Source: Acrocarpospora macrocephala
GTDB taxonomy: Bacteria > Actinomycetota > Actinomycetes > Streptosporangiales > Streptosporangiaceae
NCBI RefSeq assembly: GCF_009687865.1
Contig: NZ_BLAE01000029.1
Location: 1 to 64,000, forward strand
Length of the DNA stretch: 64,000 nucleotides
Direction: 5' to 3'
The notes below the pieces were generated by a model. That model was given only the letters and a program-made list of their open reading frames with translations. It did no database searches and was not told the DNA's origin. This document shows positions 1-64,000 of this stretch, one piece after another; positions within the stretch are counted from its first letter, which is position 1; the number at the start of each line of letters is the position of its first letter. Position numbers and translations under genes: made by a program.

Positions 1-1061
1 ACCCACCCTTCTTTCTCTGTGGCCTGACCGGCCACGCCCTCTGGTGCCATGGTCTGATCGGTCACGCCCTGCGGAGCCGTGGCCTGGCCGGTCACGCCCT
101 GCGGAGCTGTGGTCTGATCGGTCACGCCTTGTGGAGCTGTGGTCTGATCGGTCACGCCTTGTGGAGCCGTGGCCTGGCCGGTCACGCTCTGCGGAGCTGT
201 GGTCTGATCGGTCACGCCTCGTGGAGCCATGGTCTGATCGGTCACGCCCTGCGGAGCCGTGGCCTGGCCGGTCACGCCCTGCGGAGCTGTGGTCTGATCG
301 GTCACGCCTTGTGGAGCCATGGTCTGGCCGGTTACGCCCTCCGGAGTTGTGGTCTGACCGGCCACGCTCCCCGGAGCCGTCGTCGACCCCACTACTCCCT
401 CTTTCGCGACCAAGGTGGAGATGCCCTCGATGGCCTCTTCGGCGGCTTCGGTGAGGGGGCGGGTCAGGGCACCGAGGGCGATGGCCGCGCGGAGGCCCGC
501 ATGGATCGCGGCCAGTGTGGACACGTGGCGTTGGTCGACGTGTTCTTCCCACCAGTCGTAGCAGGGGTGATGCCAGAAGGTGGTCAGGTAGTGGGTGGCG
601 ATGCGGATGGCCTCATGGGTGCCGGGGATGTCGGTGGAGTGGCGGTTTAGGTGGAGGTGGAGGGACCAGAGCCAGGTGCCGTACCCGTCGAGTTGGTGGT
701 CCCACCAGGCGTCGGTGCCGTTGGAGCCGTCGAGGGTGAAGCGGGTGGGGAGCATGTCGGCGGGGGTAACAGGGAGGCCGCGGGAGGCGCGGTTGGTGAG
801 GTCGGTGACCTGGGCGGCGCGGGCGCCGACCACGCGGGCGCACCACGCGTGGAAGGCGCTCGGGCCCGCGGGGTCGGCGACGCGGCTCATGCCTTCGGCG
901 ATGAAGGCGCCGTCGCGCAGCCAGGCGTAGCCCTGGTAGGCGGAGAAGGTGGGACTGGCTGGGTAGGCCCCCGAGGGCGACTGATGCCGGTCGATCAGGT
1001 CGACGCTGCGGGTGACCAGGCGGGCCAGATCCGCATGCGTCAGGTCGCTTCCTACGTTCAC
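1..1061 (-). CDS. GH15-family glycoside hydrolase (glucoamylase/trehalase-like), 3' end outside window
   Basis: The open frame runs from a GTG at 1061 off the left edge, so only about 353 N-terminal codons are visible. The translation shows GH15-type landmarks: AYQGYAWLRDGAFIAEGM near residues 35-52, LDGYGTWLWSLHLHL around 125-140, and CYDWWEEHVDQRHVSTLAA around 165-183. The family forms an (alpha/alpha)6 barrel that releases glucose from alpha-glucosides by inversion. No signal peptide is seen, so it probably acts in the cytoplasm on sugar imported by the upstream ABC genes, with which it appears to be the last operon member. The barrel is interrupted after about residue 225 by a Thr/Gln-rich decapeptide repeat array. 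The start was chosen because GAGGATCC lies just upstream, and a duplicated copy of this start region lies 64 bp further upstream. Exact substrate is unknown. Confidence 0.88.
   Translation of the reverse strand, partial: MNVGSDLTHADLARLVTRSVDLIDRHQSPSGAYPASPTFSAYQGYAWLRDGAFIAEGMSRVADPAGPSAFHAWCARVVGARAAQVTDLTNRASRGLPVTPADMLPTRFTLDGSNGTDAWWDHQLDGYGTWLWSLHLHLNRHSTDIPGTHEAIRIATHYLTTFWHHPCYDWWEEHVDQRHVSTLAAIHAGLRAAIALGALTRPLTEAAEEAIEGISTLVAKEGVVGSTTAPGSVAGQTTTPEGVTGQTMAPQGVTDQTTAPQGVTGQATAPQGVTDQTMAPRGVTDQTTAPQSVTGQATAPQGVTDQTTAPQGVTDQTTAPQGVTGQATAPQGVTDQTMAPEGVAGQATEKEGW
20..379. repeat. Twelve tandem 30-bp repeats inside the GH15 gene
   Basis: Twelve consecutive 30-bp units lie in frame within the minus-strand GH15 gene and encode variants of the decapeptide GVTDQTTAPQ (also GVTGQATAPQ and GVTDQTMAPQ). 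The short segment KEG occurs on both sides of the array, in AKEGVVGSTTAP before it and TEKEGW after it, which suggests the array grew from a small loop. The central units are the most alike and the edge units are degenerate, as expected for expansion by slippage or unequal crossover. Confidence 0.95.
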
Positions 1062-1160
1062 GGTCGGATCCTCAGTCGGGCGGGCCGTCGATGGCGGCGG
1101 CGAACGGGTGGCTTCCTGCGTTCACGGTCGGATCCTCAGCCGAGCAGGCCGTCGATGGTG
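1045..1160. repeat. 64-bp tandem duplication at the SBP/GH15 junction
   Basis: Two near-identical segments, about 1045-1096 and 1109-1160, are offset by exactly 64 bp. Each carries the last codons of the solute-binding protein gene (IDGLLG* or the degraded IDGPPD*), the motif GAGGATCCGACC and a GTG start followed by AAC. The copy next to the SBP gene keeps the functional SBP stop; the other keeps the functional GH15 start. The result is a spare start region and a spare gene tail between the two genes. Confidence 0.85.
1072..1125 (-). CDS. 17-codon minicistron created by the junction duplication
   Basis: Because the GH15 start region is duplicated, the upstream copy opens a short frame, MNAGSHPFAAAIDGPPD, that stops 10 bp before the real GH15 GTG. 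It has the same GAGGATCC ribosome-binding context as GH15. It may be translated and could change GH15 expression by re-initiation, but it may also be a neutral by-product of the duplication. No known peptide family is recognised. Confidence 0.3.
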   Translation of the reverse strand: MNAGSHPFAAAIDGPPD

Positions 1161-2407
1161 GCGGCGGCGTCGGTCAGCGCCTGCTGGACCGACTTGCGAC
1201 CGGCGGCGGCGTTGCTCAGCTCCTCGGTCATCGCGTCCTGCATCTCCTGCTGCCGGGCGATGACCGGCGGCAACGCGATCGACTTGAGCGAGTCGAAGAC
1301 CGCCTGGCGGTTGGCGGGTTTCGCCGTGTTGTCCAGGTAGCCCGCGAGGGTCGCCTGGTCGGAGATGGGCGGAAGCTCCCAGGAAGCCTTGATCCGCGTA
1401 GTCGCCGCGGTCTGGGAGGAGGTCAGGAAGCGCGACCACGCCCAGGCCTCAGCCGGATGCTTGGTGGTGGCGGACGCGGCGATGGCGTTGTGGAAGACCG
1501 CGCTGGCCTTGGTCTGGTCGCCGGGCTCGACCACGACGTCCCACTCGAACGGCGCGTCGGCCATCCCGGCGAACTGCCAGATGCCGTTGTGCCACATCGC
1601 GAGCTTGCCCGACTTGAACAGGTTGGTGTCGTAGTCAGCCGTCCCGCCGATCTCGGCCTCGGTAGGCATGGTGTTGCCCACCTTGTCCACCAGCCAGGTC
1701 GCCGCCTTCACCCCTTCGGGACTGTTGAACGCGGTCTTTTTCCCGTCGGCGGTCAGGAACTCGCCGCCCGCCTGCTTGAGTGTCTTGTAGAACTCGAAGA
1801 ACTGCACCGGCTGGAAGTCGCCGTACACACCCTTCTTCTTGTCGGTCAGTTTGGCGGCGGCGGCCTTCTCCTCCGCCCAGGTCCAGTCGGCGGTGGGCGC
1901 GGGCAGCCCGGCCGCGTCGAACAGCGACTTGTTGTAGAAGAGCACGACGGTCGAGAACGAGGCGGGCAGGGCGAACTGCTTGCCACCATGGGTGAACGCC
2001 TTCAGCGACTCAGCCGCGTACACCGAGGGCTGGTAGTCGTCACCGGCGGCGGCGGTGCCCAGGTCGAGCAGGGAGCCCGCGCTGGCGTAGGTGACGAAGT
2101 TCTCGTAGTTGAGCTCGAAGGTGTCGGGGGCGGTGTTCCCGGCGATGCTGGTCTGGAGCTTGGTGAAGTAGTCCGCGTACGGCGCCGTCTCCACGACGAC
2201 ATCGATCTTCGGGTTCTCCTTCTCGAAGGCTGCCACGATCGTGTCGAGGTCGGCGACGTGGTCGGGGGCGGCGGAGAAGGTGAAGTAGCGCAACGTCACC
2301 TTGCCGTCCGGCGCGGTGCCGGTGTCCCGGGTGGCCGAGCCCTGGGCGCAGGCGGTGGCCAGCACCGCGGTGAGCAACGCCGCCGCGGCCTTCGTGGTTC
2401 TTTTCAT
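1136..2407 (-). CDS. ABC sugar transporter extracellular solute-binding lipoprotein
   Basis: About 423 residues. The N-terminus MKRTTKAAAALLTAVLATAC is a lipoprotein signal ending in a lipobox (LATAC), so the protein should be anchored outside the membrane by the cysteine. The mature part has the layout of family-1 sugar-binding proteins, including KIDVVVETAPYADYFTKLQT, FALPASFSTVVLFYNKSLFD and MWHNGIWQFAG. It should capture an oligosaccharide or disaccharide and hand it to the two permeases encoded just upstream. The ATG at 2407 is preceded by GGAGGTACCACCC, an almost ideal ribosome-binding site; a longer in-frame extension is unlikely. The gene is 22 bp downstream of the second permease. 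No ABC ATPase gene is present locally, so a shared MsiK-type ATPase may serve the system (inference). Confidence 0.92.
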   Translation of the reverse strand: MKRTTKAAAALLTAVLATACAQGSATRDTGTAPDGKVTLRYFTFSAAPDHVADLDTIVAAFEKENPKIDVVVETAPYADYFTKLQTSIAGNTAPDTFELNYENFVTYASAGSLLDLGTAAAGDDYQPSVYAAESLKAFTHGGKQFALPASFSTVVLFYNKSLFDAAGLPAPTADWTWAEEKAAAAKLTDKKKGVYGDFQPVQFFEFYKTLKQAGGEFLTADGKKTAFNSPEGVKAATWLVDKVGNTMPTEAEIGGTADYDTNLFKSGKLAMWHNGIWQFAGMADAPFEWDVVVEPGDQTKASAVFHNAIAASATTKHPAEAWAWSRFLTSSQTAATTRIKASWELPPISDQATLAGYLDNTAKPANRQAVFDSLKSIALPPVIARQQEMQDAMTEELSNAAAGRKSVQQALTDAAATIDGLLG

Positions 2408-2429
2408 GGGTGGTACCTCCGTGGGGGGA

Positions 2430-3236
2430 TTACTTGAGGCCGGACTGCGCGACGCTGGCGATGACGTGTTTCTGGGCGAACAGATAGAGGATGAGGATCG
2501 GTACGACACTGACCACCGAACCCGCCATCACCACGTTCCACTCGGTGGTGAACTGGCCGTGCAGGGAGGCCAGCCCGAGCGGGATGGTCATGAACTCCGG
2601 CGACCTGATGATCACCAGCGGCCACAGGTAGGCGTTCCAGCTGGCGATGAAGCCGAAGATGGCGAAGGTGGCGAGCGCGGGCCGGATCAGCGGCAGGATC
2701 ACGAAGGCGAACACCCGCGGATGCCCCGCGCCGTCCAGCACCGCCGCCTCGTCGAACTCGCGTGGCACCTGCGCGATCGCCTGCCGCAGCAGGAAGACGC
2801 CGAACGCGGAGGCGACCGTCGGGGCGAGCACCGCGAAGTAGGTGTCCACCAGGTTGAACGCCCGCATCTCCAGGAACAGCGGCACGACCAGGACCTGCAT
2901 CGGCACCATCAGCGTGGCCAGGTACACGGCGAACAGCGCGTTCCGGCCGGGAAACGGCAACCGGGCGAAGGCGTACGCGGCCATGGAGCTGGTCACCAGC
3001 TGGAGCACGGTGGAGGCGACGGCGAGCCAGGCGCTGTTGAACACGATCCGCCAGAACGGCATCGCCTCCAGCAGCCGCCGGTAGGCGTCCAGGCCCGCGC
3101 CTTCCGGCGTGAAGTCGGGCGGCGAGACCAGCAGCGCGCCGTCCGGGGTGAGCGAGGTGACCACCGTCCACGCGAACGGGAACAGCATCACCAGCGCGCC
3201 GAGCAGCACCGGGATCGCGCGCAGGACCTTACCCAT
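2430..3236 (-). CDS. ABC sugar transporter permease (MalG-like)
   Basis: 268 residues with about six hydrophobic segments beginning ILRAIPVL-type at the N-terminus and ending IPILILYLFAQKHVIASVAQ. The EAA-type cytoplasmic loop that contacts the ATPase is visible as EFDEAAVLDGAGHPRVFAFV around residues 165-185. The length and C-terminal sequence fit MalG-type inner-membrane permeases of carbohydrate ABC importers. The start overlaps the end of the other permease gene by 8 bp, indicating translational coupling. Substrate cannot be read from the sequence; the GH15 gene and glucokinase nearby favour an alpha-glucoside. Confidence 0.92.
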   Translation of the reverse strand: MGKVLRAIPVLLGALVMLFPFAWTVVTSLTPDGALLVSPPDFTPEGAGLDAYRRLLEAMPFWRIVFNSAWLAVASTVLQLVTSSMAAYAFARLPFPGRNALFAVYLATLMVPMQVLVVPLFLEMRAFNLVDTYFAVLAPTVASAFGVFLLRQAIAQVPREFDEAAVLDGAGHPRVFAFVILPLIRPALATFAIFGFIASWNAYLWPLVIIRSPEFMTIPLGLASLHGQFTTEWNVVMAGSVVSVVPILILYLFAQKHVIASVAQSGLK

Positions 3237-4200
3237 AGTTCACCCACCGGCGCTGGGCCCGGATCTGGATCAACGTCACGATCAGGATGACCGCGAACAG
3301 CAGCCAGGAGAGGGCGGAGGCGGCGCCCGCCCTGCCGTACCTGAAGGTGAGGTCGTAGATCTGCTCGACCACCACCGTGGTGGCGCCGGCCGGGCCGCCG
3401 CCGGTCATCACGTGCACCTGGTCGAAGACCTGGAAGCCGTTGATGAGCGAGATCACCACGACGAAGAACGTCGAGGGGGAGAGCAGCGGGAGCGTGATGT
3501 AACGGAAGCTCTTGAAGCCGGTCGCGCCGTCGACACGTGCGGCGTCCCGGTACTCCTGCGGGATCGCCTGCAGGCCCGCCAGCAGGATGATCATGACGAA
3601 GCCGAGGTCCTTCCAGGCCGAGGCCAGGATGATCGACGGCATCGCCCAGTTCGGATCCGTCCACCAGCCAGGCCCTTCCAGGCCGACCAGCCCGATCAGC
3701 CAGTTCACCACCCCGCTGGCCGGGTTGAGCAGCCACTTCCACATCAGCGCCACCACCACCCAGCTGGTCACCACCGGCAGGAAGTAGATGGCGCGCAGCA
3801 CGTTCCGGCCGCGCATCGCCCGGTTGAGCAGCAACGCCAGGCCGAACCCTCCGGCGTACACCAGCGGCAGGTAACCGGCGATGAAATAGAGCGTGTGCCC
3901 GAACGCGGCCAGGGTCCGGTCCTCGCCGAGCAGTTCGACGTAGTTGTCCAGGCCCACCCAGCGCATCGGGGTGATCAGGTTCCACTCGTGCAGGCTGGTC
4001 CACAGCGACCCCGCCATCGGGATCAGCGTGAACAGCGTCAGCGGGATGGCGCTGGGCAGCAGGAAGAGGGCCACCGTGCCCGCGTACCTCAACCGGGAAC
4101 GGCGCGGACCCACAGCACGCGGCCGGGCGTGCGCCGGGGCGCTGCTCGCGGCTTTCCCCGTGGGGTTCGCGCTGACTTCTGCTGTTTTCGCGCCGGTCAC
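3229..4200 (-). CDS. ABC sugar transporter permease (MalF-like)
   Basis: 323 residues: a polar N-terminal tail of about 35 residues, then roughly six membrane segments starting YAGTVALFLLPSAIPLTLF. The EAA loop is visible as EYRDAARVDGATGFKSFRYI around residues 220-240. This matches MalF-type permeases that pair with MalG-type partners. The GTG start at 4200 overlaps the TGA of the ROK gene, so regulator and transporter are co-transcribed in the order ROK, MalF-like, MalG-like, binding protein, GH15. Confidence 0.92.
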   Translation of the reverse strand: MTGAKTAEVSANPTGKAASSAPAHARPRAVGPRRSRLRYAGTVALFLLPSAIPLTLFTLIPMAGSLWTSLHEWNLITPMRWVGLDNYVELLGEDRTLAAFGHTLYFIAGYLPLVYAGGFGLALLLNRAMRGRNVLRAIYFLPVVTSWVVVALMWKWLLNPASGVVNWLIGLVGLEGPGWWTDPNWAMPSIILASAWKDLGFVMIILLAGLQAIPQEYRDAARVDGATGFKSFRYITLPLLSPSTFFVVVISLINGFQVFDQVHVMTGGGPAGATTVVVEQIYDLTFRYGRAGAASALSWLLFAVILIVTLIQIRAQRRWVNYG

Positions 4201-5408
4201 GGTGTCGAGCCGATCAGCCGGGCCCGGACCAGGCGCCCCTGCTCGCCCGCCGCCCCCGCCGCGTCGAACGGCGTCGCCAGCACCAGCGCCGCCGCCCCCT
4301 GCGCCCAGCTGGTGTCATCCCAGCTCTCGACCTCGACCGAGATGTCCCGCCGCCCCGGATACAGATGCGCGCGAATCGCCGGATCAAACCCCACCTGCCA
4401 GTACGCCCAGTCCGCGGTCCCCTCCCCGAGCACCACGACCACCTCAGGATCCACCACGTTGATCAGCCCGGCCGCGGCCCGCCCCAGCACGGCCCCCGCC
4501 TCGGCGAACACCGCCCGCGCCGCCGCGTCCCCGCCCGCCGCCGCCCGCCCGATGTCCGCGACGCCCGCGTCTTCGGGCAACTCCATCCGGGTACGGGCTG
4601 CGCCCACGAGCCCCGCCGCGCCCACCAGGGACTCCAGGCACCCTTGGTTCCCGCACCCGCAAACCGGCCCCGCCGCGAGCATCGGCACGTGCCCGAACTC
4701 CCCGGCGCCACCCCTGGCCCCCCGGTAGACCCGGCCGTCGGTGACGATCGCCGCGCCCACCCCGCGCCCGATGGTCAGCACCAGGAAGTCGCGGTGGGTA
4801 CGGCCCCTGCCGTACAGGCGTTCGGCGGCGGCCAGCGCGTTGACGTCGTTCTCGACCAGCACCGGGAGGTCCAGCCGGCGGCGCAGCCGGTCTCCCACCG
4901 GGGTCGCCTGCCAGCCCAGCGTCGGCGCGTTCACCGTGCCGATCGCCTGGTCCTCGACGCTGCCGGGCACCCCGACCCCGATGCCGAGCAACGGGGGATC
5001 GGCCGCGATTTGCGACACCGCGTCGGCGACCGCGTCCACCAGGTCGTCCAGGGCGCGCGGCGACGTGGTGTCCACCGGGCGCTCCCAGGCGCCGAGCACC
5101 TCGCCGTCCAGCCGTACGTCGACGATCACCAGGTGGTCGGTGGTCACCTTGACCCCCAGCGCCCGCCCCGCGCTCCCGATCAGCCCCAGCTTCTGCGCCG
5201 GGCGACCGCCCCGGGACGGCTCCAGCTCCAGCTCCTCCAGCATCCCGTGCCCCATCAGCTCGCGGGTGAGCTGGGTGACGGTGGCGGGGCTGAGGTCGAG
5301 CTGGCGGGCGATCTCGGTCCGGCTCAGCGGTCCCACCGTGCCCAGCAGGGCCAGGATCGCCGTCCGGGTGAGATCGCCTCGGTCTGTGCTGTACCGCTGT
5401 ACGGCCAT
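4197..5408 (-). CDS. ROK-family transcriptional regulator (XylR/NagC type)
   Basis: About 403 residues. The N-terminus holds a winged helix-turn-helix (SRTEIARQLDLSPATVTQLT, residues 28-47). The ROK sugar-kinase-like domain follows, with GIGVGVPG, VENDVNALAAAERLYGRG, a DFLVLTIGRGVGAAIV glycine-rich loop, and the zinc-binding GPVCGCGNQGCLE signature. Such proteins usually repress sugar-uptake operons until the sugar binds the ROK domain. It heads the ABC/GH15 operon and is divergent from ppgK. The ATG at 5408 has only a weak upstream purine stretch (AAGAAAG), so the exact start is not certain. Its likely targets are its own operon and the 5409-5570 divergent region. Confidence 0.9.
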   Translation of the reverse strand: MAVQRYSTDRGDLTRTAILALLGTVGPLSRTEIARQLDLSPATVTQLTRELMGHGMLEELELEPSRGGRPAQKLGLIGSAGRALGVKVTTDHLVIVDVRLDGEVLGAWERPVDTTSPRALDDLVDAVADAVSQIAADPPLLGIGVGVPGSVEDQAIGTVNAPTLGWQATPVGDRLRRRLDLPVLVENDVNALAAAERLYGRGRTHRDFLVLTIGRGVGAAIVTDGRVYRGARGGAGEFGHVPMLAAGPVCGCGNQGCLESLVGAAGLVGAARTRMELPEDAGVADIGRAAAGGDAAARAVFAEAGAVLGRAAAGLINVVDPEVVVVLGEGTADWAYWQVGFDPAIRAHLYPGRRDISVEVESWDDTSWAQGAAALVLATPFDAAGAAGEQGRLVRARLIGSTP

Positions 5409-5490
5409 GGGGAGGTAGACTTTCTTTGGTAGTAAATTCGGATGTGAAGATATTCCTGGCCGGGAAACCCCGTCAAGAGGGTGCACAACG

Positions 5491-5506
5491 ACATTTCCGG
5501 AAATGT
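5491..5506. promoter_or_regulatory. Perfect 16-bp palindrome, candidate operator
   Basis: ACATTTCCGGAAATGT is a perfect inverted repeat, unusually AT-rich for this genome, placed in the 162-bp gap between the ROK regulator and ppgK. Its position fits an operator for the ROK protein or another sugar regulator. No binding data can be deduced. Confidence 0.55.
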
Positions 5507-5570
5507 GACCATCTGGGCCGTGGCGGTCCAGGGGGAGTGACCTGGCCTTCCGCGGGTAACGGTGAAGAGC

Positions 5571-6293
5571 ATGAACGTACTCGGCATCGACATCGGCGGG
5601 TCGGGCATCAAGGGCGCGCCGGTGGACACCAAGACGGGCGAACTGGTCGAAGACCGCTACCGCATCCCGACCCCCGACCCGTCCACGCCGGACGCGGTGG
5701 CCGACGTGGTCCAGAAGATCATCAAACACTTCTCCTGGAAGGGCCCGATCGGCATCACCTTCCCCGGAGTGATCATCAACGGAGAGATCCGCACCGCCGC
5801 CAACGTCGACCGCTCCTGGATCGGCGTCGACGGCCGCGCCCTCTTCGGCAAGAACACCCACGTCCTCAACGACGCCGACGCCGCCGGCATCGCCGAAATG
5901 ACCTTCGGCGCCGGTCAGGGCCACCAGGGCGTGGTCCTGGTCCTCACCTTCGGCACCGGCATCGGCAGCGCCCTGTTCACCGGCGGCAAACTGGTCCCCA
6001 ACACCGAGTTCGGCCACATCGAGATCCGCGGCAAGGACGCCGAAGCCCGCGCCTCCGACCAGGCCCGCTCAGAGAAGGAACTCAGCTGGGGCAACTGGGC
6101 CGGCCGCGTCGAGGAGTACCTCCTCCAGATGGAACGCCTGCTCTCCCCCAACCTGATCATCATCGGCGGGGGAGTCAGCAAGAAGGCCAAGAAGTTCCTC
6201 CCGGACGTCACCATCAACACCCCGATCCTCCCAGCCATGCTCCTCAACGAGGCCGGCATCGTCGGCGCCGCCCTGGCCACCACCGAGAAGTAA
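5571..6293 (+). CDS. ppgK: Polyphosphate glucokinase
   Basis: 240 residues from ATG 5571; a GTG at 5562 would add MKS. The N-terminus [19 protein letters not shown] is the phosphate-binding motif of ROK-fold glucokinases, and the sequence closely matches actinobacterial PpgK ([47 protein letters not shown] with the catalytic region, and [12 protein letters not shown]). It phosphorylates glucose using polyphosphate or ATP in the cytoplasm, the expected fate of glucose freed by the divergent GH15 operon. Its last 373 bp are repeated at 12393-12765. Confidence 0.93.
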
Positions 6294-6357
6294 CCCCGCT
6301 CACGTGGCCGATGCCGTCGACGTGCCCTCGTACCTATGCGGGAGGACAGCGGGTAGA

Positions 6358-6585
6358 TCAGCGTCGCCAACGGTGGGCGATGAGGACACAGCACCATTCT
6401 GTCCCGGGATGCCATGGTGGCGTTGTTACCCCTCTCAGGGGGGATGAGGACTTCTGGGTTGCTGTGGAGCATGGGACACCACGGAGCTGCGACCCCTCTT
6501 AGGGGCGATGAGGACAAGCGACGAAGGGAAGACTCAGGCGTACAACACGAAGTTGGTTGCGACCCCTCTCAGGGGCGATGAGGCC
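6358..6585. CRISPR. Short, degenerate CRISPR array without cas genes
   Basis: Four 30-bp repeats lie at 6358-6387 (poor), 6422-6451, 6486-6515 and 6556-6585. The best copies read GTTGCGACCCCTCTCAGGGG followed by CGATGAGGAC, with an internal CCCCT/AGGGG stem. Spacers are 34, 34 and 40 bp and unrelated to each other. The first repeat is strongly mutated and the last ends GGCC instead of GGAC, so the array looks decayed. No cas gene is present in the window. A related solitary repeat lies at 60700-60728. Confidence 0.75.
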
Positions 6586-6905
6586 CCCCCCACGGTAAAG
6601 ACGCAGATCACTCGGCTTCCCGTTGGGCTCTGAGTATGGCATTTTGCAGTGAACCTCCGGTAGCGCAGAAGCCCCAGGCGGTTTGCTGCAAAACCATGAT
6701 CGACACGGTTCGCGCGATGAGTCGGTCTTCGGGAGAGTAACGCTATTCGGCTCGGGAGCGGGAGCTTCTGGACTGGGGGTGGGGTCGCGTTTCGATCCTC
6801 AACATGGAGCGAGACAGATCGGAACGGGTTCGATCATGCGGTGGGCGGCGGGTTGTTCGTGATCGACCGGCCGCTACGGATGCCTGACCAGGGGTAGGCG
6901 GCAGT
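6586..6905. other. Non-coding stretch after the CRISPR relic
   Basis: No convincing gene, RNA gene or terminator was found between the last repeat and the ATPase remnant. Short open frames exist on both strands but lack good start signals and recognisable composition. Confidence 0.5.
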
Positions 6906-7060
6906 TCAGGCGGGTTGGACGTCGAAGACGACAGCTCCGGGGAGGGCGCGTGGTGCGTGGGCGACCCGCTGACTCGCGGACCGTCGCCACACAAAAGAGC
7001 TTCGTTCGCATGGCCGTGGTCGGCCATGAGCGCGACACCTCTTGACGCGGAGCGATCGCG
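6906..7060 (-). pseudogene. Possible remnant of an RsbW/AbaA-like anti-sigma ATPase
   Basis: Minus-strand frames contain RGVALMADHGHANE, resembling the G-rich lid and helix (GRGLALVxxLA) of HATPase_c regulators, and, in a shifted frame, GAVVFDVQPA ending in a stop, resembling their usual C-terminal beta strand. Such ATPase genes normally neighbour WhiJ/DUF5753 regulators, as in this island. The frame change and short length indicate decay. The identification is tentative. Confidence 0.3.
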
Positions 7061-7082
7061 CATGGTCTCTGAGTGGAGAAAG

Positions 7083-7102
7083 GTTCGCGAAAGTTCGAGA
7101 AC
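7083..7102. promoter_or_regulatory. Candidate operator upstream of module A regulator operon
   Basis: GTTCGCGAAAGTTCGAGAAC lies 10 bp before the ATG of the small protein. A similar 20-mer, GTTTCGGAAATCCCGAGAAC (8834-8853), lies before the radical SAM gene of the same island (14 of 20 positions equal). The XRE protein encoded between the two sites is the obvious candidate to bind them (inference). Confidence 0.35.
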
Positions 7103-7112
7103 GGAGTGACTG

Positions 7113-7382
7113 ATGCGAGTCAGGTACTTGGGTTCAGGATCGGGCGAGGGCGGGTCTCCCACGGTGTTCGCGACCGATCGAGGAACCCTGATCATTCAGG
7201 GGTACAAGGTCACGGACCGGCAGGCGCTCGCGGACATCGGTGAGGTTCCGGGGCATGAGGACTTCGTCGAGATCCCGATCGAGCTCCTGGAGTTCGTGAA
7301 CAACCCGCTGGACGCCGACCCCCGGAGGAACCGGCAGCGGGAGACGTCGACCGAGGGGCAGCCGCCGCTGGAGGAGAGTTGA
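7113..7382 (+). CDS. Small module protein A1, unknown function
   Basis: 89 residues with no recognised family name. The core SPTVFATDRGTLIIQGYKVTD and the later FVEIPIELLEF match the 68-residue protein at 23266-23472 (SPTLYKTDRGSWVVQGWSI, AVEIPDRLVPF), so the two are paralogues heading modules A and B. Each directly precedes a DUF6879-like gene. The Ser/Glu-rich tail after residue 70 is absent from the module B copy. GGAG lies upstream of ATG 7113, and the stop overlaps the next start (TTGA). By position it resembles the small DUF397-type proteins that partner WhiJ-like XRE regulators, but homology is not shown. Confidence 0.75.
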   Translation: MRVRYLGSGSGEGGSPTVFATDRGTLIIQGYKVTDRQALADIGEVPGHEDFVEIPIELLEFVNNPLDADPRRNRQRETSTEGQPPLEES

Positions 7383-7903
7383 GCCTTGTCAGCGGGCCGG
7401 CGTTCGTCGACCTCTTCCGTAGCTTCGCGCATACCGCACGGCGCTTGGAGACGCGGGACTGGTATGACTCGCCGAGCGAGTACGAGCCGATGCGGCGGTT
7501 CCTGGCGGGTGAGCCCGAGGACATGGCCTGGTTCCAGAACTGGACCGGGATCGTCAAGCAGGCCGTCACGGACGGGCGGACGATGCGGCGGGTTCGGGTT
7601 GTGTCGTTGCCGTTGAGTGACTACGCCCGGTACGGGCTGGACCTGGCTCGGCACAACAACGCGGCGGGAGAGGACATCCGTTATCTCGACCGACGGGACG
7701 CGGCCGGGCTACCCGAGTTCGACTTCTGGGTGTTCGACTCCAACCGGGTCGCGAAGCTGCACTTCACCGATGATGACAAGCTTCTGGGCGCGGAGATCAT
7801 CACCGGTCCCGCTGTGGTCGTGGAGTGCTCGGCCGCCTTGGACGACGCCTTCCACCGGTCGGTGTCGCGGGATGAGTTCGCCGCCCGGATTCAGAGCCTC
7901 TGA
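7379..7903 (+). CDS. DUF6879-like protein of module A
   Basis: 174 residues from a TTG start that overlaps the previous stop. The sequence RRLETRDWYDSPSEYEPMRR, FLAGEPEDM, RRVRVVSLPLSDYARYGLDL, AGEDIRYLDRRDA and FWVFDSNRVAKLHFTDDDKL is the pattern of DUF6879 proteins found next to DUF5753 XRE regulators in actinomycetes. The biochemical role is unknown; the family is thought to act with the adjacent regulator, as DUF397/BldB-like proteins do with WhiJ-like proteins (inference). Clear paralogue at 22754-23269. Confidence 0.8.
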   Translation: MSLVSGPAFVDLFRSFAHTARRLETRDWYDSPSEYEPMRRFLAGEPEDMAWFQNWTGIVKQAVTDGRTMRRVRVVSLPLSDYARYGLDLARHNNAAGEDIRYLDRRDAAGLPEFDFWVFDSNRVAKLHFTDDDKLLGAEIITGPAVVVECSAALDDAFHRSVSRDEFAARIQSL

Positions 7904-7926
7904 AAGTGGTGGGGTAGAGGTAGCGG

Positions 7927-8799
7927 GTGAGCAACGTTCATCGCGAGCGGGAGGCCCTCGGCGGGCGGCTTCGTGAACTGCGCCGGGCGGCGGGTCTCAC
8001 CGGTCGTGAGCTGGCGGAGGCGCTCGGCTGGCCGCCGTCGAAGGTCTCGAAGCTGGAGACCGGCAAACAGACGCCCACCGAGCAGGACTTCATGGGCTGG
8101 GTCGAGGCGACAGGGGCCAGCGGTGAGGATCGTGATTCGCTGCTGGCCGCGCTGCGCACCCTGGAGTCACGTCATGCCGAATGGCAGCGGGTTCTCCGTG
8201 GTGGTATGCGCCACCACCAGAGCGAGTGGGGCGAACACGAACAACGTGCTGGCCTTCTTCGCGTCTTCGAACCCTGCTACATCCCCGGCCTCGTACAGAC
8301 CCCGGGCTACGCCCGGGCGCGCGTGGCGGAGGCCATCTCCATGCACGGCCTGGCCAACGACATCGACGAGGCCGTACGCGCCCGGATGCTCCGCCAGGAG
8401 GCGCTCTACGACAGCCGCAAGCGGTTCCACCTTGTCGTCAGCGAGGCCGCGCTGCGGTATCGGCTGTGTTCGCCGGAGGTCATGCTCGGGCAGCTCGATC
8501 GGCTGGTCACCGCCTCGACGCTGCCGAACGTCCGGCTGGGCGTCATCGGCTTCGACACCGCGTACGTGACGGCACCGAAGCACGGCTTCTGGCTGTTCGA
8601 CTCCGAGCGGGTTCTGGTGGAGACGTTCACCGCAGAGCTCAACCTCGCGCAGCCGCACGAGATCGAGGCTTATTCGCGGATCTTCCGATCGCTGGCCGGA
8701 ATGGCCTCCTACGGTTCGGACATGCGGGCGATCGTCACCCGCGTGATGGAGGACCTACGGGCCGGGTTGCCCGACGGCGAAACCTCCGACGAGGAGTAG
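7927..8799 (+). CDS. XRE-family regulator with DUF5753 domain (WhiJ-like), module A
   Basis: 290 residues from GTG 7927. Residues about 9-65 form an XRE helix-turn-helix (GGRLRELRRAAGLTGRELA, WPPSKVSKLETGKQTPTEQD). The rest is a DUF5753 domain with the typical YIPGLVQTPGYARA, ARMLRQEALY, FHLVVSEAALRYR and LPNVRLGVIGF motifs. These proteins are DNA-binding developmental or pathway-specific regulators in actinomycetes. It follows its DUF6879 partner by 23 bp and precedes the radical SAM operon, which it probably controls. Its paralogue in module B is encoded at 21916-22773. Confidence 0.9.
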   Translation: MSNVHREREALGGRLRELRRAAGLTGRELAEALGWPPSKVSKLETGKQTPTEQDFMGWVEATGASGEDRDSLLAALRTLESRHAEWQRVLRGGMRHHQSEWGEHEQRAGLLRVFEPCYIPGLVQTPGYARARVAEAISMHGLANDIDEAVRARMLRQEALYDSRKRFHLVVSEAALRYRLCSPEVMLGQLDRLVTASTLPNVRLGVIGFDTAYVTAPKHGFWLFDSERVLVETFTAELNLAQPHEIEAYSRIFRSLAGMASYGSDMRAIVTRVMEDLRAGLPDGETSDEE

Positions 8800-8831
8800 C
8801 GGCGGATTTCTCGGCCGAACGGGTCGAGAGG

Positions 8832-8927
8832 ATGTTTCGGAAATCCCGAGAACATTGCTGGATGCCGCTTTGCCGCACATGTCACCCTCACGGCGTCATC
8901 CCCGTAATGCTCGGAGGCACTCCGTGA
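8832..8927 (+). CDS. Short Cys-containing ORF overlapping the radical SAM start
   Basis: A 31-codon frame starts MFRKSREHCWMPLCRTC and ends in a TGA that overlaps the GTG of the radical SAM gene (GTGA). It contains three cysteines. AGAGG touches the ATG directly, which is too close for a good ribosome-binding site, so translation is doubtful. It is noted because module B also has a short Cys-containing ORF just upstream of its radical SAM gene. It could be a peptide substrate, a leader for coupling, or chance. Confidence 0.3.
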   Translation: MFRKSREHCWMPLCRTCHPHGVIPVMLGGTP

Positions 8928-10084
8928 GCAAGGTCGTCGTTCCGCTCCTTGAACCCGCTGCTGTGGCCGCGTTGCCGCCGCGTGCGCAGGAGGTCGTGGA
9001 GTACCGCAAGTCCGGGCTATCCCTCAACCACGTTCAAGGCTGCCCGCTGGACTGCGCGTACTGCATTCGCCACACCTACGGCCTGTGGGACTCCCGCAAG
9101 CCGACCGCGCTGATGTCGGACGCGGAGGCCGTCGAGCTGCTGGTGAGGCACCGCTACTTCCGGCCGCACACGACGCCGTTGCAGATCTTCAACCGGGCGA
9201 CCGATCCGCTGCTGCCCGGGGTGAAGGACCATCTGTTCGTCTGCCTGGAGGACCTCGACGGCAGGGGCCTGACCAACCACATCCTGATCATCACCCGGTT
9301 CATCCTGAAGCCCGAGGACCGCGAACGGTTGAACGCGTTGGCGAACCTGAAGGTCACGCTGCTGTTCACCTACTCCGGTATCACCGACAAGCGCATCGAG
9401 CCGTTCGCCTCCAGCATCGCGGCCGTGTCGATGAAACTCGCCAGCGAGCTACGGCCGCGCCGTTATCGGACGGTCTTCTACTGGCGCCCCCTTGTCCCCG
9501 GCCTCAACGACAGTCCGGAGCACCTCGCCACGGCCGCCGAGCTGTCCAAGCACGCGGACGCGGCCGTCTTCACGGGGCTGTTCTACCGGGGCGAGATCGC
9601 CGACTACTACAAGGCCAACGGCCTGCCCGAGCCCTACGAGGGCACCGCCCGCCGCAAGATCGTGCCCGAGACACTGGAACAGCGGGTCCTCGAGGCGTTC
9701 GCCCATGCGGAGGGTTCGGCCGTGCTGTTCCGCAAGACCTCATGCGCCGTGGCCTACGCCCACGGGCTACCGGACTACAACGGGCACTACGGCATCCGGG
9801 AGCTCTGCGACATATGCCCGGTCCGACAGCTCCAACTCTGCGCGGGAGCACACAACATTCCCACGGCACGTCAGCTTCAAGAGGCCGTCGTGGACCTGCC
9901 CGAGGCGGCAGGGTTGATGGTGCTCGACGTCACCGAGCGGGCGGCGCAGGTCGAAGGACTCCCGGACGAGCAACCGCGGTACTTCCTCCAGCACCGGTTC
10001 GCCTTCCAGATCCACGACGCCGGGCATCCGCACCTGCTCAACCGCCATGGACGCGCCGAGATCGGATGGGAACAGCCCGCATGA
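8924..10084 (+). CDS. Radical SAM enzyme of module A (unassigned subfamily)
   Basis: 386 residues from GTG 8924, preceded by GGAGG. The [4Fe-4S]/SAM site CPLDCAYC (CxxxCxxC) is at about residues 38-45. A distal Cys set, CDICPVRQLQLC, lies near residues 301-312 and may bind a second cluster. Motifs such as LQIFNRATDPLLPGVKDHL, FILKPEDRERL and FYWRPLVPGLND are seen between them. The overall look recalls spore-photoproduct-lyase-like or DNA/RNA-acting radical SAM proteins more than peptide maturases, but no specific family is certain. It is translationally coupled (ATGA) to a DnaQ-type exonuclease and sits in an operon with a nucleotide-kinase homologue, suggesting a nucleotide or nucleic-acid substrate (inference). 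Confidence 0.85.
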   Translation: MSKVVVPLLEPAAVAALPPRAQEVVEYRKSGLSLNHVQGCPLDCAYCIRHTYGLWDSRKPTALMSDAEAVELLVRHRYFRPHTTPLQIFNRATDPLLPGVKDHLFVCLEDLDGRGLTNHILIITRFILKPEDRERLNALANLKVTLLFTYSGITDKRIEPFASSIAAVSMKLASELRPRRYRTVFYWRPLVPGLNDSPEHLATAAELSKHADAAVFTGLFYRGEIADYYKANGLPEPYEGTARRKIVPETLEQRVLEAFAHAEGSAVLFRKTSCAVAYAHGLPDYNGHYGIRELCDICPVRQLQLCAGAHNIPTARQLQEAVVDLPEAAGLMVLDVTERAAQVEGLPDEQPRYFLQHRFAFQIHDAGHPHLLNRHGRAEIGWEQPA

Positions 10085-10677
10085 ACACCGACCAGCTCTG
10101 GACCAGTCACCGCTACGCCGTCGTGGACGTCGAAGGCAACGGTCAGCGTCCGCCGGACCTTGTGGAGATCGCGATCGTCCCGATCGAGAACGGAACGGTC
10201 GGCGAGCCCTTCTCGTGGCTGGTGAAGCCACCGCGACCGATCACCTCGATGGCCCGGCGCTTCCACCGGATCGGAGACGAGGAGGTGGCGGCGGCGCCGA
10301 GGGTGGCCGAGGTCGCTGACGAGATCCGCAAGGAGCTCGACGGCGCGGTCATCGTCGCCCACAACGCGCACGTCGATCTCGACGTGGTCACCCGCTCGCT
10401 CCCAGGCTTCAGCCCGATCGAGGTCGTCGACACATTGAAGGCCGCCCGCCGTCTGGCACCCGGTCAGGTCTCCTACAAGCTCGGGAACCTCGTTGATGCC
10501 TTCGGCCTAGCCGAAGGCATCACTCCCGACCTGCGCCCGCACCGAGCCGCCTACGATGCGATCGTCTGCGCACGGCTCCTCGTCCACTTGGCCACCTCCC
10601 ACTCTGACCCGGGGCTGACGCTGCTCAGCCTGCTGGGAAGGGAAGAACCCGATGACCCGGCTCCGGCCCTTTTCTGA
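10081..10677 (+). CDS. DnaQ-type 3'-5' exonuclease domain protein
   Basis: 198 residues. The DEDDh exonuclease signature is complete: VVDVEGNG (DxE, residues 14-21), HNAHVDLDVV near 95-104, and HRAAYDAIVCARLL near 156-169. Family members remove 3' nucleotides from DNA or RNA using two metal ions. The ATG overlaps the stop of the radical SAM gene, and the end overlaps the kinase gene by 26 bp, so all three are likely made together. No polymerase or other domain is attached. The substrate is unknown; module B has an EEP-family phosphoesterase instead. Confidence 0.88.
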   Translation: MNTDQLWTSHRYAVVDVEGNGQRPPDLVEIAIVPIENGTVGEPFSWLVKPPRPITSMARRFHRIGDEEVAAAPRVAEVADEIRKELDGAVIVAHNAHVDLDVVTRSLPGFSPIEVVDTLKAARRLAPGQVSYKLGNLVDAFGLAEGITPDLRPHRAAYDAIVCARLLVHLATSHSDPGLTLLSLLGREEPDDPAPALF

Positions 10678-11320
10678 CCATCAACGAGGCCTGTTCATCT
10701 CGATCGACGGGCCGTCCGGCGCGGGCAAGTCAACGATCCTCGCGCACCTGTCCCAGCTCCTCATCGCTGACGGGGAGCAGGTCCATACGACTGCCGAGCC
10801 GTCCACCGGGCCCATCGGAACACTCGCCCGCAACCTCACCGAAACCGTCAGCGGACCGGCCCTCGCCTGCCTGTACAGCGCCGACCGCTACCACCACCTC
10901 GAAAGCGAGATTCGGCCTCGGCTGGAGGCCGGCGAGATCGTCCTCTGCGACCGGTACGTGCCGTCAGGCCTGGTCATGCAGCGGTTCGACGGAGTCGACC
11001 CCGCCTTCCTGTGGAGCCTGAACGTCCACGCCGACCGCCCTGATCTGGCCGTCGTCCTGGAAGCCGACCCGCAGACAATCGCCGCCCGCCTGGAGTCCCG
11101 CGGAGCACACAACAGATTCCAGCGCGCACCCGGCTCCTCCCACGCAGAATCCCACTTCTACCGGCAGGCCTGTGACCGCCTCATCCAGGCTGGATACGAC
11201 GTCCTGCGCGTCGACTGCACGAGCAGGACCCCCGACCAGCTCGCCCAGATCATCCGCGACCGGCTCCAAGCCTTCTTCGCCGTCCCTGAACAGGAGACCA
11301 CCGATGCCCGCACCTGGTGA
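10652..11320 (+). CDS. dTMP-kinase-like P-loop protein, module A
   Basis: 222 residues from ATG 10652 with GGAAG upstream. It begins GLFISIDGPSGAGKST (Walker A about residues 19-27), then TTAEPSTGPIGTLAR and CDRYVPSGLVMQRFDG, equivalent to the DRY motif of thymidylate kinases. The LID region is RGAHNRFQRAPGS. The motif after DRY (SGLVMQRFDG) differs from housekeeping Tmk (usually SSxAYQ) but matches the module B protein (SSLVLQRLDG), so both appear to belong to a separate subfamily. It may phosphorylate a modified nucleotide rather than dTMP (inference). Confidence 0.85.
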   Translation: MTRLRPFSDHQRGLFISIDGPSGAGKSTILAHLSQLLIADGEQVHTTAEPSTGPIGTLARNLTETVSGPALACLYSADRYHHLESEIRPRLEAGEIVLCDRYVPSGLVMQRFDGVDPAFLWSLNVHADRPDLAVVLEADPQTIAARLESRGAHNRFQRAPGSSHAESHFYRQACDRLIQAGYDVLRVDCTSRTPDQLAQIIRDRLQAFFAVPEQETTDARTW

Positions 11321-12146
11321 CACCTTCCTCATCGGAGGCGACCTCCCGGTCAACCGGCTCGGCCTTGGAACCATGTCCCTCACTGGGCCGGGGACCTGGG
11401 GAGAACCAGCCGACAAGGGAGAAGCGCTTCGCGTGCTTCGCACCGCTGTCGAACTTGGCGTGAACTTCCTCGACACCGCCGACGCATATGGACCCCACGT
11501 CAGTGAGCGCTTGATCGCCGAGGCGCTCCACCCCTACCCCGCTGGACTCGTCATCGCCACCAAGGGTGGCCTGACCCGGCAGGGGCCGAACAGGTGGGCA
11601 CCCTGCGGCCGTCCCGAGTACCTCCGGCAGTGCACTGAAATGAGCCTGCGACGCCTCCGGCTCGACACGATCGACCTCTACCACCTCCACCGGGTCGACC
11701 CCCTTGTGCCCCTGGACGACCAGCTCGGGACACTCGCCGATCTCCAACGCGAGGGGAAGATCCGTCACCTGGGGCTGTCCAAAGTCAGCATCGAAACCAT
11801 TGAAGCCGCACGTGGACTCGCCGAGATCACCACCGTCCAGAACGCCTTCAACCAGCAAGACCGCACCAGCGAAGATGTTCTCGACTACTGCACCGCGCAT
11901 CGCATCGGCTTCATCCCCTACCGCCCGCTCGGCAAGGGCCGACTCGCCGGTCCCGATCCGACCGCACCCTGCGATGGCACGAAGGCCACCGGAGGACAGC
12001 TCGCACTGTCGTGGCTGCTCCACCGATCTCCCGTCGTCATCCCGATCCCCGGAACTTCCAACGCCACTCATCTTCGGGAGAACGTCCAAGCGGGTCACCT
12101 AGACCTGCCCGGCGCCCTGCCCGCCACACCCGCCTCGGTGGTCTAG
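11304..12146 (+). CDS. Aldo/keto reductase
   Basis: 280 residues from ATG 11304, with AGGAG upstream; the first 17 bp overlap the kinase gene. The AKR barrel is recognisable from RLGLGTMSLTG, NFLDTADAYGPHVSERLI (catalytic Asp/Tyr), IATKGGLTR, TIDLYHLHRVDP (His), KIRHLGLSKV and the cofactor-binding PIPGTSNATHLRENV at the C-terminus. It should reduce a carbonyl with NADPH. It ends the module A operon; module B has no counterpart. The substrate is unknown. Confidence 0.9.
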   Translation: MPAPGDTFLIGGDLPVNRLGLGTMSLTGPGTWGEPADKGEALRVLRTAVELGVNFLDTADAYGPHVSERLIAEALHPYPAGLVIATKGGLTRQGPNRWAPCGRPEYLRQCTEMSLRRLRLDTIDLYHLHRVDPLVPLDDQLGTLADLQREGKIRHLGLSKVSIETIEAARGLAEITTVQNAFNQQDRTSEDVLDYCTAHRIGFIPYRPLGKGRLAGPDPTAPCDGTKATGGQLALSWLLHRSPVVIPIPGTSNATHLRENVQAGHLDLPGALPATPASVV

Positions 12147-12148
12147 CC

Positions 12149-12385
12149 ATGGGCGTACTCGGCTGGACCGGGACAGCCCTTCTGGCCACCTTCTTTATCG
12201 GACTTCTCGGCTGGATGGTCTATCAGCGAGGCAGATCTCGGATCAGCTCATACGCCTCGGCCAGACTCGCGCGCAGCTCCGCCACCTCGGCTCTCAGCTG
12301 CGCGATCTCGGACACGAACACCAAGAATCACGGCAACCAGCCCGGAGATCAACTCGGGCGATCAGTACCAAACCCGACTACGTGA
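12149..12385 (+). CDS. Small putative membrane protein at the island edge
   Basis: 78 codons from ATG 12149, two bases after the reductase stop. The N-terminus GVLGWTGTALLATFFIGLLG predicts one membrane helix; the rest is polar and low in character, ending just before the ppgK fragment. The opposite strand of the same stretch can encode a 32-residue coiled-coil-like peptide (SEIAQLRAEVAELRASL, ending RDLPR), so the coding strand is not settled. Either frame may be a truncated relic. Confidence 0.35.
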   Translation: MGVLGWTGTALLATFFIGLLGWMVYQRGRSRISSYASARLARSSATSALSCAISDTNTKNHGNQPGDQLGRSVPNPTT

Positions 12386-12392
12386 GGAGTTA

Positions 12393-12765
12393 CCACCAGG
12401 GCGTGGTCCTGGTCCTCACCTTCGGCACCGGCATCGGCAGCGCCCTGTTCACGGGCGGCAAGCTGGTCCCCAACACCGAGTTCGGCCACATCGAGATCCG
12501 CGGCAAGGACGCCGAAGCCCGCGCCTCCGACCAGGCCCGCGCAGAGAAGGAACTCAGCTGGGGCAATTGGGCCGGCCGCGTCGAGGAGTACCTCCTCCAG
12601 ATGGAACGCCTGCTTTCCCCGAATCTGATCATCATCGGCGGGGGAGTCAGCAAGAAGGCCAAGAAGTTCCTCCCGGACGTCACCATCAACACCCCGATCC
12701 TCCCGGCCATGCTCCTCAACGAGGCCGGCATCGTCGGCGCCGCCCTGGCCGCCACCGAGAAGTGA
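12393..12765 (+). pseudogene. Truncated second copy of the ppgK 3' end
   Basis: This segment repeats the last 373 bp of ppgK nearly exactly ([19 protein letters not shown] through [17 protein letters not shown] and stop). It lacks the N-terminal phosphate-binding half, so it cannot encode an active kinase. The reading frame is kept, differences are mostly synonymous, and the stop is TGA instead of TAA, which suggests the copy came from a closely related ppgK or a fairly recent duplication. Confidence 0.9.
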
Positions 12766-12916
12766 CCCGTATCCATCCAGATCGGCGTTGGTGACGAGCG
12801 CAATGAGGCGGGTCGCTCATGGCGTCTTATCCTCTGATCAGGGCTACGAGTTTGCCTTCGGGCAGACTTGGTGCCGGTAGCCGCCGCTGGGTGAGCACTC
12901 CCCAGTTTGTGGGCGT

Positions 12917-13531
12917 TCACTTGGCCGGGGCGTCCGAATTTCTGGGGCTTAATTCGGTGAGTGCCAGGGTGGGGTTGTCGGCGAAGAAGCGGATGGTGGT
13001 GACCTGGGCCTGGCGGCCGAGGGGGCGGGTGATGGTAATCGGGTCGGTCAGGTCGACGATCATGTTGGTTTGGGAGGAGACGGCCAGGCTGAGGCGGGTT
13101 CCGGTGACGGTGACCATGCTGGTCTCGTTGTAGTTGCGGGACAGGCGGATGGTGGCGATCTGCTCGCGGGGGATGCGCAGGTCGAAGAAGGCGCCGTAGC
13201 GGAGCCGTAGTTCGGTGGCGGTTACCACGTGGGGGCGGGTGACGCAGGCGGCCATGACCGCGAGGCCGATGAGGATGCCGTAAAGGTCGAGAAAGAGCAC
13301 GGGGAGGCGCAGCGCCTCGGGGGCGTCGATGGCACGGAGGATCACGTCGATGACGACCGTTTCCACGGCCATCAGGATCAGCAGGATGACGAATGTGGTG
13401 GTCTGTTCTTTTGCGTACGCGATCTCGACCGAGCCGGGCGGAACGCCGTTGCGGCGGCGGAGCGCCCAGAGGACCAGGCTGACCATGCCCTTCGCGTCGA
13501 ATCCAGCGATTCTGCGGATGATTGCGATCAT
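12917..13531 (-). CDS. Membrane protein of unknown function, PH-like C-terminal half
   Basis: 204 residues. Two clear membrane helices lie at about 47-68 (TTTFVILLILMAVETVVIDV) and 78-100 (VLFLDLYGILIGLAVMAAC). The C-terminal 100 residues are polar and beta-rich (ATELRLRYGAFFDLRIPREQ, ATIRLSRNYN), similar in style to bacterial PH-domain membrane proteins. The ATG overlaps the MerR stop (ATGA), so it is made with MerR and may be a target or partner of it. Confidence 0.7.
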   Translation of the reverse strand: MIAIIRRIAGFDAKGMVSLVLWALRRRNGVPPGSVEIAYAKEQTTTFVILLILMAVETVVIDVILRAIDAPEALRLPVLFLDLYGILIGLAVMAACVTRPHVVTATELRLRYGAFFDLRIPREQIATIRLSRNYNETSMVTVTGTRLSLAVSSQTNMIVDLTDPITITRPLGRQAQVTTIRFFADNPTLALTELSPRNSDAPAK

Positions 13532-14271
13532 TGAGTGCGCTCCGTCAGGGTGATCACGGCCAGGCGGAAGACCTCGGCTTGGGCGGGGGTGGCCTCGTCG
13601 AACATCCAGCCCTGCCAGCCGGCGTCGGAGTGGGCGATCATCGCGGTGGCCATGTCGGCGGGAATGAGGGCGACCAGGTCGGCGGCGAGTGCGGCGACAC
13701 GGGGGTCGGCTGGGTCGGCGTCGGCCAGGTCGTCGAGGCGGGCGTAGAGCTCGTGGCTGCGGGCGAGGGCATCGGGCTCGATGAGGGGACGGACCAGGTC
13801 CAGGACCTGGTCGCGGTCGGCGGGCGTCGCGACCGTGTCCATGAGGGCCAAGAGTTTCCGGTCGAGGGCGGCGAAACTCGAGCCGCTAGCGGTCAGGTCG
13901 CGAAGCACCGCCGCCAATTCGGGGGAGACCGCCGATTCGGGGGTGAGATCGGGCTCGGTCAACAGCGCGGCCAGGCGGGCTCTGCGCGCGGCGATCATGT
14001 CCTGCTGGCGGGCCAGGTCGGCGTCGAGCCCCGCGAGAACTTCGCGGAGTTCCTTACCCTGGTCGTCGGCCAAGACGTCATGGATCTCGTCGAGGGAGAG
14101 CCCGAGCTCGGCCAGCCGCCGGATCCTGGCCAGGGTGACCGCGTCACGGAGACTGTAGTCACGGTAACCGTTGGCCAGCCGTACCGGCTCAGGGAGAAGC
14201 CCCAGGTGGTGATAGTGGCGCACAGCGCGGGTGGAGATCCCGACCAGTGCGGCGAGCTCGCCGATCCGCAT
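13528..14271 (-). CDS. MerR-family transcriptional regulator
   Basis: 247 residues. The N-terminal winged helix is canonical: MRIGELAALVGISTRAVRHY, HHLGLLPEPVRLANGYRDYS, then a dimerisation coiled coil (LAELGLSLDEIHDVLADDQG to about residue 115). The C-terminal half is an unassigned all-helical effector region. No cysteine cluster is seen, so it is not a metal sensor of the classic kind. It precedes a membrane protein in a two-gene operon and has a MerR-type 19-bp-spaced promoter directly at its start codon. A broken paralogue lies at 23757-25385. Confidence 0.9.
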   Translation of the reverse strand: MRIGELAALVGISTRAVRHYHHLGLLPEPVRLANGYRDYSLRDAVTLARIRRLAELGLSLDEIHDVLADDQGKELREVLAGLDADLARQQDMIAARRARLAALLTEPDLTPESAVSPELAAVLRDLTASGSSFAALDRKLLALMDTVATPADRDQVLDLVRPLIEPDALARSHELYARLDDLADADPADPRVAALAADLVALIPADMATAMIAHSDAGWQGWMFDEATPAQAEVFRLAVITLTERTQ

Positions 14272-14277
14272 GCCCCC

Positions 14278-14308
14278 ATTAGAAACGTTGACGCTACGAC
14301 AAGGTCAA
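14278..14308 (-). promoter_or_regulatory. MerR-type promoter with 19-bp spacer; leaderless start
   Basis: Read on the minus strand: TTGACC (-35), 19 bp, TCTAAT (-10), then 6 bp to the MerR ATG. The spacer holds a near-perfect dyad, TTGTCG-TAG-CGTCAA. Over-long spacers with a central dyad are the hallmark of promoters that MerR proteins untwist, so autoregulation is likely, and the transcript should begin at or next to the ATG. The same layout survives at the broken paralogue (25355-25385). Confidence 0.65.
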
Positions 14309-14602
14309 ACGCTTCTCGCACGCTTCAAACGGCGTCCCCGATCTCCTCGAAGGCTGGTCGACGTCTGTGCTACCAAGGCACACGAACGAAGCTTCCACCA
14401 CGGCACGAGGCATAGCCGACATGAATTCCCGGGACTGATCACGGTACCCGGGGGAAATCCGGAGACCTCTAAGTACACAGAAAGTGGTCTTGACCTGCTA
14501 TATAGAGGTTATTGATCTTCATTGGACACATCGGAGAAGCACCTAGATACGTGCGCGCGAGTCTCACGCGAAGTATCACGATCAGAATCATGCGACCTGT
14601 GC
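14309..14602. other. Intergenic region between MerR and XRE/TPR genes
   Basis: No gene was found. The only structure noted is a 7-bp inverted repeat, ACCTCTA (14465-14471) and TAGAGGT (14503-14509), separated by 31 bp in a locally AT-rich stretch; its role is unknown. Confidence 0.4.
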
Positions 14603-15955
14603 TTAGGCGCTGACGGCTAGCACCTCGCGGAACTCCTCTACTATCGGACGTTCTCGTTGCGGAAGGGGTACGGCGTCGAGGACTCGCCGCGCTGTCTCCA
14701 TGATCATGACGTTGCGGTAGGCGTCCGGCAATGAGTCGATCACTGTCGCGGCCTGTCGGATTCCCTCATCGATGCCGCCGTTGACCACGGTGCACCAGGC
14801 GGTGTGCAGGCGCAGGTTGACCGGGGTGTGGTAGCCGTGAGGGTTGCTCGCGAGCGTGTGTTCCTGCGCCTGGCTGGCCTCGGCTTCGTTGCCCGCAGCC
14901 GAGAAGACCTGACTTGCCGTGAAATGGACGGGGTTAAACGAGGAGTCCCAGAATCCGAGGACGACAGGTAGCTGACTTGTCTCGACCAGATCGATAAGGG
15001 CTTGTAGAGTGCGGCGGGCTTCGTCGTGCCGGCCCAGCAGGGCCAATATTTTGGCCTGTGTGCGGAGCAGGGTTGCCCGGCCGACCGAGGGACGGGCGGT
15101 CATGCCGTTGATCTGCTGGGCGCTGTGGATCAGGCGTAGGGCGGTGGCCGGATCGTGCAAGCCGAACTCGCTATGTCCCGCTTCGTGGGCGCGGATTCTC
15201 AAGCGCAGGTCGAGGTCGTTGGTCGCGTCGGCGGCGGTGCGGGCGGTGCGGTACCAGCGCAGCGCGGAGCCTGGTTCCCCGAGGCGGACCAGGACGGTAG
15301 CGTGGAAGGCGGCGAGCACGGCGGTGACGCGGTTCAGCTCGATACGGTCGTTGTCGCCGGCGGTGTGCAGCTGTCGCTGTATCTCCGACAGGTCGGCGAG
15401 GAGATCGTTGTGAACTTGGTCGGCGGGCCGGGTGTTGATCGCGTGCAGGTGGTCGGCACAGGCGAGTTCCCAGTCTTCGACGCTGCGATGCTGATCGCCG
15501 AAAGACAAGTCGAGTAGCTGGCGTACCGGCTCACCTGCCGCGCCGAGTACTCCGATCCCAGCGCTTGCGGCGGCAAGCTGCAAAAGGCGTCGGCGTTCCA
15601 TGTCCTCATCCTTGCTGTGAGCGGGGGAGGCTGTATTGAGGGTATTGCGCCGTAGGCGATCCAGCTCTTCTGCAGCGGTGTGCAGCGCCACTAGGTAACC
15701 ATCCGCGCCGAGCCTGGCATCCAGGGTTTTGACCGCGTCGGCATGTGGTTGTTGTTCCCCGCGTTCCCATTTGGCCAGGAGGGAGTAGCTCCAGTGGATT
15801 TCCTCGGCGAGGGGACGCAGATGGATGTTGCGTACCTGCTCACGCCAGTGGCGGAGGGCGAAGCCGAACAGATGCCAGGGCGATTGATTCGGGTCGATCG
15901 GGTTGGACTTTGGGCTGGATGTGGGCATCCCTGTCATCCCTTGTGATCGTGTCAC
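14603..15955 (-). CDS. XRE-family regulator with TPR-like C-terminal region
   Basis: 450 residues from GTG 15955; an internal ATG would remove only the first few residues. An XRE helix-turn-helix lies at about 30-85 (ALRHWREQVRNIHLRPLAEE, YSLLAKWERGEQQPHADAV). Residues about 130-450 are helical repeats (RLGEPGSALRWYRTARTAAD, LLGRHDEARRTLQALIDLVE) like those in peptide- or ligand-sensing regulators of actinomycetes. A hydrophobic AAASAGIGVLGAAGEP stretch links the two parts. Divergent from the 16110-18284 operon, with a 20-bp palindrome between them. Confidence 0.85.
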   Translation of the reverse strand: MTRSQGMTGMPTSSPKSNPIDPNQSPWHLFGFALRHWREQVRNIHLRPLAEEIHWSYSLLAKWERGEQQPHADAVKTLDARLGADGYLVALHTAAEELDRLRRNTLNTASPAHSKDEDMERRRLLQLAAASAGIGVLGAAGEPVRQLLDLSFGDQHRSVEDWELACADHLHAINTRPADQVHNDLLADLSEIQRQLHTAGDNDRIELNRVTAVLAAFHATVLVRLGEPGSALRWYRTARTAADATNDLDLRLRIRAHEAGHSEFGLHDPATALRLIHSAQQINGMTARPSVGRATLLRTQAKILALLGRHDEARRTLQALIDLVETSQLPVVLGFWDSSFNPVHFTASQVFSAAGNEAEASQAQEHTLASNPHGYHTPVNLRLHTAWCTVVNGGIDEGIRQAATVIDSLPDAYRNVMIMETARRVLDAVPLPQRERPIVEEFREVLAVSA

Positions 15956-15958
15956 GGC

Positions 15959-15978
15959 GTGTCATTGGCCCATGACAC
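15959..15978. promoter_or_regulatory. 20-bp inverted repeat upstream of XRE/TPR gene
   Basis: GTGTCAT-TGGCCC-ATGACAC is a 7-bp perfect inverted repeat, and a further GTGTCA half-site lies 5' of it (15950-15955) over the XRE start codon. The placement between divergent genes suggests an operator for the XRE/TPR protein. Confidence 0.5.
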
Positions 15979-16109
15979 GCTATTTGTCTTTCCCGTTCTT
16001 TGCGGCAGGCCAATTATGGCACTGCAATAGGCGAATACCCGGAGAACGTAAGCGGCTCGGCTGTCGCTGGCACGATCAGCCGAGCCCTGATCGCAAGCGA
16101 GGTGCGATC

Positions 16110-16514
16110 GTGAGGAAGTTTAGAGCTGCGGTCGATCGCAGACGCAAAGACCGTCGAGCGGTCCGCCAGGAGGAGCGGCGCCCGGTGACGGATCTCGTGT
16201 GGCTGCGGGAGGAACCACGGCGTGTGCGGTTCGCTCATCTGGCGCGGCCGGCGTTCGCGCTTAATGGGCAGGGGGTGTCCTGCACGCTGCGGCTGCCGGG
16301 ACGGCGCGGGGAGCACGCGGTCCTGGAGATGCCGGGCGGTACCGGCGGGCTCGTACGGGTGGAGATGCGCAAGGAGACCGCTGGCTGGCGATACACCATG
16401 GGCGCCCACACCATGGGCGCCCACACCCTGGGTGGGCGCACCGTGGATGCCCACACCGTATGGGCAGCGGATGCCGACCTGGTGAGTCGCATTCTGCGGG
16501 CGGTGTCGCGGTGA
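16110..16514 (+). CDS. Hypothetical protein with TMGAH repeats
   Basis: 134 residues from GTG 16110 preceded by GAGGTG. The N-terminus is very basic (RKFRAAVDRRRKDRRAVRQE). The middle looks beta-rich and the C-terminal part contains four tandem 5-residue units (TMGAH, TMGAH, TLGGR, TVDAH). No family recognised. Its stop overlaps the start of the RsbW-like gene (GTGA), so it is the first gene of a four-gene coupled operon with the ATPase and two GntR-type proteins. Confidence 0.65.
   Translation: MRKFRAAVDRRRKDRRAVRQEERRPVTDLVWLREEPRRVRFAHLARPAFALNGQGVSCTLRLPGRRGEHAVLEMPGGTGGLVRVEMRKETAGWRYTMGAHTMGAHTLGGRTVDAHTVWAADADLVSRILRAVSR
16395..16454. repeat. Four tandem 15-bp units within a hypothetical gene
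   Basis: Two identical units ACCATGGGCGCCCAC are followed by two diverged units. They encode the TMGAH-type pentapeptide repeat of the 16110-16514 product. The unit contains the palindrome GGGCGCCC. Confidence 0.85.
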
Positions 16515-16948
16515 CGGTCATGCGGGTGATGGGGTCATTTGTCCTGCCGGGTAAGGCGTTCTCGGTCACGTTCGGGCGTGCGCTCGTGCGTGCGCTGCTG
16601 AAGCGGGAGGGCGTCGGCGAGTCGGCGGATGCGCTGCTGCTGGTATCGGAGTTGCTGGGAAACGCGCTCAAGCACTCCAGGTCCGGCATGCCGGGTGGCC
16701 GGGTGGAGGTCGCGGTGATCGACTGCGGTGACGGGGTCGTGCGGCTGGAGGTGACCGACGAGGGGTCGCAGGCGAGCACGCCGCAGGTCCGGGACGTGCC
16801 CTGCGTCCACGGAATAGGTGACGGGCTCGATGACGGAGTGCTGGCCGCCGATGGGCATGGTCTGCGGCTGGTGGAGCAGATCGCTCGCCGGTGGGGCTGG
16901 CAGGACGATGGGTCCGGCCGGATGGTGTGGTGTGAGGTGGCCCGGTGA
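16511..16948 (+). CDS. RsbW-like ATP-binding protein (HATPase_c)
   Basis: 145 residues from GTG 16511, overlapping the previous stop. The GHKL fold motifs are LLVSELLGNALKHSRSG (N box, about residues 42-58), RLEVTDEGS (G1, about 80-88) and GHGLRLVEQIARRWGWQ (G2, about 113-129). This is the short, single-domain type common in actinomycetes, related to anti-sigma kinase RsbW and to AbaA-type proteins near WhiJ regulators. It probably binds ATP and a regulatory partner; kinase activity is not certain. Confidence 0.85.
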   Translation: MTVMRVMGSFVLPGKAFSVTFGRALVRALLKREGVGESADALLLVSELLGNALKHSRSGMPGGRVEVAVIDCGDGVVRLEVTDEGSQASTPQVRDVPCVHGIGDGLDDGVLAADGHGLRLVEQIARRWGWQDDGSGRMVWCEVAR

Positions 16949-17442
16949 CCGCGTGGGCGTGGATTTTGGTCCAGCGGGTCACCGATGAGCTGGCCGGGCG
17001 GATCACCAGTGGTGAGCTTGCGCCGGGTGCGCCGGTGCCCACGGAGGCCGAATTACAGAACACGCACAGCATTCAGCCCGCGCAGGCGTACTGGATCTGG
17101 CGTCAGCTCCAGAAGCGGCGGCTGGCCCACATGACCCGCGGCCGGGTCCTGGTCGTCGGGCCGCCAGGTGAGCAGTGGCCGTCGATGTGGACACCGCCCA
17201 TTGAGCGGCGGATCGCGGAGGTCGTCGGCGTGCTGGCCAGGCGGATCCGGGCCGGTGAGATCGCCGTGCATGAGCGGGTGGCCACCCAGGAACAGCTGCG
17301 GAGCGAGTTCGGGATCTCCCGCGAGGTGGCCACCGAGGTCAGGTACCGCCTGGAGGATCTGGGCTGGGCCTACAGCATTCCCCACTACGGCATCTTCGCG
17401 GCTCCGGCCGATGAGTGGCCCGTCCAGGGCGGCGGCGAATGA
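16945..17442 (+). CDS. Double-wing GntR-like DNA-binding protein
   Basis: 165 residues; start overlaps the ATPase stop (GTGA). It appears to hold two GntR-type winged helices in tandem: residues about 8-65 (VTDELAGRITSGELAPGAPV) and about 80-150 (VLARRIRAGEIAVHERVATQ, then REVATEVRYRLEDLGWAYSI). No ligand-binding domain is attached. The end, GWAYSIPHYGIFAAPADEWP, matches a signature shared by other GntR-type pieces nearby. Likely a local regulator. Confidence 0.75.
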   Translation: MTAWAWILVQRVTDELAGRITSGELAPGAPVPTEAELQNTHSIQPAQAYWIWRQLQKRRLAHMTRGRVLVVGPPGEQWPSMWTPPIERRIAEVVGVLARRIRAGEIAVHERVATQEQLRSEFGISREVATEVRYRLEDLGWAYSIPHYGIFAAPADEWPVQGGGE

Positions 17443-18284
17443 CGGAGGTGCACAGCGCGGGGACGCCGCAGCTGGACAGAGCCGGTCCGGTTCCGCTGTA
17501 TGTGCAGATCGCCGATCTGGTGGTGGACCAGATCGAGCGCGGGGAGCTGGGGTTGGGGGAGTTGGTTCCCACGGAGACCGAGTTGCTGCGGGCCTATCGG
17601 ATTTGCCGGGGGACCGCGCGGCATGTGCATCGGGAGTTGCGCGAGCGCGGTCTGGTGTACACGGTGCCGGGGACGGGAACCTTCGTGGGGCAGCGGGGCG
17701 TCTCACCCTCGCCGTATTCGATGCCCGCGTACGTGCTGATCGCCCGTGCCCTGGCCACGCTGATCCAGGGCAGCGTGTACCCGCCCAATCGAGCGATCCC
17801 CACTCATGGCGCGCTGAGCAAGCACCATGAGGTCTGTATAGGTACGGCCCGGCGCGCGGTGAAGATGCTGCGGGAAGCGGGCTGGGCGTTTTCCTGTGGG
17901 CCGCGCGGGACCTTCGTGGCACCGTCTGATCAGTGGCCCGATCCTGGCTTGTGGCGCAAGATGATCGCGGTCGCGTGTGGCGCGGACTGGGCTGAAGACC
18001 TGCCCGGGGAAGAACCGCCGGATCTGCGCCGATGGGATGACACGTCCGCGCCGGTCGGCGGGGAGCCGGTCGTGGGCGGGCAGGGCTGCGATCGCGGTCT
18101 CGTCCACCTTAGTGATCTTCCAGCCGACGGTGAAACGAACGGTCCGCCGGGTAGCGTTTCGCCTCTCCAGCCGTTCCAGCAGCTCGTGAGTGGCACCCGC
18201 ACCGCCGATCCGGGTCAGGAGCAGCGTCGATCGCCCCCGGCTCGTGCCAGGGATCCTTCCGTGTCGAGAGTCCAGCCCCGATAA
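17439..18284 (+). CDS. GntR-family protein with aberrant C-terminal tail
   Basis: Starts at ATG 17439, overlapping the previous stop. Residues about 10-85 form a full GntR winged helix (YVQIADLVVDQIERGELGLG, RGTARHVHRELRERGLVYTV, GTGTFV). A second, weaker wing follows (IGTARRAVKMLREAGWAFSC, GTFVAPSDQWP). From about residue 195 the sequence becomes Pro/Gly/Arg-rich and unlike any GntR domain. That part is antisense to a transposase remnant, so the natural C-terminus was probably lost by an insertion. Confidence 0.75.
   Translation: MTEVHSAGTPQLDRAGPVPLYVQIADLVVDQIERGELGLGELVPTETELLRAYRICRGTARHVHRELRERGLVYTVPGTGTFVGQRGVSPSPYSMPAYVLIARALATLIQGSVYPPNRAIPTHGALSKHHEVCIGTARRAVKMLREAGWAFSCGPRGTFVAPSDQWPDPGLWRKMIAVACGADWAEDLPGEEPPDLRRWDDTSAPVGGEPVVGGQGCDRGLVHLSDLPADGETNGPPGSVSPLQPFQQLVSGTRTADPGQEQRRSPPARARDPSVSRVQPR
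18045..18255 (-). pseudogene. Transposase fragment, probably IS1380-like
   Basis: The minus strand keeps one long frame with TRIGGAGATHELLERL, TRRTVRFTVGWKITKVDE and AIAALPAHD. This resembles the segment of IS1380-type transposases where a catalytic Asp-rich strand (RADSAGxTHxFL) is followed by a VGF/VGW strand. Only about 70 codons remain, and the usual D is replaced in RIGGAG. It overlaps the end of the GntR gene on the other strand, marking an old insertion scar. No terminal repeats were identified. Confidence 0.5.
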
Positions 18285-18310
18285 GCTCCACGTGGCAGGA
18301 GCGGGTGGTG

Positions 18311-18865
18311 ATGAAGGGGTGGCCAGGAGTGCAGGAGATCGAGGTCAAGTACCGGTTGCGCGACCTGCCCGCCCTGGAACAAAGCCTCGCTGAACGCGGA
18401 CTGGTTCTCTCCGCTCCGATAACCCAGGACGATCAAGCGTACGCGCGCGTGGATTGGTCCTATGGCCAATCCAAGATCGGTGTGCCGTTCGCTCGTCTCC
18501 GTACCCAGGACGGCCGGCATCTGTTCACGGTGAAGACGCCGCTGGTCAACGAGTTGGCCTGCCTTGAGCATGAATCCGAGGTCGCTGATCGCGACCAAAT
18601 GCACCAGGCGATCATTCAGATGGGTTTTCGTCCGACCGTACGGATCGTAAAGACCCGGCGGACCGCCCAGATGGCCGGGATGGAGTTGTGCGTGGACGAG
18701 GTCGAGCACGCCGGACTGTTCTTGGAGATCGAAAAAGTTCTCGACGCGGGCGAGTCTGGCGCCGTTGCTCAAGAGCGGTTGGACGCATTTGCCCGATCTC
18801 TTGGCGTGGAGCTGGAACGGACCGCCGATACCTACGATTCGCTGGTACGGGCGGCGCTGGTTTAG
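18311..18865 (+). CDS. CYTH-domain protein (class IV adenylate cyclase/triphosphatase-like)
   Basis: 184 residues from ATG 18311 with AGGAG 9 bp upstream; GTG codons at 18305 and 18308 are alternatives. The ExExK signature EIEVKYRL lies at residues 9-16. Later charged motifs, RLRTQDGRHLFTVKTPL and ELCVDEVEHAGLFLEIEKVL, are typical of the triphosphate tunnel fold. Such enzymes cleave or cyclise triphosphates (ATP, thiamine triphosphate, polyphosphate). It converges on the EEP gene with a 4-bp overlap, so it may not belong to module B, though both act on phosphate esters. Confidence 0.85.
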   Translation: MKGWPGVQEIEVKYRLRDLPALEQSLAERGLVLSAPITQDDQAYARVDWSYGQSKIGVPFARLRTQDGRHLFTVKTPLVNELACLEHESEVADRDQMHQAIIQMGFRPTVRIVKTRRTAQMAGMELCVDEVEHAGLFLEIEKVLDAGESGAVAQERLDAFARSLGVELERTADTYDSLVRAALV

Positions 18866-19659
18866 AACAACGGGATATCCCTGCGCTCGGCTATGTCACC
18901 TGTGTCCAGGATGGTGGCGTCGATGTTCAGTGTCAGGGTTTGGGCCGCGTGGTCGGTCAAGGCCTGGTCGCGCGTTTCGTGTAGGTAGGCGCAGGAACTG
19001 ATGCGGTCGGCCAGGGCCTTGCCTACGTGGAGGTAGTCGTAGCGGTAGCCGTCTCCGGTCCGGCCGATCCAGCTGTAGGGCTGGGAGTCGGGCTGGCACT
19101 GGTCGTGGGCGTCGGCCAGTCCGTGCTCCTGGAGGGCGTCCAGGAACGCGAACTCGAACGGCAGGAAGCCCGAATGAAGGGGCCGGTGGGTGCGGGTGAT
19201 CACGTTGTAGTCGCCGCCAAGCACCAGATGGTCGCGGTAGTGCGCGGGTAGTTCGGCGAGGGCGTCCACCACAGAGCCGATGAACCTCTGCTTGCGTTCG
19301 GTCTTGGCTTGGCTGCGATCCCGGGATGGCACATACAGCGCGACGACATAAGTGGCGGGACGGGTGTCCAGCAAGGCGGCGGCGACTCGGCCGGGGATGG
19401 CCACCTCGCGCAGTGGCGGCGCCTGGTCCACGACCGGTATCCGGCTGACCAGGGCGGCGCCTCGGTCGCCGACATCGGGAGTGTTGATCACTGCCCATCC
19501 GGCCTGCCGGAACTGGTCGAGCAGGTAGGTGGTGCCGGTGCCCGCGCTGGTTTCGGTCAGCAGGAAGACGTGTTCGGGCCGGGAAGCGAGCCAGCCGAGC
19601 ATGCGCTCAGCGCGATCACGAGATGCCGCGCCGATGTTGACCGTGAGCACGGAGAACAT
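18862..19659 (-). CDS. Endonuclease/exonuclease/phosphatase-family protein, module B
   Basis: 265 residues. The EEP metal-binding set is present: VNIG near residue 7-10, FLLTETSAG (Glu about 36), VLGGDYNVI (GDxN about 147-152), YRYDYLHV (Asp about 208) and TDHAAQTL (DH, about 236). EEP enzymes hydrolyse phosphodiesters or phosphomonoesters in nucleic acids, lipids or nucleotides. It is 11 bp downstream of the kinase gene in the radical SAM operon and holds the place that a DnaQ nuclease holds in module A. No signal peptide. Confidence 0.88.
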   Translation of the reverse strand: MFSVLTVNIGAASRDRAERMLGWLASRPEHVFLLTETSAGTGTTYLLDQFRQAGWAVINTPDVGDRGAALVSRIPVVDQAPPLREVAIPGRVAAALLDTRPATYVVALYVPSRDRSQAKTERKQRFIGSVVDALAELPAHYRDHLVLGGDYNVITRTHRPLHSGFLPFEFAFLDALQEHGLADAHDQCQPDSQPYSWIGRTGDGYRYDYLHVGKALADRISSCAYLHETRDQALTDHAAQTLTLNIDATILDTGDIAERRDIPLF

Positions 19660-19670
19660 GGTTCGCCCTT

Positions 19671-20273
19671 TCAGGTGGCCAGCAGGTCGAGCCGGTTGAT
19701 CATCGCGGTGACGACGCCGTCAGGGTCCAGATCGCGGCAGTCGATGCGGAACTGCCGCCATCCGCGCCGTCCGAGGGATCGGAACGCCGCGTCGTACAGT
19801 TCCAGCTCCCGTTCCGGCGTCCCGACACGTTCAAGCCGGGAGTTGACGTGGCGTTCATTCAACCGGGTCCGAATGATCGCCGGGTCGTGTTGGAGGTAGA
19901 ACGACATCTCCGGTGGCCGGGCGAAGGCGTTGTAGCGCCAGATCTCGGCCACTTCCATCCCGTCGAGTCGTTGCAGGACCAGGGAGGACTGGACGTAGCG
20001 ATCGCTGATCACCATTCGGCCGCTCTGCAGGGCGGGCAGAATCTCGGCATCGAGGTGGGCGGCCCGGTCAGCCGCGATGGCCAGGGCCAGCGCCCGCCCG
20101 GTCAACCCCGATTCGCTGGAGCGCACGAGCCGCCCCAGTGGGCTGTCGGACGGTTCAGTGGTCAGATGGACGGCTGTCCCCAGCTCGGCGAGCCGTTTGG
20201 CCAGCAGCGCCGCCGAGGTTGATTTACCGACCCCGTTCGGGCCTTCCACGGCGATGAACAGCGGGGACCTCAT
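19671..20273 (-). CDS. dTMP-kinase-like P-loop protein, module B
   Basis: 200 residues; the ATG overlaps the radical SAM stop (ATGA). It begins SPLFIAVEGPNGVGKST (Walker A), then LTTEPSDSPLGRLVR and SDRYVQSSLVLQRLDG. It aligns along its length with the module A protein (shared TTEPS, PxGxL, DRYVxSxLVxQRxDG, and the C-terminal RIDC/RVDC segment) and less well with housekeeping thymidylate kinase. The LID region is NERHVNSRLERVGTPE. Likely a nucleotide or nucleoside-like kinase working with the radical SAM enzyme. Confidence 0.87.
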   Translation of the reverse strand: MRSPLFIAVEGPNGVGKSTSAALLAKRLAELGTAVHLTTEPSDSPLGRLVRSSESGLTGRALALAIAADRAAHLDAEILPALQSGRMVISDRYVQSSLVLQRLDGMEVAEIWRYNAFARPPEMSFYLQHDPAIIRTRLNERHVNSRLERVGTPERELELYDAAFRSLGRRGWRQFRIDCRDLDPDGVVTAMINRLDLLAT

Positions 20274-21373
20274 GCCGATCGCCGGCCGATCTGGAGCAGC
20301 GGCCGGTCGCCGGTCATGGGGCACTGCTCGGCATCGACGTCCCCGATCGCCAGGCCCCGAGAGATCACCGCGGCGGGGCAGCCCTTGCCGCAGGAGCCGT
20401 TGAGGGAGCACGACCTACAGGTGGCAGTGGTGCCCATCTGGAGTATCCCGGCCAGGTCGTAGTCATCCAGCGGCCCGCAGACCTCGCCGTCCAGGATGTT
20501 GCCCACCAGGAAGTCGTCATCGGAGTAGCGCGATTGCGGGGTTCGAGCGGCGAAGACCAGATAGGGGCACACCGCTGTGGCACCATCGGCGAAGACGTAC
20601 ACGAGTGTGCCCGCATCGCAACCAGCGAGGGGAAGGTCGTCGTTGGGGAAACGGATGTGGACCAGGTCCACGCCGCGTTCCCGGAACTGCTCGGTGGTCT
20701 CACGGATGGCCCGCATCTTGTCATCGGCCGCGGCCATCCGGCCCTGACTTTTCACTCCCCGGCCCATCGACGACAGCGGGTTCATCAGCACGTAGGCGGC
20801 GCCCACTTCGACGGCGAACTCGCACAGCGTCGCGAACTCCTCGACGTCGGTGAGTACATTCGGAGTGGACAGCAAACCTTGCAGCAGTCCGGCCCCGGCG
20901 AACTTACGGACGGTCGCCACCGTGAGGTCGAAGGATGCGACGTCGCCCCGGAACTTGCCGTGGCTCTGCGGCCGGAATCCGTCCAGACTTACATTGACGT
21001 GAACGTTGCCCATGGTCGCCAGCTCGGCGATCTGCTCATCAGAGGTGCGGGTGGCGTTGGTGCAGATCCCTACCGGTATCCCGAGGGCGGCGAGGTGGCG
21101 GCAGATTTCCATGATGTCGGGATGCACGAACGGCTCGCCGCCGGTCAGGGTGATCCGCTCCACCCGGGCACGTCGCAGACGGGGAATGACCTTTTCGACC
21201 AGATCGGTGTAGGAGATGTCGCGGCCCTCTTTGATGGAGGACACGAAGCAGTGCGCGCAGTGAAGATTGCAGCGCTCGCTGATCTGTATGAGGGCCTTGC
21301 GACCCTGGCCGCCGACCGAGGTCCTGAAATAGCACGAGCTAGCTGAGGTTTCGACGATCAGGGACTTCCGCAC
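20270..21373 (-). CDS. Radical SAM/SPASM enzyme, module B
   Basis: 367 residues from GTG 21373, chosen for the GGGGAGG 6 bp upstream; an in-frame GTG at 21397 overlaps the peptide stop and is an alternative. The radical SAM motif CNLHCAHC is at about residues 36-43, followed by RITLTGGEPFVHPDIMEICR and LGIPVGICTNATRTS. The C-terminal SPASM-like region has CDAGTLVYVFADGATAVCPY and TCRSCSLNGSCGKGCPAAV, enough cysteines for one or two auxiliary clusters. SPASM enzymes mostly modify peptides, and an 18-codon ORF lies directly upstream. It shares operon position with the module A radical SAM gene but is a different subfamily. Confidence 0.9.
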   Translation of the reverse strand: MRKSLIVETSASSCYFRTSVGGQGRKALIQISERCNLHCAHCFVSSIKEGRDISYTDLVEKVIPRLRRARVERITLTGGEPFVHPDIMEICRHLAALGIPVGICTNATRTSDEQIAELATMGNVHVNVSLDGFRPQSHGKFRGDVASFDLTVATVRKFAGAGLLQGLLSTPNVLTDVEEFATLCEFAVEVGAAYVLMNPLSSMGRGVKSQGRMAAADDKMRAIRETTEQFRERGVDLVHIRFPNDDLPLAGCDAGTLVYVFADGATAVCPYLVFAARTPQSRYSDDDFLVGNILDGEVCGPLDDYDLAGILQMGTTATCRSCSLNGSCGKGCPAAVISRGLAIGDVDAEQCPMTGDRPLLQIGRRSA

Positions 21374-21393
21374 GATCAACCTCCCCAGAGGGT

Positions 21394-21450
21394 TCACGAA
21401 TCGGTGATTTCAGCGGCCTCGAAGGCCGCTTCGCCGCATTGGGTATTCAC
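21394..21450 (-). CDS. 18-residue peptide ORF upstream of the SPASM enzyme
   Basis: The product MNTQCGEAAFEAAEITDS starts at GTG 21450 with a near-perfect AAGGAGGTGGGT ribosome-binding site and ends 20 bp before the radical SAM GTG. The strong site, small size, single Cys, and EAAFEAAE core followed by a short acidic tail make it a candidate substrate peptide (RiPP precursor) of the radical SAM enzyme. It could instead be a leader for translation coupling. It is too short for most gene finders. No known precursor family is recognised. Confidence 0.55.
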   Translation of the reverse strand: MNTQCGEAAFEAAEITDS

Positions 21451-21463
21451 ACCCACCTCCTTC

Positions 21464-21545
21464 CTAGGCCAGCACCTGGAAGATGCGATGAAAGTCCCCG
21501 AAAGGGGGGACAGTGAACACCCAGCCTTCCTGGCGCCTAGTCGGC
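21464..21545 (-). pseudogene. GntR-type wing remnant (short)
   Basis: A minus-strand frame reads RQEGWVFTVPPFGDFHRIF and stops at 21464. It matches the GW-x-F/V-x-G-T-F wing end of the GntR proteins at 16945-18284, with a frame slip after PF. It lies just upstream of the peptide ORF and is probably a decayed regulator piece. Confidence 0.5.
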
Positions 21546-21631
21546 CGCCTGTCCAACTTCATGACATGGATGGGGACCCAAGCACGGCTGGCTCGTTGAT
21601 CCGCTGTATCCCCCGGGGGTGGTCGGGCCGC

Positions 21632-21823
21632 CTACCGGCCGGGCTCCGAACTCGGGCGGGTAGGTGACCTTTCCACGTCTTGGGGCGGCTCGGGCCACAG
21701 GTGCGGAGGTGCCACGAAAGTTCCCCGATAGGGCACGGTTATCACCCAGTTGTCCTGTCGCAGTGATGCGCTGATGGGGAACCGGCGGCGCAACGGGAGC
21801 CCGATGCCAGAGAAGGTCGGCAT
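21632..21823 (-). pseudogene. GntR-type regulator remnant
   Basis: A 63-codon frame contains ISASLRQDNWVITVPYRGTF and VAPPHLWPEPP, the last helix and wing of the GntR-type modules seen at 17870-17940 (LREAGWAFSCGPRGTFVAPS). The N-terminal helix-turn-helix is missing. Whether the short product is made is unclear; an ATG is present at 21823. It lies between the module B XRE gene and the peptide/radical SAM operon. Confidence 0.5.
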
Positions 21824-21899
21824 TGAGCGTCACCTGCGGTATGTCGTCGTTCGGGGGCATAGATCGACGGTAGGAACGGCTGAAGCCGATCGCCAGTGT

Positions 21900-21916
21900 G
21901 TTGCGGAATGTTGCGC
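21900..21916. promoter_or_regulatory. 17-bp element, copy 1 (before peptide/radical SAM operon)
   Basis: GTTGCGGAATGTTGCGC occurs here, at the end of the module B XRE gene, and identically at 23494-23510 before the small protein/DUF6879/XRE operon. On the minus strand each copy lies upstream of one module B transcription unit. It is the best candidate operator for the XRE regulator. Confidence 0.55.
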
Positions 21917-22773
21917 TATTTCGTAGGGGCGAGGTCTTCGATGGCGGCTCTAACCAGACAGCGAGCTGACTCGTCGTAGACCGAGACGCGTCCCAAGAGA
22001 TCGAACATTCGTGTGTACAGTTCGATCTCACTCGGCATGGTCACCTCGATTGAGGCGGTTGGAGTCTCCATCAGAACTAGTCGCTCGTCATAGATCCAGA
22101 AGCCCATGGATGCTACACACGGGCGTTCGATCATCATGGGAATGATCCCAAGCCTGACGTTGGGCAACGATTCGACCGTCAAAATTCGCTCTAGTTGGCC
22201 AATCTGAGTCGCCGAATCGCCGAACCACGTCCGCAATGCCTGCTCCTCAAGCAGCACCTCAAACCGCTTCTCGGTTCGATAGATGATCTTCTGGCGAGAC
22301 ATACGAGCTTCTACGGCCTCGTCAAGGTCGTTCGGAGTATCGAGAAAGTCGATCCAAAACCTCAGCATGGCCGCGGCGTAATCCGGTGTCTGAAAGAGTC
22401 CAGGAATGACGTTGTGTTCGTAGATCCGAAATCGGTTCGTACGCTCATACAACGGCACTGATGTCCGCATAAGCTGTTTCATCCCAGCGCGCGTCCGCCG
22501 TTTATGCTCCTGATACATCGATTCGAGGGCACGGACGCTAGCTAGTAGGTCAGGAACCTGATCTTCCGCATCGCAGATCTGGCACCAGAGGCGAATCTCC
22601 TGCTCGGTTGGTGTCTTGGCAGCGTTCTCCAGCCGACTGACTTTGGTGAAGTGCCAACCAGTTGCATCGGCGAGGGCGCGGCCCGTGATGCCAGCACCCT
22701 TACGTATTTCTCGAAGTCGATTGCCGAGATTCTCAGCGGCCTGTTTAGCCGGGCTAAGTGGGCGAGTACTCAC
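21916..22773 (-). CDS. XRE-family regulator with DUF5753 domain (WhiJ-like), module B
   Basis: 285 residues from GTG 22773, overlapping the DUF6879-like gene by 20 bp; longer frames are less likely. XRE helix-turn-helix at about 12-70 (LGNRLREIRKGAGITGRALA, WHFTKVSRLENAAKTPTEQE). The DUF5753 part has RIYEHNVIPGLFQTPDYAAA, EARMSRQKIIY, FEVLLEEQALRTWFG and LPNVRLGIIPM. It is the counterpart of the 7927-8799 protein. Its codon use is a little lower in GC than the surroundings, consistent with horizontal origin. Confidence 0.9.
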   Translation of the reverse strand: MSTRPLSPAKQAAENLGNRLREIRKGAGITGRALADATGWHFTKVSRLENAAKTPTEQEIRLWCQICDAEDQVPDLLASVRALESMYQEHKRRTRAGMKQLMRTSVPLYERTNRFRIYEHNVIPGLFQTPDYAAAMLRFWIDFLDTPNDLDEAVEARMSRQKIIYRTEKRFEVLLEEQALRTWFGDSATQIGQLERILTVESLPNVRLGIIPMMIERPCVASMGFWIYDERLVLMETPTASIEVTMPSEIELYTRMFDLLGRVSVYDESARCLVRAAIEDLAPTK

Positions 22774-23269
22774 GGTGTGGGATTGCAAGCTTCCAGACAG
22801 CCTCGAAGGCATCCATACAGAGGGCTACATCACCCTGATCAGTGGAGAGCGTCATATCCACGATCAGGCCGTTGCCAGAATAGTGCAAGAAAATGACCCG
22901 TTCACCATCGACTAGGTAGAAGTCGTTGCCCGGCAGTGGGATCGATGAGACGAGTCGTCGGGGTACCCAGCGGATGTCTTCTCCAGCGTTGACCATGGGA
23001 TACGCAATGCTGTACGACCATCTCTGATAGTCGCTGAGCGGCTCCGATACGATTCGTGCCCTACGAACGGCCCTGCCAGCCTTGGTGTGTTGCCGAAGCG
23101 TTGAGCACCACCCCTCAAGCCACTCAAGGTCATCAGGCTCTCCCGCAGCCCACTTGGCCATGTAGGGGAGTTCGGTTTCTGTCCCATACGCGTCTCTCAT
23201 CTCCAGGTGTACGGCGCTGCTCTCGATCGCGTCGAGCAACGCTGTGAACTCCTGGTCCGTGATGCTCAC
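22754..23269 (-). CDS. DUF6879-like protein of module B
   Basis: 171 residues from GTG 23269, overlapping the previous stop (GTGA). Motifs VHLEMRDAYGTETELPYMAK, WAAGEPDDLEWLEGW, RRARIVSEPLSDYQRWSYSI, NAGEDIRWVPRR and FYLVDGERVIFLHYSGN line up one by one with the module A DUF6879-like protein. Function unknown; expected to act with the adjacent XRE regulator. Confidence 0.8.
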   Translation of the reverse strand: MSITDQEFTALLDAIESSAVHLEMRDAYGTETELPYMAKWAAGEPDDLEWLEGWCSTLRQHTKAGRAVRRARIVSEPLSDYQRWSYSIAYPMVNAGEDIRWVPRRLVSSIPLPGNDFYLVDGERVIFLHYSGNGLIVDMTLSTDQGDVALCMDAFEAVWKLAIPHREYSPT

Positions 23270-23472
23270 GAACCGTCCTGGAGGAAGAATGGAACAAGCC
23301 TGTCAGGGATTTCGACCGCGTCCTCCCCCTCGGGGATGTTCATCTTTCGTCGAACCTCCGGATCCATGATCGACCAGCCCTGTACGACCCAACTCCCACG
23401 GTCGGTCTTGTAGAGGGTGGGGCTCTGGTTCGGGTTGCTGCCAGGGTCCTTGGCCACGAACGTTATCTCCAT
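23266..23472 (-). CDS. Small module protein B1, unknown function
   Basis: 68 residues from ATG 23472. The core NQSPTLYKTDRGSWVVQGW and DAVEIPDRLVPFF match the module A small protein, so gene order is conserved from the first gene. The 17-bp element lies 21 bp upstream of its ATG. First gene of the operon small protein, DUF6879-like, XRE. Confidence 0.75.
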   Translation of the reverse strand: MEITFVAKDPGSNPNQSPTLYKTDRGSWVVQGWSIMDPEVRRKMNIPEGEDAVEIPDRLVPFFLQDGS

Positions 23473-23493
23473 CGTCCGACTCTCCCTCGCACC

Positions 23494-23510
23494 GTTGCGG
23501 AATGTTGCGC
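23494..23510. promoter_or_regulatory. 17-bp element, copy 2 (before module B regulator operon)
   Basis: Identical to 21900-21916 (GTTGCGGAATGTTGCGC). It sits close to the small protein start codon, where a repressor could block transcription of the regulator operon. Confidence 0.55.
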
Positions 23511-23756
23511 AATTACCGGTTGATCGTGGCTTTAGAGCTGGCCGCCGTCAAGGCTCCTCTGGAAACGATCAGCGTTCTGATCCGCCATAGGCGGGGCGTC
23601 ACAGGACTTAGGTATCCGTCAGCTGAAATGTCGCGCCTTGCTGGACTATGTCTCCATAGGGGGTTCGAGGACGAGAAGTTCGCCCATGTCATCACAACGC
23701 TCGCGTCGGCGGTGAGGATCCCCTCGGCTTAGACGCACGTCTCGTACAGCATCCGC
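23511..23756. other. Spacer without a supported gene
   Basis: A plus-strand frame of 76 codons (23502-23732) exists but starts inside the 17-bp element, has no ribosome-binding site and no recognisable family. It is left as non-coding. Confidence 0.4.
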
Positions 23757-23812
23757 TACGGCGACCTCGTCAGCAGGGCGGCCAGGCGGGCTCTGCGCGC
23801 GGGGATCGTCAT
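23757..23812 (-). pseudogene. Internal fragment of a MerR gene
   Basis: The stretch GTCAGCAGGGCGGCCAGGCG and following bases match the coiled-coil region of the intact MerR gene (about 13963-14005, encoding RARLAALL) almost exactly, in the same orientation. Together with 25330-25385 it is one half of a MerR gene split by an insertion. Confidence 0.65.
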
Positions 23813-23859
23813 CGACGTGGCGTGGAGCGGGCATGACCCACAGTAACGACTACGCTTTG

Positions 23860-23887
23860 GTCGTCCCCGCACTCGTGGGGATGAGCC
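23860..23887. CRISPR. Solitary type I-E-like CRISPR repeat
   Basis: The 28-bp sequence GTCGTCCCCGCACTCG followed by TGGGGATGAGCC has the CCCCGC/GTGGGG stem and GATGAGCC end of type I-E repeats. No second repeat stands at spacer distance on either side and no cas genes are present. It is a different repeat type from the array at 6358-6585. Confidence 0.6.
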
Positions 23888-23933
23888 CCTTGCCATATCG
23901 CTTCGAGCCTGGGAACCCCGGCAGGATGATCGT

Positions 23934-25148
23934 GTGACTCGAGAAGAGGTGGGACTTGTGGACGATCGGTTGCTGGAATTGCGGGTGCGGAACTTCCGAA
24001 GCCTGCGAGATATCACGCTGCCGCTCGGGCCCGTGAACGTGATGGTCGGGCCGAACGGCGCCGGAAAAACGAATGTGCTCGAAGTCTTCCGATTCCTCGC
24101 TGACATCGTGAGAACGGACTTGGAGCCGGCACTCGAACGCCGGGGCGGTCTTGAGTCACTTCTGTTCCGCGGCGACCGAGCTGATGACTTTCTTCAGATC
24201 GACCTTAGCGGCACCTGGGACGCCCAGACTGTGGCCGGTCACTATACGCTCAGACTTACCGGCCCTGTCCTGGCCCGCGAAGAGCGATTCGTTTTCGATT
24301 TCGCGGACGGAACCCGGAGACTGACCCGGGTGGAAGGGGCTAGCGCGTCGATGGAGACGCTCGCATCGGATGGTTCAGTGCGTGAAATCCTCACACCTCC
24401 TCCTTTCCGGCTTGACGAGAGTCGGCTTGGTGAAGCCGCTCTAGGCATCCATCCTCTCAGCAGTGGCCTTTCCACGCTCTCTCGACTGGCCCCCGGGATG
24501 GTGGGCGGTGCGCAAGTGCGCTCACTCGCTGACTTCTTGGACTCCTTCAAAATAGTGCAGATTGACGTGGAAGCAGCGGCCAAGCCCTCGCGCGTGCGGG
24601 GGGCCAAGTTCTCCGCGATTGACTCGGACGCTTCCAACCTGGCCATTTCTCTCTTGTCGCTGTCGGCCACGGAGGCTTGGGAGTTCCTTGTGGCTGACGC
24701 CGTCGCGGTGCTGCCACAGTTGGAGGACATCGACTTCGAGCACCCGTCAGGCCCGGCTCGTGAAGTGGTGGTCGTCCTACGCGAAAGGGGCTTGCGTGAC
24801 CCCACCCAACTCGCGGACGCCTCGTACGGAACGATCCGCCTGTTGAGCCTGCTGGCACTTCTCTACGACCCGAGGCCTCCCGCGCTGACGTGCATTGAGG
24901 AAATCGACCACGGGCTTCACCCGCAGGCCCTGGAACTACTGGTCGACCGCATACGCGAACAAAGCAAGCGCACCCAGTTCCTCATCGCGACGCATTCTCC
25001 AGCATTCGCCAGCCGCCTGACGCCGGATGAACTCATCGTGTGCGATCGATCAGCCGACGGATCTTCGGTCATACCCGCGATCTCAAATGAGAAAGTAAAA
25101 GAGATCGTCGCGGCCAGCGAAGGGCTGCCTGTCGGGTCGAACCGTTAG
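23934..25148 (+). CDS. AAA ATPase, SMC/RecF-like (AAA_21 type), no attached effector
   Basis: About 404 residues from GTG 23934; GTGs at 23949 and 23958 are alternatives. The N-terminus has RLLELRVRNFRSLRDITLPL and VMVGPNGAGKTNVLEVF (Walker A). A long middle is followed by DASYGTIRLLSLLALLYD (ABC signature-like), ALTCIEEIDHGLHPQALELL (Walker B/D-loop) and FLIATHSPAF (His switch). This matches OLD-like and other defence-associated ATPases but lacks a TOPRIM or HNH domain, and no partner gene adjoins. It interrupts a MerR gene together with an orphan CRISPR repeat. Possible anti-phage or repair role; uncertain. Confidence 0.85.
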   Translation: MTREEVGLVDDRLLELRVRNFRSLRDITLPLGPVNVMVGPNGAGKTNVLEVFRFLADIVRTDLEPALERRGGLESLLFRGDRADDFLQIDLSGTWDAQTVAGHYTLRLTGPVLAREERFVFDFADGTRRLTRVEGASASMETLASDGSVREILTPPPFRLDESRLGEAALGIHPLSSGLSTLSRLAPGMVGGAQVRSLADFLDSFKIVQIDVEAAAKPSRVRGAKFSAIDSDASNLAISLLSLSATEAWEFLVADAVAVLPQLEDIDFEHPSGPAREVVVVLRERGLRDPTQLADASYGTIRLLSLLALLYDPRPPALTCIEEIDHGLHPQALELLVDRIREQSKRTQFLIATHSPAFASRLTPDELIVCDRSADGSSVIPAISNEKVKEIVAASEGLPVGSNR

Positions 25149-25329
25149 TGGACCCAATTGTGCGGTGACGCGACCCGATGTTGCTCGGAACACTTGCGCC
25201 GACCCGCACACCCCTGAACGCGACGCGCCTGGCCGGGCGCCGGTCATGATCTGCGATGATCGTGTGCCTGCCGGGAGTACCAGCTTGCCGTTGTGGCCAT
25301 CGAGTGCGGTCCTGAAGATCTCGATCAGT

Positions 25330-25385
25330 GTGGCGAGTTCGCCGATGCGCCCTCATGAGACACGTTGTCGTTACGGCTAGGTCAA
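25330..25385 (-). pseudogene. 5' end and promoter of the split MerR gene
   Basis: On the minus strand TTGACC, a 19-bp spacer and TCTCAT are followed by ATG and a frame-slipped GCATCGGCGAACTCGCC, matching MRIGELA of the intact MerR gene. Similarity fades beyond about codon 12. The rest of the gene is missing until the fragment at 23757-23812. Confidence 0.65.
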
Positions 25386-25426
25386 ACGGCAGCGGGAACG
25401 TACGGTGTGGTCGCTAGCATCCCCGC

Positions 25427-26347
25427 ATGTCCGGATTTGTCCGCTATGTGCTGGTTGGTCTGTTGGCTGGTTCGGGGGCGACGTACCTTGCGCCGGGGAG
25501 TGTGGTGGCGGCCGCACCTTGCACCACGCGGTACCAGGATGAGACGGCTGCGGAAGAAGCTCGGCGTGAGTTGGTCGTGGAGTTGGGTGAGCTGGTCGCT
25601 CATCGGCCCGGACAGATCGCGGTCATGGTCAAGGATCTGATCACTGGGGCGACCGTTGGCTATAGGTCCACCCGGAAGGATCAGATCACGGCTAGTGGGA
25701 GCAAGGTGGACATCCTGCTCACGCTGTTGCGCCAGGCTCGGGCGGAGCACCGGGAACTCACGGCCGCTGAGCAGGCCAGCGCCGAGGACATGATCCGCCA
25801 CAGCGACAACCGCGCAGCCGATGACCTCTACCGCCGGATTGGCGGGGCCGCCGGGCTGGAGAGCACCTATCGGCAACTCGGCTTTACCGATACCGCGCCC
25901 GGCCCCAGCCACTTCTGGGGCGGCACCACCACCAGCCCAGCCGATCGGGTACGCCTGCTCACCGCCCTGGTCAAGGGCAGCCCGGGGCTCGCCCTGGAGG
26001 ACCGGGCCTATGCGCTGGCCCTGATGGAGCAAGTCGAGCCCGCCCAGAAGTGGGGGATCAGCGCGGGAGCCCGTCCGGGGGACCGGGTCGCGCTCAAGAA
26101 CGGCTGGACGCCGCGCCCGTTTGTCCACGACACCTGGGCGGTGACCAGCTACGGCCGAATCTTCGGTCCCGGCCGTGACTTCCTGATCTCTGTCCAGTCC
26201 GACATCCAGCCCAGCATGGAATCAGGCGTCTTCACAATCGAGCAAATCAGCAAACTCATCTCCAACCGCCTCCCTGCTCTCGACCCGGACCGCCCCTGCC
26301 CACCCCTTCTGACCCTCGACCGCGCAGCCCGGCTCGTCCGTGGCTAG
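25427..26347 (+). CDS. Secreted serine hydrolase, class A beta-lactamase-like
   Basis: 306 residues. A signal sequence MSGFVRYVLVGLLAGSGATY to about VVAAAP precedes the catalytic fold. The active-site set is SGSKVDIL (SxxK), RHSDNRAAD (SDN) and LKNGWTP (KTG position occupied by K-N-G). Such proteins act on beta-lactams or peptidoglycan peptides outside the membrane; the K-N-G variation and absence of a clear omega-loop glutamate leave true beta-lactamase activity uncertain. A single gene, not in an obvious operon. Confidence 0.83.
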   Translation: MSGFVRYVLVGLLAGSGATYLAPGSVVAAAPCTTRYQDETAAEEARRELVVELGELVAHRPGQIAVMVKDLITGATVGYRSTRKDQITASGSKVDILLTLLRQARAEHRELTAAEQASAEDMIRHSDNRAADDLYRRIGGAAGLESTYRQLGFTDTAPGPSHFWGGTTTSPADRVRLLTALVKGSPGLALEDRAYALALMEQVEPAQKWGISAGARPGDRVALKNGWTPRPFVHDTWAVTSYGRIFGPGRDFLISVQSDIQPSMESGVFTIEQISKLISNRLPALDPDRPCPPLLTLDRAARLVRG

Positions 26348-26443
26348 CCACCAACTCCGATCACCTGTCCGCGACCGCGAACAGGACCGACGATCTGGCC
26401 CGATGCCACCACCATCGAAGATCGCGGATCTTACGATACGACC

Positions 26444-27220
26444 ATGCGATTCACCCCCTTCGTGGCTGTTTGCACACTCTCCTGGCTTCTGCTCTCGGGT
26501 ACGGCCGAGGCGGCCTCCTACCCCATCAGGGACCCCACCCTCACCAAGAACCGGCTGTACCGCACCGGCACGATCAAGCCCATCCGATGCCCGGAGAAGG
26601 ACATCAGGCCGAACGACGTCAATTCCGCCAAGCGGTATCTGACATCAGTGTTGAACTGCCTGAATGCCTCCTGGGGAGCCCATTTCAAGAAAGCGGGATT
26701 ACCCTTCGCCAAGGCCAAGATCGGATTCATTACCAAACCGCGGCGTTTCTGCGGTTCCTCCTGGGGAAAGGGCACCGCTGGGCGTTACTGTGATAAGGAA
26801 CGCCGCTTTCTCGTCCATCTGGAGGGCACCCTTCTCACGGATCCTTCCGACCTGTTCCTCTTCAGCCTCGCGGCCCACGAGTACGGGCATCATATTCAGA
26901 ACATCACCGGGCTGAGCCAGGCATTCATCGATCACCCGTACAAAGGGAAGAGCGAACTGAATGAACAGCTGCGCCGTAACGAACTCCAGGCCGAGTGCCT
27001 GGCCGGTGCCTTCATCGGCAGTGTCTGGGACTCATTGAACCGCACGACAGACGACTGGGATTTCCTCCTCGATCTCAATCGCAGAGGCGGCGACGAATAC
27101 ACCAAGGATCACGACCACGGAAAGGGTCGCAATATCGCGGCCTGGCTCGATCGAGGCTTCAAAGCGGCCGCACCTGCGGCTTGCAACACCTGGGTGGCCG
27201 CCTCTGCCAAAGTTTCGTGA
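26444..27220 (+). CDS. Secreted neutral zinc metallopeptidase (YpfJ-like)
   Basis: 258 residues with an N-terminal signal peptide (RFTPFVAVCTLSWLLLSGTA, cut near AEAAS). The zinc motif HEYGHHIQN is at about residues 146-154 and a downstream glutamate-containing helix RRNELQAECLAGAFIGSVW supplies the third ligand, as in putative neutral zinc metallopeptidases. Four cysteines may form disulfides. Expected to cleave proteins outside the cell; substrate unknown. Confidence 0.88.
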   Translation: MRFTPFVAVCTLSWLLLSGTAEAASYPIRDPTLTKNRLYRTGTIKPIRCPEKDIRPNDVNSAKRYLTSVLNCLNASWGAHFKKAGLPFAKAKIGFITKPRRFCGSSWGKGTAGRYCDKERRFLVHLEGTLLTDPSDLFLFSLAAHEYGHHIQNITGLSQAFIDHPYKGKSELNEQLRRNELQAECLAGAFIGSVWDSLNRTTDDWDFLLDLNRRGGDEYTKDHDHGKGRNIAAWLDRGFKAAAPAACNTWVAASAKVS

Positions 27221-27246
27221 GCGGATCCACGATCCCGCAGACGTGA

Positions 27247-27486
27247 TCAGGCGAACAGATCGCCTCGCGCGATGTCGTCACGGGTCAGCTGGGTGTACTC
27301 AGCCAGTTCATCGGTCTCGAGCGCTCGTTTGGCATCCCGCAGTTGCCGGGCGATCTCTCGTCGTTGCTCGGCGTTCCTGAGCCGCCGGAGGTCTTCCACA
27401 TCGGACTTGGGAACCAACGCCATGCCGAGGCTGTCAGCCGCGGCGGCCAGCGCCTTGTCATCGACCTGAATGCTGGTAGTCGCCAT
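27247..27486 (-). CDS. Orphan antitoxin-like small protein
   Basis: 79 residues from ATG 27486 with GGGAGG upstream. The N-terminus MATTSIQVDDKALAAAADSL resembles the DNA-contacting strand and helix of ribbon-helix-helix or VapB-type antitoxins; the remainder is highly charged and helical. No toxin-sized ORF lies directly downstream, where the secreted metallopeptidase gene converges. Either an orphan antitoxin or a general small regulator. Confidence 0.6.
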   Translation of the reverse strand: MATTSIQVDDKALAAAADSLGMALVPKSDVEDLRRLRNAEQRREIARQLRDAKRALETDELAEYTQLTRDDIARGDLFA

Positions 27487-27497
27487 GTAGTTCCTCC

Positions 27498-27512
27498 CTA
27501 GAGTCTCCCTAG
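27498..27512. promoter_or_regulatory. Imperfect palindrome at the antitoxin-like start
   Basis: CTAGAGTCTCCCTAG lies directly upstream of the ribosome-binding site of the antitoxin-like gene. Such sites are typical autoregulatory operators of antitoxins. Confidence 0.4.
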
Positions 27513-27869
27513 TATCACTGCGGCGACCAGGCTGCATGGGTCGCGTCTGCGGAGAGGGTTCTCGCCGTGGCTTCGGCCCGGCCCTCGATCGGGGTGCTGG
27601 ATGTCGAGGTGGCCGGCGCGTGAGTGTGCCTCCCGAACGGAGGACGTCTTACGCCTTGACCATCGCGGGCGCGACCGCCGAAGGCTGCTTACAGAGAGCT
27701 TCCCCTTAATTCCTACCTGGACAATATGAATTATTCATGCCAGGATTCACCCATGGATGCCCTGACCGAGCGTCGCTACATCGATCTGCTCCGCGTCTGC
27801 AGCGCCGCCTGTTGATATGCCGCGCACCCCCGTCGGCCACATCACCCAGGCACCTAAAGGAGAATCCCG
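27513..27869. other. Intergenic region with an AT-rich palindrome
   Basis: No gene was recognised. A perfect palindrome ATGAATTATTCAT at 27726-27738 lies in an unusually AT-rich pocket about 130 bp before the wHTH gene, a candidate operator or promoter element. AAAGGAG at 27857-27863 is the ribosome-binding site of the next gene. Confidence 0.45.
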
Positions 27870-28340
27870 ATGTCCCAGGCGAACGTCATCGACTTCGTCC
27901 CGCGTCCCGCTCACGAACCGATCGTGGATGACGGCACCGTGCTCGGTGTCATCCCGGTCCCCGGCACCGATTCGGCGCTTGTCATCGTCAGCCACCTGGT
28001 CACCGCACCGCGTACAGAATCGCGGGCGGAACCCGAGCTGGCGCCGCGCCGCCGGGACGACCTGGTGATCGACCGTGACACCCGCACCGTCCGCCTGGAC
28101 GGCGCCGTGGTCGAACTGACCTACCGCGAGTTCGAGCTGCTCGACTATCTGGCCGCCGCGCCCGGCCGCGTCTACAACCGCAAACAGCTCATGGCCGCAG
28201 TCTGGGACCGGTACGGCGACGACAACGCCCGCACGATCGACGTGCACATTCTCCGTCTGCGCCGCAAACTCGGACGGCACGCGGAGCGGATCATCACCGT
28301 GCGCAACGTAGGTTACAAGTACCAAGTTTCGCCCCGCTGA
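27870..28340 (+). CDS. PhoB-type winged-helix protein lacking a receiver domain
   Basis: 156 residues from ATG 27870 with AAAGGAG upstream. Residues about 65-155 form an OmpR/PhoB DNA-binding domain: LVIDRDTRTVRLDGAVVELT, YREFELLDYLAAAPGRVYNR, AVWDRYGDDNARTIDVHILR, LRRKLG and ITVRNVGYKY. The first 60 residues are not a CheY-like receiver; they contain TVLGVIPVPGTDSALVIVSH, perhaps a small beta domain. No histidine kinase gene adjoins. It may act without phosphorylation. Lies just before hrpA in the same direction. Confidence 0.85.
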   Translation: MSQANVIDFVPRPAHEPIVDDGTVLGVIPVPGTDSALVIVSHLVTAPRTESRAEPELAPRRRDDLVIDRDTRTVRLDGAVVELTYREFELLDYLAAAPGRVYNRKQLMAAVWDRYGDDNARTIDVHILRLRRKLGRHAERIITVRNVGYKYQVSPR

Positions 28341-28400
28341 CGCGCCCGGAGAAAACGATTGGCGGTGCCCAGGGGCGGGTTGCCTATCCTTGAGGACGGA

Positions 28401-31400
28401 ATGAATACGCTCTCCGACCTCCAGGGCCGCCTGCCCCACCTGATGTTGCGCGATCAGCGCAGGCTGGGCCGCCGCCTCGACGGCATGCGCAAAGTCCGCG
28501 ACCCGAAGGCCCGGCAGGCCATCGCCGCGCAGATCTCCGGCGAACTCGACGTCGCGGAACAGCGGGTCGCGGTCCGGCGCGCCGCCGTTCCCCTGCTCAC
28601 CTATCCCGACCAGCTGCCGGTCAGCCAGCGCAAGGACGACATCCTGGCGGCGATCAGGGACCACCAGGTCGTGATCGTCGCGGGCGAGACCGGTTCCGGC
28701 AAGACCACCCAGCTGCCGAAGATCTGCCTGGAGCTGGGCCGGGGTGTGCACGGCCTGATCGGGCACACCCAGCCACGCCGGATCGCGGCCAGGACCGTCG
28801 CCGAGCGCATCGCCGAGGAGTTGGACATCCCGCTCGGGGAGGCGGTCGGCTACAAGGTCAGGTTCACCGACCATTCGAGCGACGGCACCCTGGTCAAACT
28901 GATGACGGACGGCATCCTGCTGGCCGAGATGCAGACCGACCGGTTCCTCTCCCAGTACGACACACTGATCATCGACGAGGCCCACGAACGCAGCCTCAAC
29001 ATCGACTTCATTCTCGGGTACGTCAAGCAGTTGTTGCCCAAACGCCCCGACCTCAAGGTCGTCATCACCTCGGCCACGATCGACCCCGAACGGTTCTCGC
29101 AGCATTTCGGCGGCGCGCCGATCGTGGAGGTGAGCGGACGGACGTACCCGGTGGAGGTGCGCTATCGCTCGATCGACGAGGATCAGGACGACCAGACGCA
29201 GGCGATCGTGGACGCGGTCGACGAGCTGAACCGGGAAGGCCCGGGGGACATTCTCGTCTTTCTCAGCGGGGAGCGGGAGATCCGCGACACCGCCGACGCG
29301 TTGAAGGGCCGCCGCGAGGAGATCCTCCCGTTGTACGCGCGACTGTCGGCGGGCGAGCAGCATCGCGTGTTCCAACGGCACACGGGGCGGCGGATCGTGC
29401 TGGCCACCAACGTGGCCGAGACGTCGCTGACGGTGCCGGGCATCAAGTATGTGATCGACCCTGGGAATGCCCGTATTTCGCGGTATAGCCACCGGCTGAA
29501 GGTGCAGCGGCTGCCGATCGAGCCGATCTCGCAGGCGTCGGCCAACCAGCGGAAGGGGCGCTGCGGGCGTACGTCCGATGGGGTGTGTATCCGGCTTTAT
29601 GCCGAAGAGGACTTCGTTGGGCGGCCGGAGTTCACGGATCCGGAGATTCTCCGTACCAACCTGGCGAGTGTCATTCTGCAGATGACCTCGCTCGGGCTGG
29701 GGGATATCGCGGCGTTTCCGTTCGTGGAGCCGCCGGACAGCCGGCAGGTGAAGGATGGTGTCAACCTGCTGCATGAGCTGGGCGCGCTGGACGCGAAGGG
29801 CGGGCTGACGCCGCTGGGGCGGAAGCTGGCGCAGCTGCCGGTGGACCCGCGGCTGGCTCGGATGGTGCTGGAGGCTGACCAGAACGGCTGCGTGCGCGAA
29901 GTGATGATCATCACGGCGGCGTTGTCGATCCAGGATCCGCGCGAACGTCCGGCCGACAAGCAGCAGGCCGCCGACGAGAAGCACCGCAGGTTCGCGGACA
30001 AGGAGTCCGATTTCCTCACTTATGTGAACCTGTGGCGGTATCTGCGGGAGAAACAGCAGGAGCTGTCCTCCAGCGCGTTCCGGCGGCTGTGCAAGGCCGA
30101 GTTCCTCAACTACCTGCGGGTTCGCGAGTGGCAGGACATCGACAGCCAGTTGCGGCAGGTCGCCAAGACCCTCGGCGTCACGCTCAACAGCGCCGACGCC
30201 GACCCGCAGCGGGTGCATCTGTCGCTGCTGGCCGGGCTGCTGTCGCATATCGGCGTCAAGGACGTGGCCAAGAAGGAGCAACCGGGGCAGCGGCGGCCGC
30301 TCACCGAGTATGTCGGCGCTCGCAACGCCCGCTTCGCGATCTTCCCTGGGTCGGCGCTGGCCCGGAAACAGCCGCAGTGGGTGATGTCGGCAGAACTGGT
30401 GGAGACGTCCCGGCTGTGGGCGCGGGTCAATGCCAAGATCGAGCCGGAGTGGGTCGAACCGCTCGCGCAGCATCTGGTCAAACGCGCCTACAGCGAGCCG
30501 CACTGGGAGAAGGACCAGGCCGCGGTGATGGCCCTGGAGAAGGTGACCCTTTACGGCGTTCCCATTGTCACCGAGCGCAAGGTGAACTACGGCCGGATCG
30601 ATCCCGAACTGTCGCGTGAGCTGTTCATCCGGCGCGCGCTGGTGGACGGCGACTGGCGGACGCACCATCCGTTCTTCCACGAGAACCGGAAGCTCCTGCA
30701 GGAGGTCGAGGAGCTGGAGGAGAAGGCCCGCCGCCGCGACATCCTGGTCGACGACGAGACCCTCTTCGACTTCTACGATCAGCGCATTCCGGCCGAGGTG
30801 GTGTCCGGGCGGCATTTCGACAGCTGGTGGAAGAAAGCGCCCGACAAGACGATTCTCACGTTCTCGCCGGACATGCTGGTCAACGAGAACGCCGATGTCA
30901 GCGCCCGCGACTATCCGGACGTGATCCGGCAGAGCGGGCAGCGCATGAAGCTGAGCTACCAGTTCGAGCCCGGCACCGAAGCCGACGGCGTCACCGTGCA
31001 CGTGCCGTTGCAGGTGCTCAACCAGGTCAACGGAGCGGGCTTCGACTGGCAGATTCCCGGCCTGCGGGAGGACCTGATCACCGCGCTGATCCGGTCATTG
31101 CCCAAGCATCTGCGGCGTAACTTCGTGCCCGCGCCCAACTTCGCCAAAGCCGTGCTGGACCAGGTGACACCGGGCAGCGAGCCGATCCTGGACGCGCTGG
31201 AGCGCGAGTTGCACCGAATGACCGGGGTGGTGATACCCCGGGAGGCGTGGAGCATGGAGCAGGTGCCCGACCACCTGCGCGTGACCTACCGGGTGGTGGA
31301 CGAGCGCAAACGGCCGGTCGCCGAGGACAAGGATCTCGACGCGCTGAAACGCCGGCTCGCGCCCAAACTCCGAGCCACCCTCTCCGAGGCCGCCACCGGC

Positions 31401-32237
31401 CTAGAACGCGAGGGCCTGACCTCCTGGACGATCGGGACGCTGCCGAAGGTGTTCGAACAAGGCCGATTGCGGGCTTATCCGGCGCTGGTCGATCGCGGCG
31501 ACACGGTCGCGGTGAGGATGTTCGAGACGCCGGCCGAGCAAGAGCGCGCCATGTGGGCGGGCACCCGGCGACTACTCCTGCTCAGCACCCTCAACCCCGC
31601 CAAATCCATCCTTCGCGGCCTCACCACCACCCAGAAACTCGCTCTAAGCCGCAGCCCGCACGGCGGCGCCACCGCCCTCTTCGACGACTGCGCCGCCTGC
31701 GCCGCCGACAAACTCATCAAGGACGCCGGCGGCCCCGCCTGGGACGAACAGTCGTTCACCCGCCTCCACGACCACCTCAGATCCGACCTGTACGCGACGA
31801 CCCACGACGTCGTCACGAAAGTCGAACGCGTGCTCGCCCTCTGGCACACCGTTCAGAACGCCACCAAAGGCCCCGCCGACGCCGTGGCCGACATCAAGGA
31901 CCAGCTAGGCAACCTCGTCTTCCCCGGCTTCGTCACCGCCACCGGCCACGCCCGCCTCCCCGACCTCCAGCGCTACCTCAAAGCCATCGAACGCCGCCTG
32001 GAAAAACTCTCCGACGACCCCCACCGCGACCGCGAATGGATGTTCAAAGTCCACGACATCGAAGACGACTACCGCGACCTGGTGGACAAACTTCCCCCCG
32101 CCCGCCGCGACACCCCCGCCGTCAAGGACATCCGCTGGATGATCGAAGAACTCCGCGTCAGCTTCTTCGCCCAGCAACTCGGCACACCCGTCCCCGTCTC
32201 GGAGAAACGCATCAGAAAGGCGATGGAGCAACTGTAG
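28401..32237 (+). CDS. hrpA: ATP-dependent RNA helicase HrpA
   Basis: 1278 residues from ATG 28401. The DEAH-box helicase core is complete: VVIVAGETGSGKTTQLPKIC (motif I), QPRRIAARTVAERIA (Ia), LIIDEAHERSLNIDF (II), VVITSATID (III), ATNVAETSLTVPGIKYVID (V) and QRKGRCGRTSDG (VI). The HA2 region and the long C-terminal DUF3418 part follow, as in E. coli HrpA of about 1300 residues. HrpA unwinds RNA and helps resolve collided ribosomes. Codon use is even throughout and no frame break is seen. Probably monocistronic. Confidence 0.96.
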   Translation: MNTLSDLQGRLPHLMLRDQRRLGRRLDGMRKVRDPKARQAIAAQISGELDVAEQRVAVRRAAVPLLTYPDQLPVSQRKDDILAAIRDHQVVIVAGETGSGKTTQLPKICLELGRGVHGLIGHTQPRRIAARTVAERIAEELDIPLGEAVGYKVRFTDHSSDGTLVKLMTDGILLAEMQTDRFLSQYDTLIIDEAHERSLNIDFILGYVKQLLPKRPDLKVVITSATIDPERFSQHFGGAPIVEVSGRTYPVEVRYRSIDEDQDDQTQAIVDAVDELNREGPGDILVFLSGEREIRDTADALKGRREEILPLYARLSAGEQHRVFQRHTGRRIVLATNVAETSLTVPGIKYVIDPGNARISRYSHRLKVQRLPIEPISQASANQRKGRCGRTSDGVCIRLYAEEDFVGRPEFTDPEILRTNLASVILQMTSLGLGDIAAFPFVEPPDSRQVKDGVNLLHELGALDAKGGLTPLGRKLAQLPVDPRLARMVLEADQNGCVREVMIITAALSIQDPRERPADKQQAADEKHRRFADKESDFLTYVNLWRYLREKQQELSSSAFRRLCKAEFLNYLRVREWQDIDSQLRQVAKTLGVTLNSADADPQRVHLSLLAGLLSHIGVKDVAKKEQPGQRRPLTEYVGARNARFAIFPGSALARKQPQWVMSAELVETSRLWARVNAKIEPEWVEPLAQHLVKRAYSEPHWEKDQAAVMALEKVTLYGVPIVTERKVNYGRIDPELSRELFIRRALVDGDWRTHHPFFHENRKLLQEVEELEEKARRRDILVDDETLFDFYDQRIPAEVVSGRHFDSWWKKAPDKTILTFSPDMLVNENADVSARDYPDVIRQSGQRMKLSYQFEPGTEADGVTVHVPLQVLNQVNGAGFDWQIPGLREDLITALIRSLPKHLRRNFVPAPNFAKAVLDQVTPGSEPILDALERELHRMTGVVIPREAWSMEQVPDHLRVTYRVVDERKRPVAEDKDLDALKRRLAPKLRATLSEAATGLEREGLTSWTIGTLPKVFEQGRLRAYPALVDRGDTVAVRMFETPAEQERAMWAGTRRLLLLSTLNPAKSILRGLTTTQKLALSRSPHGGATALFDDCAACAADKLIKDAGGPAWDEQSFTRLHDHLRSDLYATTHDVVTKVERVLALWHTVQNATKGPADAVADIKDQLGNLVFPGFVTATGHARLPDLQRYLKAIERRLEKLSDDPHRDREWMFKVHDIEDDYRDLVDKLPPARRDTPAVKDIRWMIEELRVSFFAQQLGTPVPVSEKRIRKAMEQL

Positions 32238-32493
32238 GAAGCCGTTCCAGGTTGCCCGCCGTTATCCGGCGCCGTTTACGTCCGCGCTGGTCCTCGCCGT
32301 CCCGGCGCCAAGAGGGGCTGGCGCCGTGCGGGTGCCAGCTCCTCTGTGAAATGGCGTCAGCTGCGGTTCGTGGTCCGTCCGCAGATCTGGGTGCCGGGCG
32401 GCAGTGCTTGGGGGTCGGTGTCTTGGCTGGGTCGGCGGCGTCGTGGGAGTTCTGATTAGGGTGGGTCCGGAATGTTCTGAGGGGGAGGGTGCT

Positions 32494-33147
32494 GTGATTC
32501 GGGCGGTTGTGTTTGATGTTGGGGAGACGTTGATTGATGAGACGCGGATCTGGTCGCGGTGGGCGGATCGGCTGGGGGTGACCCGGTTGACGTTCATGGG
32601 GGTGCTTGGGGGGATGGCGGCTCTTGATCGGTCCCATCGGGATGCTTTTGAGGTTGTTCGGCCGGGGTTGGATGTGCGGGCTGAGATGGAGGCGTGGCGG
32701 CGGGAGGAGCCGGAGGGGCTTCGGGAGAACTTTGATGTTGAGGATCTTTATCCGGATGTCAGGGGGAGTCTCGCCGAGCTCAGGACGTTGGGCTTTCAGG
32801 TGATCGTCGCGGGGAATCAGCCGGTGCAGGCGTATGACGCGCTGGTGGCGATGGAGTTGCCGGTGGATGCGATCTACACCTCGGCGGGGTGGGGGTTGTC
32901 GAAGCCGCAGCCGGGGTTCTTCGCGAAGGTGGCGGAGGTGGCGGGGCGGGCGCCGGACGAGATCCTCTATGTGGGGGATCGGTTGGACAACGATGTGCTT
33001 CCGGCCGCGCGGGCGGGAATGCGCACGGCGTTGTTGCGGAGAGGGCCGTGGGGTTACCTGCACGCCGATCGTCCGGAGTCCGCCGCCTGTGACTTTGTGA
33101 TCGACGGGTTGGGCGAGCTAGCTGGCCTCTTGGACCCGCTTTCGTAA
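32494..33147 (+). CDS. HAD-superfamily hydrolase
   Basis: 217 residues from GTG 32494 with GGGGGAGGG upstream. HAD motifs: AVVFDVGETLID (motif I; the second Asp is replaced by Glu, DVGET, as in several HAD-IA proteins), VIVAGNQP (motif II position), KPQPGFFAKV (motif III Lys) and ILYVGDRLDNDVLPA (motif IV). It should hydrolyse a small phosphate ester or similar; substrate unknown. The gene converges on the kinase gene downstream. Confidence 0.9.
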   Translation: MIRAVVFDVGETLIDETRIWSRWADRLGVTRLTFMGVLGGMAALDRSHRDAFEVVRPGLDVRAEMEAWRREEPEGLRENFDVEDLYPDVRGSLAELRTLGFQVIVAGNQPVQAYDALVAMELPVDAIYTSAGWGLSKPQPGFFAKVAEVAGRAPDEILYVGDRLDNDVLPAARAGMRTALLRRGPWGYLHADRPESAACDFVIDGLGELAGLLDPLS

Positions 33148-33241
33148 GGTCGTGAGGCCGAGGGCACCCGCGCAGGATCCTTCGACTCGCCCTCGCGGGC
33201 TGCGATCGGAGGAAGCGTTGGCGATCGAATGAGTCGCGCGG

Positions 33242-34855
33242 TCAGCTTTCCTTCGTGAGGTCGCCCTTGTAGGTGACGAGTCCGAGGTCGTCGTCCCACT
33301 GGTAGCCGAGTTGGTCGTCCTTGGGGGTGAGGATGACGGTGCCGGGGACGCAGCCGGCATTGTTGTCGAGGCGGAGGACCAAGGAGTCGGCCTCGATCTT
33401 GTTCACGGTCAGAGTGCCGGTGTCGCAGCCGTCTTCGTACCATTTGCCGGTGGCTTCGCCAGCGGGGAGTTCGATGCGGATGTCGTGTTCGCTCATGGCG
33501 CCCTGGGGTTCGGGCACGATGTGGCCTACCCAGCTTCCGGCATAAGCGTCTGGGATGACGGTGGCGTCGGTGGTGTCCTCAGTGGGGTCCTCTGAGGGTG
33601 TGGGTTCTTCAGTGGGATCCTCGGTGTTTTCGGTCTCATCGGTGGGGGTCTCCGTTGGGTCCACGGTCGTTTCGCTGGTGGTGGAGGACGAGCCCGTGTT
33701 GTCGTCGGGTCCGGAGACGAGGCGGGGAACCACGATGGCGGTGGTGCCGATGACCGCGACCAGAGCCACCAGCAGGGCGATCATCAGCCCTCGGTTGCCG
33801 CCCGTTCTGGCAGGCGCGGTGACATGCTGCTCCCAGCTCTGACCCGGTCCGGTACCTAACGGCTGGCCACCAGGCCAGGACTGAGGCGCGGGCGATTGGC
33901 CGGGCCAGGATTGGGGAGCCTGTCCGGGCCAGGATGAGTGCCCGGCGGGCGGATAGCCCGGCGGCGGGGGAGTCTGCGACGCGTGGGCCGCGGCGGCAGG
34001 GGGATAGCCCGGCGGTGGAGATTGTGGGTGGGCTGCGGCGGCGCCGGATGAGAGCGGGTCGGGGGTGGAGCCGACCAGGGTGAGGAGGAGGTCGCGGGAG
34101 GTGGGGCGGCGGGTGGGGTCCTTGTCGATGCAGCGTTGCACGGTGGCGCGGAGGGGTTCGGGGACGCCGCTGGTGTCGGGGGTGATCGTCATGATCCGGT
34201 GCAGCACCGAGGCCACGCTGTCGGCGCCGAACGCCGGGCGGCCGGTCGCCGCGTACACCATGGTCGCCCCCCACGCGAACACGTCCGACGCCGGGCTGGC
34301 CGGATGCCCGGCGATCTGCTCGGGGGACAGGTAGGCGGGGGTGCCGATCGGCCCGGCCGTCATGGTGGCGCTCTCGCTCTGCCGGGCGATGCCGAAGTCC
34401 ACCACCCGGGGCCCGTCGGGGCCGAGCAGGACGTTGCCCGGCTTGAAATCCCGGTGCACGATGCCCGCGCCGTGGATGGCGGTGAGCGCGGTAGCCGTAC
34501 CGACCGCGAGGCGTTCGAGTTCGCCGCCGCGTAACGGGCCGTCGGCGCTGACCCGGTCGTGGAGGGAGGGGCCGTCGATGAACTCGCTCACCACGTAGGG
34601 TTCGCGGCCGTCCACCTCGGCGGTGATGACCCGCGCCGTGCAGAACGAGGCCACGCCGCGCAGCGCGTCGAGTTCGCGGGCCAGCCGCTGCCGCACGCTC
34701 GGGTCGAAGCCGCTTTTCAGCACCTTGATGGCGACCGGTCCCCCGTCAGGGGATTCCCCGAGATAGACGACCCCCTGCCCGCCTTCGCCGAGCCGGCCGG
34801 ACAGGGTGAACTCGCCCAGCGCGCGGGGGTCCTCAGGGGTCAGGGGTGCGACCAT
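33242..34855 (-). CDS. Membrane-anchored eukaryotic-type serine/threonine protein kinase
   Basis: 537 residues. The kinase domain occupies about 12-265: LGEGGQGVVYLGE (P loop), VAIKVLKSG (Lys), IVHRDFKPGNVLLG (catalytic loop), VVDFGIARQ (DFG) and GTPAYLSPEQIAG. A Pro/Gly/Gln/Trp-rich linker with PPPGYPPA and SWPGQ repeats follows, then one membrane helix near 365-385 (LMIALLVALVAVIGTTAIVV), a Thr/Glu/Pro-rich stalk, and an extracellular domain of about 100 residues with four Cys. PknB-like layout without PASTA repeats. The outside domain is unassigned and may sense a ligand. Confidence 0.93.
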   Translation of the reverse strand: MVAPLTPEDPRALGEFTLSGRLGEGGQGVVYLGESPDGGPVAIKVLKSGFDPSVRQRLARELDALRGVASFCTARVITAEVDGREPYVVSEFIDGPSLHDRVSADGPLRGGELERLAVGTATALTAIHGAGIVHRDFKPGNVLLGPDGPRVVDFGIARQSESATMTAGPIGTPAYLSPEQIAGHPASPASDVFAWGATMVYAATGRPAFGADSVASVLHRIMTITPDTSGVPEPLRATVQRCIDKDPTRRPTSRDLLLTLVGSTPDPLSSGAAAAHPQSPPPGYPPAAAAHASQTPPPPGYPPAGHSSWPGQAPQSWPGQSPAPQSWPGGQPLGTGPGQSWEQHVTAPARTGGNRGLMIALLVALVAVIGTTAIVVPRLVSGPDDNTGSSSTTSETTVDPTETPTDETENTEDPTEEPTPSEDPTEDTTDATVIPDAYAGSWVGHIVPEPQGAMSEHDIRIELPAGEATGKWYEDGCDTGTLTVNKIEADSLVLRLDNNAGCVPGTVILTPKDDQLGYQWDDDLGLVTYKGDLTKES

Positions 34856-34887
34856 GTGTCATACCGTATTGGGATCCGTACAAATAA

Positions 34888-34919
34888 GTGAACCTGCCCG
34901 CAGTGACGGGCAGGTTCAC
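34888..34919. terminator. Hairpin terminator between kinase and choice-of-anchor I genes
   Basis: A perfect 13-bp stem, GTGAACCTGCCCG and CGGGCAGGTTCAC, with a 6-base loop, lies 16 bp past the stop of the minus-strand gene ending at 34936. It has no strong U run, as is common in actinomycetes. Confidence 0.8.
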
Positions 34920-34935
34920 GGACTTCCAGCGGAGG

Positions 34936-36474
34936 TTAGCGCAGCTCGTAGATGGCCGTCGTTCCGCTGATCTCATGACCGACCACCAGCAGCGGCCGGA
35001 AGGTCGGGCTCTGCGCGGCCGGGATGAACAGCACGCCCTCGGGGCCGACGTCCCCGGCGGTGCCCGCCGCCACGTTGCCGGTGAAGTCGCGGCTGTTGAC
35101 GTAGCCGGCCAGGCTCGGCCTGCTCGGGATGCTCACGTCGTACGCGACGATCCCGCCGACCCGCTCAAGCCCGGCGAACGCGTACGTCCTACCCCTGATC
35201 TCGCCGATCGCGACACCCTCCGGCTCGGGGCCCTTGTTGTCGCTGCGGCTGTCGAAGGTGGCGTTCTCCTGGTCGGCGTTGAACTCGGCCGGCAGCTTCT
35301 CCGCGATCAGCTTCTCCAGCTGGTCGCCCGAGTCCCACACCAGCGCGCCCGAGGCGGATCTGATCGAGATCGACCGGGCGCCGAAGGAGTGCAGGTCGGT
35401 GGTGGCCCCGGCGGCGTTCTTGGGCGAGGTCGTGGTCACGTTGAGGCGGCCGAGCTCGGCGTCCTTCTTGAGCGCGTCCCCGTCGGGCCGGGCCAGCGTG
35501 AGGTCCTTGACCCTGACCTCCTCGGAGAAGCAGTCGTAGTCGCGGGCGTCACCCTCGTTGGCGGCCACCAGGTAGGTGCGGCCGCGGTTCTCGAAGGAGG
35601 CCAGCGCGTCCGGCTGGTACATGCCCAGCACCGGCCGCGGCCTGATGTCGATCTTGGTGTCCCGGTCCGAGGCGTCGATGCCCGCGCCCGGCTTGGAGTG
35701 GTCCTTCAAGCCCAGCGGGACGATCTCCTCAACCTGGGCATGCTTCAGGTCCACGATCGCGATCGCGTTGTTCTCCTGCAGTGACACCCAGGCGGTCCGG
35801 CCGTGCTTGTCGGTGGCGATGTACTCCGGCTCGAAGTCCTGCGCGGCGGTCGCGTTCGGGCCGTAGATCCGCACACCCTTGGCCCGCAGATAGTTCTCCT
35901 TGCCGTTGTACGCCCGGAAACTCGCGGTCTTCACGCTGCCGCGCTTCACGTCCACGATGCTGATCGAGCCTTCAGGATCGACCCCGTCGGCGCAGTACGA
36001 GGACGGCTCGCCCTCGTTGGCCACCACGACTTTGTCCCCGTCCGGGGTGAACGTCACCATGTCGGGCAGCGCGCCCACCCGCACCTCGCGCAGCTTGCGC
36101 CCGTTCTTCGCCGAGAAGAAGCTGACCGTGCCGGGGTCGGTCTTGATCGCCGCCTGCTGGGCCACAGCCACCAGGCCCTTCTTCACGGCCACGCTGTTGG
36201 CCCCCGGGGTGACCAGCGTGGCCACCTTCTTCGGGTTACGCGGGTCCTTGATGTCCAGCACGTCCACCGTGCCGTCCTGGGCGTTCACCACGAAGACGCG
36301 GCGCGTCGCGGGGTCGTACGCGGTGATCTCGGACGCGCCGACGCCGACCGCGCCGGTGGCGAAACGCCCGAGGAACGTGAGTTCGATACCGCCCGTGGCC
36401 TGTGCGGGCACGGACAATAACGTGGAGGTGAGAATCAGCCCAGTGGTGGCGGCGAAAATGCGCATGACCTGCAT
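34936..36474 (-). CDS. Secreted choice-of-anchor I family beta-propeller protein
   Basis: About 512 residues; ATG 36474 or ATG 36465 both leave a signal peptide (RIFAATTGLILTSTLLSVPA, cut near AQA). The sequence is a chain of beta-propeller strands (SEITAYDPATRRVFVVNAQD, VDVLDIKDPRNPKKVATL, MVTFTPDGDKVVVANEGEPS) with the NEGD-type segment LVAANEGDARDYDCFSEEVR typical of choice-of-anchor I proteins, some of which are linked with phosphatase or nuclease activity. No sorting signal is visible. Function unknown; extracellular. Confidence 0.85.
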   Translation of the reverse strand: MQVMRIFAATTGLILTSTLLSVPAQATGGIELTFLGRFATGAVGVGASEITAYDPATRRVFVVNAQDGTVDVLDIKDPRNPKKVATLVTPGANSVAVKKGLVAVAQQAAIKTDPGTVSFFSAKNGRKLREVRVGALPDMVTFTPDGDKVVVANEGEPSSYCADGVDPEGSISIVDVKRGSVKTASFRAYNGKENYLRAKGVRIYGPNATAAQDFEPEYIATDKHGRTAWVSLQENNAIAIVDLKHAQVEEIVPLGLKDHSKPGAGIDASDRDTKIDIRPRPVLGMYQPDALASFENRGRTYLVAANEGDARDYDCFSEEVRVKDLTLARPDGDALKKDAELGRLNVTTTSPKNAAGATTDLHSFGARSISIRSASGALVWDSGDQLEKLIAEKLPAEFNADQENATFDSRSDNKGPEPEGVAIGEIRGRTYAFAGLERVGGIVAYDVSIPSRPSLAGYVNSRDFTGNVAAGTAGDVGPEGVLFIPAAQSPTFRPLLVVGHEISGTTAIYELR

Positions 36475-36529
36475 CGTCGCGAAATTTCGTGACTTTTCCC
36501 TGACGTGCGGATGACCATGAGATGAACCG

Positions 36530-37717
36530 TCAGAGGACCTGCTTGAGCGGCACGGTGTACGCCAGCTTACGTCGCCCGGAGTCGCTGAGGTGCAGGTGGT
36601 CGCCGTGATCGTAGGAGGCGCGCAGCTGGTCGGGCGTGCCGGGATCGCGCAGCGCCTTGTCGAAGTCGAGCACGCCGTCGAACGCCCGGCTCGTCCTGAT
36701 CCAGCGGTTCACCTGCTGCCGGATCGCCTCCCGCTCCGGCGTCCAGCTCTGGTACCCGGCGAACGGTGTCAGCGTGCCGCCCAGGATCCGCAGCTTCCTG
36801 GCGTGCGCCAGCTTGATCATCTTCTTGTACGCCTCGATCAGCGGCTTGGCCGAGGTGAGCTCCCCCTTGGAGATGTCGTTGATCCCGCAGAACAGCACGA
36901 TCGTCTTCACCCCCGGCTGGGACAGCACGTCCCGGCGGAACCGGCTGAGCACGCTCGGCCCGACCCCCGTCTGCAGCACCCGGTTCCCGGCGATCCCCGC
37001 GTTGAGCACCGCCACCCGCTTGGCGGCCGGCAACGCCCCGATCCGATGGTTGAGATAGTCGGTCCACCGCCGGTTGGTGTCGAGCTCCTGCCCCGCGCCG
37101 TCGGTCAGCGAATCCCCCACCGCCACCACCGAGCGCACCGACTTCGCGGTGGTCACCGACACCCGATCGAGGAAGTACCACTGCGTGCTGGTGTAGGTGA
37201 ACTTGTCCGCCGACTCGGCCCGCGCGTGGTTTCCGGGATCGGACAGGAACGTCGTCGCGTACGCCCGATCGTGTCCTGTCACCTGCGGCAGGTATCCGGG
37301 GACGTACATGCTGACCACCACGCTCTGCCGCGGCGAGATCTTCTTGACCACCGGATCGCTCCAGACCGCCTGCCCCGGCTTGATCCTGATCGACTTCTTG
37401 CCGTTGAAGGTGACCGGCCGGTTGGTCTTGCCCATCAGCTCCGCGCCGTACGCCTGGAGTCCTAAATAGACGCTCTGGAACGTGACCGAGGTGCGCCCGA
37501 AGACGTTGGACAGGCGGATGCGCAGGCCGCTGCCGCCGATGCTGGTGCGTACCACCATCCGGACCGTCTGGTCGCCGATCGCGGTCGGCAGCCGGTCGCT
37601 GGCCGCGGTCCAGGTGCCGACCTGATGTCCTGACGCCGCCCGCGCGGGCGACATCGGCACCAGGGCCGCTGCCAGGATCAACGCCGTCATGACGAACCGG
37701 TGGACCGGTCGCACCAT
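36530..37717 (-). CDS. Secreted SGNH/GDSL-type esterase
   Basis: 395 residues from ATG 37717. Signal peptide RFVMTALILAAALVPMSPAR. An N-terminal beta domain of about 160 residues precedes the SGNH fold: VVAVGDSLTDG (Ser block), LNAGIAGNRVL (Gly), LFCGINDIS (Asn) and HGDHLHLSDSGRRKLA (Asp-x-x-His block). Such two-domain proteins are often acyl or carbohydrate esterases acting outside the cell. Divergent from the NB-ARC/TPR gene. Confidence 0.9.
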   Translation of the reverse strand: MVRPVHRFVMTALILAAALVPMSPARAASGHQVGTWTAASDRLPTAIGDQTVRMVVRTSIGGSGLRIRLSNVFGRTSVTFQSVYLGLQAYGAELMGKTNRPVTFNGKKSIRIKPGQAVWSDPVVKKISPRQSVVVSMYVPGYLPQVTGHDRAYATTFLSDPGNHARAESADKFTYTSTQWYFLDRVSVTTAKSVRSVVAVGDSLTDGAGQELDTNRRWTDYLNHRIGALPAAKRVAVLNAGIAGNRVLQTGVGPSVLSRFRRDVLSQPGVKTIVLFCGINDISKGELTSAKPLIEAYKKMIKLAHARKLRILGGTLTPFAGYQSWTPEREAIRQQVNRWIRTSRAFDGVLDFDKALRDPGTPDQLRASYDHGDHLHLSDSGRRKLAYTVPLKQVL

Positions 37718-37850
37718 CGCCTCCGAGTGCCGGGTGAGATTGATTCGCGAGGGGATACATTACGGCCATTCGCCTCCTGGAACGCTGTCATTCGGTCAGA
37801 CGTGCTTGAATCCACATTGCCCCGGCTTCCTGACACCCCCGAGGACACGG

Positions 37851-40421
37851 ATGTCCGAACCGTCCCCGCCTGACGAGCAAGCAACCGGCCGGCGGGCGCT
37901 GGCCGCGCCCGCCGCGATCGGGGTGGTCGCCGCGGTGGGCAGCGCGCTGGCCGCCGCCACCAACATCTGGGACCTGCCGGTCGCGGTGAGCCTCGGCGTC
38001 ACCGGCACCGCCGCGGCGCTGGCCGGAGTGCTGGCCTGGGCCACCGCCGTCCCGGTCAAACGCCGCCCGGCGGCCCTGCCGGGAGGCGGCCCGGTCGCGG
38101 CCGAGCTGCCCCCGGTCATCGCCCACTTCACCGGCCGCGGCGAGGCCCTCGCCGACCTGCGCGAACGCTTCCAGGCCAGGACCGGCGACTCGCCGTTCGT
38201 GGTCTCCATCTACGGCCAGGGCGGCGTCGGCAAGTCAGCCCTGGCCGGGCGGTTCGGGCACGACATCCTGGACAACTTCCCCGACGGCCAGCTCTACTTC
38301 GACCTGCGCGGTGGCGACGACGTGGTCCGCCCCGAGGAGGTGCTGGTCGGGTTCCTGCGCTCGCTCGGCGTGCGCCTCACCACCGACCCCGGCGGCCTGC
38401 GCGAGCTGCAGAAGCTCTGGTGGACCTGGACCAAGGACCGCCGTCTGCTGATATTTCTGGACAACGCCAGGGACGGGGATCAGGTCAAGGATCTCATTCC
38501 GAACGAACCGCGGTGCGCGGTGATCGTCACCTCCCGCAAGCCGCTGCTGCTCCGCAACACCTACGACACCCAGCTGCACGTCTTCACCGAAGCCCAGGGC
38601 GTGGAGCTGCTGGCCCGCCTGGCGGGCGGGGACAGGGTCGTCGCCGACCTGGAGTCCGCCCAAACCATCGTCCGCCTCTGCGACCGCCTGCCGCTGGCCA
38701 TCAGCATCTGCGGCGGCCGCCTCGCCACCCGCGCCCACTGGTCCCTGGGCGACCTGGCCCTCCGCCTGGCCGACGAGCGGCGCCGCCTGGACCAGCTGGA
38801 GATCGGCCGCCAGCTCGACAGCAGCGTCCGCGCCAGCCTGCACCTCAGCTACGAGGAGTGCACCGACCTGCAGCGCCGCCTGCTCCGGCTGCTGGCCCAG
38901 CTGACCGCCCCCGACGTGCAGGAGTGGGTGGCCGGCGACCTGCTGGACACCTCCGAGACCGACGGCGCCGACCAGCTGGAGATGCTGGTCACCAGCCAGC
39001 TCGCCGACTGCACCGGCCGCGACTCCACCGGCAGCATGCGCTACCGCCTGCACGACCTGGTCCGCCTGTTCGCCCGCGAGCAGCGCCTCGACGCCGACCA
39101 GCGCCGCGCCGCCATCGAACGCGTCCTGTACGGCTTCCGCCGCCGCGCCGAAGCCGCCGCCACCGCCCGCTGGCCGCAGGACTGGACCTCCAGGATCCCG
39201 CGCCGCAGCACCCCCGACACGATCACCCCCATCGAGATCACCTGGCCCCGCCTGGACCACACCCGCCGCGAGATCACCTCCGCCGCCTGGTTCACCTCCG
39301 AGCGCCTGGCCCTGCTGGCCGCCATCCACCAGGCCAGGAACGAGGAGATGTGGGACCTCGCCTGGGGCATGGGCCGGGCCTTCTGCTCGCTGTGCCACTC
39401 GCTCCGGGCGTACTGGTCGGACTGGGAGGAGGTGGCCGACATCGTCTGCGAGGCGGCCGAGCGCATGGACGACCCGCGCGCGATCGGCATCGCCCTGCTG
39501 GAACGCGCCGCCGTGGCGGGTGGCCTGGGCCGCCCGGACGGCGCGCTCGATGACGCGCGCCGGGCCTTGAACCTGCTGACCCTGCAGGGCGAGGGCTGGT
39601 GGGCGGCGCGGGCCATGCGCACGATCGGCATGACCCTGTTCAGCAGCGGCAACCTGGACCGCGGCCAGGACCACCTGGTCGAGGCGATCACCGCATTCAA
39701 GGCCGAAGGCGATCGCTGGTGGACCGCCCGCACCCAGCGGAACCTGGCCGAACTCCGGCTCGCCCAGGGCGGCTACGGCGAAGCCGCCGTACTCCTGGAG
39801 GAATCCCTGGCCACCTTCGAGGCGGACGGCAACCGCTACTCCGAGGCCCAGACCCAGCGCGCCCTCGGCGAGGTCCTGGCCGCCAAGGCCCGCGCGCTCC
39901 TGGCCGAGGGCAAGGACCTGGCCGCCGAACGGCAGTACATCCTCGCCGGGAACGCCCTCCGCTTCGCGATCAAGGCGTTCAAGGACCGCCACGAGGAGTG
40001 GGAGGAGGCCCGCAGCCTGCGCGCGGCCGGGGAGATCGGCGACCCGAACAACCTGCTCACCGAGCACGCCAACGTCAGGGACGCCAAGGAGATGCTGGCC
40101 CGACTGGGCGATTCGTGGGGCGTGGCCCGGGCCGAGATCTCCGAAGGGTGGGCGCTGGAGCGTCTTGGCCGGGTGCCCGAGGCATTGGCGTCGCTCCGCC
40201 AGGCCTTACAGGACTTCGAGGAGCTGGGGGACCGGTGGTGGCAGGCGCGCAGCCTGCGCGGCATGGCGGAGATCCTGCTGCGCGCCGACCGCAGGGAGGA
40301 GGCGCGCGAACCGGCCAGGCAGGCGCTGGACATCTACCTGAGCCTGGGCAACGAGACCGGCGCGCGGCGCGCCCGAGAGGTCCTCGAACGCGCCGAAGCG
40401 CCTAGGCCGCCGACACGCTGA
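37851..40421 (+). CDS. Membrane-anchored NB-ARC ATPase with TPR repeats
   Basis: 856 residues from ATG 37851 with GAGGAC upstream. Two hydrophobic helices at about 18-40 and 46-70 (AAIGVVAAVGSALAAATNIW; VSLGVTGTAAALAGVLAWAT) precede an NB-ARC ATPase: HFTGRGEALADL, VVSIYGQGGVGKSALAGRFG (Walker A), DRRLLIFLDNARDGDQV (Walker B), CAVIVTSRKPLLL and RLCDRLPLAISICGGRLA (GLPL-like). A long array of TPR-like helices fills the C-terminal half. There is no DNA-binding domain, unlike AfsR/SARP proteins. The layout suggests a membrane-tethered signalling STAND ATPase; the effector is not obvious. Confidence 0.87.
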   Translation: MSEPSPPDEQATGRRALAAPAAIGVVAAVGSALAAATNIWDLPVAVSLGVTGTAAALAGVLAWATAVPVKRRPAALPGGGPVAAELPPVIAHFTGRGEALADLRERFQARTGDSPFVVSIYGQGGVGKSALAGRFGHDILDNFPDGQLYFDLRGGDDVVRPEEVLVGFLRSLGVRLTTDPGGLRELQKLWWTWTKDRRLLIFLDNARDGDQVKDLIPNEPRCAVIVTSRKPLLLRNTYDTQLHVFTEAQGVELLARLAGGDRVVADLESAQTIVRLCDRLPLAISICGGRLATRAHWSLGDLALRLADERRRLDQLEIGRQLDSSVRASLHLSYEECTDLQRRLLRLLAQLTAPDVQEWVAGDLLDTSETDGADQLEMLVTSQLADCTGRDSTGSMRYRLHDLVRLFAREQRLDADQRRAAIERVLYGFRRRAEAAATARWPQDWTSRIPRRSTPDTITPIEITWPRLDHTRREITSAAWFTSERLALLAAIHQARNEEMWDLAWGMGRAFCSLCHSLRAYWSDWEEVADIVCEAAERMDDPRAIGIALLERAAVAGGLGRPDGALDDARRALNLLTLQGEGWWAARAMRTIGMTLFSSGNLDRGQDHLVEAITAFKAEGDRWWTARTQRNLAELRLAQGGYGEAAVLLEESLATFEADGNRYSEAQTQRALGEVLAAKARALLAEGKDLAAERQYILAGNALRFAIKAFKDRHEEWEEARSLRAAGEIGDPNNLLTEHANVRDAKEMLARLGDSWGVARAEISEGWALERLGRVPEALASLRQALQDFEELGDRWWQARSLRGMAEILLRADRREEAREPARQALDIYLSLGNETGARRAREVLERAEAPRPPTR

Positions 40422-41271
40422 GCAGGTGGGTGCCCGCCTGCCTGGCCTCCGCGATGCTGGCGCGGAAGACCTGCTCGATGGCCACCGCCTGGGTGGACAT
40501 CTGGGCGATCTCCGCCGTGGCCATCGCGTCCGGGGCCGTTTCCGCCAGGAGTCGCTGGAACTCGGGGGTGAGGTCGTGCAGTTCTGTCACCTTCCGGAAC
40601 GCGTCGAAGAGGCGGTCGGCGTCCCTGGCCCGGGCCGCGTACGCCTCCAGGGCCACCACCCGGGACGTCAGAGACGCGGTGATCTCCTTGATCGTCGTGC
40701 TGTACGGCGCGTCCGCCTCGGCGATCAGCGGATCCGGGTTCCGGCCCACGATCTTGCGGTGTTTGTCCCGGAGCGCGGACAGGTCGGAAAGGCGCTTGGC
40801 GATCACCCATGCTTCCCCGGGCAGGGCGACGTTGTTGTGGTCCGTGTCGAGCAGGCCCTGGCGGTGCACCTTCGAGTGCAGCACGGCCTTGACCGCCTTC
40901 TGCGCCCGGGCGAGCAGGCTCCCGCACTGCTCGTCCAGGTCGCTCGGCAGCACGATCCGGTCGCGGTGGTCGTACACGATCTGGAGTTTTCGCCGGGCCT
41001 CGCGCTGGTCGGCCGTGAGCAACCGGTTGAGCAGCGTCACGAAGCCGGTCATGCCGGCCAGGATCAGGAAGGTGGAGAAACCGCCGAAGATGCCGGCGAA
41101 CGCCAGGACCGCGGCACACGCGATCACTATCGGCCGTGGCGACTTGGGGGTCTCCGGGACGAGTCCCTGCCGCACCCGCCGGAGTAACTCCTCGTTGGTC
41201 TCCAGCAGCTGACGGATCGCGAACGGCAGGCTGGGATCTAGGACTATTACGGGTCTTGCGCGGTCGGCCAC
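40402..41271 (-). CDS. Membrane protein of unknown function with helical C-terminus
   Basis: 289 residues from GTG 41271, chosen because GGAGG lies 4 bp upstream. Two membrane helices at about 55-95 (PIVIACAAVLAFAGIFGGFS; FLILAGMTGFVTLLNRLL) are followed by about 190 residues of charged amphipathic helices, including EITASLTSRVVALEAYAARA. No family recognised. It converges on the NB-ARC gene with a 20-bp overlap. Confidence 0.75.
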   Translation of the reverse strand: MADRARPVIVLDPSLPFAIRQLLETNEELLRRVRQGLVPETPKSPRPIVIACAAVLAFAGIFGGFSTFLILAGMTGFVTLLNRLLTADQREARRKLQIVYDHRDRIVLPSDLDEQCGSLLARAQKAVKAVLHSKVHRQGLLDTDHNNVALPGEAWVIAKRLSDLSALRDKHRKIVGRNPDPLIAEADAPYSTTIKEITASLTSRVVALEAYAARARDADRLFDAFRKVTELHDLTPEFQRLLAETAPDAMATAEIAQMSTQAVAIEQVFRASIAEARQAGTHLLSVSAA

Positions 41272-41412
41272 GTGACCTCCTGGGGGGATGATGCTGTCTG
41301 CTGCCACCGCCAGCGCGAAATATGAGTTGATCGCAATGATTGCGAAAGAACTAGGAGACATTCATTCTGCCGCCACTCCGCCGTCTTATCCCGACAGATA
41401 GGCTCATAAGCG

Positions 41413-42204
41413 ATGAACGAACATGAGCGATGGATAGTTCTGGAAGGCGCGGTCAATGTCCGTGATCTCGGCGGCCTGCCGACCACCGACGGCGGCATCA
41501 CCCGATTCGGCCGCATCCTGCGATCCGACAACCTGCAGGGTCTGACCCCGGCCGACATCGAGTTCCTGGTCGGCACCCTCAAGCTCCGGCACGTGGTGGA
41601 CCTGAGGTCCAATACCGAGGTGCGCCTGGAAGGCCCCGGCCCGTTAGCTGAAATGCTGGAGATCGGGTTCCATCACCACACCCTTTTCGCCGAGGGCGGC
41701 CGCTTCACCGACGCCGCCGCCGACGCGATCGACGACCGGGCGCTTCCCTGGGGGAACTCGCCGCGGCTGGATGAGGAACTCCAGGTCACCGGCTACTACT
41801 ACGGCTACCTGCGGGACCGGCCGGACTCGGTGGTCGCGGCGCTGCGCGCGCTGGCCCACGACGATGGCCTGGCCGTGGTGCACTGCGCCGCCGGGAAGGA
41901 CCGCACCGGCGTGGTCTGCGCGCTGGCGCTGGCTGTCGGCGGCGTCACCCGGGAGGCCATCGTCGCCGACTACGCCGTCACCGGCGAGCGCATCGGGGCG
42001 ATCCTGGCCCGGCTGCGCGCCAGCGACACCTACCGGGACGACCTGGACTCCAAGTCCGACGACCACCACGTGCCGCGGGCCGAATACATGGAGCGTTTCC
42101 TGACCACCCTGGAGGACCGTTTCGACGGGCCGCTGGGCTGGCTGGACCGCAACGGCTGGACCGCCGCCGACACCACCGCGCTACGCGCCCGGCTGCGGGA
42201 CTGA
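41413..42204 (+). CDS. Tyrosine/serine protein phosphatase (Y_phosphatase3 type)
   Basis: 263 residues. N-terminal VNVRDLGGLPTTDGGITRFG and ILRSDNLQGLTPAD with VVDLRSNTEV are typical of this family. The catalytic P-loop AVVHCAAGKDRTGVVCALAL carries the CxxGKDR nucleophile motif at about residues 157-167. Such enzymes resemble Mycobacterium PtpB and act on phosphotyrosine or phosphoinositides. Its end overlaps the convergent oxidoreductase gene by 24 bp. Confidence 0.92.
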   Translation: MNEHERWIVLEGAVNVRDLGGLPTTDGGITRFGRILRSDNLQGLTPADIEFLVGTLKLRHVVDLRSNTEVRLEGPGPLAEMLEIGFHHHTLFAEGGRFTDAAADAIDDRALPWGNSPRLDEELQVTGYYYGYLRDRPDSVVAALRALAHDDGLAVVHCAAGKDRTGVVCALALAVGGVTREAIVADYAVTGERIGAILARLRASDTYRDDLDSKSDDHHVPRAEYMERFLTTLEDRFDGPLGWLDRNGWTAADTTALRARLRD

Positions 42205-43236
42205 CACCGGGATTGACACGACGCGCCGCTCGGAGGCCGCCACCTTGGCGGCCTCCAGCACTGCCAGCGCCGCCACCACCCCTTCGGGATCCACCGGCGG
42301 AGCCGCTTTCTCCCGGATCATGGCCACCACACCCCGGTAGAAATCCAGGTACGCCCCCGGCTCCGAGGCCACCGCCCGCACGTCACCCTCCACACCGAGC
42401 CTGCCCCACGCCTCCTCGGGCTCGACCCCGAACCCGGGCGCGTCCGGCCGCTCCCCGGCGCGCAGCCGATCCTCCTGCCCGTCCAGGCCCCACTTCACAT
42501 AGGTACGCTCCGAGCCCACCACCCGGAACCGCGGCCCCAGCTGACCGGCCACCGCGCTCATCCACAACTGCGACCGGGCCCCGCTCACGTGCTCGAGCGC
42601 GAGGAATACGTCGTCCTCCGCCTCCACTCCGGCCCGCCGGACGTCGCTCTCCGCGTAGACGGCCGCCACCGGGCCGAGCAGGTGCAGGGCCTGGTCGACC
42701 AGGTGGCTGCCCAGGTCGTACAGCAGGCCACCGAGCTCGCCCGGGCCGCCGCGCTCCCGCCAGCCGCCCTTCGGCACCGGCCGCCACCGCTCGAACCGCG
42801 ACTCGAACCTGCGGATCTCGCCGAGCTCGGCGCGCAGGCGCTGGATGGTCAGGAAGTCGCCGTCCCAGCGCCGGTTCTGGAACACCGTCAGCGGCAGCTC
42901 CCGCTCCCGGGCCAGCCGGATCAGCCCCGCCGCCTCGGCGGCGGTGCCCGCCAGCGGCTTGTCCACCACCACCGGCAGGCCCGCGCGCAGGGCCGCCGTG
43001 GCCAGCGGCACGTGGGTGCGGTTCGGGGCGGCGATCACGATCAGGTCGGCGCGATCCCACAGCTCCTCGGCGGAGTCGACCACGTCCGCGCCGGTGGCCC
43101 GTACCGGCTCGGCTTTGGCGGGGTCGCGGGTGACCACGGCGGCCAGCCGCAGCCCGGGCGTGGCCGCGATCAGCGGCGCGTGGAAGAAACTCCCCGCCGG
43201 TCCGAAACCGACCAGACCAACCTTGATCTCATTCAT
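42181..43236 (-). CDS. Gfo/Idh/MocA-family oxidoreductase
   Basis: 351 residues. Rossmann fold NAD(P) motif VGLVGFGPAGSFFHAPLIAA at the N-terminus, then IVIAAPNRTHVPLATAALRA and VVDKPLAGTAAEAAGL (EKP-like motif with Asp), and a C-terminal domain with YDLGSHLVDQALHLLGPVAA. It should oxidise or reduce a sugar or cyclitol. It lies 12 bp after the PAC2 gene, likely one operon. Confidence 0.93.
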   Translation of the reverse strand: MNEIKVGLVGFGPAGSFFHAPLIAATPGLRLAAVVTRDPAKAEPVRATGADVVDSAEELWDRADLIVIAAPNRTHVPLATAALRAGLPVVVDKPLAGTAAEAAGLIRLARERELPLTVFQNRRWDGDFLTIQRLRAELGEIRRFESRFERWRPVPKGGWRERGGPGELGGLLYDLGSHLVDQALHLLGPVAAVYAESDVRRAGVEAEDDVFLALEHVSGARSQLWMSAVAGQLGPRFRVVGSERTYVKWGLDGQEDRLRAGERPDAPGFGVEPEEAWGRLGVEGDVRAVASEPGAYLDFYRGVVAMIREKAAPPVDPEGVVAALAVLEAAKVAASERRVVSIPVSVPQPGA

Positions 43237-43248
43237 GCCCCAAGGAAA

Positions 43249-44154
43249 TCAGATCTCGCGGTCGTCGCGCTCCGCCAGGAAAGCCTCGAACTGGGCGGCC
43301 AGCTCGTCGCCGGTGGGCATCGGGGTGGACTCGGCCAGCAGGTTCTCCTTCGAGGTGCCCGACTGGAACGCGTCGTACTGCTGCTCCAGGCCCTCGATCG
43401 CGCCGGACAGCTCGGCCGAGGCCTGGATCTGCTCCTCGATCTCGGCCGTGGTCTTCCCGGCCGCCTCGCGGAGCGTCTCCATCGGGAACACCAGGCCGGT
43501 GCCCCGGGTGATCGCCTCCAGCGCGGCCACCGCCGCCTGCGGGTATTCGGCCTGGGCCAGGTAGTGCGGCACGTGCACCGCGTAACCTACCGCGTCGTGG
43601 CCCTTGCCGCCGAGCCGGAACTCCAGCAGCGCGGCCGCGCTCCCGGGCACCTGCACCCGGCCGAACGGGCTGGCCTGGCCGTTGATCAGCTCGGGGCGGC
43701 TGCCGTGCGCCGTCAGGCCGAGCGGGCGGGTGTGCGGCACCCCCATCGGGATGCCGTGCGCCGTGACCAGTTTGCCGATCTTCAATCGGGTCGCCAGCAT
43801 GCCCACCGCCTCGGTGAACAGCTCCCACTCCCGGTCCGGCTCCGGGCCCGTCATGATGAGGAACGGGGTCCCTGTCACGTCGTGCACCAGGTAGACCGCC
43901 AGTTCCGGCATGTCCACCTCGGTCCAGCGGTCGGTGTCGAACACCATCACCGGCCGCCGGGACCGGTAGTCCAGCAGCCGATCGATGTCAAAGGTCGCGA
44001 CGACCCGGTGCTCCAGTTCGGCGAGCAGATGCCCCAGGGCGAGCCGTCCCGCCGCCCCGGCGTCCACGAAGCCCTCGAAATGGTAGAGCAGCACCGGATC
44101 GGTCAGCTCGGGGACGTCTCCGTCGAGCCGGTAGAGATCCGTCGGGTCGAACAC
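43249..44154 (-). CDS. PAC2-family protein
   Basis: 301 residues from GTG 44154. The PAC2 core is visible as LLYHFEGFVDAGAAGRLALG, VATFDIDRLLDYRSRRPVMV and LTAHGSRPELINGQ, with a Glu-rich coiled tail. Actinobacterial PAC2 proteins are related to proteasome-assembly chaperones; some belong near ATP-grasp ligases. The exact role here is unknown. Confidence 0.9.
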   Translation of the reverse strand: MFDPTDLYRLDGDVPELTDPVLLYHFEGFVDAGAAGRLALGHLLAELEHRVVATFDIDRLLDYRSRRPVMVFDTDRWTEVDMPELAVYLVHDVTGTPFLIMTGPEPDREWELFTEAVGMLATRLKIGKLVTAHGIPMGVPHTRPLGLTAHGSRPELINGQASPFGRVQVPGSAAALLEFRLGGKGHDAVGYAVHVPHYLAQAEYPQAAVAALEAITRGTGLVFPMETLREAAGKTTAEIEEQIQASAELSGAIEGLEQQYDAFQSGTSKENLLAESTPMPTGDELAAQFEAFLAERDDREI

Positions 44155-44252
44155 GATGTCAGCCTTTCTTCAGGTCCTTCCACAAAGAACCTACGACCCG
44201 CCCAATCGATTCCGGGCGGTTTCGGGGACCCTATCGTTGGACAACAGGGTTC

Positions 44253-44465
44253 ATGCAGCCGGATCCGGAACTGGAGGCGTTCGCCACCCAGCTGTTCGAT
44301 CTCGCCAGGGCCGGTGAGACAACCGCTCTGGCCGCACAGGTGGACGCCGAGTCTCGGTCGACAGGGGCGACACGTTGCTCATTCTCGCGTCCTACCACGG
44401 TCATGCTGTAACGGTCCAGGCTTTGCCGGAGCCGGGTACCGATCCTGACCGGATGAACGACCGGG
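44253..44465 (+). pseudogene. Ankyrin-repeat protein pseudogene
   Basis: From ATG 44253 the frame MQPDPELEAFATQLFDLARA is intact up to about LAAQVDAE, then shifts. The continuation in another frame reads GDTLLILASYHGHAVTVQAL and DPDRMNDRGS, the consensus of an ankyrin repeat. At least one frameshift and a deletion are needed to explain this, and the remaining repeats are gone. It lies between two unrelated genes. Confidence 0.75.
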
Positions 44466-44495
44466 GCAGCCGCCCCCGGCGGGCGCGGCCTTCAC

Positions 44496-46649
44496 CTAGC
44501 CGGGTTCGGGTGAGTCCATCTCGCCCAGCGCGGTGGCGATGGTGTCCTCCAAGGTCAGCCGGGCGCCCTGGCGGAACAGCTCGTTGAAGCGCTCCAGGCC
44601 GAGGCTCTCCTCGCACTCCTTGCGGCTCTTCTCGTATTCCTGGGAGAGGAACGGCGAGCCCATCTGCGCCAGGCCGAACGTCTGCCAGTTCGTCACCGAC
44701 GCGCCCAGCAGGTAGGTCGCGTGCACCACCCGGCCCTCCGCCACCGCGATCCGGGCGATCGTCTCCAGGACCAGCAGCACGCCCGGCACGTCGTGGAAGT
44801 GCCGCTTGATCCGCAGCGCCTCCCTGGCGCTCACCACCGCGTCGGCCAGCCGGTCGGTGTTCAGCTCCACGATCGACAGGATCCAGCGCGCGTAGGAGCG
44901 CAGCCACAGCTCGCCGCGCTCGTGGCAGACCTTCAGGCAGTCCTGCAGCAGCGTCTCCGCCTCGAACAGGTCGTTCTGCGCGGTCAGCACCAGCGCCAGC
45001 TCGCCGATCGCGGGCAGCAGGCCCGGGTTCAGCTCCCGGCCGCCCCGGTGGAACTCGATCGCCACCCCGAGCAGCGCCGTCGCCTTCTTCAGGTCGCCCT
45101 GCAGGAACGCCGCCGTGCCCTGCATCTTGGTGGCCAGGATCACCGAGGTGGAGTCGCCCACCTGGACGGCGTCGGTGCTGCACTGCTCGGCCGCCTCGAT
45201 CGCCCCGCTGACGTCGCCCTGCGCGCTGCGGATGTAGGACAGCACCCACAGTGCCTTGCAGCGTTCCTTGCTCGGCTGGGTGGACTCCTTGACCGCGCGC
45301 TCCAGATAGTGGCGACCCTCCCGGACGAAACCGCAGGCCACCCACATGAACCAGAGCGAGGCCAGCAGTTCCAGGCCGATCCGGACCTGCCCGGGGTTCT
45401 TCAGGCAGTAGTCGACCGCGACCCGGATGTTGTCGTGCTCCTGGCGCATCCGGACGAACCAGTGCACCTGCCGCGGACCCGACCAGGCGTGCTCGCCGCG
45501 CTCGGCCAGCTGCAGGTAGTAGTCCCGGTGCCGCGCCTTGAGGGTGTCGGTCTCGCCGAGCTTGTCCAGCCAGTCCTCGCCATACTGGCGGAGCGTGTCG
45601 ATCAGGCGGTAGCGCTGGCCGGAGACCGTGCTGTAGCTGAGCAGCACCGACTTGTCCACCAGACCGGTGATCACTTCCAGGATGCGGTCGGCCGCCAGGC
45701 TCTCGCCCGCGCAGACGAAACGGGCCGCGTCCAGCTCGAAGTCGCCGGAGAACACCGCCAGCCGGGCCCACAGCAGCCGCTCGGCCGGTTCGCACAGCTC
45801 GTGGCTCCAGCCGATGGCGGCCCGCAGCGTCTGGTGCCGGGGCAGCGCGGTCCTGCTCGCGCCCGCCAGCAGGCTGAACCGGTCGGTGAGCAGGCCCAGG
45901 ATCTGGTCCACCGACAGCGCGCGTAACCGGACCGCCGCCAGCTCGATCGCCAGCGGGATGCCGTCCAGGCGCACGCACAGCTGGGCCACGCTGTTGACGT
46001 TGGTCTCGTCCACCACGAAGTCCGGCACCACGGCCGAGGCCCGCTGCCGGAACAGCTCCACGGCCTCGTTGTGGTACGGACTCTCCGCCGGGTCGTCGCC
46101 GGGCACGATCAGCGGCGGGATGGCCACCACGGACTCGCCCTGGGTGTTGAGCGAGCGCCTGCTGGTCGCGATGACGCGCAGCTTGGGCGCCCGGGCCAGC
46201 AGATCCTGGACCAGCTCGGCGCACGTCTCGACCAGGTGCTCGCAGGTGTCCAGCACCAGCAGCAGCTCGCGCTCCGACAGCCAGTCGCCGAGCGTGTCCG
46301 CGCCGGCCCGGGCCGATTGGTCGGCGATGCCGAAGGCGGTGCTGATCGTGTGGTGCACCATGCCGGGATCCTGCAGGCGGGCGAGATCGACATACCAGAT
46401 CCCGTCCTTGAACTGCTGGCGGACCAGGTGGGCGATCCGCAGCGCGGTGCGCGACTTGCCGACGCCGCCGATACCGGTCACCGTGACCAGGCGGGAGTTC
46501 TGCAAACGTTGTCTGATGGTGGTGAGGAGTCGATTACGGCCCACGAAACTGGTGAGTTCCGCGGGGAGATTGCCCTCTCGCCGCCATCCTGCTGGCGTTG
46601 CCAATGCCGCCTCACGGGGGTTGTTGCGTCCGGCCTGCACCTGAACCAA
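44496..46649 (-). CDS. NB-ARC/TPR regulator lacking the usual LuxR HTH
   Basis: 717 residues from GTG 46649. NB-ARC ATPase: LPAELTSFVGRNRLLTTIRQ, LVTVTGIGGVGKSRTALRIA (Walker A), ELLLVLDTCEHLVE (Walker B), IATSRRSLNTQGE and RLDGIPLAIELAAVRLRAL. A WHD-like and TPR region follows. The C-terminus ends ARLTLEDTIATALGEMDSPE, which in related regulators is directly followed by a LuxR-type helix-turn-helix; here the gene stops. It may be a truncated LuxR-family regulator or a naturally HTH-less STAND protein. Confidence 0.88.
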   Translation of the reverse strand: MVQVQAGRNNPREAALATPAGWRREGNLPAELTSFVGRNRLLTTIRQRLQNSRLVTVTGIGGVGKSRTALRIAHLVRQQFKDGIWYVDLARLQDPGMVHHTISTAFGIADQSARAGADTLGDWLSERELLLVLDTCEHLVETCAELVQDLLARAPKLRVIATSRRSLNTQGESVVAIPPLIVPGDDPAESPYHNEAVELFRQRASAVVPDFVVDETNVNSVAQLCVRLDGIPLAIELAAVRLRALSVDQILGLLTDRFSLLAGASRTALPRHQTLRAAIGWSHELCEPAERLLWARLAVFSGDFELDAARFVCAGESLAADRILEVITGLVDKSVLLSYSTVSGQRYRLIDTLRQYGEDWLDKLGETDTLKARHRDYYLQLAERGEHAWSGPRQVHWFVRMRQEHDNIRVAVDYCLKNPGQVRIGLELLASLWFMWVACGFVREGRHYLERAVKESTQPSKERCKALWVLSYIRSAQGDVSGAIEAAEQCSTDAVQVGDSTSVILATKMQGTAAFLQGDLKKATALLGVAIEFHRGGRELNPGLLPAIGELALVLTAQNDLFEAETLLQDCLKVCHERGELWLRSYARWILSIVELNTDRLADAVVSAREALRIKRHFHDVPGVLLVLETIARIAVAEGRVVHATYLLGASVTNWQTFGLAQMGSPFLSQEYEKSRKECEESLGLERFNELFRQGARLTLEDTIATALGEMDSPEPG

Positions 46650-46739
46650 TGCAATTGCGCGCCACTACGGGCTCTTTGCTGTTCTGGCATCGTACCCTCG
46701 CATGCCGACAGATGTTTGGCCGAGAGGGGCCGACGTTTC

Positions 46740-46769
46740 TCCCCCGGGGGGAATTCACCCCCGGGGGGA
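46740..46769. promoter_or_regulatory. Two direct copies of a CCCCCGGGGGG palindrome
   Basis: The 11-bp palindrome-like CCCCCGGGGGG followed by A occurs at 46741-46752 and again at 46758-46769, 17 bp apart, between the NB-ARC regulator and a divergent small gene. Two evenly spaced palindromes suggest cooperative binding of a dimeric regulator. Confidence 0.5.
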
Positions 46770-46787
46770 GTCGATATTATTGGCCGC

Positions 46788-46955
46788 ATGACAGAGCCGC
46801 AGCCGGATGACCTGCGTCCGGTGGACCTCTTCGATGACGGTCTGCCGGTGCTGCCCGACCAGACCGTGGATGACACCGACCACGGCTGGGGCGAGTGGCG
46901 GGGCGATGACGACGACGCCCGGCTGATCGAGGATCGGCCGCCGCACTGGGGTTAG
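46788..46955 (+). CDS. Small acidic protein, unknown
   Basis: 55 residues, very acidic: DLFDDGLPVLPDQTVDDTD, HGWGEWRGDDDDARLI and DRPPHWG. The composition and the PDQTxDDTDxGWGE pattern recall short conserved actinobacterial proteins of unknown function. It is placed 19 bp after the double palindrome and ends against the terpene synthase gene. No enzymatic motif. Confidence 0.6.
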   Translation: MTEPQPDDLRPVDLFDDGLPVLPDQTVDDTDHGWGEWRGDDDDARLIEDRPPHWG

Positions 46956-48085
46956 GTCGTCTGCCAGCGGGGCGGGTGGGGATAGTTCGCCTCGCTCAGC
47001 TGGTCCCACCACCAGTTGATGGCGGTGACCGGGAGCGGGTCGGGGCTGTCGTCCATGGGCTCGTCCTTCCAGGTGCGGGGCATGGCGATGCGGTCCGCCG
47101 TCAGGTCGTCGTCGGGGTTGCGCGGGTCGCCGTACCGGTCGGTGATCATGCTCCACTCCAGGTAGCCGCGGACCCATTCGCCCAGGCCGTGGACGTAGCG
47201 GGTGAGTTCGGAGCCCGCGTCCGTCTTGACCTCGTCGCTGAGGCGCAGGAACAGCGACATCACCCGGTCCCGCATGGCCACGGCCGTGGCCAGCGCGTCC
47301 GGGATCGAGCAGTCGTTCTGGTGGGCCAGCACGCTGACCAGGTTCTGCAGCTCGGCGTAGCCGTACCGCTCCTTGCGGAAGGCCTCCTTGTTGAAGGAGA
47401 TGATGTCGTTGTCCCAGCCGACCAGGGCGTTGGCCATCTCGGTGAGGGCGCGCACCCGTGAGGTGGACATCTCGGCCGCCGAGACCTCGTAGCCGGCGCT
47501 GATGTCGATGAACATCAGGCTGGGGGCGGTGGCGGTGACGTTGAGCCACATGGCCACGTAGTCGTTGACCCGGGGGATGCGCTTGGCGGAGCGGTTGACG
47601 GCCTCCCAGATCAGGCCGAACAGGTATTTGCGCAGCTCCTCCACCCAGCGGGCGGTCTGTACCGGGGTGGCGTAGAGGTCCAGGCGGCGGCGGATGTCGC
47701 GCAGGCCCTCCGCCCACGGGTTGCCCGGCAGCATCCGGGCCGTGGGGGCCTCCAGGATGCGGGCCAGCTTGCCCAGCAGCTGGACCAGCTCGTCCAGCGA
47801 CGAGTCGTCCTCGCGCTCGTCGCAGTACATATCGTCGAACGTGAACAGCCAGAACAGCTGGTCGCTGGCGACCTGCAGGCCCTCGCCCGAGCCGTGCGGC
47901 ATGGTGAGCGAGGCGAAGTAGCCGACCTTCTGGGTGGCCAGGTAGTCACGCTGGGTACGGTTTCTGTGCAGGCCGAAATCGTCCATCCACTGCACGGTGC
48001 GCCGGTCGATCTCGGCCGCCTCGGGGGAGATCGCGTACGGGAACGGGCAGTAGAACGAGGGCACATCCATCTGGGAGATTTCCAC
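46952..48085 (-). CDS. Class I terpene synthase (probably sesquiterpene)
   Basis: 377 residues from GTG 48085 with AAAGGA upstream; ATG 48070 is an alternative. Metal-binding motifs are WLFTFDDMYCDE (DDxx[D/E], about residues 88-94) and the NSE triad WDNDIISFNKEA (NDxxSxxKE). The late RY pair is in ITDRYGDP. Bacterial synthases of this size cyclise farnesyl or geranyl diphosphate. The adjacent P450 probably oxidises the hydrocarbon. The product cannot be predicted from the sequence by eye. Confidence 0.92.
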   Translation of the reverse strand: MEISQMDVPSFYCPFPYAISPEAAEIDRRTVQWMDDFGLHRNRTQRDYLATQKVGYFASLTMPHGSGEGLQVASDQLFWLFTFDDMYCDEREDDSSLDELVQLLGKLARILEAPTARMLPGNPWAEGLRDIRRRLDLYATPVQTARWVEELRKYLFGLIWEAVNRSAKRIPRVNDYVAMWLNVTATAPSLMFIDISAGYEVSAAEMSTSRVRALTEMANALVGWDNDIISFNKEAFRKERYGYAELQNLVSVLAHQNDCSIPDALATAVAMRDRVMSLFLRLSDEVKTDAGSELTRYVHGLGEWVRGYLEWSMITDRYGDPRNPDDDLTADRIAMPRTWKDEPMDDSPDPLPVTAINWWWDQLSEANYPHPPRWQTT

Positions 48086-48205
48086 GACAGGATCCTTTGC
48101 GATGAGGGGGAAAGTGCAGCGCCGCGAGGCAATGCGAAAAACGCACCGCACACGGAGTATGTGTTAGTACGACTTATCCCGATTTATCGGTGTATTTCTG
48201 GGTGG

Positions 48206-49534
48206 CTATCGGGATTCCAGCGTCATGGGGATCTTGTCGGCGGACATCGTCCCCAGGGCCATCTCCCGGACGCGATGACCCGGCACCGGGCGCAGCCGGA
48301 ACCTGGTCGGCAGGGTCGCCAGCACCAGCGCCATCGAGATCCGGGCCAGCGGCTCGCCCGCGCACTTCCTGGTGCCCGCTCCGAACGGCAGGAACAGGTC
48401 GCGGGGCAGGCTCTTGGCGCGGTCGGGCGCCCAGCGATCGGGGTCGAAGCGCATCGGATCCGCGTACACGGCTGGGTCCCTGAGCAGGGCGGACACGCTC
48501 ACCAGCAGCTCGGTGCCCGCGGGGATGGGCACGCCGCCGAGCTCCAGCGCCCGGGTGGTGCGGCGCATGACCAGCCAGCCGGGGTTGCGCAGCCGTAGCG
48601 TCTCGTTGACGATCTGCTCGACGTAGCCGAGCTTGGGCAGGTCGTCGGCGGTGACCGTGCGGCCGGCCAGGACCTGGTCCAGTTCGTCGTGCAGCCTGCG
48701 CTCGGCTTCCGGATGTTGCCCCAGCTCGTGGAAGATCCAGCCGAGCACGTGGCCGGTGGTGTCCCCGCCGGCGACCACCAGCGAGAGTACCTCGTCGCGC
48801 AGCTCCTGGTCCGACATCGGCAGGCCCTCGGGGTCCCGGGCCTCGATCAGCATGGACAGGATGTCGTGGTGGTCGCGCTCGTCGGCGTGATAGTCGGCGA
48901 TCACCTTGGTGATGGCGTGCTCCAGCCGGTCCCTGGCCGCGTTGAACCGCCGGTTGGCCGGGATCGGCAGGCGCTCCAGCAGGTCGCTGGGGACCACCGT
49001 GCGGATGCCGACGCCCACCATGAAGTCGGCGATGGACTCCTGGACGTCGCGGACCTCGCCCGCGGCCGTGTCGGAGGAGAACAGGGTCTTGGTGATCAGC
49101 GCCACCCCGAGCCGGTCCATCTCCCTGGCGATGTCCAGCGTCATCCCCGCCCGCCAGGAGCCGATCCGCGATTCGATCACGCCGCGCATGGTCTCGATGT
49201 CGTACCCGGGGCGGGAGTGGTGGAAGGCGGGCTGCACCATGCGCCGCTGGCGCATGTGGAACGGGCCGTCGGAGGTGCCGAGGCCGTCGCCCAGCAGCGG
49301 GCGCAGCTTGCGGAAGAACCGGCCCCGGGCGAACGTGGTCCCGCCGTCGCTGAGCACCTCGCGGGCGATCCGGGCGTCGCTGATCACGAACGCGGGCGTG
49401 CGCCCGAGCCGGATGCGGACGACCCCGCCGTGGTCGCGCATCTCCTCAAGGAAGCTGAGGCGGCGTCCCACCAGGGACGGTATGTGCCCGAGCAGCGGGA
49501 GGCCGCCGGGCGCGGCAGGCGTTAGCTGAGGCAT
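48206..49534 (-). CDS. Cytochrome P450 paired with the terpene synthase
   Basis: 442 residues from ATG 49534. N-terminal GGLPLLGHIPSLVGRRLSFL, I-helix LVVAGGDTTGHVLGWIFHEL, K-helix ETLRLRNP (ExxR) and heme loop FGAGTRKCAGEPLARI with the Cys ligand at about residue 387. No membrane anchor, so a soluble bacterial P450 needing ferredoxin partners (none nearby). It precedes the terpene synthase by 120 bp in the same direction, an arrangement typical of terpene tailoring. Confidence 0.93.
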   Translation of the reverse strand: MPQLTPAAPGGLPLLGHIPSLVGRRLSFLEEMRDHGGVVRIRLGRTPAFVISDARIAREVLSDGGTTFARGRFFRKLRPLLGDGLGTSDGPFHMRQRRMVQPAFHHSRPGYDIETMRGVIESRIGSWRAGMTLDIAREMDRLGVALITKTLFSSDTAAGEVRDVQESIADFMVGVGIRTVVPSDLLERLPIPANRRFNAARDRLEHAITKVIADYHADERDHHDILSMLIEARDPEGLPMSDQELRDEVLSLVVAGGDTTGHVLGWIFHELGQHPEAERRLHDELDQVLAGRTVTADDLPKLGYVEQIVNETLRLRNPGWLVMRRTTRALELGGVPIPAGTELLVSVSALLRDPAVYADPMRFDPDRWAPDRAKSLPRDLFLPFGAGTRKCAGEPLARISMALVLATLPTRFRLRPVPGHRVREMALGTMSADKIPMTLESR

Positions 49535-49859
49535 TGGCGCGATCCCTCGTCTCGCTCGGCAGGGTCGTCCGTCTGGACGACCAATGGCCATGCCAAAGCG
49601 CGCCCCCGATTAGCGAGCGCATGCGATTGGCATGCCCGCTGGTGCCCCTACAGGAAATAAGTCCCATTCATTCCGACATGAAATGGTTGCTCTGTCAATG
49701 AGACATGACTGCCGAAGTTGGGGAGATGCTACACATCTGGAATCGCATGGGAGTTATCGTGCCCATTCAGTCTCTATTGTCATTGTCTATCACTGACGCG
49801 GTGTGACAATTTGATTGTGTAGTCATTTGTCATGGCCCTATTCGGCATGACCGGAAATA
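49535..49859. other. AT-rich upstream region of the terpene genes
   Basis: No gene seen. The region from 49680 to 49850 is clearly lower in GC than its surroundings and holds several TTGTCA-like motifs and an inverted repeat ATTGTCA (49776-49782) with TGACAAT (49804-49810). It likely contains the promoter and regulator sites for the P450/terpene synthase unit. Confidence 0.5.
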
Positions 49860-50708
49860 TCAGGAGACGACGTCCTTTCGGCGGAATCGCCGAAATGCGA
49901 AGGCGATCAGGATCGCCGCATAGGTGAGGGCGACTGCGACGCCCTTGATCATGCCGCTGTAGTCGGGCACCGGGGCGAGCGCGTCCAGCCAGGCGGTGTT
50001 CCAGAACGTGGGCAGGAACTCGCGCAGGCCGCCCAGCGCCTCCACCGCCTGCAGGATGGAGCTCACGATCACCAGCCCGACCGCGCCGCCCACCGCGCCC
50101 AACGGGGAGTCGGTGCTCACCGACAGTAGGAACGCCACCGCGGCCACGACCAGGTTGCTGACCATCGCGTACCCGATGACGATGGCGAACTTGGGCAGCA
50201 CGTCGCCGGCCGGGATGATCTCGCCGGTGCCGGGCACGGTGATGTCGTTCCAGCCGAACACGATCGTCCCGGCGAGCAGCGCCATCAGCGGGACCACGGT
50301 CACGGCCGCCGCCGAGTAGCCGAGCGCGACGATCAGCTTCTGCCGCAGCAGCCGGTCGCGGGGGATCGGCGCGGCCAGCAGGTAGCGCAGCGACGACCAG
50401 TTGGCCTCGCTCGCCACCGTGTCGCCGCAGAACAGCGCCACCGCGACCACCAGCAGGAAGCTCGCCGACACCGACAGCGCGAACGCGGCGAAGTTCAGCC
50501 CGCCCGCCGTCGCCAGGTCGGACAGGCGCAGGCTGTTCTGGTTGTTATTGTTGCCTGGCCCGAACTGGAAGGCGATCACCAGGATCCAGGGCAGCGCCAT
50601 CAGCAGGCCGAACATGATCAGGGTGCGGCGCCGCTTGAACTGCCGGATGATCTCCACCCGGAGCGGCAGCGTGTGCCCCGGGGCGTAGCCGATCGCGCCG
50701 GTGCTCAT
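49860..50708 (-). CDS. ABC-2-type transporter permease
   Basis: 282 residues from ATG 50708, overlapping the fusion gene stop (ATGA). About six membrane helices: TLIMFGLLMALPWILVIAFQ, NFAAFALSVSASFLLVVAVA, SAAAVTVVPLMALLAGTIVF and others. The N-terminal LPLRVEIIRQFKRRRT and the ALAPVPDYSGM loop fit ABC-2 exporter permeases. It should form the channel driven by the ATPase domain of the upstream fusion protein. Confidence 0.9.
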   Translation of the reverse strand: MSTGAIGYAPGHTLPLRVEIIRQFKRRRTLIMFGLLMALPWILVIAFQFGPGNNNNQNSLRLSDLATAGGLNFAAFALSVSASFLLVVAVALFCGDTVASEANWSSLRYLLAAPIPRDRLLRQKLIVALGYSAAAVTVVPLMALLAGTIVFGWNDITVPGTGEIIPAGDVLPKFAIVIGYAMVSNLVVAAVAFLLSVSTDSPLGAVGGAVGLVIVSSILQAVEALGGLREFLPTFWNTAWLDALAPVPDYSGMIKGVAVALTYAAILIAFAFRRFRRKDVVS

Positions 50709-53659
50709 ACCTGCTCTCCGATCAGGTCGAGGAACACGTCCTCCAGGCGGGTGCTGCCGTTGAGGTGACCCCGGCTGAGCAGCTCCGCCACCGGGCCGTT
50801 CGAGATCAGCCTGCCCCGGTGCATGACGACGGCGTGGCTGCAGGTCTGCTCGACCTCGCCGAGCAGGTGGCTGGAGACGATCACGGTCCGGTCCTTCGCC
50901 GCGTACGACCGAAGGACCTTGCGCATCTCGGCGATCTGGGGCGGGTCGAGACCGTTCGTGGGCTCGTCCAGGACCAGCAGGTCCGGCAGGCCGAGCATGG
51001 CCTGCGCGATCGCGAGCCGCTGCCGCATGCCCTGCGAGTACGTGCGGACCGCGCGGTCCACCGCGTTGCCGAGACCGGCGATCTCCAGGGCCTCGTCGAG
51101 GTGCGCGTCGGCGGGCGGGCGGCCGGTGGCGCGCCAGTAGAGCTCCAGGTTGTCGCGGCCGGACAGGTGCGGCAGGAAGCCGGGGCCTTCGACGAAGGAG
51201 CCCAGCCGGGACAGCACGGGTGCGCCTGGCACGACCTTGCTGCCGAAGATCTTGATCTCGCCCGCGTCGGGGTGGATGAGTCCCATGAGCATGCGCATGG
51301 TGGTGGTCTTGCCCGCGCCGTTCGGGCCCAGCAGGCCGAGCACCTGGCCGCGCTCGACCCGGAACGACAGGTCGTCCACGGCCTTCTCGCCGTTGCGGTA
51401 GCGCTTGGTCAGGCCGGTGATCTGGAGGGGGACGTCGGCCAGTTCGGGGTCCTGGGTGGTGTCGGCTCGGCGTACCCGGCCGACGAGCACCAGGACGATG
51501 GCGACGACGAGCGCGGAGAGAGGCATCGCCCAGGTCCACCAGGCCGGTCCCGTCGCCGGAGCCGACAGCTCGCCGTCGGTGGGGACCACCAGGTCGGGCG
51601 AGGCCAGTTCGACCTGGTAGACGGCCGGCGTGGCGGGCGTCGAATACGCCATGTCCGTGGTGGCCAGGACGAGGCGCAGCGTGCGGCCGGTGTCGAACCG
51701 GCGGTCCACCGCGGGGAGGGCGATCGTGGCCGTGGTTCCTGACGGGGTCGCGTTCACCCGGAGGGGGGCGGTCAGGTTTCCGGGGAGTACGGCGAGCTGG
51801 CCCGTGGTGGCGTCGTAGAGCTTGGCGAAGAGGGTGACCTGGCCGGTGCCGTACACGCGGATCGTGGCGGTGGGGGAGCCGGTGAGGTGGAGCGGGGCCC
51901 TTAGGGGAGCGGACTCGAAGGTGGCGGACTGGCCGGGGAGGTCGAGTGCGGCGCTCACACCGGTGGAGGAGTTGCCGAGCAGGCTGCCGAAGCCGGGGAT
52001 CGAGGAGATCGCCGCCGGAGAGCCGCCTGGCGGGTTCGCTACCTCTTGCGCAGGTCCGGTGAGTGTGACTGCGGTCTGAGCGGTGCCGGAAAGGCCGGAA
52101 TAGCGGCTGCCTTCCGCGTGCACGATCGTGTTACGCCGGGTGCCGGGGTCACGCCCGCCGTCCCGGGAAACGGTGAACGCCGCGCCCCCTGGCACGGCCG
52201 TGGCCGCGCTCTTGCCAGCGGTTTGGTCGGCATTCTGGCCTGCGGTTGGGGCCGGGTTTTGACCTGCGGTCTGCTGGTACGCCGCTGCGGCGGGGTTGCC
52301 GGGAGTGGCCGAGTCTTTGAGCCACGTGTCGAACCAGGCGGCAGTGCGGTCGAAGACCCAGTCGCCTTCGCTGTCGCCGCCGTCGTGGCCGCCGTTGATC
52401 CAGGCGACTTCGACGGGGGCGCCGGTGGCCGCGATCGCGCGGGCGTTGGCGTCGGCGTGCGACAGCGGGAAGAGGGAGTCTCGCTGGCCTTGAATGATCA
52501 GGGAGGGAATCCGGATTTTTCCGGGCACGGAGACGGGGCTCGATCGTCGCAGCAAGTCGATGGCCTGGGGGGTGGCCTGACCCTTTTCGGCGATCTCTTG
52601 GTAGATGTCGCAGATCGTCGGCATGAATCGTCCGCACTGCACTTGTTGCGGCGTCAGTCCCATCGCCGCCGGACGTTCAGAGCCGGAGGTTTCCGGAGTT
52701 CCGGAAATGTCGGGCGCGTTGGTGGGCGCTGGGCTCGCACCCGTGCTGCCCGCGCCTGTGCCCGTTTCGCCCGCTCCACTTCCGGGCGTGCTCGCTCCGC
52801 TTGTGCCCGTTCCGCTCGTGCTTGTACCGGGCGTGCCTGTTCCGCTCGTGCTTGTTCCGGGTGTGCTCGTCCCGCTTGTGCCTGTTCCGGGGGTGCCTGT
52901 TCCGCTTGTGCTCGTTCCGCCAAGACCGCCGGCTCCGCCAGAGCCGCCGGTTCCCGTACCTCCGGTCAGGCCGGCGAGGCCGCCCGACGCGCCGCCGCTG
53001 AGGCCTGCCAGGCGGTTGCCGCCCGCGCTGAAGAAGATTCCGGCCCACATCTTCTTGAAGACGCCGGTCGCCGGGCCCTGGCCGGTGGCGTTGGGGAACA
53101 GGGCGTCGGCCAGGTCGTGCCAGGTGATCTGGGGGGCGATGGCGTCGATTCTGGTGTCGTAGGCGGCGGTCATCAGGGCGATCGCGCCGCCGTACGAGCC
53201 GCCGGCCATGCCGACGCGGGGGTCGCCGGCGGCGTCGAGCCGTACCTCGGGGCGGGTGGCGAGCCAGTCGACCAGCTGCTGGACGTCCTTGACCTCGTAG
53301 TCGGGGGAGTTGAGGGCGATCTCGCCGGTGGAGCGGCCGAAGCCGCGGGCGGACCAGGTCAGGACCGCGTAGCCGTGCTGGGCCAGGCGCTGGGCCTGGT
53401 CGCGGACGCTCGACTTGCTGCCGCCGAAGCCGTGGCCGAGCAGGACGGCGGGGGCCTTGCCGCCGGACGCGGGGGCGAAGAACGTGGCGTCGATCGTGAC
53501 GCGCTGGTCGTTGGCGGGGCCGTCGAGCACGTCGATCGTCAGGTCCTGGCCGCGCGGCGGTGGCTCCGAGGGCCAGACCGTCCATGTGATCGCGGCCACC
53601 GCAAGGACCGCAAGCGCGATCACGGCGGTCATGGCCCGCCGCCCACCAGGGAACGTCAT
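50705..53659 (-). CDS. Alpha/beta hydrolase (CocE/S15-like) fused to an ABC ATPase
   Basis: 984 residues. A membrane helix at about 10-28 (AVIALAVLAVAAITWTVW) is followed by an alpha/beta hydrolase: AVLLGHGFGGSKSSV, MAGGSYGGAIALMTA (Ser nucleophile), IQGQRDSLFPLSHAD (Asp) and INGGHDGGDS (His). A low-complexity Gly/Thr/Ser/Pro stretch of about 100 residues is inserted near 210-310. A beta domain like the C-terminal part of CocE/X-Pro peptidases follows, a second helix near 730-750 (PLSALVVAIVLVLVGRV), then a full ABC ATPase: LLGPNGAGKTTTMRML, YSQGMRQRLAIAQAML, LLVLDEPTNGLDP. The two helices would put the hydrolase outside and the ATPase inside, with the next gene as permease. Confidence 0.92.
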   Translation of the reverse strand: MTFPGGRRAMTAVIALAVLAVAAITWTVWPSEPPPRGQDLTIDVLDGPANDQRVTIDATFFAPASGGKAPAVLLGHGFGGSKSSVRDQAQRLAQHGYAVLTWSARGFGRSTGEIALNSPDYEVKDVQQLVDWLATRPEVRLDAAGDPRVGMAGGSYGGAIALMTAAYDTRIDAIAPQITWHDLADALFPNATGQGPATGVFKKMWAGIFFSAGGNRLAGLSGGASGGLAGLTGGTGTGGSGGAGGLGGTSTSGTGTPGTGTSGTSTPGTSTSGTGTPGTSTSGTGTSGASTPGSGAGETGTGAGSTGASPAPTNAPDISGTPETSGSERPAAMGLTPQQVQCGRFMPTICDIYQEIAEKGQATPQAIDLLRRSSPVSVPGKIRIPSLIIQGQRDSLFPLSHADANARAIAATGAPVEVAWINGGHDGGDSEGDWVFDRTAAWFDTWLKDSATPGNPAAAAYQQTAGQNPAPTAGQNADQTAGKSAATAVPGGAAFTVSRDGGRDPGTRRNTIVHAEGSRYSGLSGTAQTAVTLTGPAQEVANPPGGSPAAISSIPGFGSLLGNSSTGVSAALDLPGQSATFESAPLRAPLHLTGSPTATIRVYGTGQVTLFAKLYDATTGQLAVLPGNLTAPLRVNATPSGTTATIALPAVDRRFDTGRTLRLVLATTDMAYSTPATPAVYQVELASPDLVVPTDGELSAPATGPAWWTWAMPLSALVVAIVLVLVGRVRRADTTQDPELADVPLQITGLTKRYRNGEKAVDDLSFRVERGQVLGLLGPNGAGKTTTMRMLMGLIHPDAGEIKIFGSKVVPGAPVLSRLGSFVEGPGFLPHLSGRDNLELYWRATGRPPADAHLDEALEIAGLGNAVDRAVRTYSQGMRQRLAIAQAMLGLPDLLVLDEPTNGLDPPQIAEMRKVLRSYAAKDRTVIVSSHLLGEVEQTCSHAVVMHRGRLISNGPVAELLSRGHLNGSTRLEDVFLDLIGEQV

Positions 53660-53701
53660 ATCGAGAGCTTACTTAGCGTCGCTGAGAGTCGGCTGAGATC
53701 A

Positions 53702-53727
53702 CCCGGCAGGTAGCCGTACCTGCCGGG
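53702..53727. terminator. Hairpin terminator between GH3 and hydrolase-ABC genes
   Basis: An 11-bp perfect stem, CCCGGCAGGTA and TACCTGCCGGG, with a GCCG loop. It lies about 130 bp beyond the GH3 stop on the minus strand and just before the hydrolase-ABC start. Confidence 0.7.
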
Positions 53728-53765
53728 CTGGTTGAACGTGATTGATGAGGTTTGTCCGGCTGGTG

Positions 53766-53885
53766 GCGTACCTGCTGGGCGGTTTGCGTTAGAAGGTCGA
53801 TTGGGGTGGTGGGATGAGGTTGTCGGGCGGGCGGCGTACCTGCTGGGCGGTTGAATTTAGAAGGTGATTGGGGTGCTGAGGCGAG
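53766..53885. repeat. 68-bp tandem duplication of the GH3 3' end
   Basis: GCGTACCTGCTGGGCGGTT begins at 53766 and again at 53834, each followed by a version of TTAGAAGGT(C)GATTGGGGTG, which contains the last codons and stop of the GH3 gene. The outer copy is degenerate. The duplicated segment thus carries the gene tail plus downstream DNA. Confidence 0.75.
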
Positions 53886-56289
53886 GTTCGGTCAAAGAGT
53901 GCGCGGCGGTGAGGACATAGTCGCCTTCGACTAGCCTCCAGCCCTTGTCTGTCCAGATTTCTGCGGTTCTCCGAGGGATCTCGATTGTCACGTCGACGCT
54001 CGCTCCGGGTTCGGCGTCGGCGACCGCGAATCCGGCCAGCCATCGCGCCGGACGGTTCTCGTCCGGTTCGACCGGCGAAAGGTACGCCTGAACGACTTCC
54101 CGTCCGGGACGTGTGCCCGTGTTGCGCAGTCGCACGGTGAGCGTATCGTTCGCGTACCCGATCGACTCGTAGTCCCAGGTCGTGTAGCCGAGGCCGTGGC
54201 CGAAGGGGTAGGCGGGTTCGGTGTCCGTCCGATCCCAGGCGCGGTAGCCGATGAACACGCCTTCGTCGTAGCGGATCTCGCCGTCCCGTGGGGTCACGTC
54301 GAGGACCGGGCAGTCGGCCATCGCCACCGGCCAGGTCGTCGGCAGCCGCCCGCCCGGTTCGGCCGCGCCGGTCAGCACGTCGGCCAGGGCGTGCCCGCCC
54401 TCCTGGCCGGGGAACCAGGTCAGCAACGTCGCCGCGACCTCCTCCCGCCACGGCATTTCCACCGGGGAGCCCGCGTTCACGACCACGATCGTGTTCGGAT
54501 TGGCCGCCGCCACCCGCGCGACGAGCTCGTCCTGGCGTTCCGGGATGCGCAGCGAGCGCCGGTCGAAGCCCTCGCTCTCGATCTCCTTCGAGGTGCCCAC
54601 CACGACCACGGCCACATCGGCCTCCCGGGCGGCGGCCTCGGCCTGCGCCAGCAGCGTGTCCGCGTCCGGCCGCGGCTCCCGGTGGGCCAGGCCGAACCCG
54701 ACGAACGCCAGCGGCATCTCGCCGACCTGGCCCTTGTAGACGGTGTGGACGAGCAGCACGTCCACCGGCCGACCGGCGGTCAGCTCGACCGTGAAGACTT
54801 TCTGCGCCGGTACGAAGATCGCATCGGCCGCCTGATCCGGGGGCGGTTTGATCACTCCCTCGTGCAAGGTAGAGCCGTCGATCTCCAGCCGGAAGGCGCC
54901 GAGCCCGTCGATCGCGAACTCGTGCACGCCGTCCACGTCCGGGGTGAAGGTGCCGCCGATCTCGACCGTGTGCAGCTCGTCGTACGGCACGGGGGTCTGG
55001 CCTATCCATGTCAGCATGCCGTCGACCTGCGGGAACGTCCCCAGGACACGGCCGTCCGCGGCCCTGGCCGTGGAGGTGATGGTGAAGCCGTCGCGGGCTG
55101 GGTTGAGGTTGGGGCTGGGGTCGGCGCCTCTGGCGTACGTGACGTCGAGACCGGCGGCACGCAGGCCTTCCAGCGGCGAGACCACATGTTCTGGGTAGAC
55201 CTGCGCGCTTCCTCCGCCCATCACCCGGGCGTCCTTCGCCAGGCCACCGATCAGCGCGATCCGGGTTCCCGCCGGGAGGGGAAGAATCCCCCGCGTGGCT
55301 TGGCCCTGCGGCCACGGCCCGCCGGATCGCGCTGCCGCCGGTTCGTTTCGCAGCAGCGTGACGGAGCGCGCGGCGACTTCCCGGGCGAGAGCCTCCCCGT
55401 CAACGTGCTCGAACTCGGAGCGTGGCCCGCTGGTTCGCAGCGCGCCCGTCCTGGCGGCCACCGTGAGGACCCGCAGGACATGCTCGTCCAGGACGGCCTC
55501 ACTGACCTCGCCCGCCTTCACCGCATCGGCCAGCGCGGGCCCGTACACCGTTCTTGGGCCTGGCATGGCCACGTCAAGCCCGCCGTTCGCGGCCCGCACC
55601 GTGTCCCTGGCCGCCGTCCAGTCCGACACGATGAACCCGTCGAACCCCCATTCCTCCCGCAGCACCCGGTTCTGCAGCTCGTCGTGTTCGGTCATCGTTG
55701 GGCCGTTGACGCGGTTGTAGGCCGCCATCACCCCGTACGGGCCGGCTTTGAGGTTCACGATCTCGAAGGGCGCGAGATACAGCTCGCGTAACGCCCGCTC
55801 GCCGACGAGGACATTCGCCGTGAACCGCTCGGTTTCGAAGTCGTTGGCCACGAAGTGTTTGACCGTGACCGCGACGCCGCGTTCTTGAACGCCGATCACG
55901 TATCCGGCCGCGATCTCGCCGCTGAGCAGCGGATCCTCGGAGTAGCACTCGAAGTGGCGTCCGCCCAGCGGTGACCGGTGCAGGTTGACGGTTGGCGCGA
56001 GCAGCACGTGCACCCCTTTTCGCCGCGCCTCCTGCGCCAGCAGTCCGCCCACGCGCCGGGCCAGGGCGACATCCCAGGTGGCCGCCAGGGCGGTCGGGCT
56101 GGGGAGCGCGATCGACGGGTCCACCGCCGTCCACTCCATTCCCCGGACCCCGATCGGCCCGTCCGACATGACCAGCGAATCCAGGCCGATCTCGGGTATG
56201 GCGGGCAACGTCCACATGTCCTGCCCCGCGAGCAGCGCCGCTTTCGTGTCAAGATCGAGTTTCCCGAGCGCCTGAGTCACTTCGTCCAT
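53857..56289 (-). CDS. GH3 beta-glucosidase-type glycosidase with PA14 insert
   Basis: 810 residues. GH3 N-terminal barrel with DGPIGVRG, LAPTVNLHRSPLGGRHFECY, VKHFVANDFETERF (KHF) and FIVSDWTAARDT containing the catalytic Asp of the SDW motif. The second domain begins near ILPLPAGTRIALIGGLAKDA. A PA14-like insert (FPQVDGMLTWIGQTPVPYDE to VELTAGRPVDVLLVHT) interrupts it, and a fibronectin-III-like domain ends the protein (VRLRNTGTRPGREVVQAYLS). No signal peptide, so a cytoplasmic enzyme acting on imported oligosaccharides is likely. It stands alone, divergent from a membrane protein gene. Confidence 0.94.
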   Translation of the reverse strand: MDEVTQALGKLDLDTKAALLAGQDMWTLPAIPEIGLDSLVMSDGPIGVRGMEWTAVDPSIALPSPTALAATWDVALARRVGGLLAQEARRKGVHVLLAPTVNLHRSPLGGRHFECYSEDPLLSGEIAAGYVIGVQERGVAVTVKHFVANDFETERFTANVLVGERALRELYLAPFEIVNLKAGPYGVMAAYNRVNGPTMTEHDELQNRVLREEWGFDGFIVSDWTAARDTVRAANGGLDVAMPGPRTVYGPALADAVKAGEVSEAVLDEHVLRVLTVAARTGALRTSGPRSEFEHVDGEALAREVAARSVTLLRNEPAAARSGGPWPQGQATRGILPLPAGTRIALIGGLAKDARVMGGGSAQVYPEHVVSPLEGLRAAGLDVTYARGADPSPNLNPARDGFTITSTARAADGRVLGTFPQVDGMLTWIGQTPVPYDELHTVEIGGTFTPDVDGVHEFAIDGLGAFRLEIDGSTLHEGVIKPPPDQAADAIFVPAQKVFTVELTAGRPVDVLLVHTVYKGQVGEMPLAFVGFGLAHREPRPDADTLLAQAEAAAREADVAVVVVGTSKEIESEGFDRRSLRIPERQDELVARVAAANPNTIVVVNAGSPVEMPWREEVAATLLTWFPGQEGGHALADVLTGAAEPGGRLPTTWPVAMADCPVLDVTPRDGEIRYDEGVFIGYRAWDRTDTEPAYPFGHGLGYTTWDYESIGYANDTLTVRLRNTGTRPGREVVQAYLSPVEPDENRPARWLAGFAVADAEPGASVDVTIEIPRRTAEIWTDKGWRLVEGDYVLTAAHSLTEPRLSTPITF

Positions 56290-56452
56290 CGTCAGCCTCC
56301 GATCGCGATCTCCTCGGCTTCACCATCGCATCGGTGGCCACGTGTTGATAGATGGGCCGTACAGACCCAAAGTCCGTCCTTAGTACGCGATACGGCCACG
56401 AATCCGGAGGCATGATTGCGCCGCAGGTAATGACAGCGGCATCATTTCGCGC

Positions 56453-57595
56453 GTGAACTCTGGAATGTCGCTCAAGCAGGCCCCTGCCCGGATCATTGGG
56501 TGGGCTCTCCCATACTGGACACGAGGGACGGCAGGGCGGGAAACCCCCGCGGAGTTGTTCCGTGTCCTCTACCTCGGCTGGCTGGTGGCGTTCGTTTTCA
56601 AGGTGCTCGGCTCGTCCTGGGATGTTTCCTGGCACTTCCGGTGGATCCGCGATGACCTTGCCCCGCCGCACCTGCTCAACACGGTCGGCACCGTCATCGC
56701 CGTCGGGCTCACGATCGTGCACTGGTACACGGGCTACGGCGTCGACCGCACCGCCTCCCGGCTGATCCAGTGGGGCACCGGGATCTTCCTGATCGCCGTG
56801 CCGCTCGACCTGATCAACCACCGGATCAACGGCCTGGACATCACGGCCTGGAGCCCTTCCCACGCGCTCCTGTTCATCGGCACCGCCTTCATGATCGCGG
56901 GCGTCATCCGGGGCTGGTTCGTCGGCGCACCCGCCGGGCGCCTGCGCACCACGGTCCTGACGATCCTGTTCGGCTTCTTCCTGGAAAACGCGATCTTCCC
57001 CAGCCAGCACCAGGAGTACGGCGTGCTCGGCCTGGCCGCCTGGATCCGCGGCGAACCCGAGGCGGAACCCGCACTGCTCGACTTCGCCGCCGAGACGCTC
57101 AAGCGCCCCGTCGACCTGGTGGCCATCCAGAACTTCTCCCTGCCCGTCCCGGACGCCGTCTACTCGGTGTACGCGGGCGTGATCGGCATGATCATCCTCG
57201 TGATGGCCCGCATCATGGTCGGCCGCACCGGCACCGCCACCATGATCGCCTTGGGGTACATCGCGTACCGCATGCTGATCTGGCCCCTGCTGGTCGTCGG
57301 CGGCTTCCCCGCCTCCGCCATCCCGTTCTTCCTCATCCTCGCGGCCATCGCCGTCGACCTGGCCTTCCTCATCCCCCTCCCCACCTACATCCGCCCTCTC
57401 CTCGGCACAGGGCTCATCACCGCGGGCGTCTACGGCGGCCTCTACCTCCAGGACCTTCTCGTGGAAGCCCCCCCGTACGCCCCTGGCTCCTGGCCTCTGG
57501 CCGCCGGCCTCCTGCTCGCCACCTGGCTCCTCACCGAACTCGTCACCCGCCGCTACCATCTCCGCGCCGAGGACGCCGTGGCCGAACGCCACTGA
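56453..57595 (+). CDS. Polytopic membrane protein of unknown function
   Basis: 380 residues; GTG 56453 or ATG 56465 as start. Eight to ten hydrophobic helices, for example LFRVLYLGWLVAFVFKVLGS, LLNTVGTVIAVGLTIVHWYT, TGIFLIAVPLDLINHRIN and SHALLFIGTAFMIAGVIRGW. Conserved-looking charged/His residues (WHFRW, DLINHR, WSPSHAL, FPSQHQEYG) lie at helix ends and could bind metal or heme, but no family is recognised. Confidence 0.8.
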   Translation: MNSGMSLKQAPARIIGWALPYWTRGTAGRETPAELFRVLYLGWLVAFVFKVLGSSWDVSWHFRWIRDDLAPPHLLNTVGTVIAVGLTIVHWYTGYGVDRTASRLIQWGTGIFLIAVPLDLINHRINGLDITAWSPSHALLFIGTAFMIAGVIRGWFVGAPAGRLRTTVLTILFGFFLENAIFPSQHQEYGVLGLAAWIRGEPEAEPALLDFAAETLKRPVDLVAIQNFSLPVPDAVYSVYAGVIGMIILVMARIMVGRTGTATMIALGYIAYRMLIWPLLVVGGFPASAIPFFLILAAIAVDLAFLIPLPTYIRPLLGTGLITAGVYGGLYLQDLLVEAPPYAPGSWPLAAGLLLATWLLTELVTRRYHLRAEDAVAERH

Positions 57596-57655
57596 ACGGG
57601 CTTAAGCCACCTGGCTCCTCGCCCGCGAGCGCCGTGGCCGAACGCCACTGAACGG
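57521..57655. repeat. Degenerate duplication of the membrane protein gene 3' end
   Basis: CCACCTGGCTCCTC and GCCGTGGCCGAACGCCACTG both occur at the end of the membrane protein gene (from 57520 and 57571) and again just after it (from 57606 and 57632), with an internal deletion in the second copy. The repeat ends with the same stop and ACGG. Confidence 0.8.
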
Positions 57656-57769
57656 TTTTCGCCTCCGGATCACCCTGGAGTTGAGGCTTTGGCGGGCATC
57701 TCGTGATGGCGTTGAATCTTCAGCAGGGCCGCCGACTCCAGGCGGGGCGTTGACGACTGAGGGGTCAAG

Positions 57770-58111
57770 ATCGACACAACCTGCGTCTTCTGCGACATCA
57801 TCGCCGAACGCGCGTCCGCCACCATCGTCCGCGCCTGGCCGGAAACGATCGCGATCGCGCCCATCGACCCGGTCACACCCGGGCACGTCCTCGTCATCCC
57901 GCACACGCACGTCACCGACGTCGCCGAGAGCCCCGAAGTCTCAGCCCGCACCATGGCCAGGGCCGCCGAACTGGCCGCCGAACACCCGGCCGTCAACATC
58001 ATCACCTCCCGCGGCAAGGCCGCCACCCAGTCGGTGTTCCATCTCCACCTCCACGTCGTCCCCCGCGTACCAGGCGACCGCCTCCTCCTCCCGTGGCCTT
58101 CCCTACCATGA
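57770..58111 (+). CDS. HIT-family nucleotide hydrolase with no canonical start codon
   Basis: 113 codons. The frame begins IDTTCVFCDIIAERASATIV and contains PITPGHVLVIP-like IDPVTPGHVLVIPHTHVTDV and the HIT triad HLHLHVVPR near the end. There is no ATG, GTG or TTG between the upstream in-frame TGA and the conserved CVFCDII, the normal N-terminus. An ATC at 57770, preceded by GAGGGG, sits where a start is expected. Either a rare ATC start or a mutated, poorly expressed gene. HIT proteins cleave nucleotide phosphoramidates or dinucleotides. Confidence 0.7.
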   Translation: MDTTCVFCDIIAERASATIVRAWPETIAIAPIDPVTPGHVLVIPHTHVTDVAESPEVSARTMARAAELAAEHPAVNIITSRGKAATQSVFHLHLHVVPRVPGDRLLLPWPSLP

Positions 58112-58218
58112 CCCACGGTGTCGCGTCTCCGGACGACCTCCCTCAGGAGCCTGCGATCGTGACCTATGGTGGCGCTGCGTATCCCGCGTCTCCGGACCAC
58201 CACCCTTTGGAGCCTTCG

Positions 58219-58707
58219 ATGACACTCACCGTTGTCTGGGCCCGCGAGCCAATCCCCGCCGATCCGTCGATCTTCCTGGCCGGGCCGATGCCGCGAGCGA
58301 GCATTCCCGTTCCCTCCTGGCACTCTGCGGCGATCTCGCTCCTCGGCGAACTGCGCACCCGCCCGCTGACCGTCCTCACCCCCGAATCACGCGACGGCAT
58401 TCGTGCGGAGCACTACGACGACCAGTTCGCCTGGGAGAACGCCGCCCGGGAAGCGGCAACGGCGATTCTCTTCTGGATCCCCCGGGACTTGGCCACCCTT
58501 CCCGGTTTCACCACGAACGTCGAGTTCGGTCATGACGTACGTACCGGCAAGGTGGTGCTCGGCTGCCCGCCGGACTGCCCGAATCCGGAACGTAACCGGT
58601 ACCTGATCCGGCTGGCGGAGCACTACGCGGTGCCGGTTCGCCAGACGCTCGCCGACACCGTCGTGGCGGCACTCGCGATCGTGGAGGCACGACGCCCAAC
58701 CGCCTGA
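58219..58707 (+). CDS. Nucleoside 2-deoxyribosyltransferase-like protein
   Basis: 162 residues from ATG 58219 with GGAG upstream; an earlier ATG at 58108 overlaps the HIT stop and would add 37 poorly conserved residues. Motifs PADPSIFLAGPMPRA, SWHSAAISLL, YDDQFAWENAAREAA and TNVEFGHDVRTGKVVLGCPP agree with the Nuc_deoxyrib_tr family fold, which binds nucleosides or nucleotides. Activity not certain. Possibly coupled to the HIT gene. Confidence 0.75.
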   Translation: MTLTVVWAREPIPADPSIFLAGPMPRASIPVPSWHSAAISLLGELRTRPLTVLTPESRDGIRAEHYDDQFAWENAAREAATAILFWIPRDLATLPGFTTNVEFGHDVRTGKVVLGCPPDCPNPERNRYLIRLAEHYAVPVRQTLADTVVAALAIVEARRPTA

Positions 58708-58747
58708 AGGCTTGTCTCTAGGTAGAGCCGGATCGCGCGCGTGTTGC

Positions 58748-58876
58748 TTGCCAGAGTTGCTCGAGGCACTGAGGCGTAACGGCCGAGCCAGAGCCATCCG
58801 CTTCACCACCCTGACCGCCCTCTGCCAGGCCCTGAACTGCCAGCCCGGCGACCTCCTCAGCTACCAGAACGAGTGA
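58748..58876 (+). pseudogene. Remnant of a small Cro/CI-type HTH gene
   Basis: The frame ends IRFTTLTALCQALNCQPGDL and LSYQNE, the last helices of HTH_26/YozG-like regulators (IDFxTLxKLCxALxCQPGDLL). The preceding recognition helices are not recognisable, so only the C-terminal half survives. Confidence 0.6.
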
Positions 58877-58916
58877 TCGTTTGTAATGCCCGGCCGCCTG
58901 GGGCGGATTTGCAGGC

Positions 58917-59006
58917 ATGGAACGTCCGCCGTTGAGCATGGATGACCTGGTCGAGCACTCGGCCGCGCTCGCAGTACCCGATGGAGACGGGCAGGCCGCG
59001 CCATGA
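58917..59006 (+). CDS. 29-codon ORF coupled to the GNAT gene
   Basis: Begins MERPPLSMDDLVEHSAALAV and ends in TGA overlapping the ATG of the acetyltransferase gene (ATGA). No strong ribosome-binding site is seen. It may serve coupling or be chance. Confidence 0.35.
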   Translation: MERPPLSMDDLVEHSAALAVPDGDGQAAP

Positions 59007-60064
59007 GCTTCGCTACCTACGCCCGGCGCGTCCGCAATCGTGACCTGCCCTACAACCACCGGCACACGGCCCTGCGTTGCGCCGTCGGACGGCACATGCC
59101 CCTCGGGTTCACCGCCACTTGGCAGTACATCACCGACGCAGCCGGACCTGTCCGCCGCGATGAAGCCGCGCTACTCCGGGCCCTCGACATCCTGGAGACC
59201 AGCCGCGCCGCCCGACTGCGTGAGATAGCCGCGTTCGCCGCACGACGCCGGGCGGAGAAGCAGCGCGGATACGGCGTGCGCCACGACGAGCAACGGTACC
59301 GATTCGGGCCCCGCTGGTACGGGCCGGACGCCCACGAGGCGATGTATCAGACCGTCCAGACCTTGTGGGCCGAACACATCGCCCTCCCATTTCCCGAGAT
59401 GCCCAACGACGCCCTGATAGTGGACACCCATTCGGCGGGCTGCATCTTGAGCTATCTCCGTTCGGGCGGCCAGGTGACCGGCGACGATCAGGCGGTCCTT
59501 CGCGGATACGTCGCCAGTCTGCACCGGCGCCTCTCCGGCGACCTCGAGGATATGGAGACCGTCCGGTACTTCCTACGGTTAGCGAAGATGGCCGACCTCG
59601 TCCTGCACGACGCCCTGCCGCTGATCCGGCGGGGATCGGTCGACGACGCCGCCGCGGTCCGCGAGGTCTTCCTATCCGCCACAGCCGACAAGCCGTATCT
59701 GCGGGACACCGAACCCGACGCCGGAAGCCCTGGAGGGATCAGCGGATTCCTGTCCTGCGGCTACAGCCACGAACTTTGGGTCGCCGAACTGCGCGGCCAG
59801 ATCGTCGCCTTCGCCACGCTCAGCATCGACCAACTCGGCCATCTCTTCGTGACGCCCAGCCTTCAACGTCGTGGCATCGGCACTGATCTGATCGCCCATG
59901 CCAAGCGCGCCAGGCCCGAGGAGCTGCGCCTGCACACCTTCCAGCGCAACACGGACGCGTGTCGCTTCTATGAACGGCGCGGCTTCACCGTGTCCGGGTT
60001 CGACGACGAGCCAGGCGAACCAGACGTGACCTACTCTTGGCAGCGCCGACCTCCAGCACGATGA
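59003..60064 (+). CDS. GNAT acetyltransferase with unassigned N-terminal domain
   Basis: 353 residues. The last 150 residues are a GNAT domain: HELWVAELRGQIVAFATLSI, LGHLFVTPSLQRRGIGTDLI (acetyl-CoA loop QRRGIG) and HTFQRNTDACRFYERRGFTV. The N-terminal 200 residues, with RDLPYNHRHTALRCAVGRHM and many Arg, are helical and unassigned; they might recognise the substrate. Acceptor unknown. Confidence 0.85.
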   Translation: MSFATYARRVRNRDLPYNHRHTALRCAVGRHMPLGFTATWQYITDAAGPVRRDEAALLRALDILETSRAARLREIAAFAARRRAEKQRGYGVRHDEQRYRFGPRWYGPDAHEAMYQTVQTLWAEHIALPFPEMPNDALIVDTHSAGCILSYLRSGGQVTGDDQAVLRGYVASLHRRLSGDLEDMETVRYFLRLAKMADLVLHDALPLIRRGSVDDAAAVREVFLSATADKPYLRDTEPDAGSPGGISGFLSCGYSHELWVAELRGQIVAFATLSIDQLGHLFVTPSLQRRGIGTDLIAHAKRARPEELRLHTFQRNTDACRFYERRGFTVSGFDDEPGEPDVTYSWQRRPPAR

Positions 60065-60074
60065 GCCGCAAACA

Positions 60075-60195
60075 CGCGCGACGTGGCGGGACATCTCCCA
60101 GCCACTTCTCGGTCGGGCCCAGCTCTCGCAGCAACTGCAAACGGGTCTTGAACATGCTCAAGGAGCCGGCCTTGGCCACCTCCTTCAAAGCGGCA
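60075..60195 (-). pseudogene. Possible Tn3-family transposase fragment
   Basis: The minus strand reads KEVAKAGSLSMFKTRLQLLR and ELGPTEKWLGDVPPR before losing similarity. This recalls the N-terminal (DUF4158-type) region of actinobacterial Tn3-like transposases. It is about 40 codons long and lies directly beside the truncated end of an MmpS-like gene. Confidence 0.35.
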
Positions 60196-60240
60196 CCTGT
60201 TCTGCCGCGAGGCCGACAGTTCCGTCCACCAGCTGACCTC

Positions 60241-60618
60241 TTAGCTGGTCGCCTGCATGGATACGCGGGGGACGACGCCGATGACCTTGACGTCCTTCTT
60301 GTAGGGCAGGGTCACGCCGCGCTCCTCGCCCGAGCTGGATCCGGCCTGCCAGGTGAGGTCCGCAGTCGCTGCAGTCGAGTCGGTCTCCGCCTTGGACACC
60401 TCGAACGTGATCGTGTGTTCGCCCATCCCGCCGGGCTGTCTGGAGCCGACGCTGAACACCAGTGCCATGCACCCGCCGATCACGGCTAGGGGAAGCACGA
60501 TCACGAGAACGATGATCAGCGGCCATCTGCTGTGCGGCTTCGGCGGCTGGTGGTAGCTGGGTGGCGGGCCGTACGGCTGGGCGTACGGGGGCTGCGGTGG
60601 GCGCGGCGGGTGGGTCAT
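60241..60618 (-). CDS. MmpS-like membrane protein, probably truncated
   Basis: 125 residues from ATG 60618. A Pro/Tyr-rich cytoplasmic tail (PPRPPQPPYAQPYGPPPSYH), one membrane helix (WPLIIVLVIVLPLAVIGGCM) and an external beta domain (HTITFEVSK, ADLTWQAGSSSGEERGVTLP, KDVKVIGVVPRVSMQ) match MmpS-type transport-accessory proteins, which usually continue another 40 residues or so. The sequence stops at the point where transposon-like DNA begins, so the C-terminus may be lost. Confidence 0.65.
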   Translation of the reverse strand: MTHPPRPPQPPYAQPYGPPPSYHQPPKPHSRWPLIIVLVIVLPLAVIGGCMALVFSVGSRQPGGMGEHTITFEVSKAETDSTAATADLTWQAGSSSGEERGVTLPYKKDVKVIGVVPRVSMQATS

Positions 60619-60699
60619 AGGGGCCTCGTCAGGTAGGCGTCCGGTGCCAGGTGGGACGCCTGGGACACCAATCAGGTTGGCAGGGCGTGGCCGATGAGC

Positions 60700-60728
60700 G
60701 TGAGACCTCTTGCAGGGGCGATGAGGAC
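60700..60728. CRISPR. Solitary degenerate CRISPR repeat
   Basis: GTGAGACCTCTTGC followed by AGGGGCGATGAGGAC shares its last 15 bases exactly with the repeats of the 6358-6585 array, more than 50 kb away, while its first half is mutated. No spacer-repeat continuation is seen. Confidence 0.5.
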
Positions 60729-60819
60729 CGCTCGGCACCAGCGGCGCGCGGCGGCCGAGCAGCTGACGGTTCACCTTCGGCGTGGGCAATGGAGTGTTGT
60801 CATCGGTCCGGTGGGTGGG

Positions 60820-62004
60820 TCAGGCGACGGGGGCGCGGGTGAGGGCTACGGCGACGCCGTACGCCAGGCCCATGATGGTGAGTTCGAGGGCGGCCCAGGT
60901 GGCGAAGGTGGTGGGGTGGGCTTGGGTGATTTTGGGGAGGAGGCGCCAGCGGATGTTGGCGGCTAGGAGGGCGATGGTGGCGGCGAAGGCGGTTTTGGCT
61001 AGGAGGAGTTGGCCGTAGCCGGTGGTGAGGAGGGAGGCGGGGAAGGGCTCCGTGGGGGTGAGGAGGAGTTCCACGATGCCGTTGAAGAGGCCGGAGAGGC
61101 CGACCAGGAACAGGCAGATGGTGGCGAGGCGGGAGAAGCGGGGGAGGGTGGTGGCCAGGAGGGAGCGGTTGGTGGCGAGGAAGAGGGTTATCGCCAGGAG
61201 GCCGCCGGTCCAGGCTGAGGCGCCGATGACGTGGAGCTCCATGGAGACCATGCTGAGGTCGTGCCAGTACCAGTTGGAGGCGTGGCCGGTGACGGGGAGG
61301 GGGAGGAGGCCGAACATCGCGATGAGGACGCGGAGTTCGGCGGGGACCTTCTCGCCGAAGCGGATGGCGAGGGTGCCGATGGCGGCGCTGACCAGGGCGG
61401 CGGAGGCGCTGACGATCAGGCCTTGGCCGCTGCCGATCGTCTCCACGTAGGCGCCGACGTCGGGGATCTGGCCGGGCATCACCTCGGCGGCGCTGAGCAG
61501 GGTGGCGAGCAGGGCCGCGGCGCACCAGGTGAGTGCGGACATGACGGCCCAGTGCCGGGCTCGGGCGGCGATCGGTTCGGTACGGTCCGCGTCGTCGAAA
61601 CCCAGAAGCTTGGGCAGCAGGCTCAGGCCGACGGTCGCCAGGGCGGCGAGGTCCAGGAGCAGGCGGGTGATGGGCAGGCCGTAGTCCACGAGGATGCCGG
61701 GGACGGGGATGCCGGGGGCCTCTTCGGGGGCGGTCAGCCAGGTGGCGATGATGACGGCGAAGACGCCGGCGATGGCCAGGCCCGCCAGGGGGATCGATCG
61801 TCGAGGTTGGCTGTCGACGTCCGGCGGGACGGATCGGTCCGTGCTGGAAGGTGGCCGTGGCGATGGCGTCAGGTCAGTGGCCGCGCTTGCGGTGGTCGGC
61901 GCTTCTTCGCCGGATCCGGATCCGATGTGGGGGTCGGCATCGATGTCGGAGCCGGAGGCCGTGTCCGGGTTGGTGCTTAGCGTGTGGTCAGGGGTGGTGG
62001 TCAT
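60820..62004 (-). CDS. copD: CopD-family copper import/resistance membrane protein
   Basis: 394 residues from ATG 62004, overlapping the CopC stop (ATGA). A Ser/Thr/Asp-rich N-terminal tail of about 65 residues is followed by eight or nine membrane helices; LLPLPVTGHASNWYWHDLSM and MELHVIGASAWTGGLLAITL carry the His residues typical of CopD. Together with CopC it should move or tolerate copper. The polar tail is unusual. Confidence 0.9.
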   Translation of the reverse strand: MTTTPDHTLSTNPDTASGSDIDADPHIGSGSGEEAPTTASAATDLTPSPRPPSSTDRSVPPDVDSQPRRSIPLAGLAIAGVFAVIIATWLTAPEEAPGIPVPGILVDYGLPITRLLLDLAALATVGLSLLPKLLGFDDADRTEPIAARARHWAVMSALTWCAAALLATLLSAAEVMPGQIPDVGAYVETIGSGQGLIVSASAALVSAAIGTLAIRFGEKVPAELRVLIAMFGLLPLPVTGHASNWYWHDLSMVSMELHVIGASAWTGGLLAITLFLATNRSLLATTLPRFSRLATICLFLVGLSGLFNGIVELLLTPTEPFPASLLTTGYGQLLLAKTAFAATIALLAANIRWRLLPKITQAHPTTFATWAALELTIMGLAYGVAVALTRAPVA

Positions 62005-62606
62005 GCCGCACCTCGTGCCTGGCGGTCGTGGCGGGCCAGGGTGCGGACGGTGAGGGCGAGGAGGGCTGCCGTGGCGGCGAGGAGACCCCAGACCCAGCTG
62101 CCGCCGCCGGAAGGGGGGTTTGCTACGGAGGAGAGGGGGACTGCTGGGGGCGACTGCGCGGGGGCCGGGGTGGTGGCGGGCGTCGGGTCCGTAGTAGCCG
62201 AGGTGGAGGGCGTTGGGTCGGTGGTGGCCAGGGTTGGGTTGGGGGCGGTGTAGGTGAAGGTGATTTGGCCGGTTACGGGGTGGCCGTCGTTGGAGAGGAT
62301 TTGGTAGCCGATGGTGTAGGTGCCGGAGGTGGTCGGGGGGGTCACGGGAGTGACTACGTCGTTCTTTTCGACGGTGATGGTGCCGGATTCGTAGTGGGTG
62401 CCGGTTGTGTCGGTGAGGGCGATTTTGGCGAACTCGGGGCGTACCGGCTGGTCGAAGGTTAGGCGGACTTCGGTGGGGGCGGTGGTGAGGTGGGAGCCTT
62501 TGGACGGGTTGCTGCCTAGCAGGACGTTGTGGGCCTGGGCGGCGGGGAGCGGGGCTGCCAGGGTGGCGGCGCTCGCTAGCAGCAGGACCGTGAGTAGACG
62601 CCTCAC
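62001..62606 (-). CDS. copC: CopC-family copper-binding protein
   Basis: 201 residues from GTG 62606. Signal peptide LLTVLLLASAATLAAPLPAA, cut before AHNVLLGSNPSKGSHL so that His becomes an N-terminal copper ligand as in CopC. The beta-sandwich has LTFDQPVRPEFAKIAL and ILSNDGHPVTGQITFTY with the second His. A Thr/Pro linker and a C-terminal membrane helix (WVWGLLAATAALLALTV) anchor it outside. Confidence 0.93.
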   Translation of the reverse strand: MRRLLTVLLLASAATLAAPLPAAQAHNVLLGSNPSKGSHLTTAPTEVRLTFDQPVRPEFAKIALTDTTGTHYESGTITVEKNDVVTPVTPPTTSGTYTIGYQILSNDGHPVTGQITFTYTAPNPTLATTDPTPSTSATTDPTPATTPAPAQSPPAVPLSSVANPPSGGGSWVWGLLAATAALLALTVRTLARHDRQARGAA

Positions 62607-62697
62607 CTGTCGATGACCTTCCGTTGGCTTTGGTGGTACGGAGCCATGGTGCCATCTATCGGTTTGGTGCGTGACCTGCCCGATTCTGGGATGAAAG

Positions 62698-62737
62698 CCC
62701 GGGTCGCGTGAGCGTCACCTTTCTCACGCGACCCGGG
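62698..62737. terminator. Strong hairpin terminator after the chitinase gene
   Basis: A perfect 15-bp stem, CCCGGGTCGCGTGAG and CTCACGCGACCCGGG, with a 10-base loop, between the chitinase stop and copC upstream region. Confidence 0.85.
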
Positions 62738-62748
62738 GGCTTAGGGGG

Positions 62749-64000
62749 TTAGAGCTTCGTCCAGAGGGCGGGGACGTTGGCGGGTTCCCAGCCGGCAAGG
62801 GCGGTGTGGGACTGGCGGCATTCGTAGGTGGATCCGGCGTAAGTCACCTTCGCTCCGACCGTGTACGCCGTTCCGGCAGCCCAGGCCGGGAACTGGCCCG
62901 TTGGCGACGGCGACGGCGACGGCGACGGGGAAGGCGAAGGAGATGGCGACGGGGAAGGCGAAGGAGACGGCGACGGTGACGGTGACGGGGAAGGCGAGGG
63001 GGATGGCGATGGAGAAGGCGACGGGGAGGGGTTGCCTGTGCAGGGGCCTAGGTCTCGCCAGACTTCGTTGGTGCCGGGCTGGTTGTTCTGGGTCCACCAG
63101 CGGGCTTCCCAGGTCTTGCCGCCGAACGAGACCTGCATTCCGTTCGTGTAGATGGAGGTGGACACCCAGGCAGGTGCCGTGCAGGTTCCGCCTGACGGCG
63201 AGGGCGATGGCGACGGTGACCCAGACGGCGATCCGGACGGCGACGGAGAGGGACCCACGCCGCCCCGCGCATAATCCTGGAGGATTCCGTAGGTGTTCCC
63301 CCCGAACGTGACCGTCCAGTTGGAAGGCGTCGAAGTCGGCAGATAGTAGACAAAGGCGACGTCCACCGAAGCCCCCGGCGCCAGTGTCTGCCAGCTGGGA
63401 AGCTTCAACGACACCCGGTTGTAGACGCCCTTCAACCCGCCGATGTTGTTAGCCGCCGTATGGTCCTTACGAATCACCTGCGCCCCGAACCCCGACTGAT
63501 CGGCCGCGTTACCAGGAGCGGAAGTCGAGTAATCGAACTGGAACTCCGTCCCACCCGGCAGCGTCGAAGCCGAATTATTGGTGATCCGGATCTTCGGATT
63601 GATCGGGTAGTTGTTGTCGCCCAGCGCGAACTCCCGGAACTCCACCCCGATATCCAGCTTCTGCGCGGGAATCGACGTCGTAGCCCGCACAGCCCCATAC
63701 GGCGACGCGTTCTTGAACTTGTCATACATCAGCGTGGTCAACGTGGACCCGGGCTCATACTGCCCCTTCGCGGAATTGAACGAGTAGTCGCCCGCGAGCT
63801 CCCACATCATCGTCCCGCCGAGACCCTTCGCCACGACATAGTCGGCCTTCGCCGCCACCGACTGGTCGTCCTCGGTCGACAGGAACACCCGCTTCGTCGA
63901 ATTCCACAACCACGGCGCGACCAGCCCGGCATCGTAGAACCGCGTATAGGTCCCCTGAAGCGTCGCCCCACCCAACCCGTACGACGCGAGATAGTCCCCG
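62749..64000 (-). CDS. GH18 chitinase with two CBM5/12-type modules, 5' end outside window
   Basis: The visible part runs from the right edge to the stop at 62749 (417 codons). It starts inside the GH18 barrel (GDYLASYGLGGATLQGTYTR, VAPWLWNSTKRVFLSTEDD and GLGGTMMWELAGDYS, the last barrel strand). A beta-sandwich of about 150 residues follows, then a PS-rich linker, a CBM5/12-type module (APAWVSTSIYTNGMQVSFGG, WEARWWTQNNQPGTNEVW), a second very long Pro-Ser linker, and another (FPAWAAGTAYTVGAKVTYAG, YECRQSHTALAGWEPANVPA). A secreted chitin-degrading enzyme with two chitin-binding modules. Confidence 0.92.
   Translation of the reverse strand, partial: GDYLASYGLGGATLQGTYTRFYDAGLVAPWLWNSTKRVFLSTEDDQSVAAKADYVVAKGLGGTMMWELAGDYSFNSAKGQYEPGSTLTTLMYDKFKNASPYGAVRATTSIPAQKLDIGVEFREFALGDNNYPINPKIRITNNSASTLPGGTEFQFDYSTSAPGNAADQSGFGAQVIRKDHTAANNIGGLKGVYNRVSLKLPSWQTLAPGASVDVAFVYYLPTSTPSNWTVTFGGNTYGILQDYARGGVGPSPSPSGSPSGSPSPSPSPSGGTCTAPAWVSTSIYTNGMQVSFGGKTWEARWWTQNNQPGTNEVWRDLGPCTGNPSPSPSPSPSPSPSPSPSPSPSPSPSPSPSPSPSPSPSPSPSPTGQFPAWAAGTAYTVGAKVTYAGSTYECRQSHTALAGWEPANVPALWTKL
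62901..63035. repeat. Hexanucleotide-like repeat encoding a Pro-Ser linker
   Basis: Tandem GGCGAC/GGCGAA/GGGGAA-type hexamers on the plus strand encode about 22 Pro-Ser pairs of the chitinase linker on the minus strand. Such arrays change length easily by slippage. Confidence 0.85.

Follow-up and report, generated by a model that had tools for sequence, protein, structure and literature searches.

Modules A and B share regulators and a kinase

Two gene clusters lie near one another in a 64,000-nucleotide stretch of Acrocarpospora macrocephala DNA (hereafter the window), which raises the question of whether they are versions of one system and, if so, what that system makes. The first-pass annotation described them as diverged copies of an undescribed module with exchangeable catalytic parts, perhaps making or removing a modified nucleotide or peptide-nucleotide.

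Module A is encoded on the forward strand and begins with a regulator trio: a small protein with a TDRG....QG core (7113..7382), which matched nothing in Pfam or NCBIfam at E values up to 0.1; a DUF6879 protein (7379..7903; PF21806, E 1.6e-54, 184 bits); and an XRE + DUF5753 regulator (7927..8799; PF13560, E 8.5e-17; PF19054, E 1.7e-36). The gene of radical SAM (rSAM) enzyme A follows (8924..10084, start inferred), with a CxxxCxxC motif and four further Cys residues invariant in an 11-row alignment. Its stop codon is overlapped by the ATG of a DnaQ/RNase_T-type exonuclease gene (10081..10677, start taken from the translation; PF00929, E 2e-18), whose 3′ end overlaps the gene of the dTMP-kinase-like kinase A (10652..11320; PF02223, E 2.2e-28; tree group A, support 100/99). 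Last comes an aldo/keto reductase (AKR) gene (11304..12146, start inferred; PF00248, E 2.7e-61). Since AKR-like sequence also follows the type A cassette at loci L071 and L073, and an AKR follows the rSAM-exonuclease pair at L172, the AKR gene is probably part of module A. Direct repeats of 376 bp, with copies 97.3% identical, flank the module on the same strand (5921..6296 and 12393..12768), and a 300-nt core was also found. The left copy represents the 3′-terminal part of the upstream gene, which encodes a ROK-family protein (PF00480), and the ROK match of the right copy falls just under the cut-off. As judged from sequence, module A shows a recent transfer.

In module B, the reverse strand carries small protein B (23266..23472), DUF6879 protein B (22754..23269; PF21806, E 2.7e-57), the XRE + DUF5753 regulator B (21916..22812; PF19054, 99 bits) and rSAM enzyme B (20270..21373, start inferred), which has a CNLHCAHC motif, a Cys-rich C-terminal third and a PF04055 match with E 1.6e-24. 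Both rSAM genes probably start inside their longest ORF, not at its start. The ATG of the dTMP-kinase-like kinase B (19671..20273, start taken from the translation; PF02223, E 2.5e-28) overlaps the rSAM stop codon. Also on the reverse strand is an ExoIII-like EEP nuclease/phosphatase (18862..19659; PF03372, 25.4 bits against a cut-off of 24.5), which matches TIGR00195 under its cut-off (E 1e-12) and the ExoIII structure 6lpm (E 1.7e-13). Converging on it with an overlap of 4 nt is a forward-strand gene for a CYTH (triphosphate-tunnel, triphosphatase-fold) protein (18305..18865; PF01928, E 3.8e-14). This gene had been overlooked in the first reading; in the family sample, 12/12 type B loci have CYTH.

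The regulators and kinases of A and B are recognisable paralogues, as had been proposed, with blastp identities of 40% (small proteins), 32% (DUF6879), 42% (XRE) and 40% (kinases) at E 3e-11 to 3e-69. The claim of different rSAM subfamilies and nuclease folds also holds, as neither the two rSAM enzymes nor the two nucleases match each other by blastp at E <1. The component genes are where the annotation had placed them, but the order is not identical: the catalytic genes run rSAM-exonuclease-kinase-AKR in A and rSAM-kinase-EEP in B.

Two elements of the original description did not survive. The regulator trio, taken as a defining part of the module, is generic in this genome, which contains 12 DUF6879 and 31 DUF5753 matches and has the trio at five further fetched places (L210-L214), where neither the kinase nor a cassette rSAM gene accompanies it. 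The trio precedes type A at 7/8 family-sample loci; with type B, it was seen only in the window and at L056, where some 5 kb separate it from the downstream rSAM gene. The one ground for the suggested WhiJ-like control is the HTH_31 (HTH) + DUF5753 architecture of the regulator. The short Cys-containing ORF noted before rSAM-B is the second element. Three frames were inspected upstream of 19 type B rSAM genes including that of the window; with one misplaced stretch (L154) set aside, no counterpart was seen by eye in the 17 others, not even in the contig C11 copy with its 92% identical rSAM protein. Nor was a conserved precursor peptide (RiPP) seen by eye within the short-ORF range in these 17 stretches. 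The peptide-nucleotide idea is thus unsupported.

Cassette kinases are distinct from housekeeping Tmk

Kinases A and B score 99.7 and 99.5 bits against PF02223 (cut-off 27). Their P-loop is intact and the G, K, D and R columns are invariant in 20 kinase rows, placing them in the thymidylate kinase superfamily; the closest solved relatives of the cassette kinases are dTMP kinases. Housekeeping Tmk shares this Pfam family, the P-loop and the DRY motif. In an unrooted tree of 11 housekeeping Tmks and 65 other rows, the eleven formed a group of their own (support 100/100; branch length 2.73 changes per site), in agreement with the view that cassette kinases stand apart. Its point of attachment is on the type B side of the midpoint and, the tree being unrooted, the cassette kinases may or may not form a single clade. 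The motifs EPG and DRYxDSxLAYQ occur in 11/11 housekeeping rows. Cassette kinases have EPS or EPT at the EPG place (QPS in a few, ETT in one), and the Tyr of AYQ is replaced by L, M, V or F in all cassette rows shown except the broken L066, which is unreadable there. Tree position and the altered nucleotide-site motif set these enzymes apart from housekeeping Tmk. A lone cassette-type kinase without an rSAM gene occurs in three genomes of the genus, including that of the window (L067-L069).

The kinase recurs with an rSAM enzyme and exchangeable partners

The expectation that kinase and rSAM genes are neighbours elsewhere was borne out. They lie within 2 kb of each other at 43/47 family-sample loci and at all 14 further class-sample loci, counts that include broken copies of either gene (e.g. 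L064, L065, L155). A fifteenth class-sample hit, L168, is a housekeeping Tmk by its motifs and was left out. Chance adjacency is estimated at about 1-2% from 30 rSAM matches in this 12.1-Mb genome. Of these loci, 44/47 and 13/14, respectively, also have a gene of hydrolase or glycosylase type, and the exchangeable partners comprise DnaQ-like, ExoIII-like, NUDIX, CYTH, AlkA-fold and AlkZ-like proteins. This range fits the proposed exchange of catalytic parts in the making or removing of a modified nucleotide, and widens it to NUDIX, CYTH and glycosylase-type partners. The AlkA-fold protein is encoded by a type C gene of no assigned family; it shows an AlkA/OGG1 fold (profile E 2e-8; TM 0.61-0.68 among the best 50 matches) with an invariant Asp at the presumed catalytic place.

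The reverse link is weaker, as type A and C rSAM genes are also found without the kinase: none accompanies 3/10 type C rSAM genes or the rSAM gene of six rSAM-A loci, and L169 and L171 have a broken copy. At three of the six kinase-less rSAM-A loci, a TS-like gene (PF00303) sits just before the rSAM and exonuclease genes, and the same three carry an NDK-like gene (PF00334 in two, the third recognised by eye). These genes suggest pyrimidine nucleotides.

The cassette kinase was found in 19/394 class genomes (L168 excluded), a sporadic presence. The joint occurrence of rSAM, kinase and remover spans many genera and includes named records of Lentzea, Actinophytocola, Amycolatopsis, Streptomyces, Saccharothrix, Phytohabitans and Micromonospora. 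Cassettes also occur on Streptomyces plasmids and in the integrase-bearing Streptomyces phage SF3, directly beside the integrase gene. The gene families, their association, the exchange of partners and the transfer of module A are evident at the level of sequence.

The rSAM enzymes belong to several types

About five rSAM types occur among the cassettes, and those of types C and D are B12-rSAMs. rSAM-A stays below the PF04055 cut-off (22.8 of 29.5 bits), and a sequence search of the PDB to E 1 gave no match. Its structural model (pLDDT 82, pTM 0.85) resembles PFL activase, SkfB, spore photoproduct lyase and viperin in Foldseek. The rSAM-B N-terminus, SCYFRT...RKAL, is conserved in all 19 type B rows, that of the window included. 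Among the solved relatives of rSAM-B, the peptide-modifying SkfB is best (2e-15) and the nucleoside-antibiotic enzyme BlsE reaches 5e-14. Identification of either enzyme with viperin or pVip was rejected: rSAM-A matches neither pVip nor anything else in PADLOC, and rSAM-B matches pVip over residues 38-146 only (3e-18), with stronger matches to other rSAM families such as TIGR03962 (3e-27 over residues 39-357; the libraries differ in size).

A proposed role in nucleotide modification

On balance, we favour the view that A and B belong to one family of mobile, minimal cassettes for nucleotide modification, each joining an rSAM enzyme, a kinase and a matched remover, with an inhibitory product. 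The rSAM enzyme would remodel a pyrimidine nucleotide, and the specialised dTMP-kinase-like enzyme would supply or raise the phosphorylated form. We infer that the substrate class is most likely thymidine-type, and the products are probably altered DNA building blocks. We envisage an inhibitory analogue of a nucleotide or nucleoside as the product. The putative remover, a DnaQ-like exonuclease in A, an ExoIII-like EEP protein with CYTH in B and NUDIX, CYTH or an AlkA-fold or AlkZ-like glycosylase elsewhere, would hydrolyse the product or clear it from the producer's own pool or DNA. We infer that the product may be toxic and that the remover may serve self-protection. A different rSAM enzyme would give a different product, with the remover swapped to match. 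In favour of this view are the recurrent association of rSAM, kinase and remover, the altered kinase site, the TS-like and NDK-like genes, the AlkA/OGG1 fold in type C, BlsE among the relatives of rSAM-B and the thmA-C precedent described next. Weighing against it are the loci where the kinase is absent or broken, the lone cassette-type kinases, the broken copies within the adjacency counts and the peptide-modifying SkfB as best solved relative of rSAM-B.

Given a published cluster of rSAM, kinase and triphosphatase genes and the PADLOC pair PDC-M51, the term undescribed is too strong for the kind of system. In Photorhabdus asymbiotica, the thmA-C cluster encodes an rSAM enzyme, a nucleoside kinase and a self-resistance nucleoside triphosphatase; in E. 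coli the cluster yields 4'-thiothymidine, and its thmC gene by itself confers specific resistance (PMC12691670, mBio 2025). By that description, thmA-C resembles the cassettes in its adjacent rSAM, kinase and phosphohydrolase genes and in a thymidine-type product such as we propose. It differs in that its remover is a triphosphatase, whereas that of module A is an exonuclease-family protein. ThmB is reported to be homologous to AbmG, a nucleoside kinase, in contrast to the dTMP-kinase-like enzymes here, and the cluster is reported from Enterobacterales and Vibrio, with surroundings that vary between species (PMC12691670), not from actinomycetes as here. PDC-M51 is a PADLOC candidate defence pair; the library assigns a function to neither model, and we found no paper under that name. 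The matches to it are weak to moderate: four cassette kinases hit M51B (2e-11 to 5e-4; A 2e-11, B 5e-10) and three of the type C and D B12-rSAMs hit M51A (1e-4 to 1e-9), while neither rSAM-A nor rSAM-B matches M51A.

Viperin chemistry is that of rSAM enzymes acting on nucleotides. By the PADLOC descriptions, pVip is likewise a nucleotide-acting rSAM enzyme, in some cases with associated or fused kinases; the cassettes additionally contain a nuclease, NUDIX, CYTH or glycosylase-type gene. Oxetanocin A is made by OxsB, a B12-rSAM like the type C and D enzymes, with the phosphohydrolase OxsA. Oxetanocin A and albucidin (albA, albB) resemble the cassettes as rSAM-made nucleoside analogues of few genes. 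Neither is known to include a dedicated dTMP-kinase-like partner, unlike the cassettes; near the albucidin genes, a gene annotated as thymidylate kinase is found five genes ahead of albA but does not belong to the minimal set (PMC7074753).

Alternative explanations

A role in anti-phage defence is a special case of the favoured explanation with a different target: the analogue would be kept in the cell as a triphosphate and block phage DNA or RNA synthesis, as viperin ddhNTPs do, while the remover protects the host. We consider this rather unlikely. The cassettes of phage SF3 and the plasmids speak for it but are also compatible with antibiotic clusters. The PDC-M51 matches of the kinases and the type C and D enzymes also favour it, and an NMP kinase would serve an intracellular NTP better than a secreted nucleoside. 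Module B further adjoins an ATPase matching PADLOC HEC-01A (E 3e-150). Against it stand the lack of a PADLOC match for rSAM-A and the restriction of the pVip match of rSAM-B to the core.

DNA repair seems improbable. Here rSAM-A would reverse a thymine lesion like spore photoproduct lyase, the exonuclease, EEP protein and glycosylases would excise, and kinase and NUDIX would clean or refill the pool. The partners do have repair-type folds, and spore photoproduct lyase is among the enzymes that the rSAM-A model resembles (Foldseek E from 3e-4, TM 0.44-0.47), but PFL activase and SkfB have better E-values at a similar TM. No repair enzyme matched rSAM-B or the B12-rSAMs among the results seen, and the altered kinase site, the TS-like and NDK-like partners, the sporadic presence and the transfer are atypical of housekeeping repair.

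Phages with glutamyl- or putrescinyl-thymine use HhH-fold enzymes, P-loop kinases and rSAM enzymes that act on 5-hydroxymethyl-dU. A comparable hypermodification of DNA bases would account for the joining of AlkA-fold protein, kinase and rSAM enzyme in type C, including in a phage, and for the TS-like genes at three kinase-less loci. It appears less probable still: the kinase comes from the dTMP-kinase family, which acts on mononucleotides, types A and B have nucleases instead, and most cassettes seen are in bacterial genomes, sporadically. Accidental clustering of generic regulator, rSAM and kinase genes is hardly credible, being refuted for the core by the joint recurrence of rSAM, kinase and remover across many genera, and it stands for the trio, which is indeed generic.

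Implications

If the favoured explanation is true, the three-gene pattern of any rSAM gene with a cassette kinase and a remover could guide genome mining for new nucleoside analogues, whose value as drugs is proven. The remover type would predict the site of action: NUDIX and CYTH the triphosphate pool, DnaQ-like and ExoIII-like enzymes the DNA 3′ end, and a glycosylase an analogue acting as a base within DNA. More tentatively, the family may constitute a mobile, plug-and-play chemical immunity, in which one kinase group and about five rSAM classes would yield a range of different non-natural (deoxy)nucleotides, each with its exonuclease, triphosphatase or base glycosylase as remover, traded among actinomycetes, plasmids and integrating phages as an antiviral or antibacterial arsenal. 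The cassettes, if they act as proposed, would unite viperin-like antiviral nucleotides and nucleoside antibiotics in one exchangeable design.

Gene content of modules A and B

Module A (7113-12146, forward strand) carries genes for a small protein, a DUF6879 protein, an XRE regulator with a DUF5753 domain, a radical SAM (rSAM) enzyme, a DnaQ-like exonuclease, a dTMP-kinase-like protein and an aldo/keto reductase. Module B, on the reverse strand from 23472 down to 18862, encodes a small protein, a DUF6879 protein, an XRE/DUF5753 regulator, an rSAM enzyme, a dTMP-kinase-like protein and an EEP protein resembling ExoIII. A CYTH gene of module B (18305-18865, forward strand) is convergent with the EEP gene and overlaps it by 4 nt. 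In both modules, an ATG overlapping the rSAM stop codon, read from the translation, is a possible start of the next gene. The first-pass annotation had described two diverged copies with exchanged catalytic parts, and the comparison agrees with it: the regulators and kinases share 32-42% identity between A and B, and the rSAM enzymes and nucleases show no match between the modules at E <1. The rSAM enzyme of module A (rSAM-A) scores 22.8 bits with Pfam, short of the 29.5-bit cut-off, and has no PDB sequence match up to E 1; its CxxxCxxC motif and four further Cys are invariant in an alignment of 11 rows. No Rfam match was found in positions 1-34000 of the window, and no tRNA gene in the window. 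Divergent from module B lies an AAA_21 ATPase gene (23934-25148) that matches PADLOC HEC-01A (E 3e-150), a candidate anti-phage gene by PADLOC.

The kinase is accompanied by an rSAM gene

Kinase A was searched in 200 genomes of the same family, and every match of at least 98.9 bits was kept (47 loci, the family sample). A kinase profile, A1, was run at E 1e-38 against a separate set of 394 genomes of the class and gave 23 places in 20 genomes (the class sample), eight of which had already been counted and 15 of which were new. Adjacency was scored at up to 2 kb with broken copies counted as present; since all phmmer queries came from these cassettes, an unrelated rSAM type would escape detection. 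An rSAM gene adjoins the kinase at 43 of the 47 family-sample loci and at 14 of the 15 further loci of the class sample, which is biased towards rSAM-linked kinases because A1 was built mostly from them, though the loci were newly found. The pairing proposed in the first-pass annotation is thereby found elsewhere; by our own arithmetic, 30 rSAM matches in a genome of 12.1 Mb would put chance adjacency at about 1-2%.

The 43 family-sample loci fall by rSAM into 8 of type A, 12 of type B, 21 of type C and 2 of type D, including a split rSAM at L065 and interrupted rSAM and kinase frames at L064. Type C comprises an AlkA-fold protein (all 21), a B12-rSAM enzyme and the kinase, with a NUDIX gene at 18 loci and a CYTH gene at 2; neither NUDIX nor CYTH was found at L078. 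Type D combines the kinase, a B12-rSAM enzyme and an AlkZ-like glycosylase. The Pfam identities of types C and D come from one representative each. These comparisons establish the gene families, their order and the exchange of parts. The first gene of type C was scanned in two copies, neither of which matched Pfam. By profile, it encodes an AlkA/OGG1-fold protein (E 2e-8), and a structure model (pLDDT 91) returned the same fold in Foldseek (E 3e-8; TM 0.61-0.68 in the top 50). All 10 rows keep an Asp at the presumed catalytic position.

Four family-sample loci are without rSAM. L067, L068 and L069, from the window's genus, each have a lone cassette-type kinase at the same syntenic position, which in a further genome of the genus (L066) holds a decayed rSAM-kinase-EEP set; L096 has a truncated kinase followed by NUDIX. 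Nine loci outside the family-sample list, mostly fragments, were fetched and left uncounted (L066 and L101-L108): an rSAM gene or a piece of one lies near L066, L104, L106 (about 1.7 kb away), L107 and L108, and none was found near the kinase in L101, L102, L103 and L105. L104 entered the counts with the class sample, whose 14 rSAM-bearing new loci are 4 of type A, 7 of type C, 1 each of types B and D, and L104 itself, which has another rSAM type and at which no known remover (nuclease, phosphohydrolase or glycosylase-type gene) was found. The rSAM frame is interrupted at L155. The 15th new locus, L168, has the housekeeping motifs EPG and SSLAYQ.

Named genomes gave 12 loci among the matches listed: all nine good kinase matches (Lentzea, Actinophytocola, Amycolatopsis, Streptomyces twice, Saccharothrix, Phytohabitans, Micromonospora and Micromonosporaceae) have an rSAM gene (incomplete at L110, spread over two frames at L113), and the three weak ones have none. 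On putative viral contigs in IMG/VR, a cassette rSAM is present at 13 of 28 loci, all within the 14 best kinase matches, among which L133 is without one; two of the 13, L126 and L127, look like near copies, and L123 is as long as phage SF3. At Streptomyces plasmid loci, an rSAM gene precedes the kinase in four of five cases, with an rSAM fragment in one. On the plasmid of Streptomyces sp. NBC_00690 (L154), a gene annotated as MazG-like comes after a type B-like cassette. At L156 (G512:C55:1-16000), two cassettes stand back to back, one of type A and one of type C, the latter with only a partial kinase match.

The reverse link, from rSAM to kinase, is weaker. Type C rSAM genes lack an adjacent kinase in 3 of 10 class genomes (L207-L209; 296 genomes searched). 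A search with rSAM-A matched 20 of the 394 class genomes, some matches being remote or fragments: six loci have rSAM and exonuclease genes with no kinase (L170, L172-L176), two have a broken kinase (L169, L171), and L177-L180 are rSAM pieces only. In some lineages, then, an rSAM gene and a remover persist together in the absence of the kinase.

Transfer of module A and carriage by a phage

Module A has been transferred. It is 93.3% identical over 4.2 kb to a copy in another genus (G108), whereas the DNA around tmk, the housekeeping dTMP kinase (Tmk) gene, is 78% identical; the corresponding values are 84% versus 71-74% for G062 and 77% versus 64-70% for G016. Module A is flanked by a 376-bp direct repeat (5921-6296 and 12393-12768, 97.3% identical) that consists of the 3' end of a ROK-family gene, an arrangement suggesting that a 6-kb segment was inserted at this gene. 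In G062, a second fragment of a type A exonuclease and kinase adjoins the cassette (L071, 6326-6863). Streptomyces phage SF3 carries a type C cassette after its lysis genes and directly adjoining its integrase gene; by the presence of the integrase, SF3 is probably temperate. For rSAM-A, phage records gave no match up to E 1e-5.

The regulator trio and the short Cys ORF

The first-pass annotation had listed the small protein, DUF6879 and XRE genes in the gene order that the two modules share. We rejected the trio as a defining part of the cassette, since it is generic in the genome (12 DUF6879 and 31 DUF5753 matches). Five further regions that were fetched (L210-L214) also have it, and the genes called there do not match cassette kinases or rSAM enzymes. 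The trio stands with type A at 7 of 8 family-sample loci, and an XRE gene lies within 4 kb at 3 of 4 type A loci of the class sample; type B in general is not accompanied by it. The window's genome has a third cassette (L055; G000:C11:92000-111000), of type B with EEP and CYTH genes and a 92% identical rSAM protein, before which only a small-protein piece of the trio was found.

An 18-codon Cys ORF had likewise been listed as a module part. When the 5' flanks of 19 type B rSAM genes, the window's included and that of L154 misplaced, were compared by eye, none of the 17 others, the C11 copy among them, had a counterpart, which led us to reject a RiPP precursor. The element conserved in type B is the N-terminus of the rSAM enzyme itself.

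The kinase group and clues to the substrate

The nearest solved relatives of the cassette kinases are dTMP kinases (E 5e-31). Of 14 Tmk loci fetched for comparison, 11 were used: L191 turned out to hold a cassette kinase, and no row came from L192 or L193. In an unrooted tree of 76 rows, with L066 and identical rows left out, the 11 Tmks, all from related genomes, fall into a single group set on a long branch. Since at the midpoint the Tmk group joins on the same side as 17 type B kinases, and five type B-like kinases lie with types A, C and D, a common origin of all cassette kinases does not follow from the tree.

Around the dTMP site, housekeeping enzymes have EPG and SSLAYQ (SNLAYQ and STLAYQ in one row each), and cassette kinases mostly have EPS or EPT and lack the Tyr at the AYQ place. 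In M. tuberculosis Tmk this Tyr is close to the 2' position of the sugar, and its absence makes an altered sugar a reasonable guess. At three of the kinase-less rSAM-A loci (L174-L176), thymidylate-synthase-like and nucleoside-diphosphate-kinase-like genes directly precede the rSAM and exonuclease genes, with Pfam support for the former in all three and for the latter in L174 and L176. Of all single clues, these genes point best to a pathway that handles pyrimidine nucleotides and leads to triphosphates. The three loci possibly represent a separate pathway.

A proposed pathway and its possible use

We propose that the kinase would prepare a nucleotide, the rSAM enzyme would alter it and the remover would clear the altered nucleotide. 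The remover type would match the site at which the analogue does harm: NUDIX and CYTH proteins the triphosphate pool, DnaQ-like and ExoIII-like enzymes the DNA 3' end, and glycosylases the base in DNA. The viperin family was rejected, since rSAM-A has no pVip match and rSAM-B matches over the rSAM core only. The 4'-thiothymidine cluster (thmA-C) is a working example of the same three-gene logic. According to its published account, E. coli with the rSAM enzyme, the kinase and the triphosphatase produced the compound, the triphosphatase by itself conferred resistance to 4'-thiothymidine and not to AZT, and 4'-thiothymidine is incorporated into DNA (PMC12691670).

A few-gene rSAM pathway to nucleosides or nucleotides is of a kind already known. 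PADLOC PDC-M51, a candidate defence pair, matches an rSAM and kinase pair and carries no stated function; in the open-access literature, no paper was found under that name, nor for 'thymidylate kinase-like' together with 'radical SAM'. As far as this literature was searched, what is new is a specialised kinase group that about five rSAM types have in common, together with exchangeable removers directed at DNA and at nucleotides, and the spread of this set over actinomycetes, plasmids and one phage. Mobility, phage carriage, the PDC-M51 matches and the HEC-01A-like ATPase beside module B lean towards a use in defence, and the 4'-thiothymidine precedent towards antibiosis.
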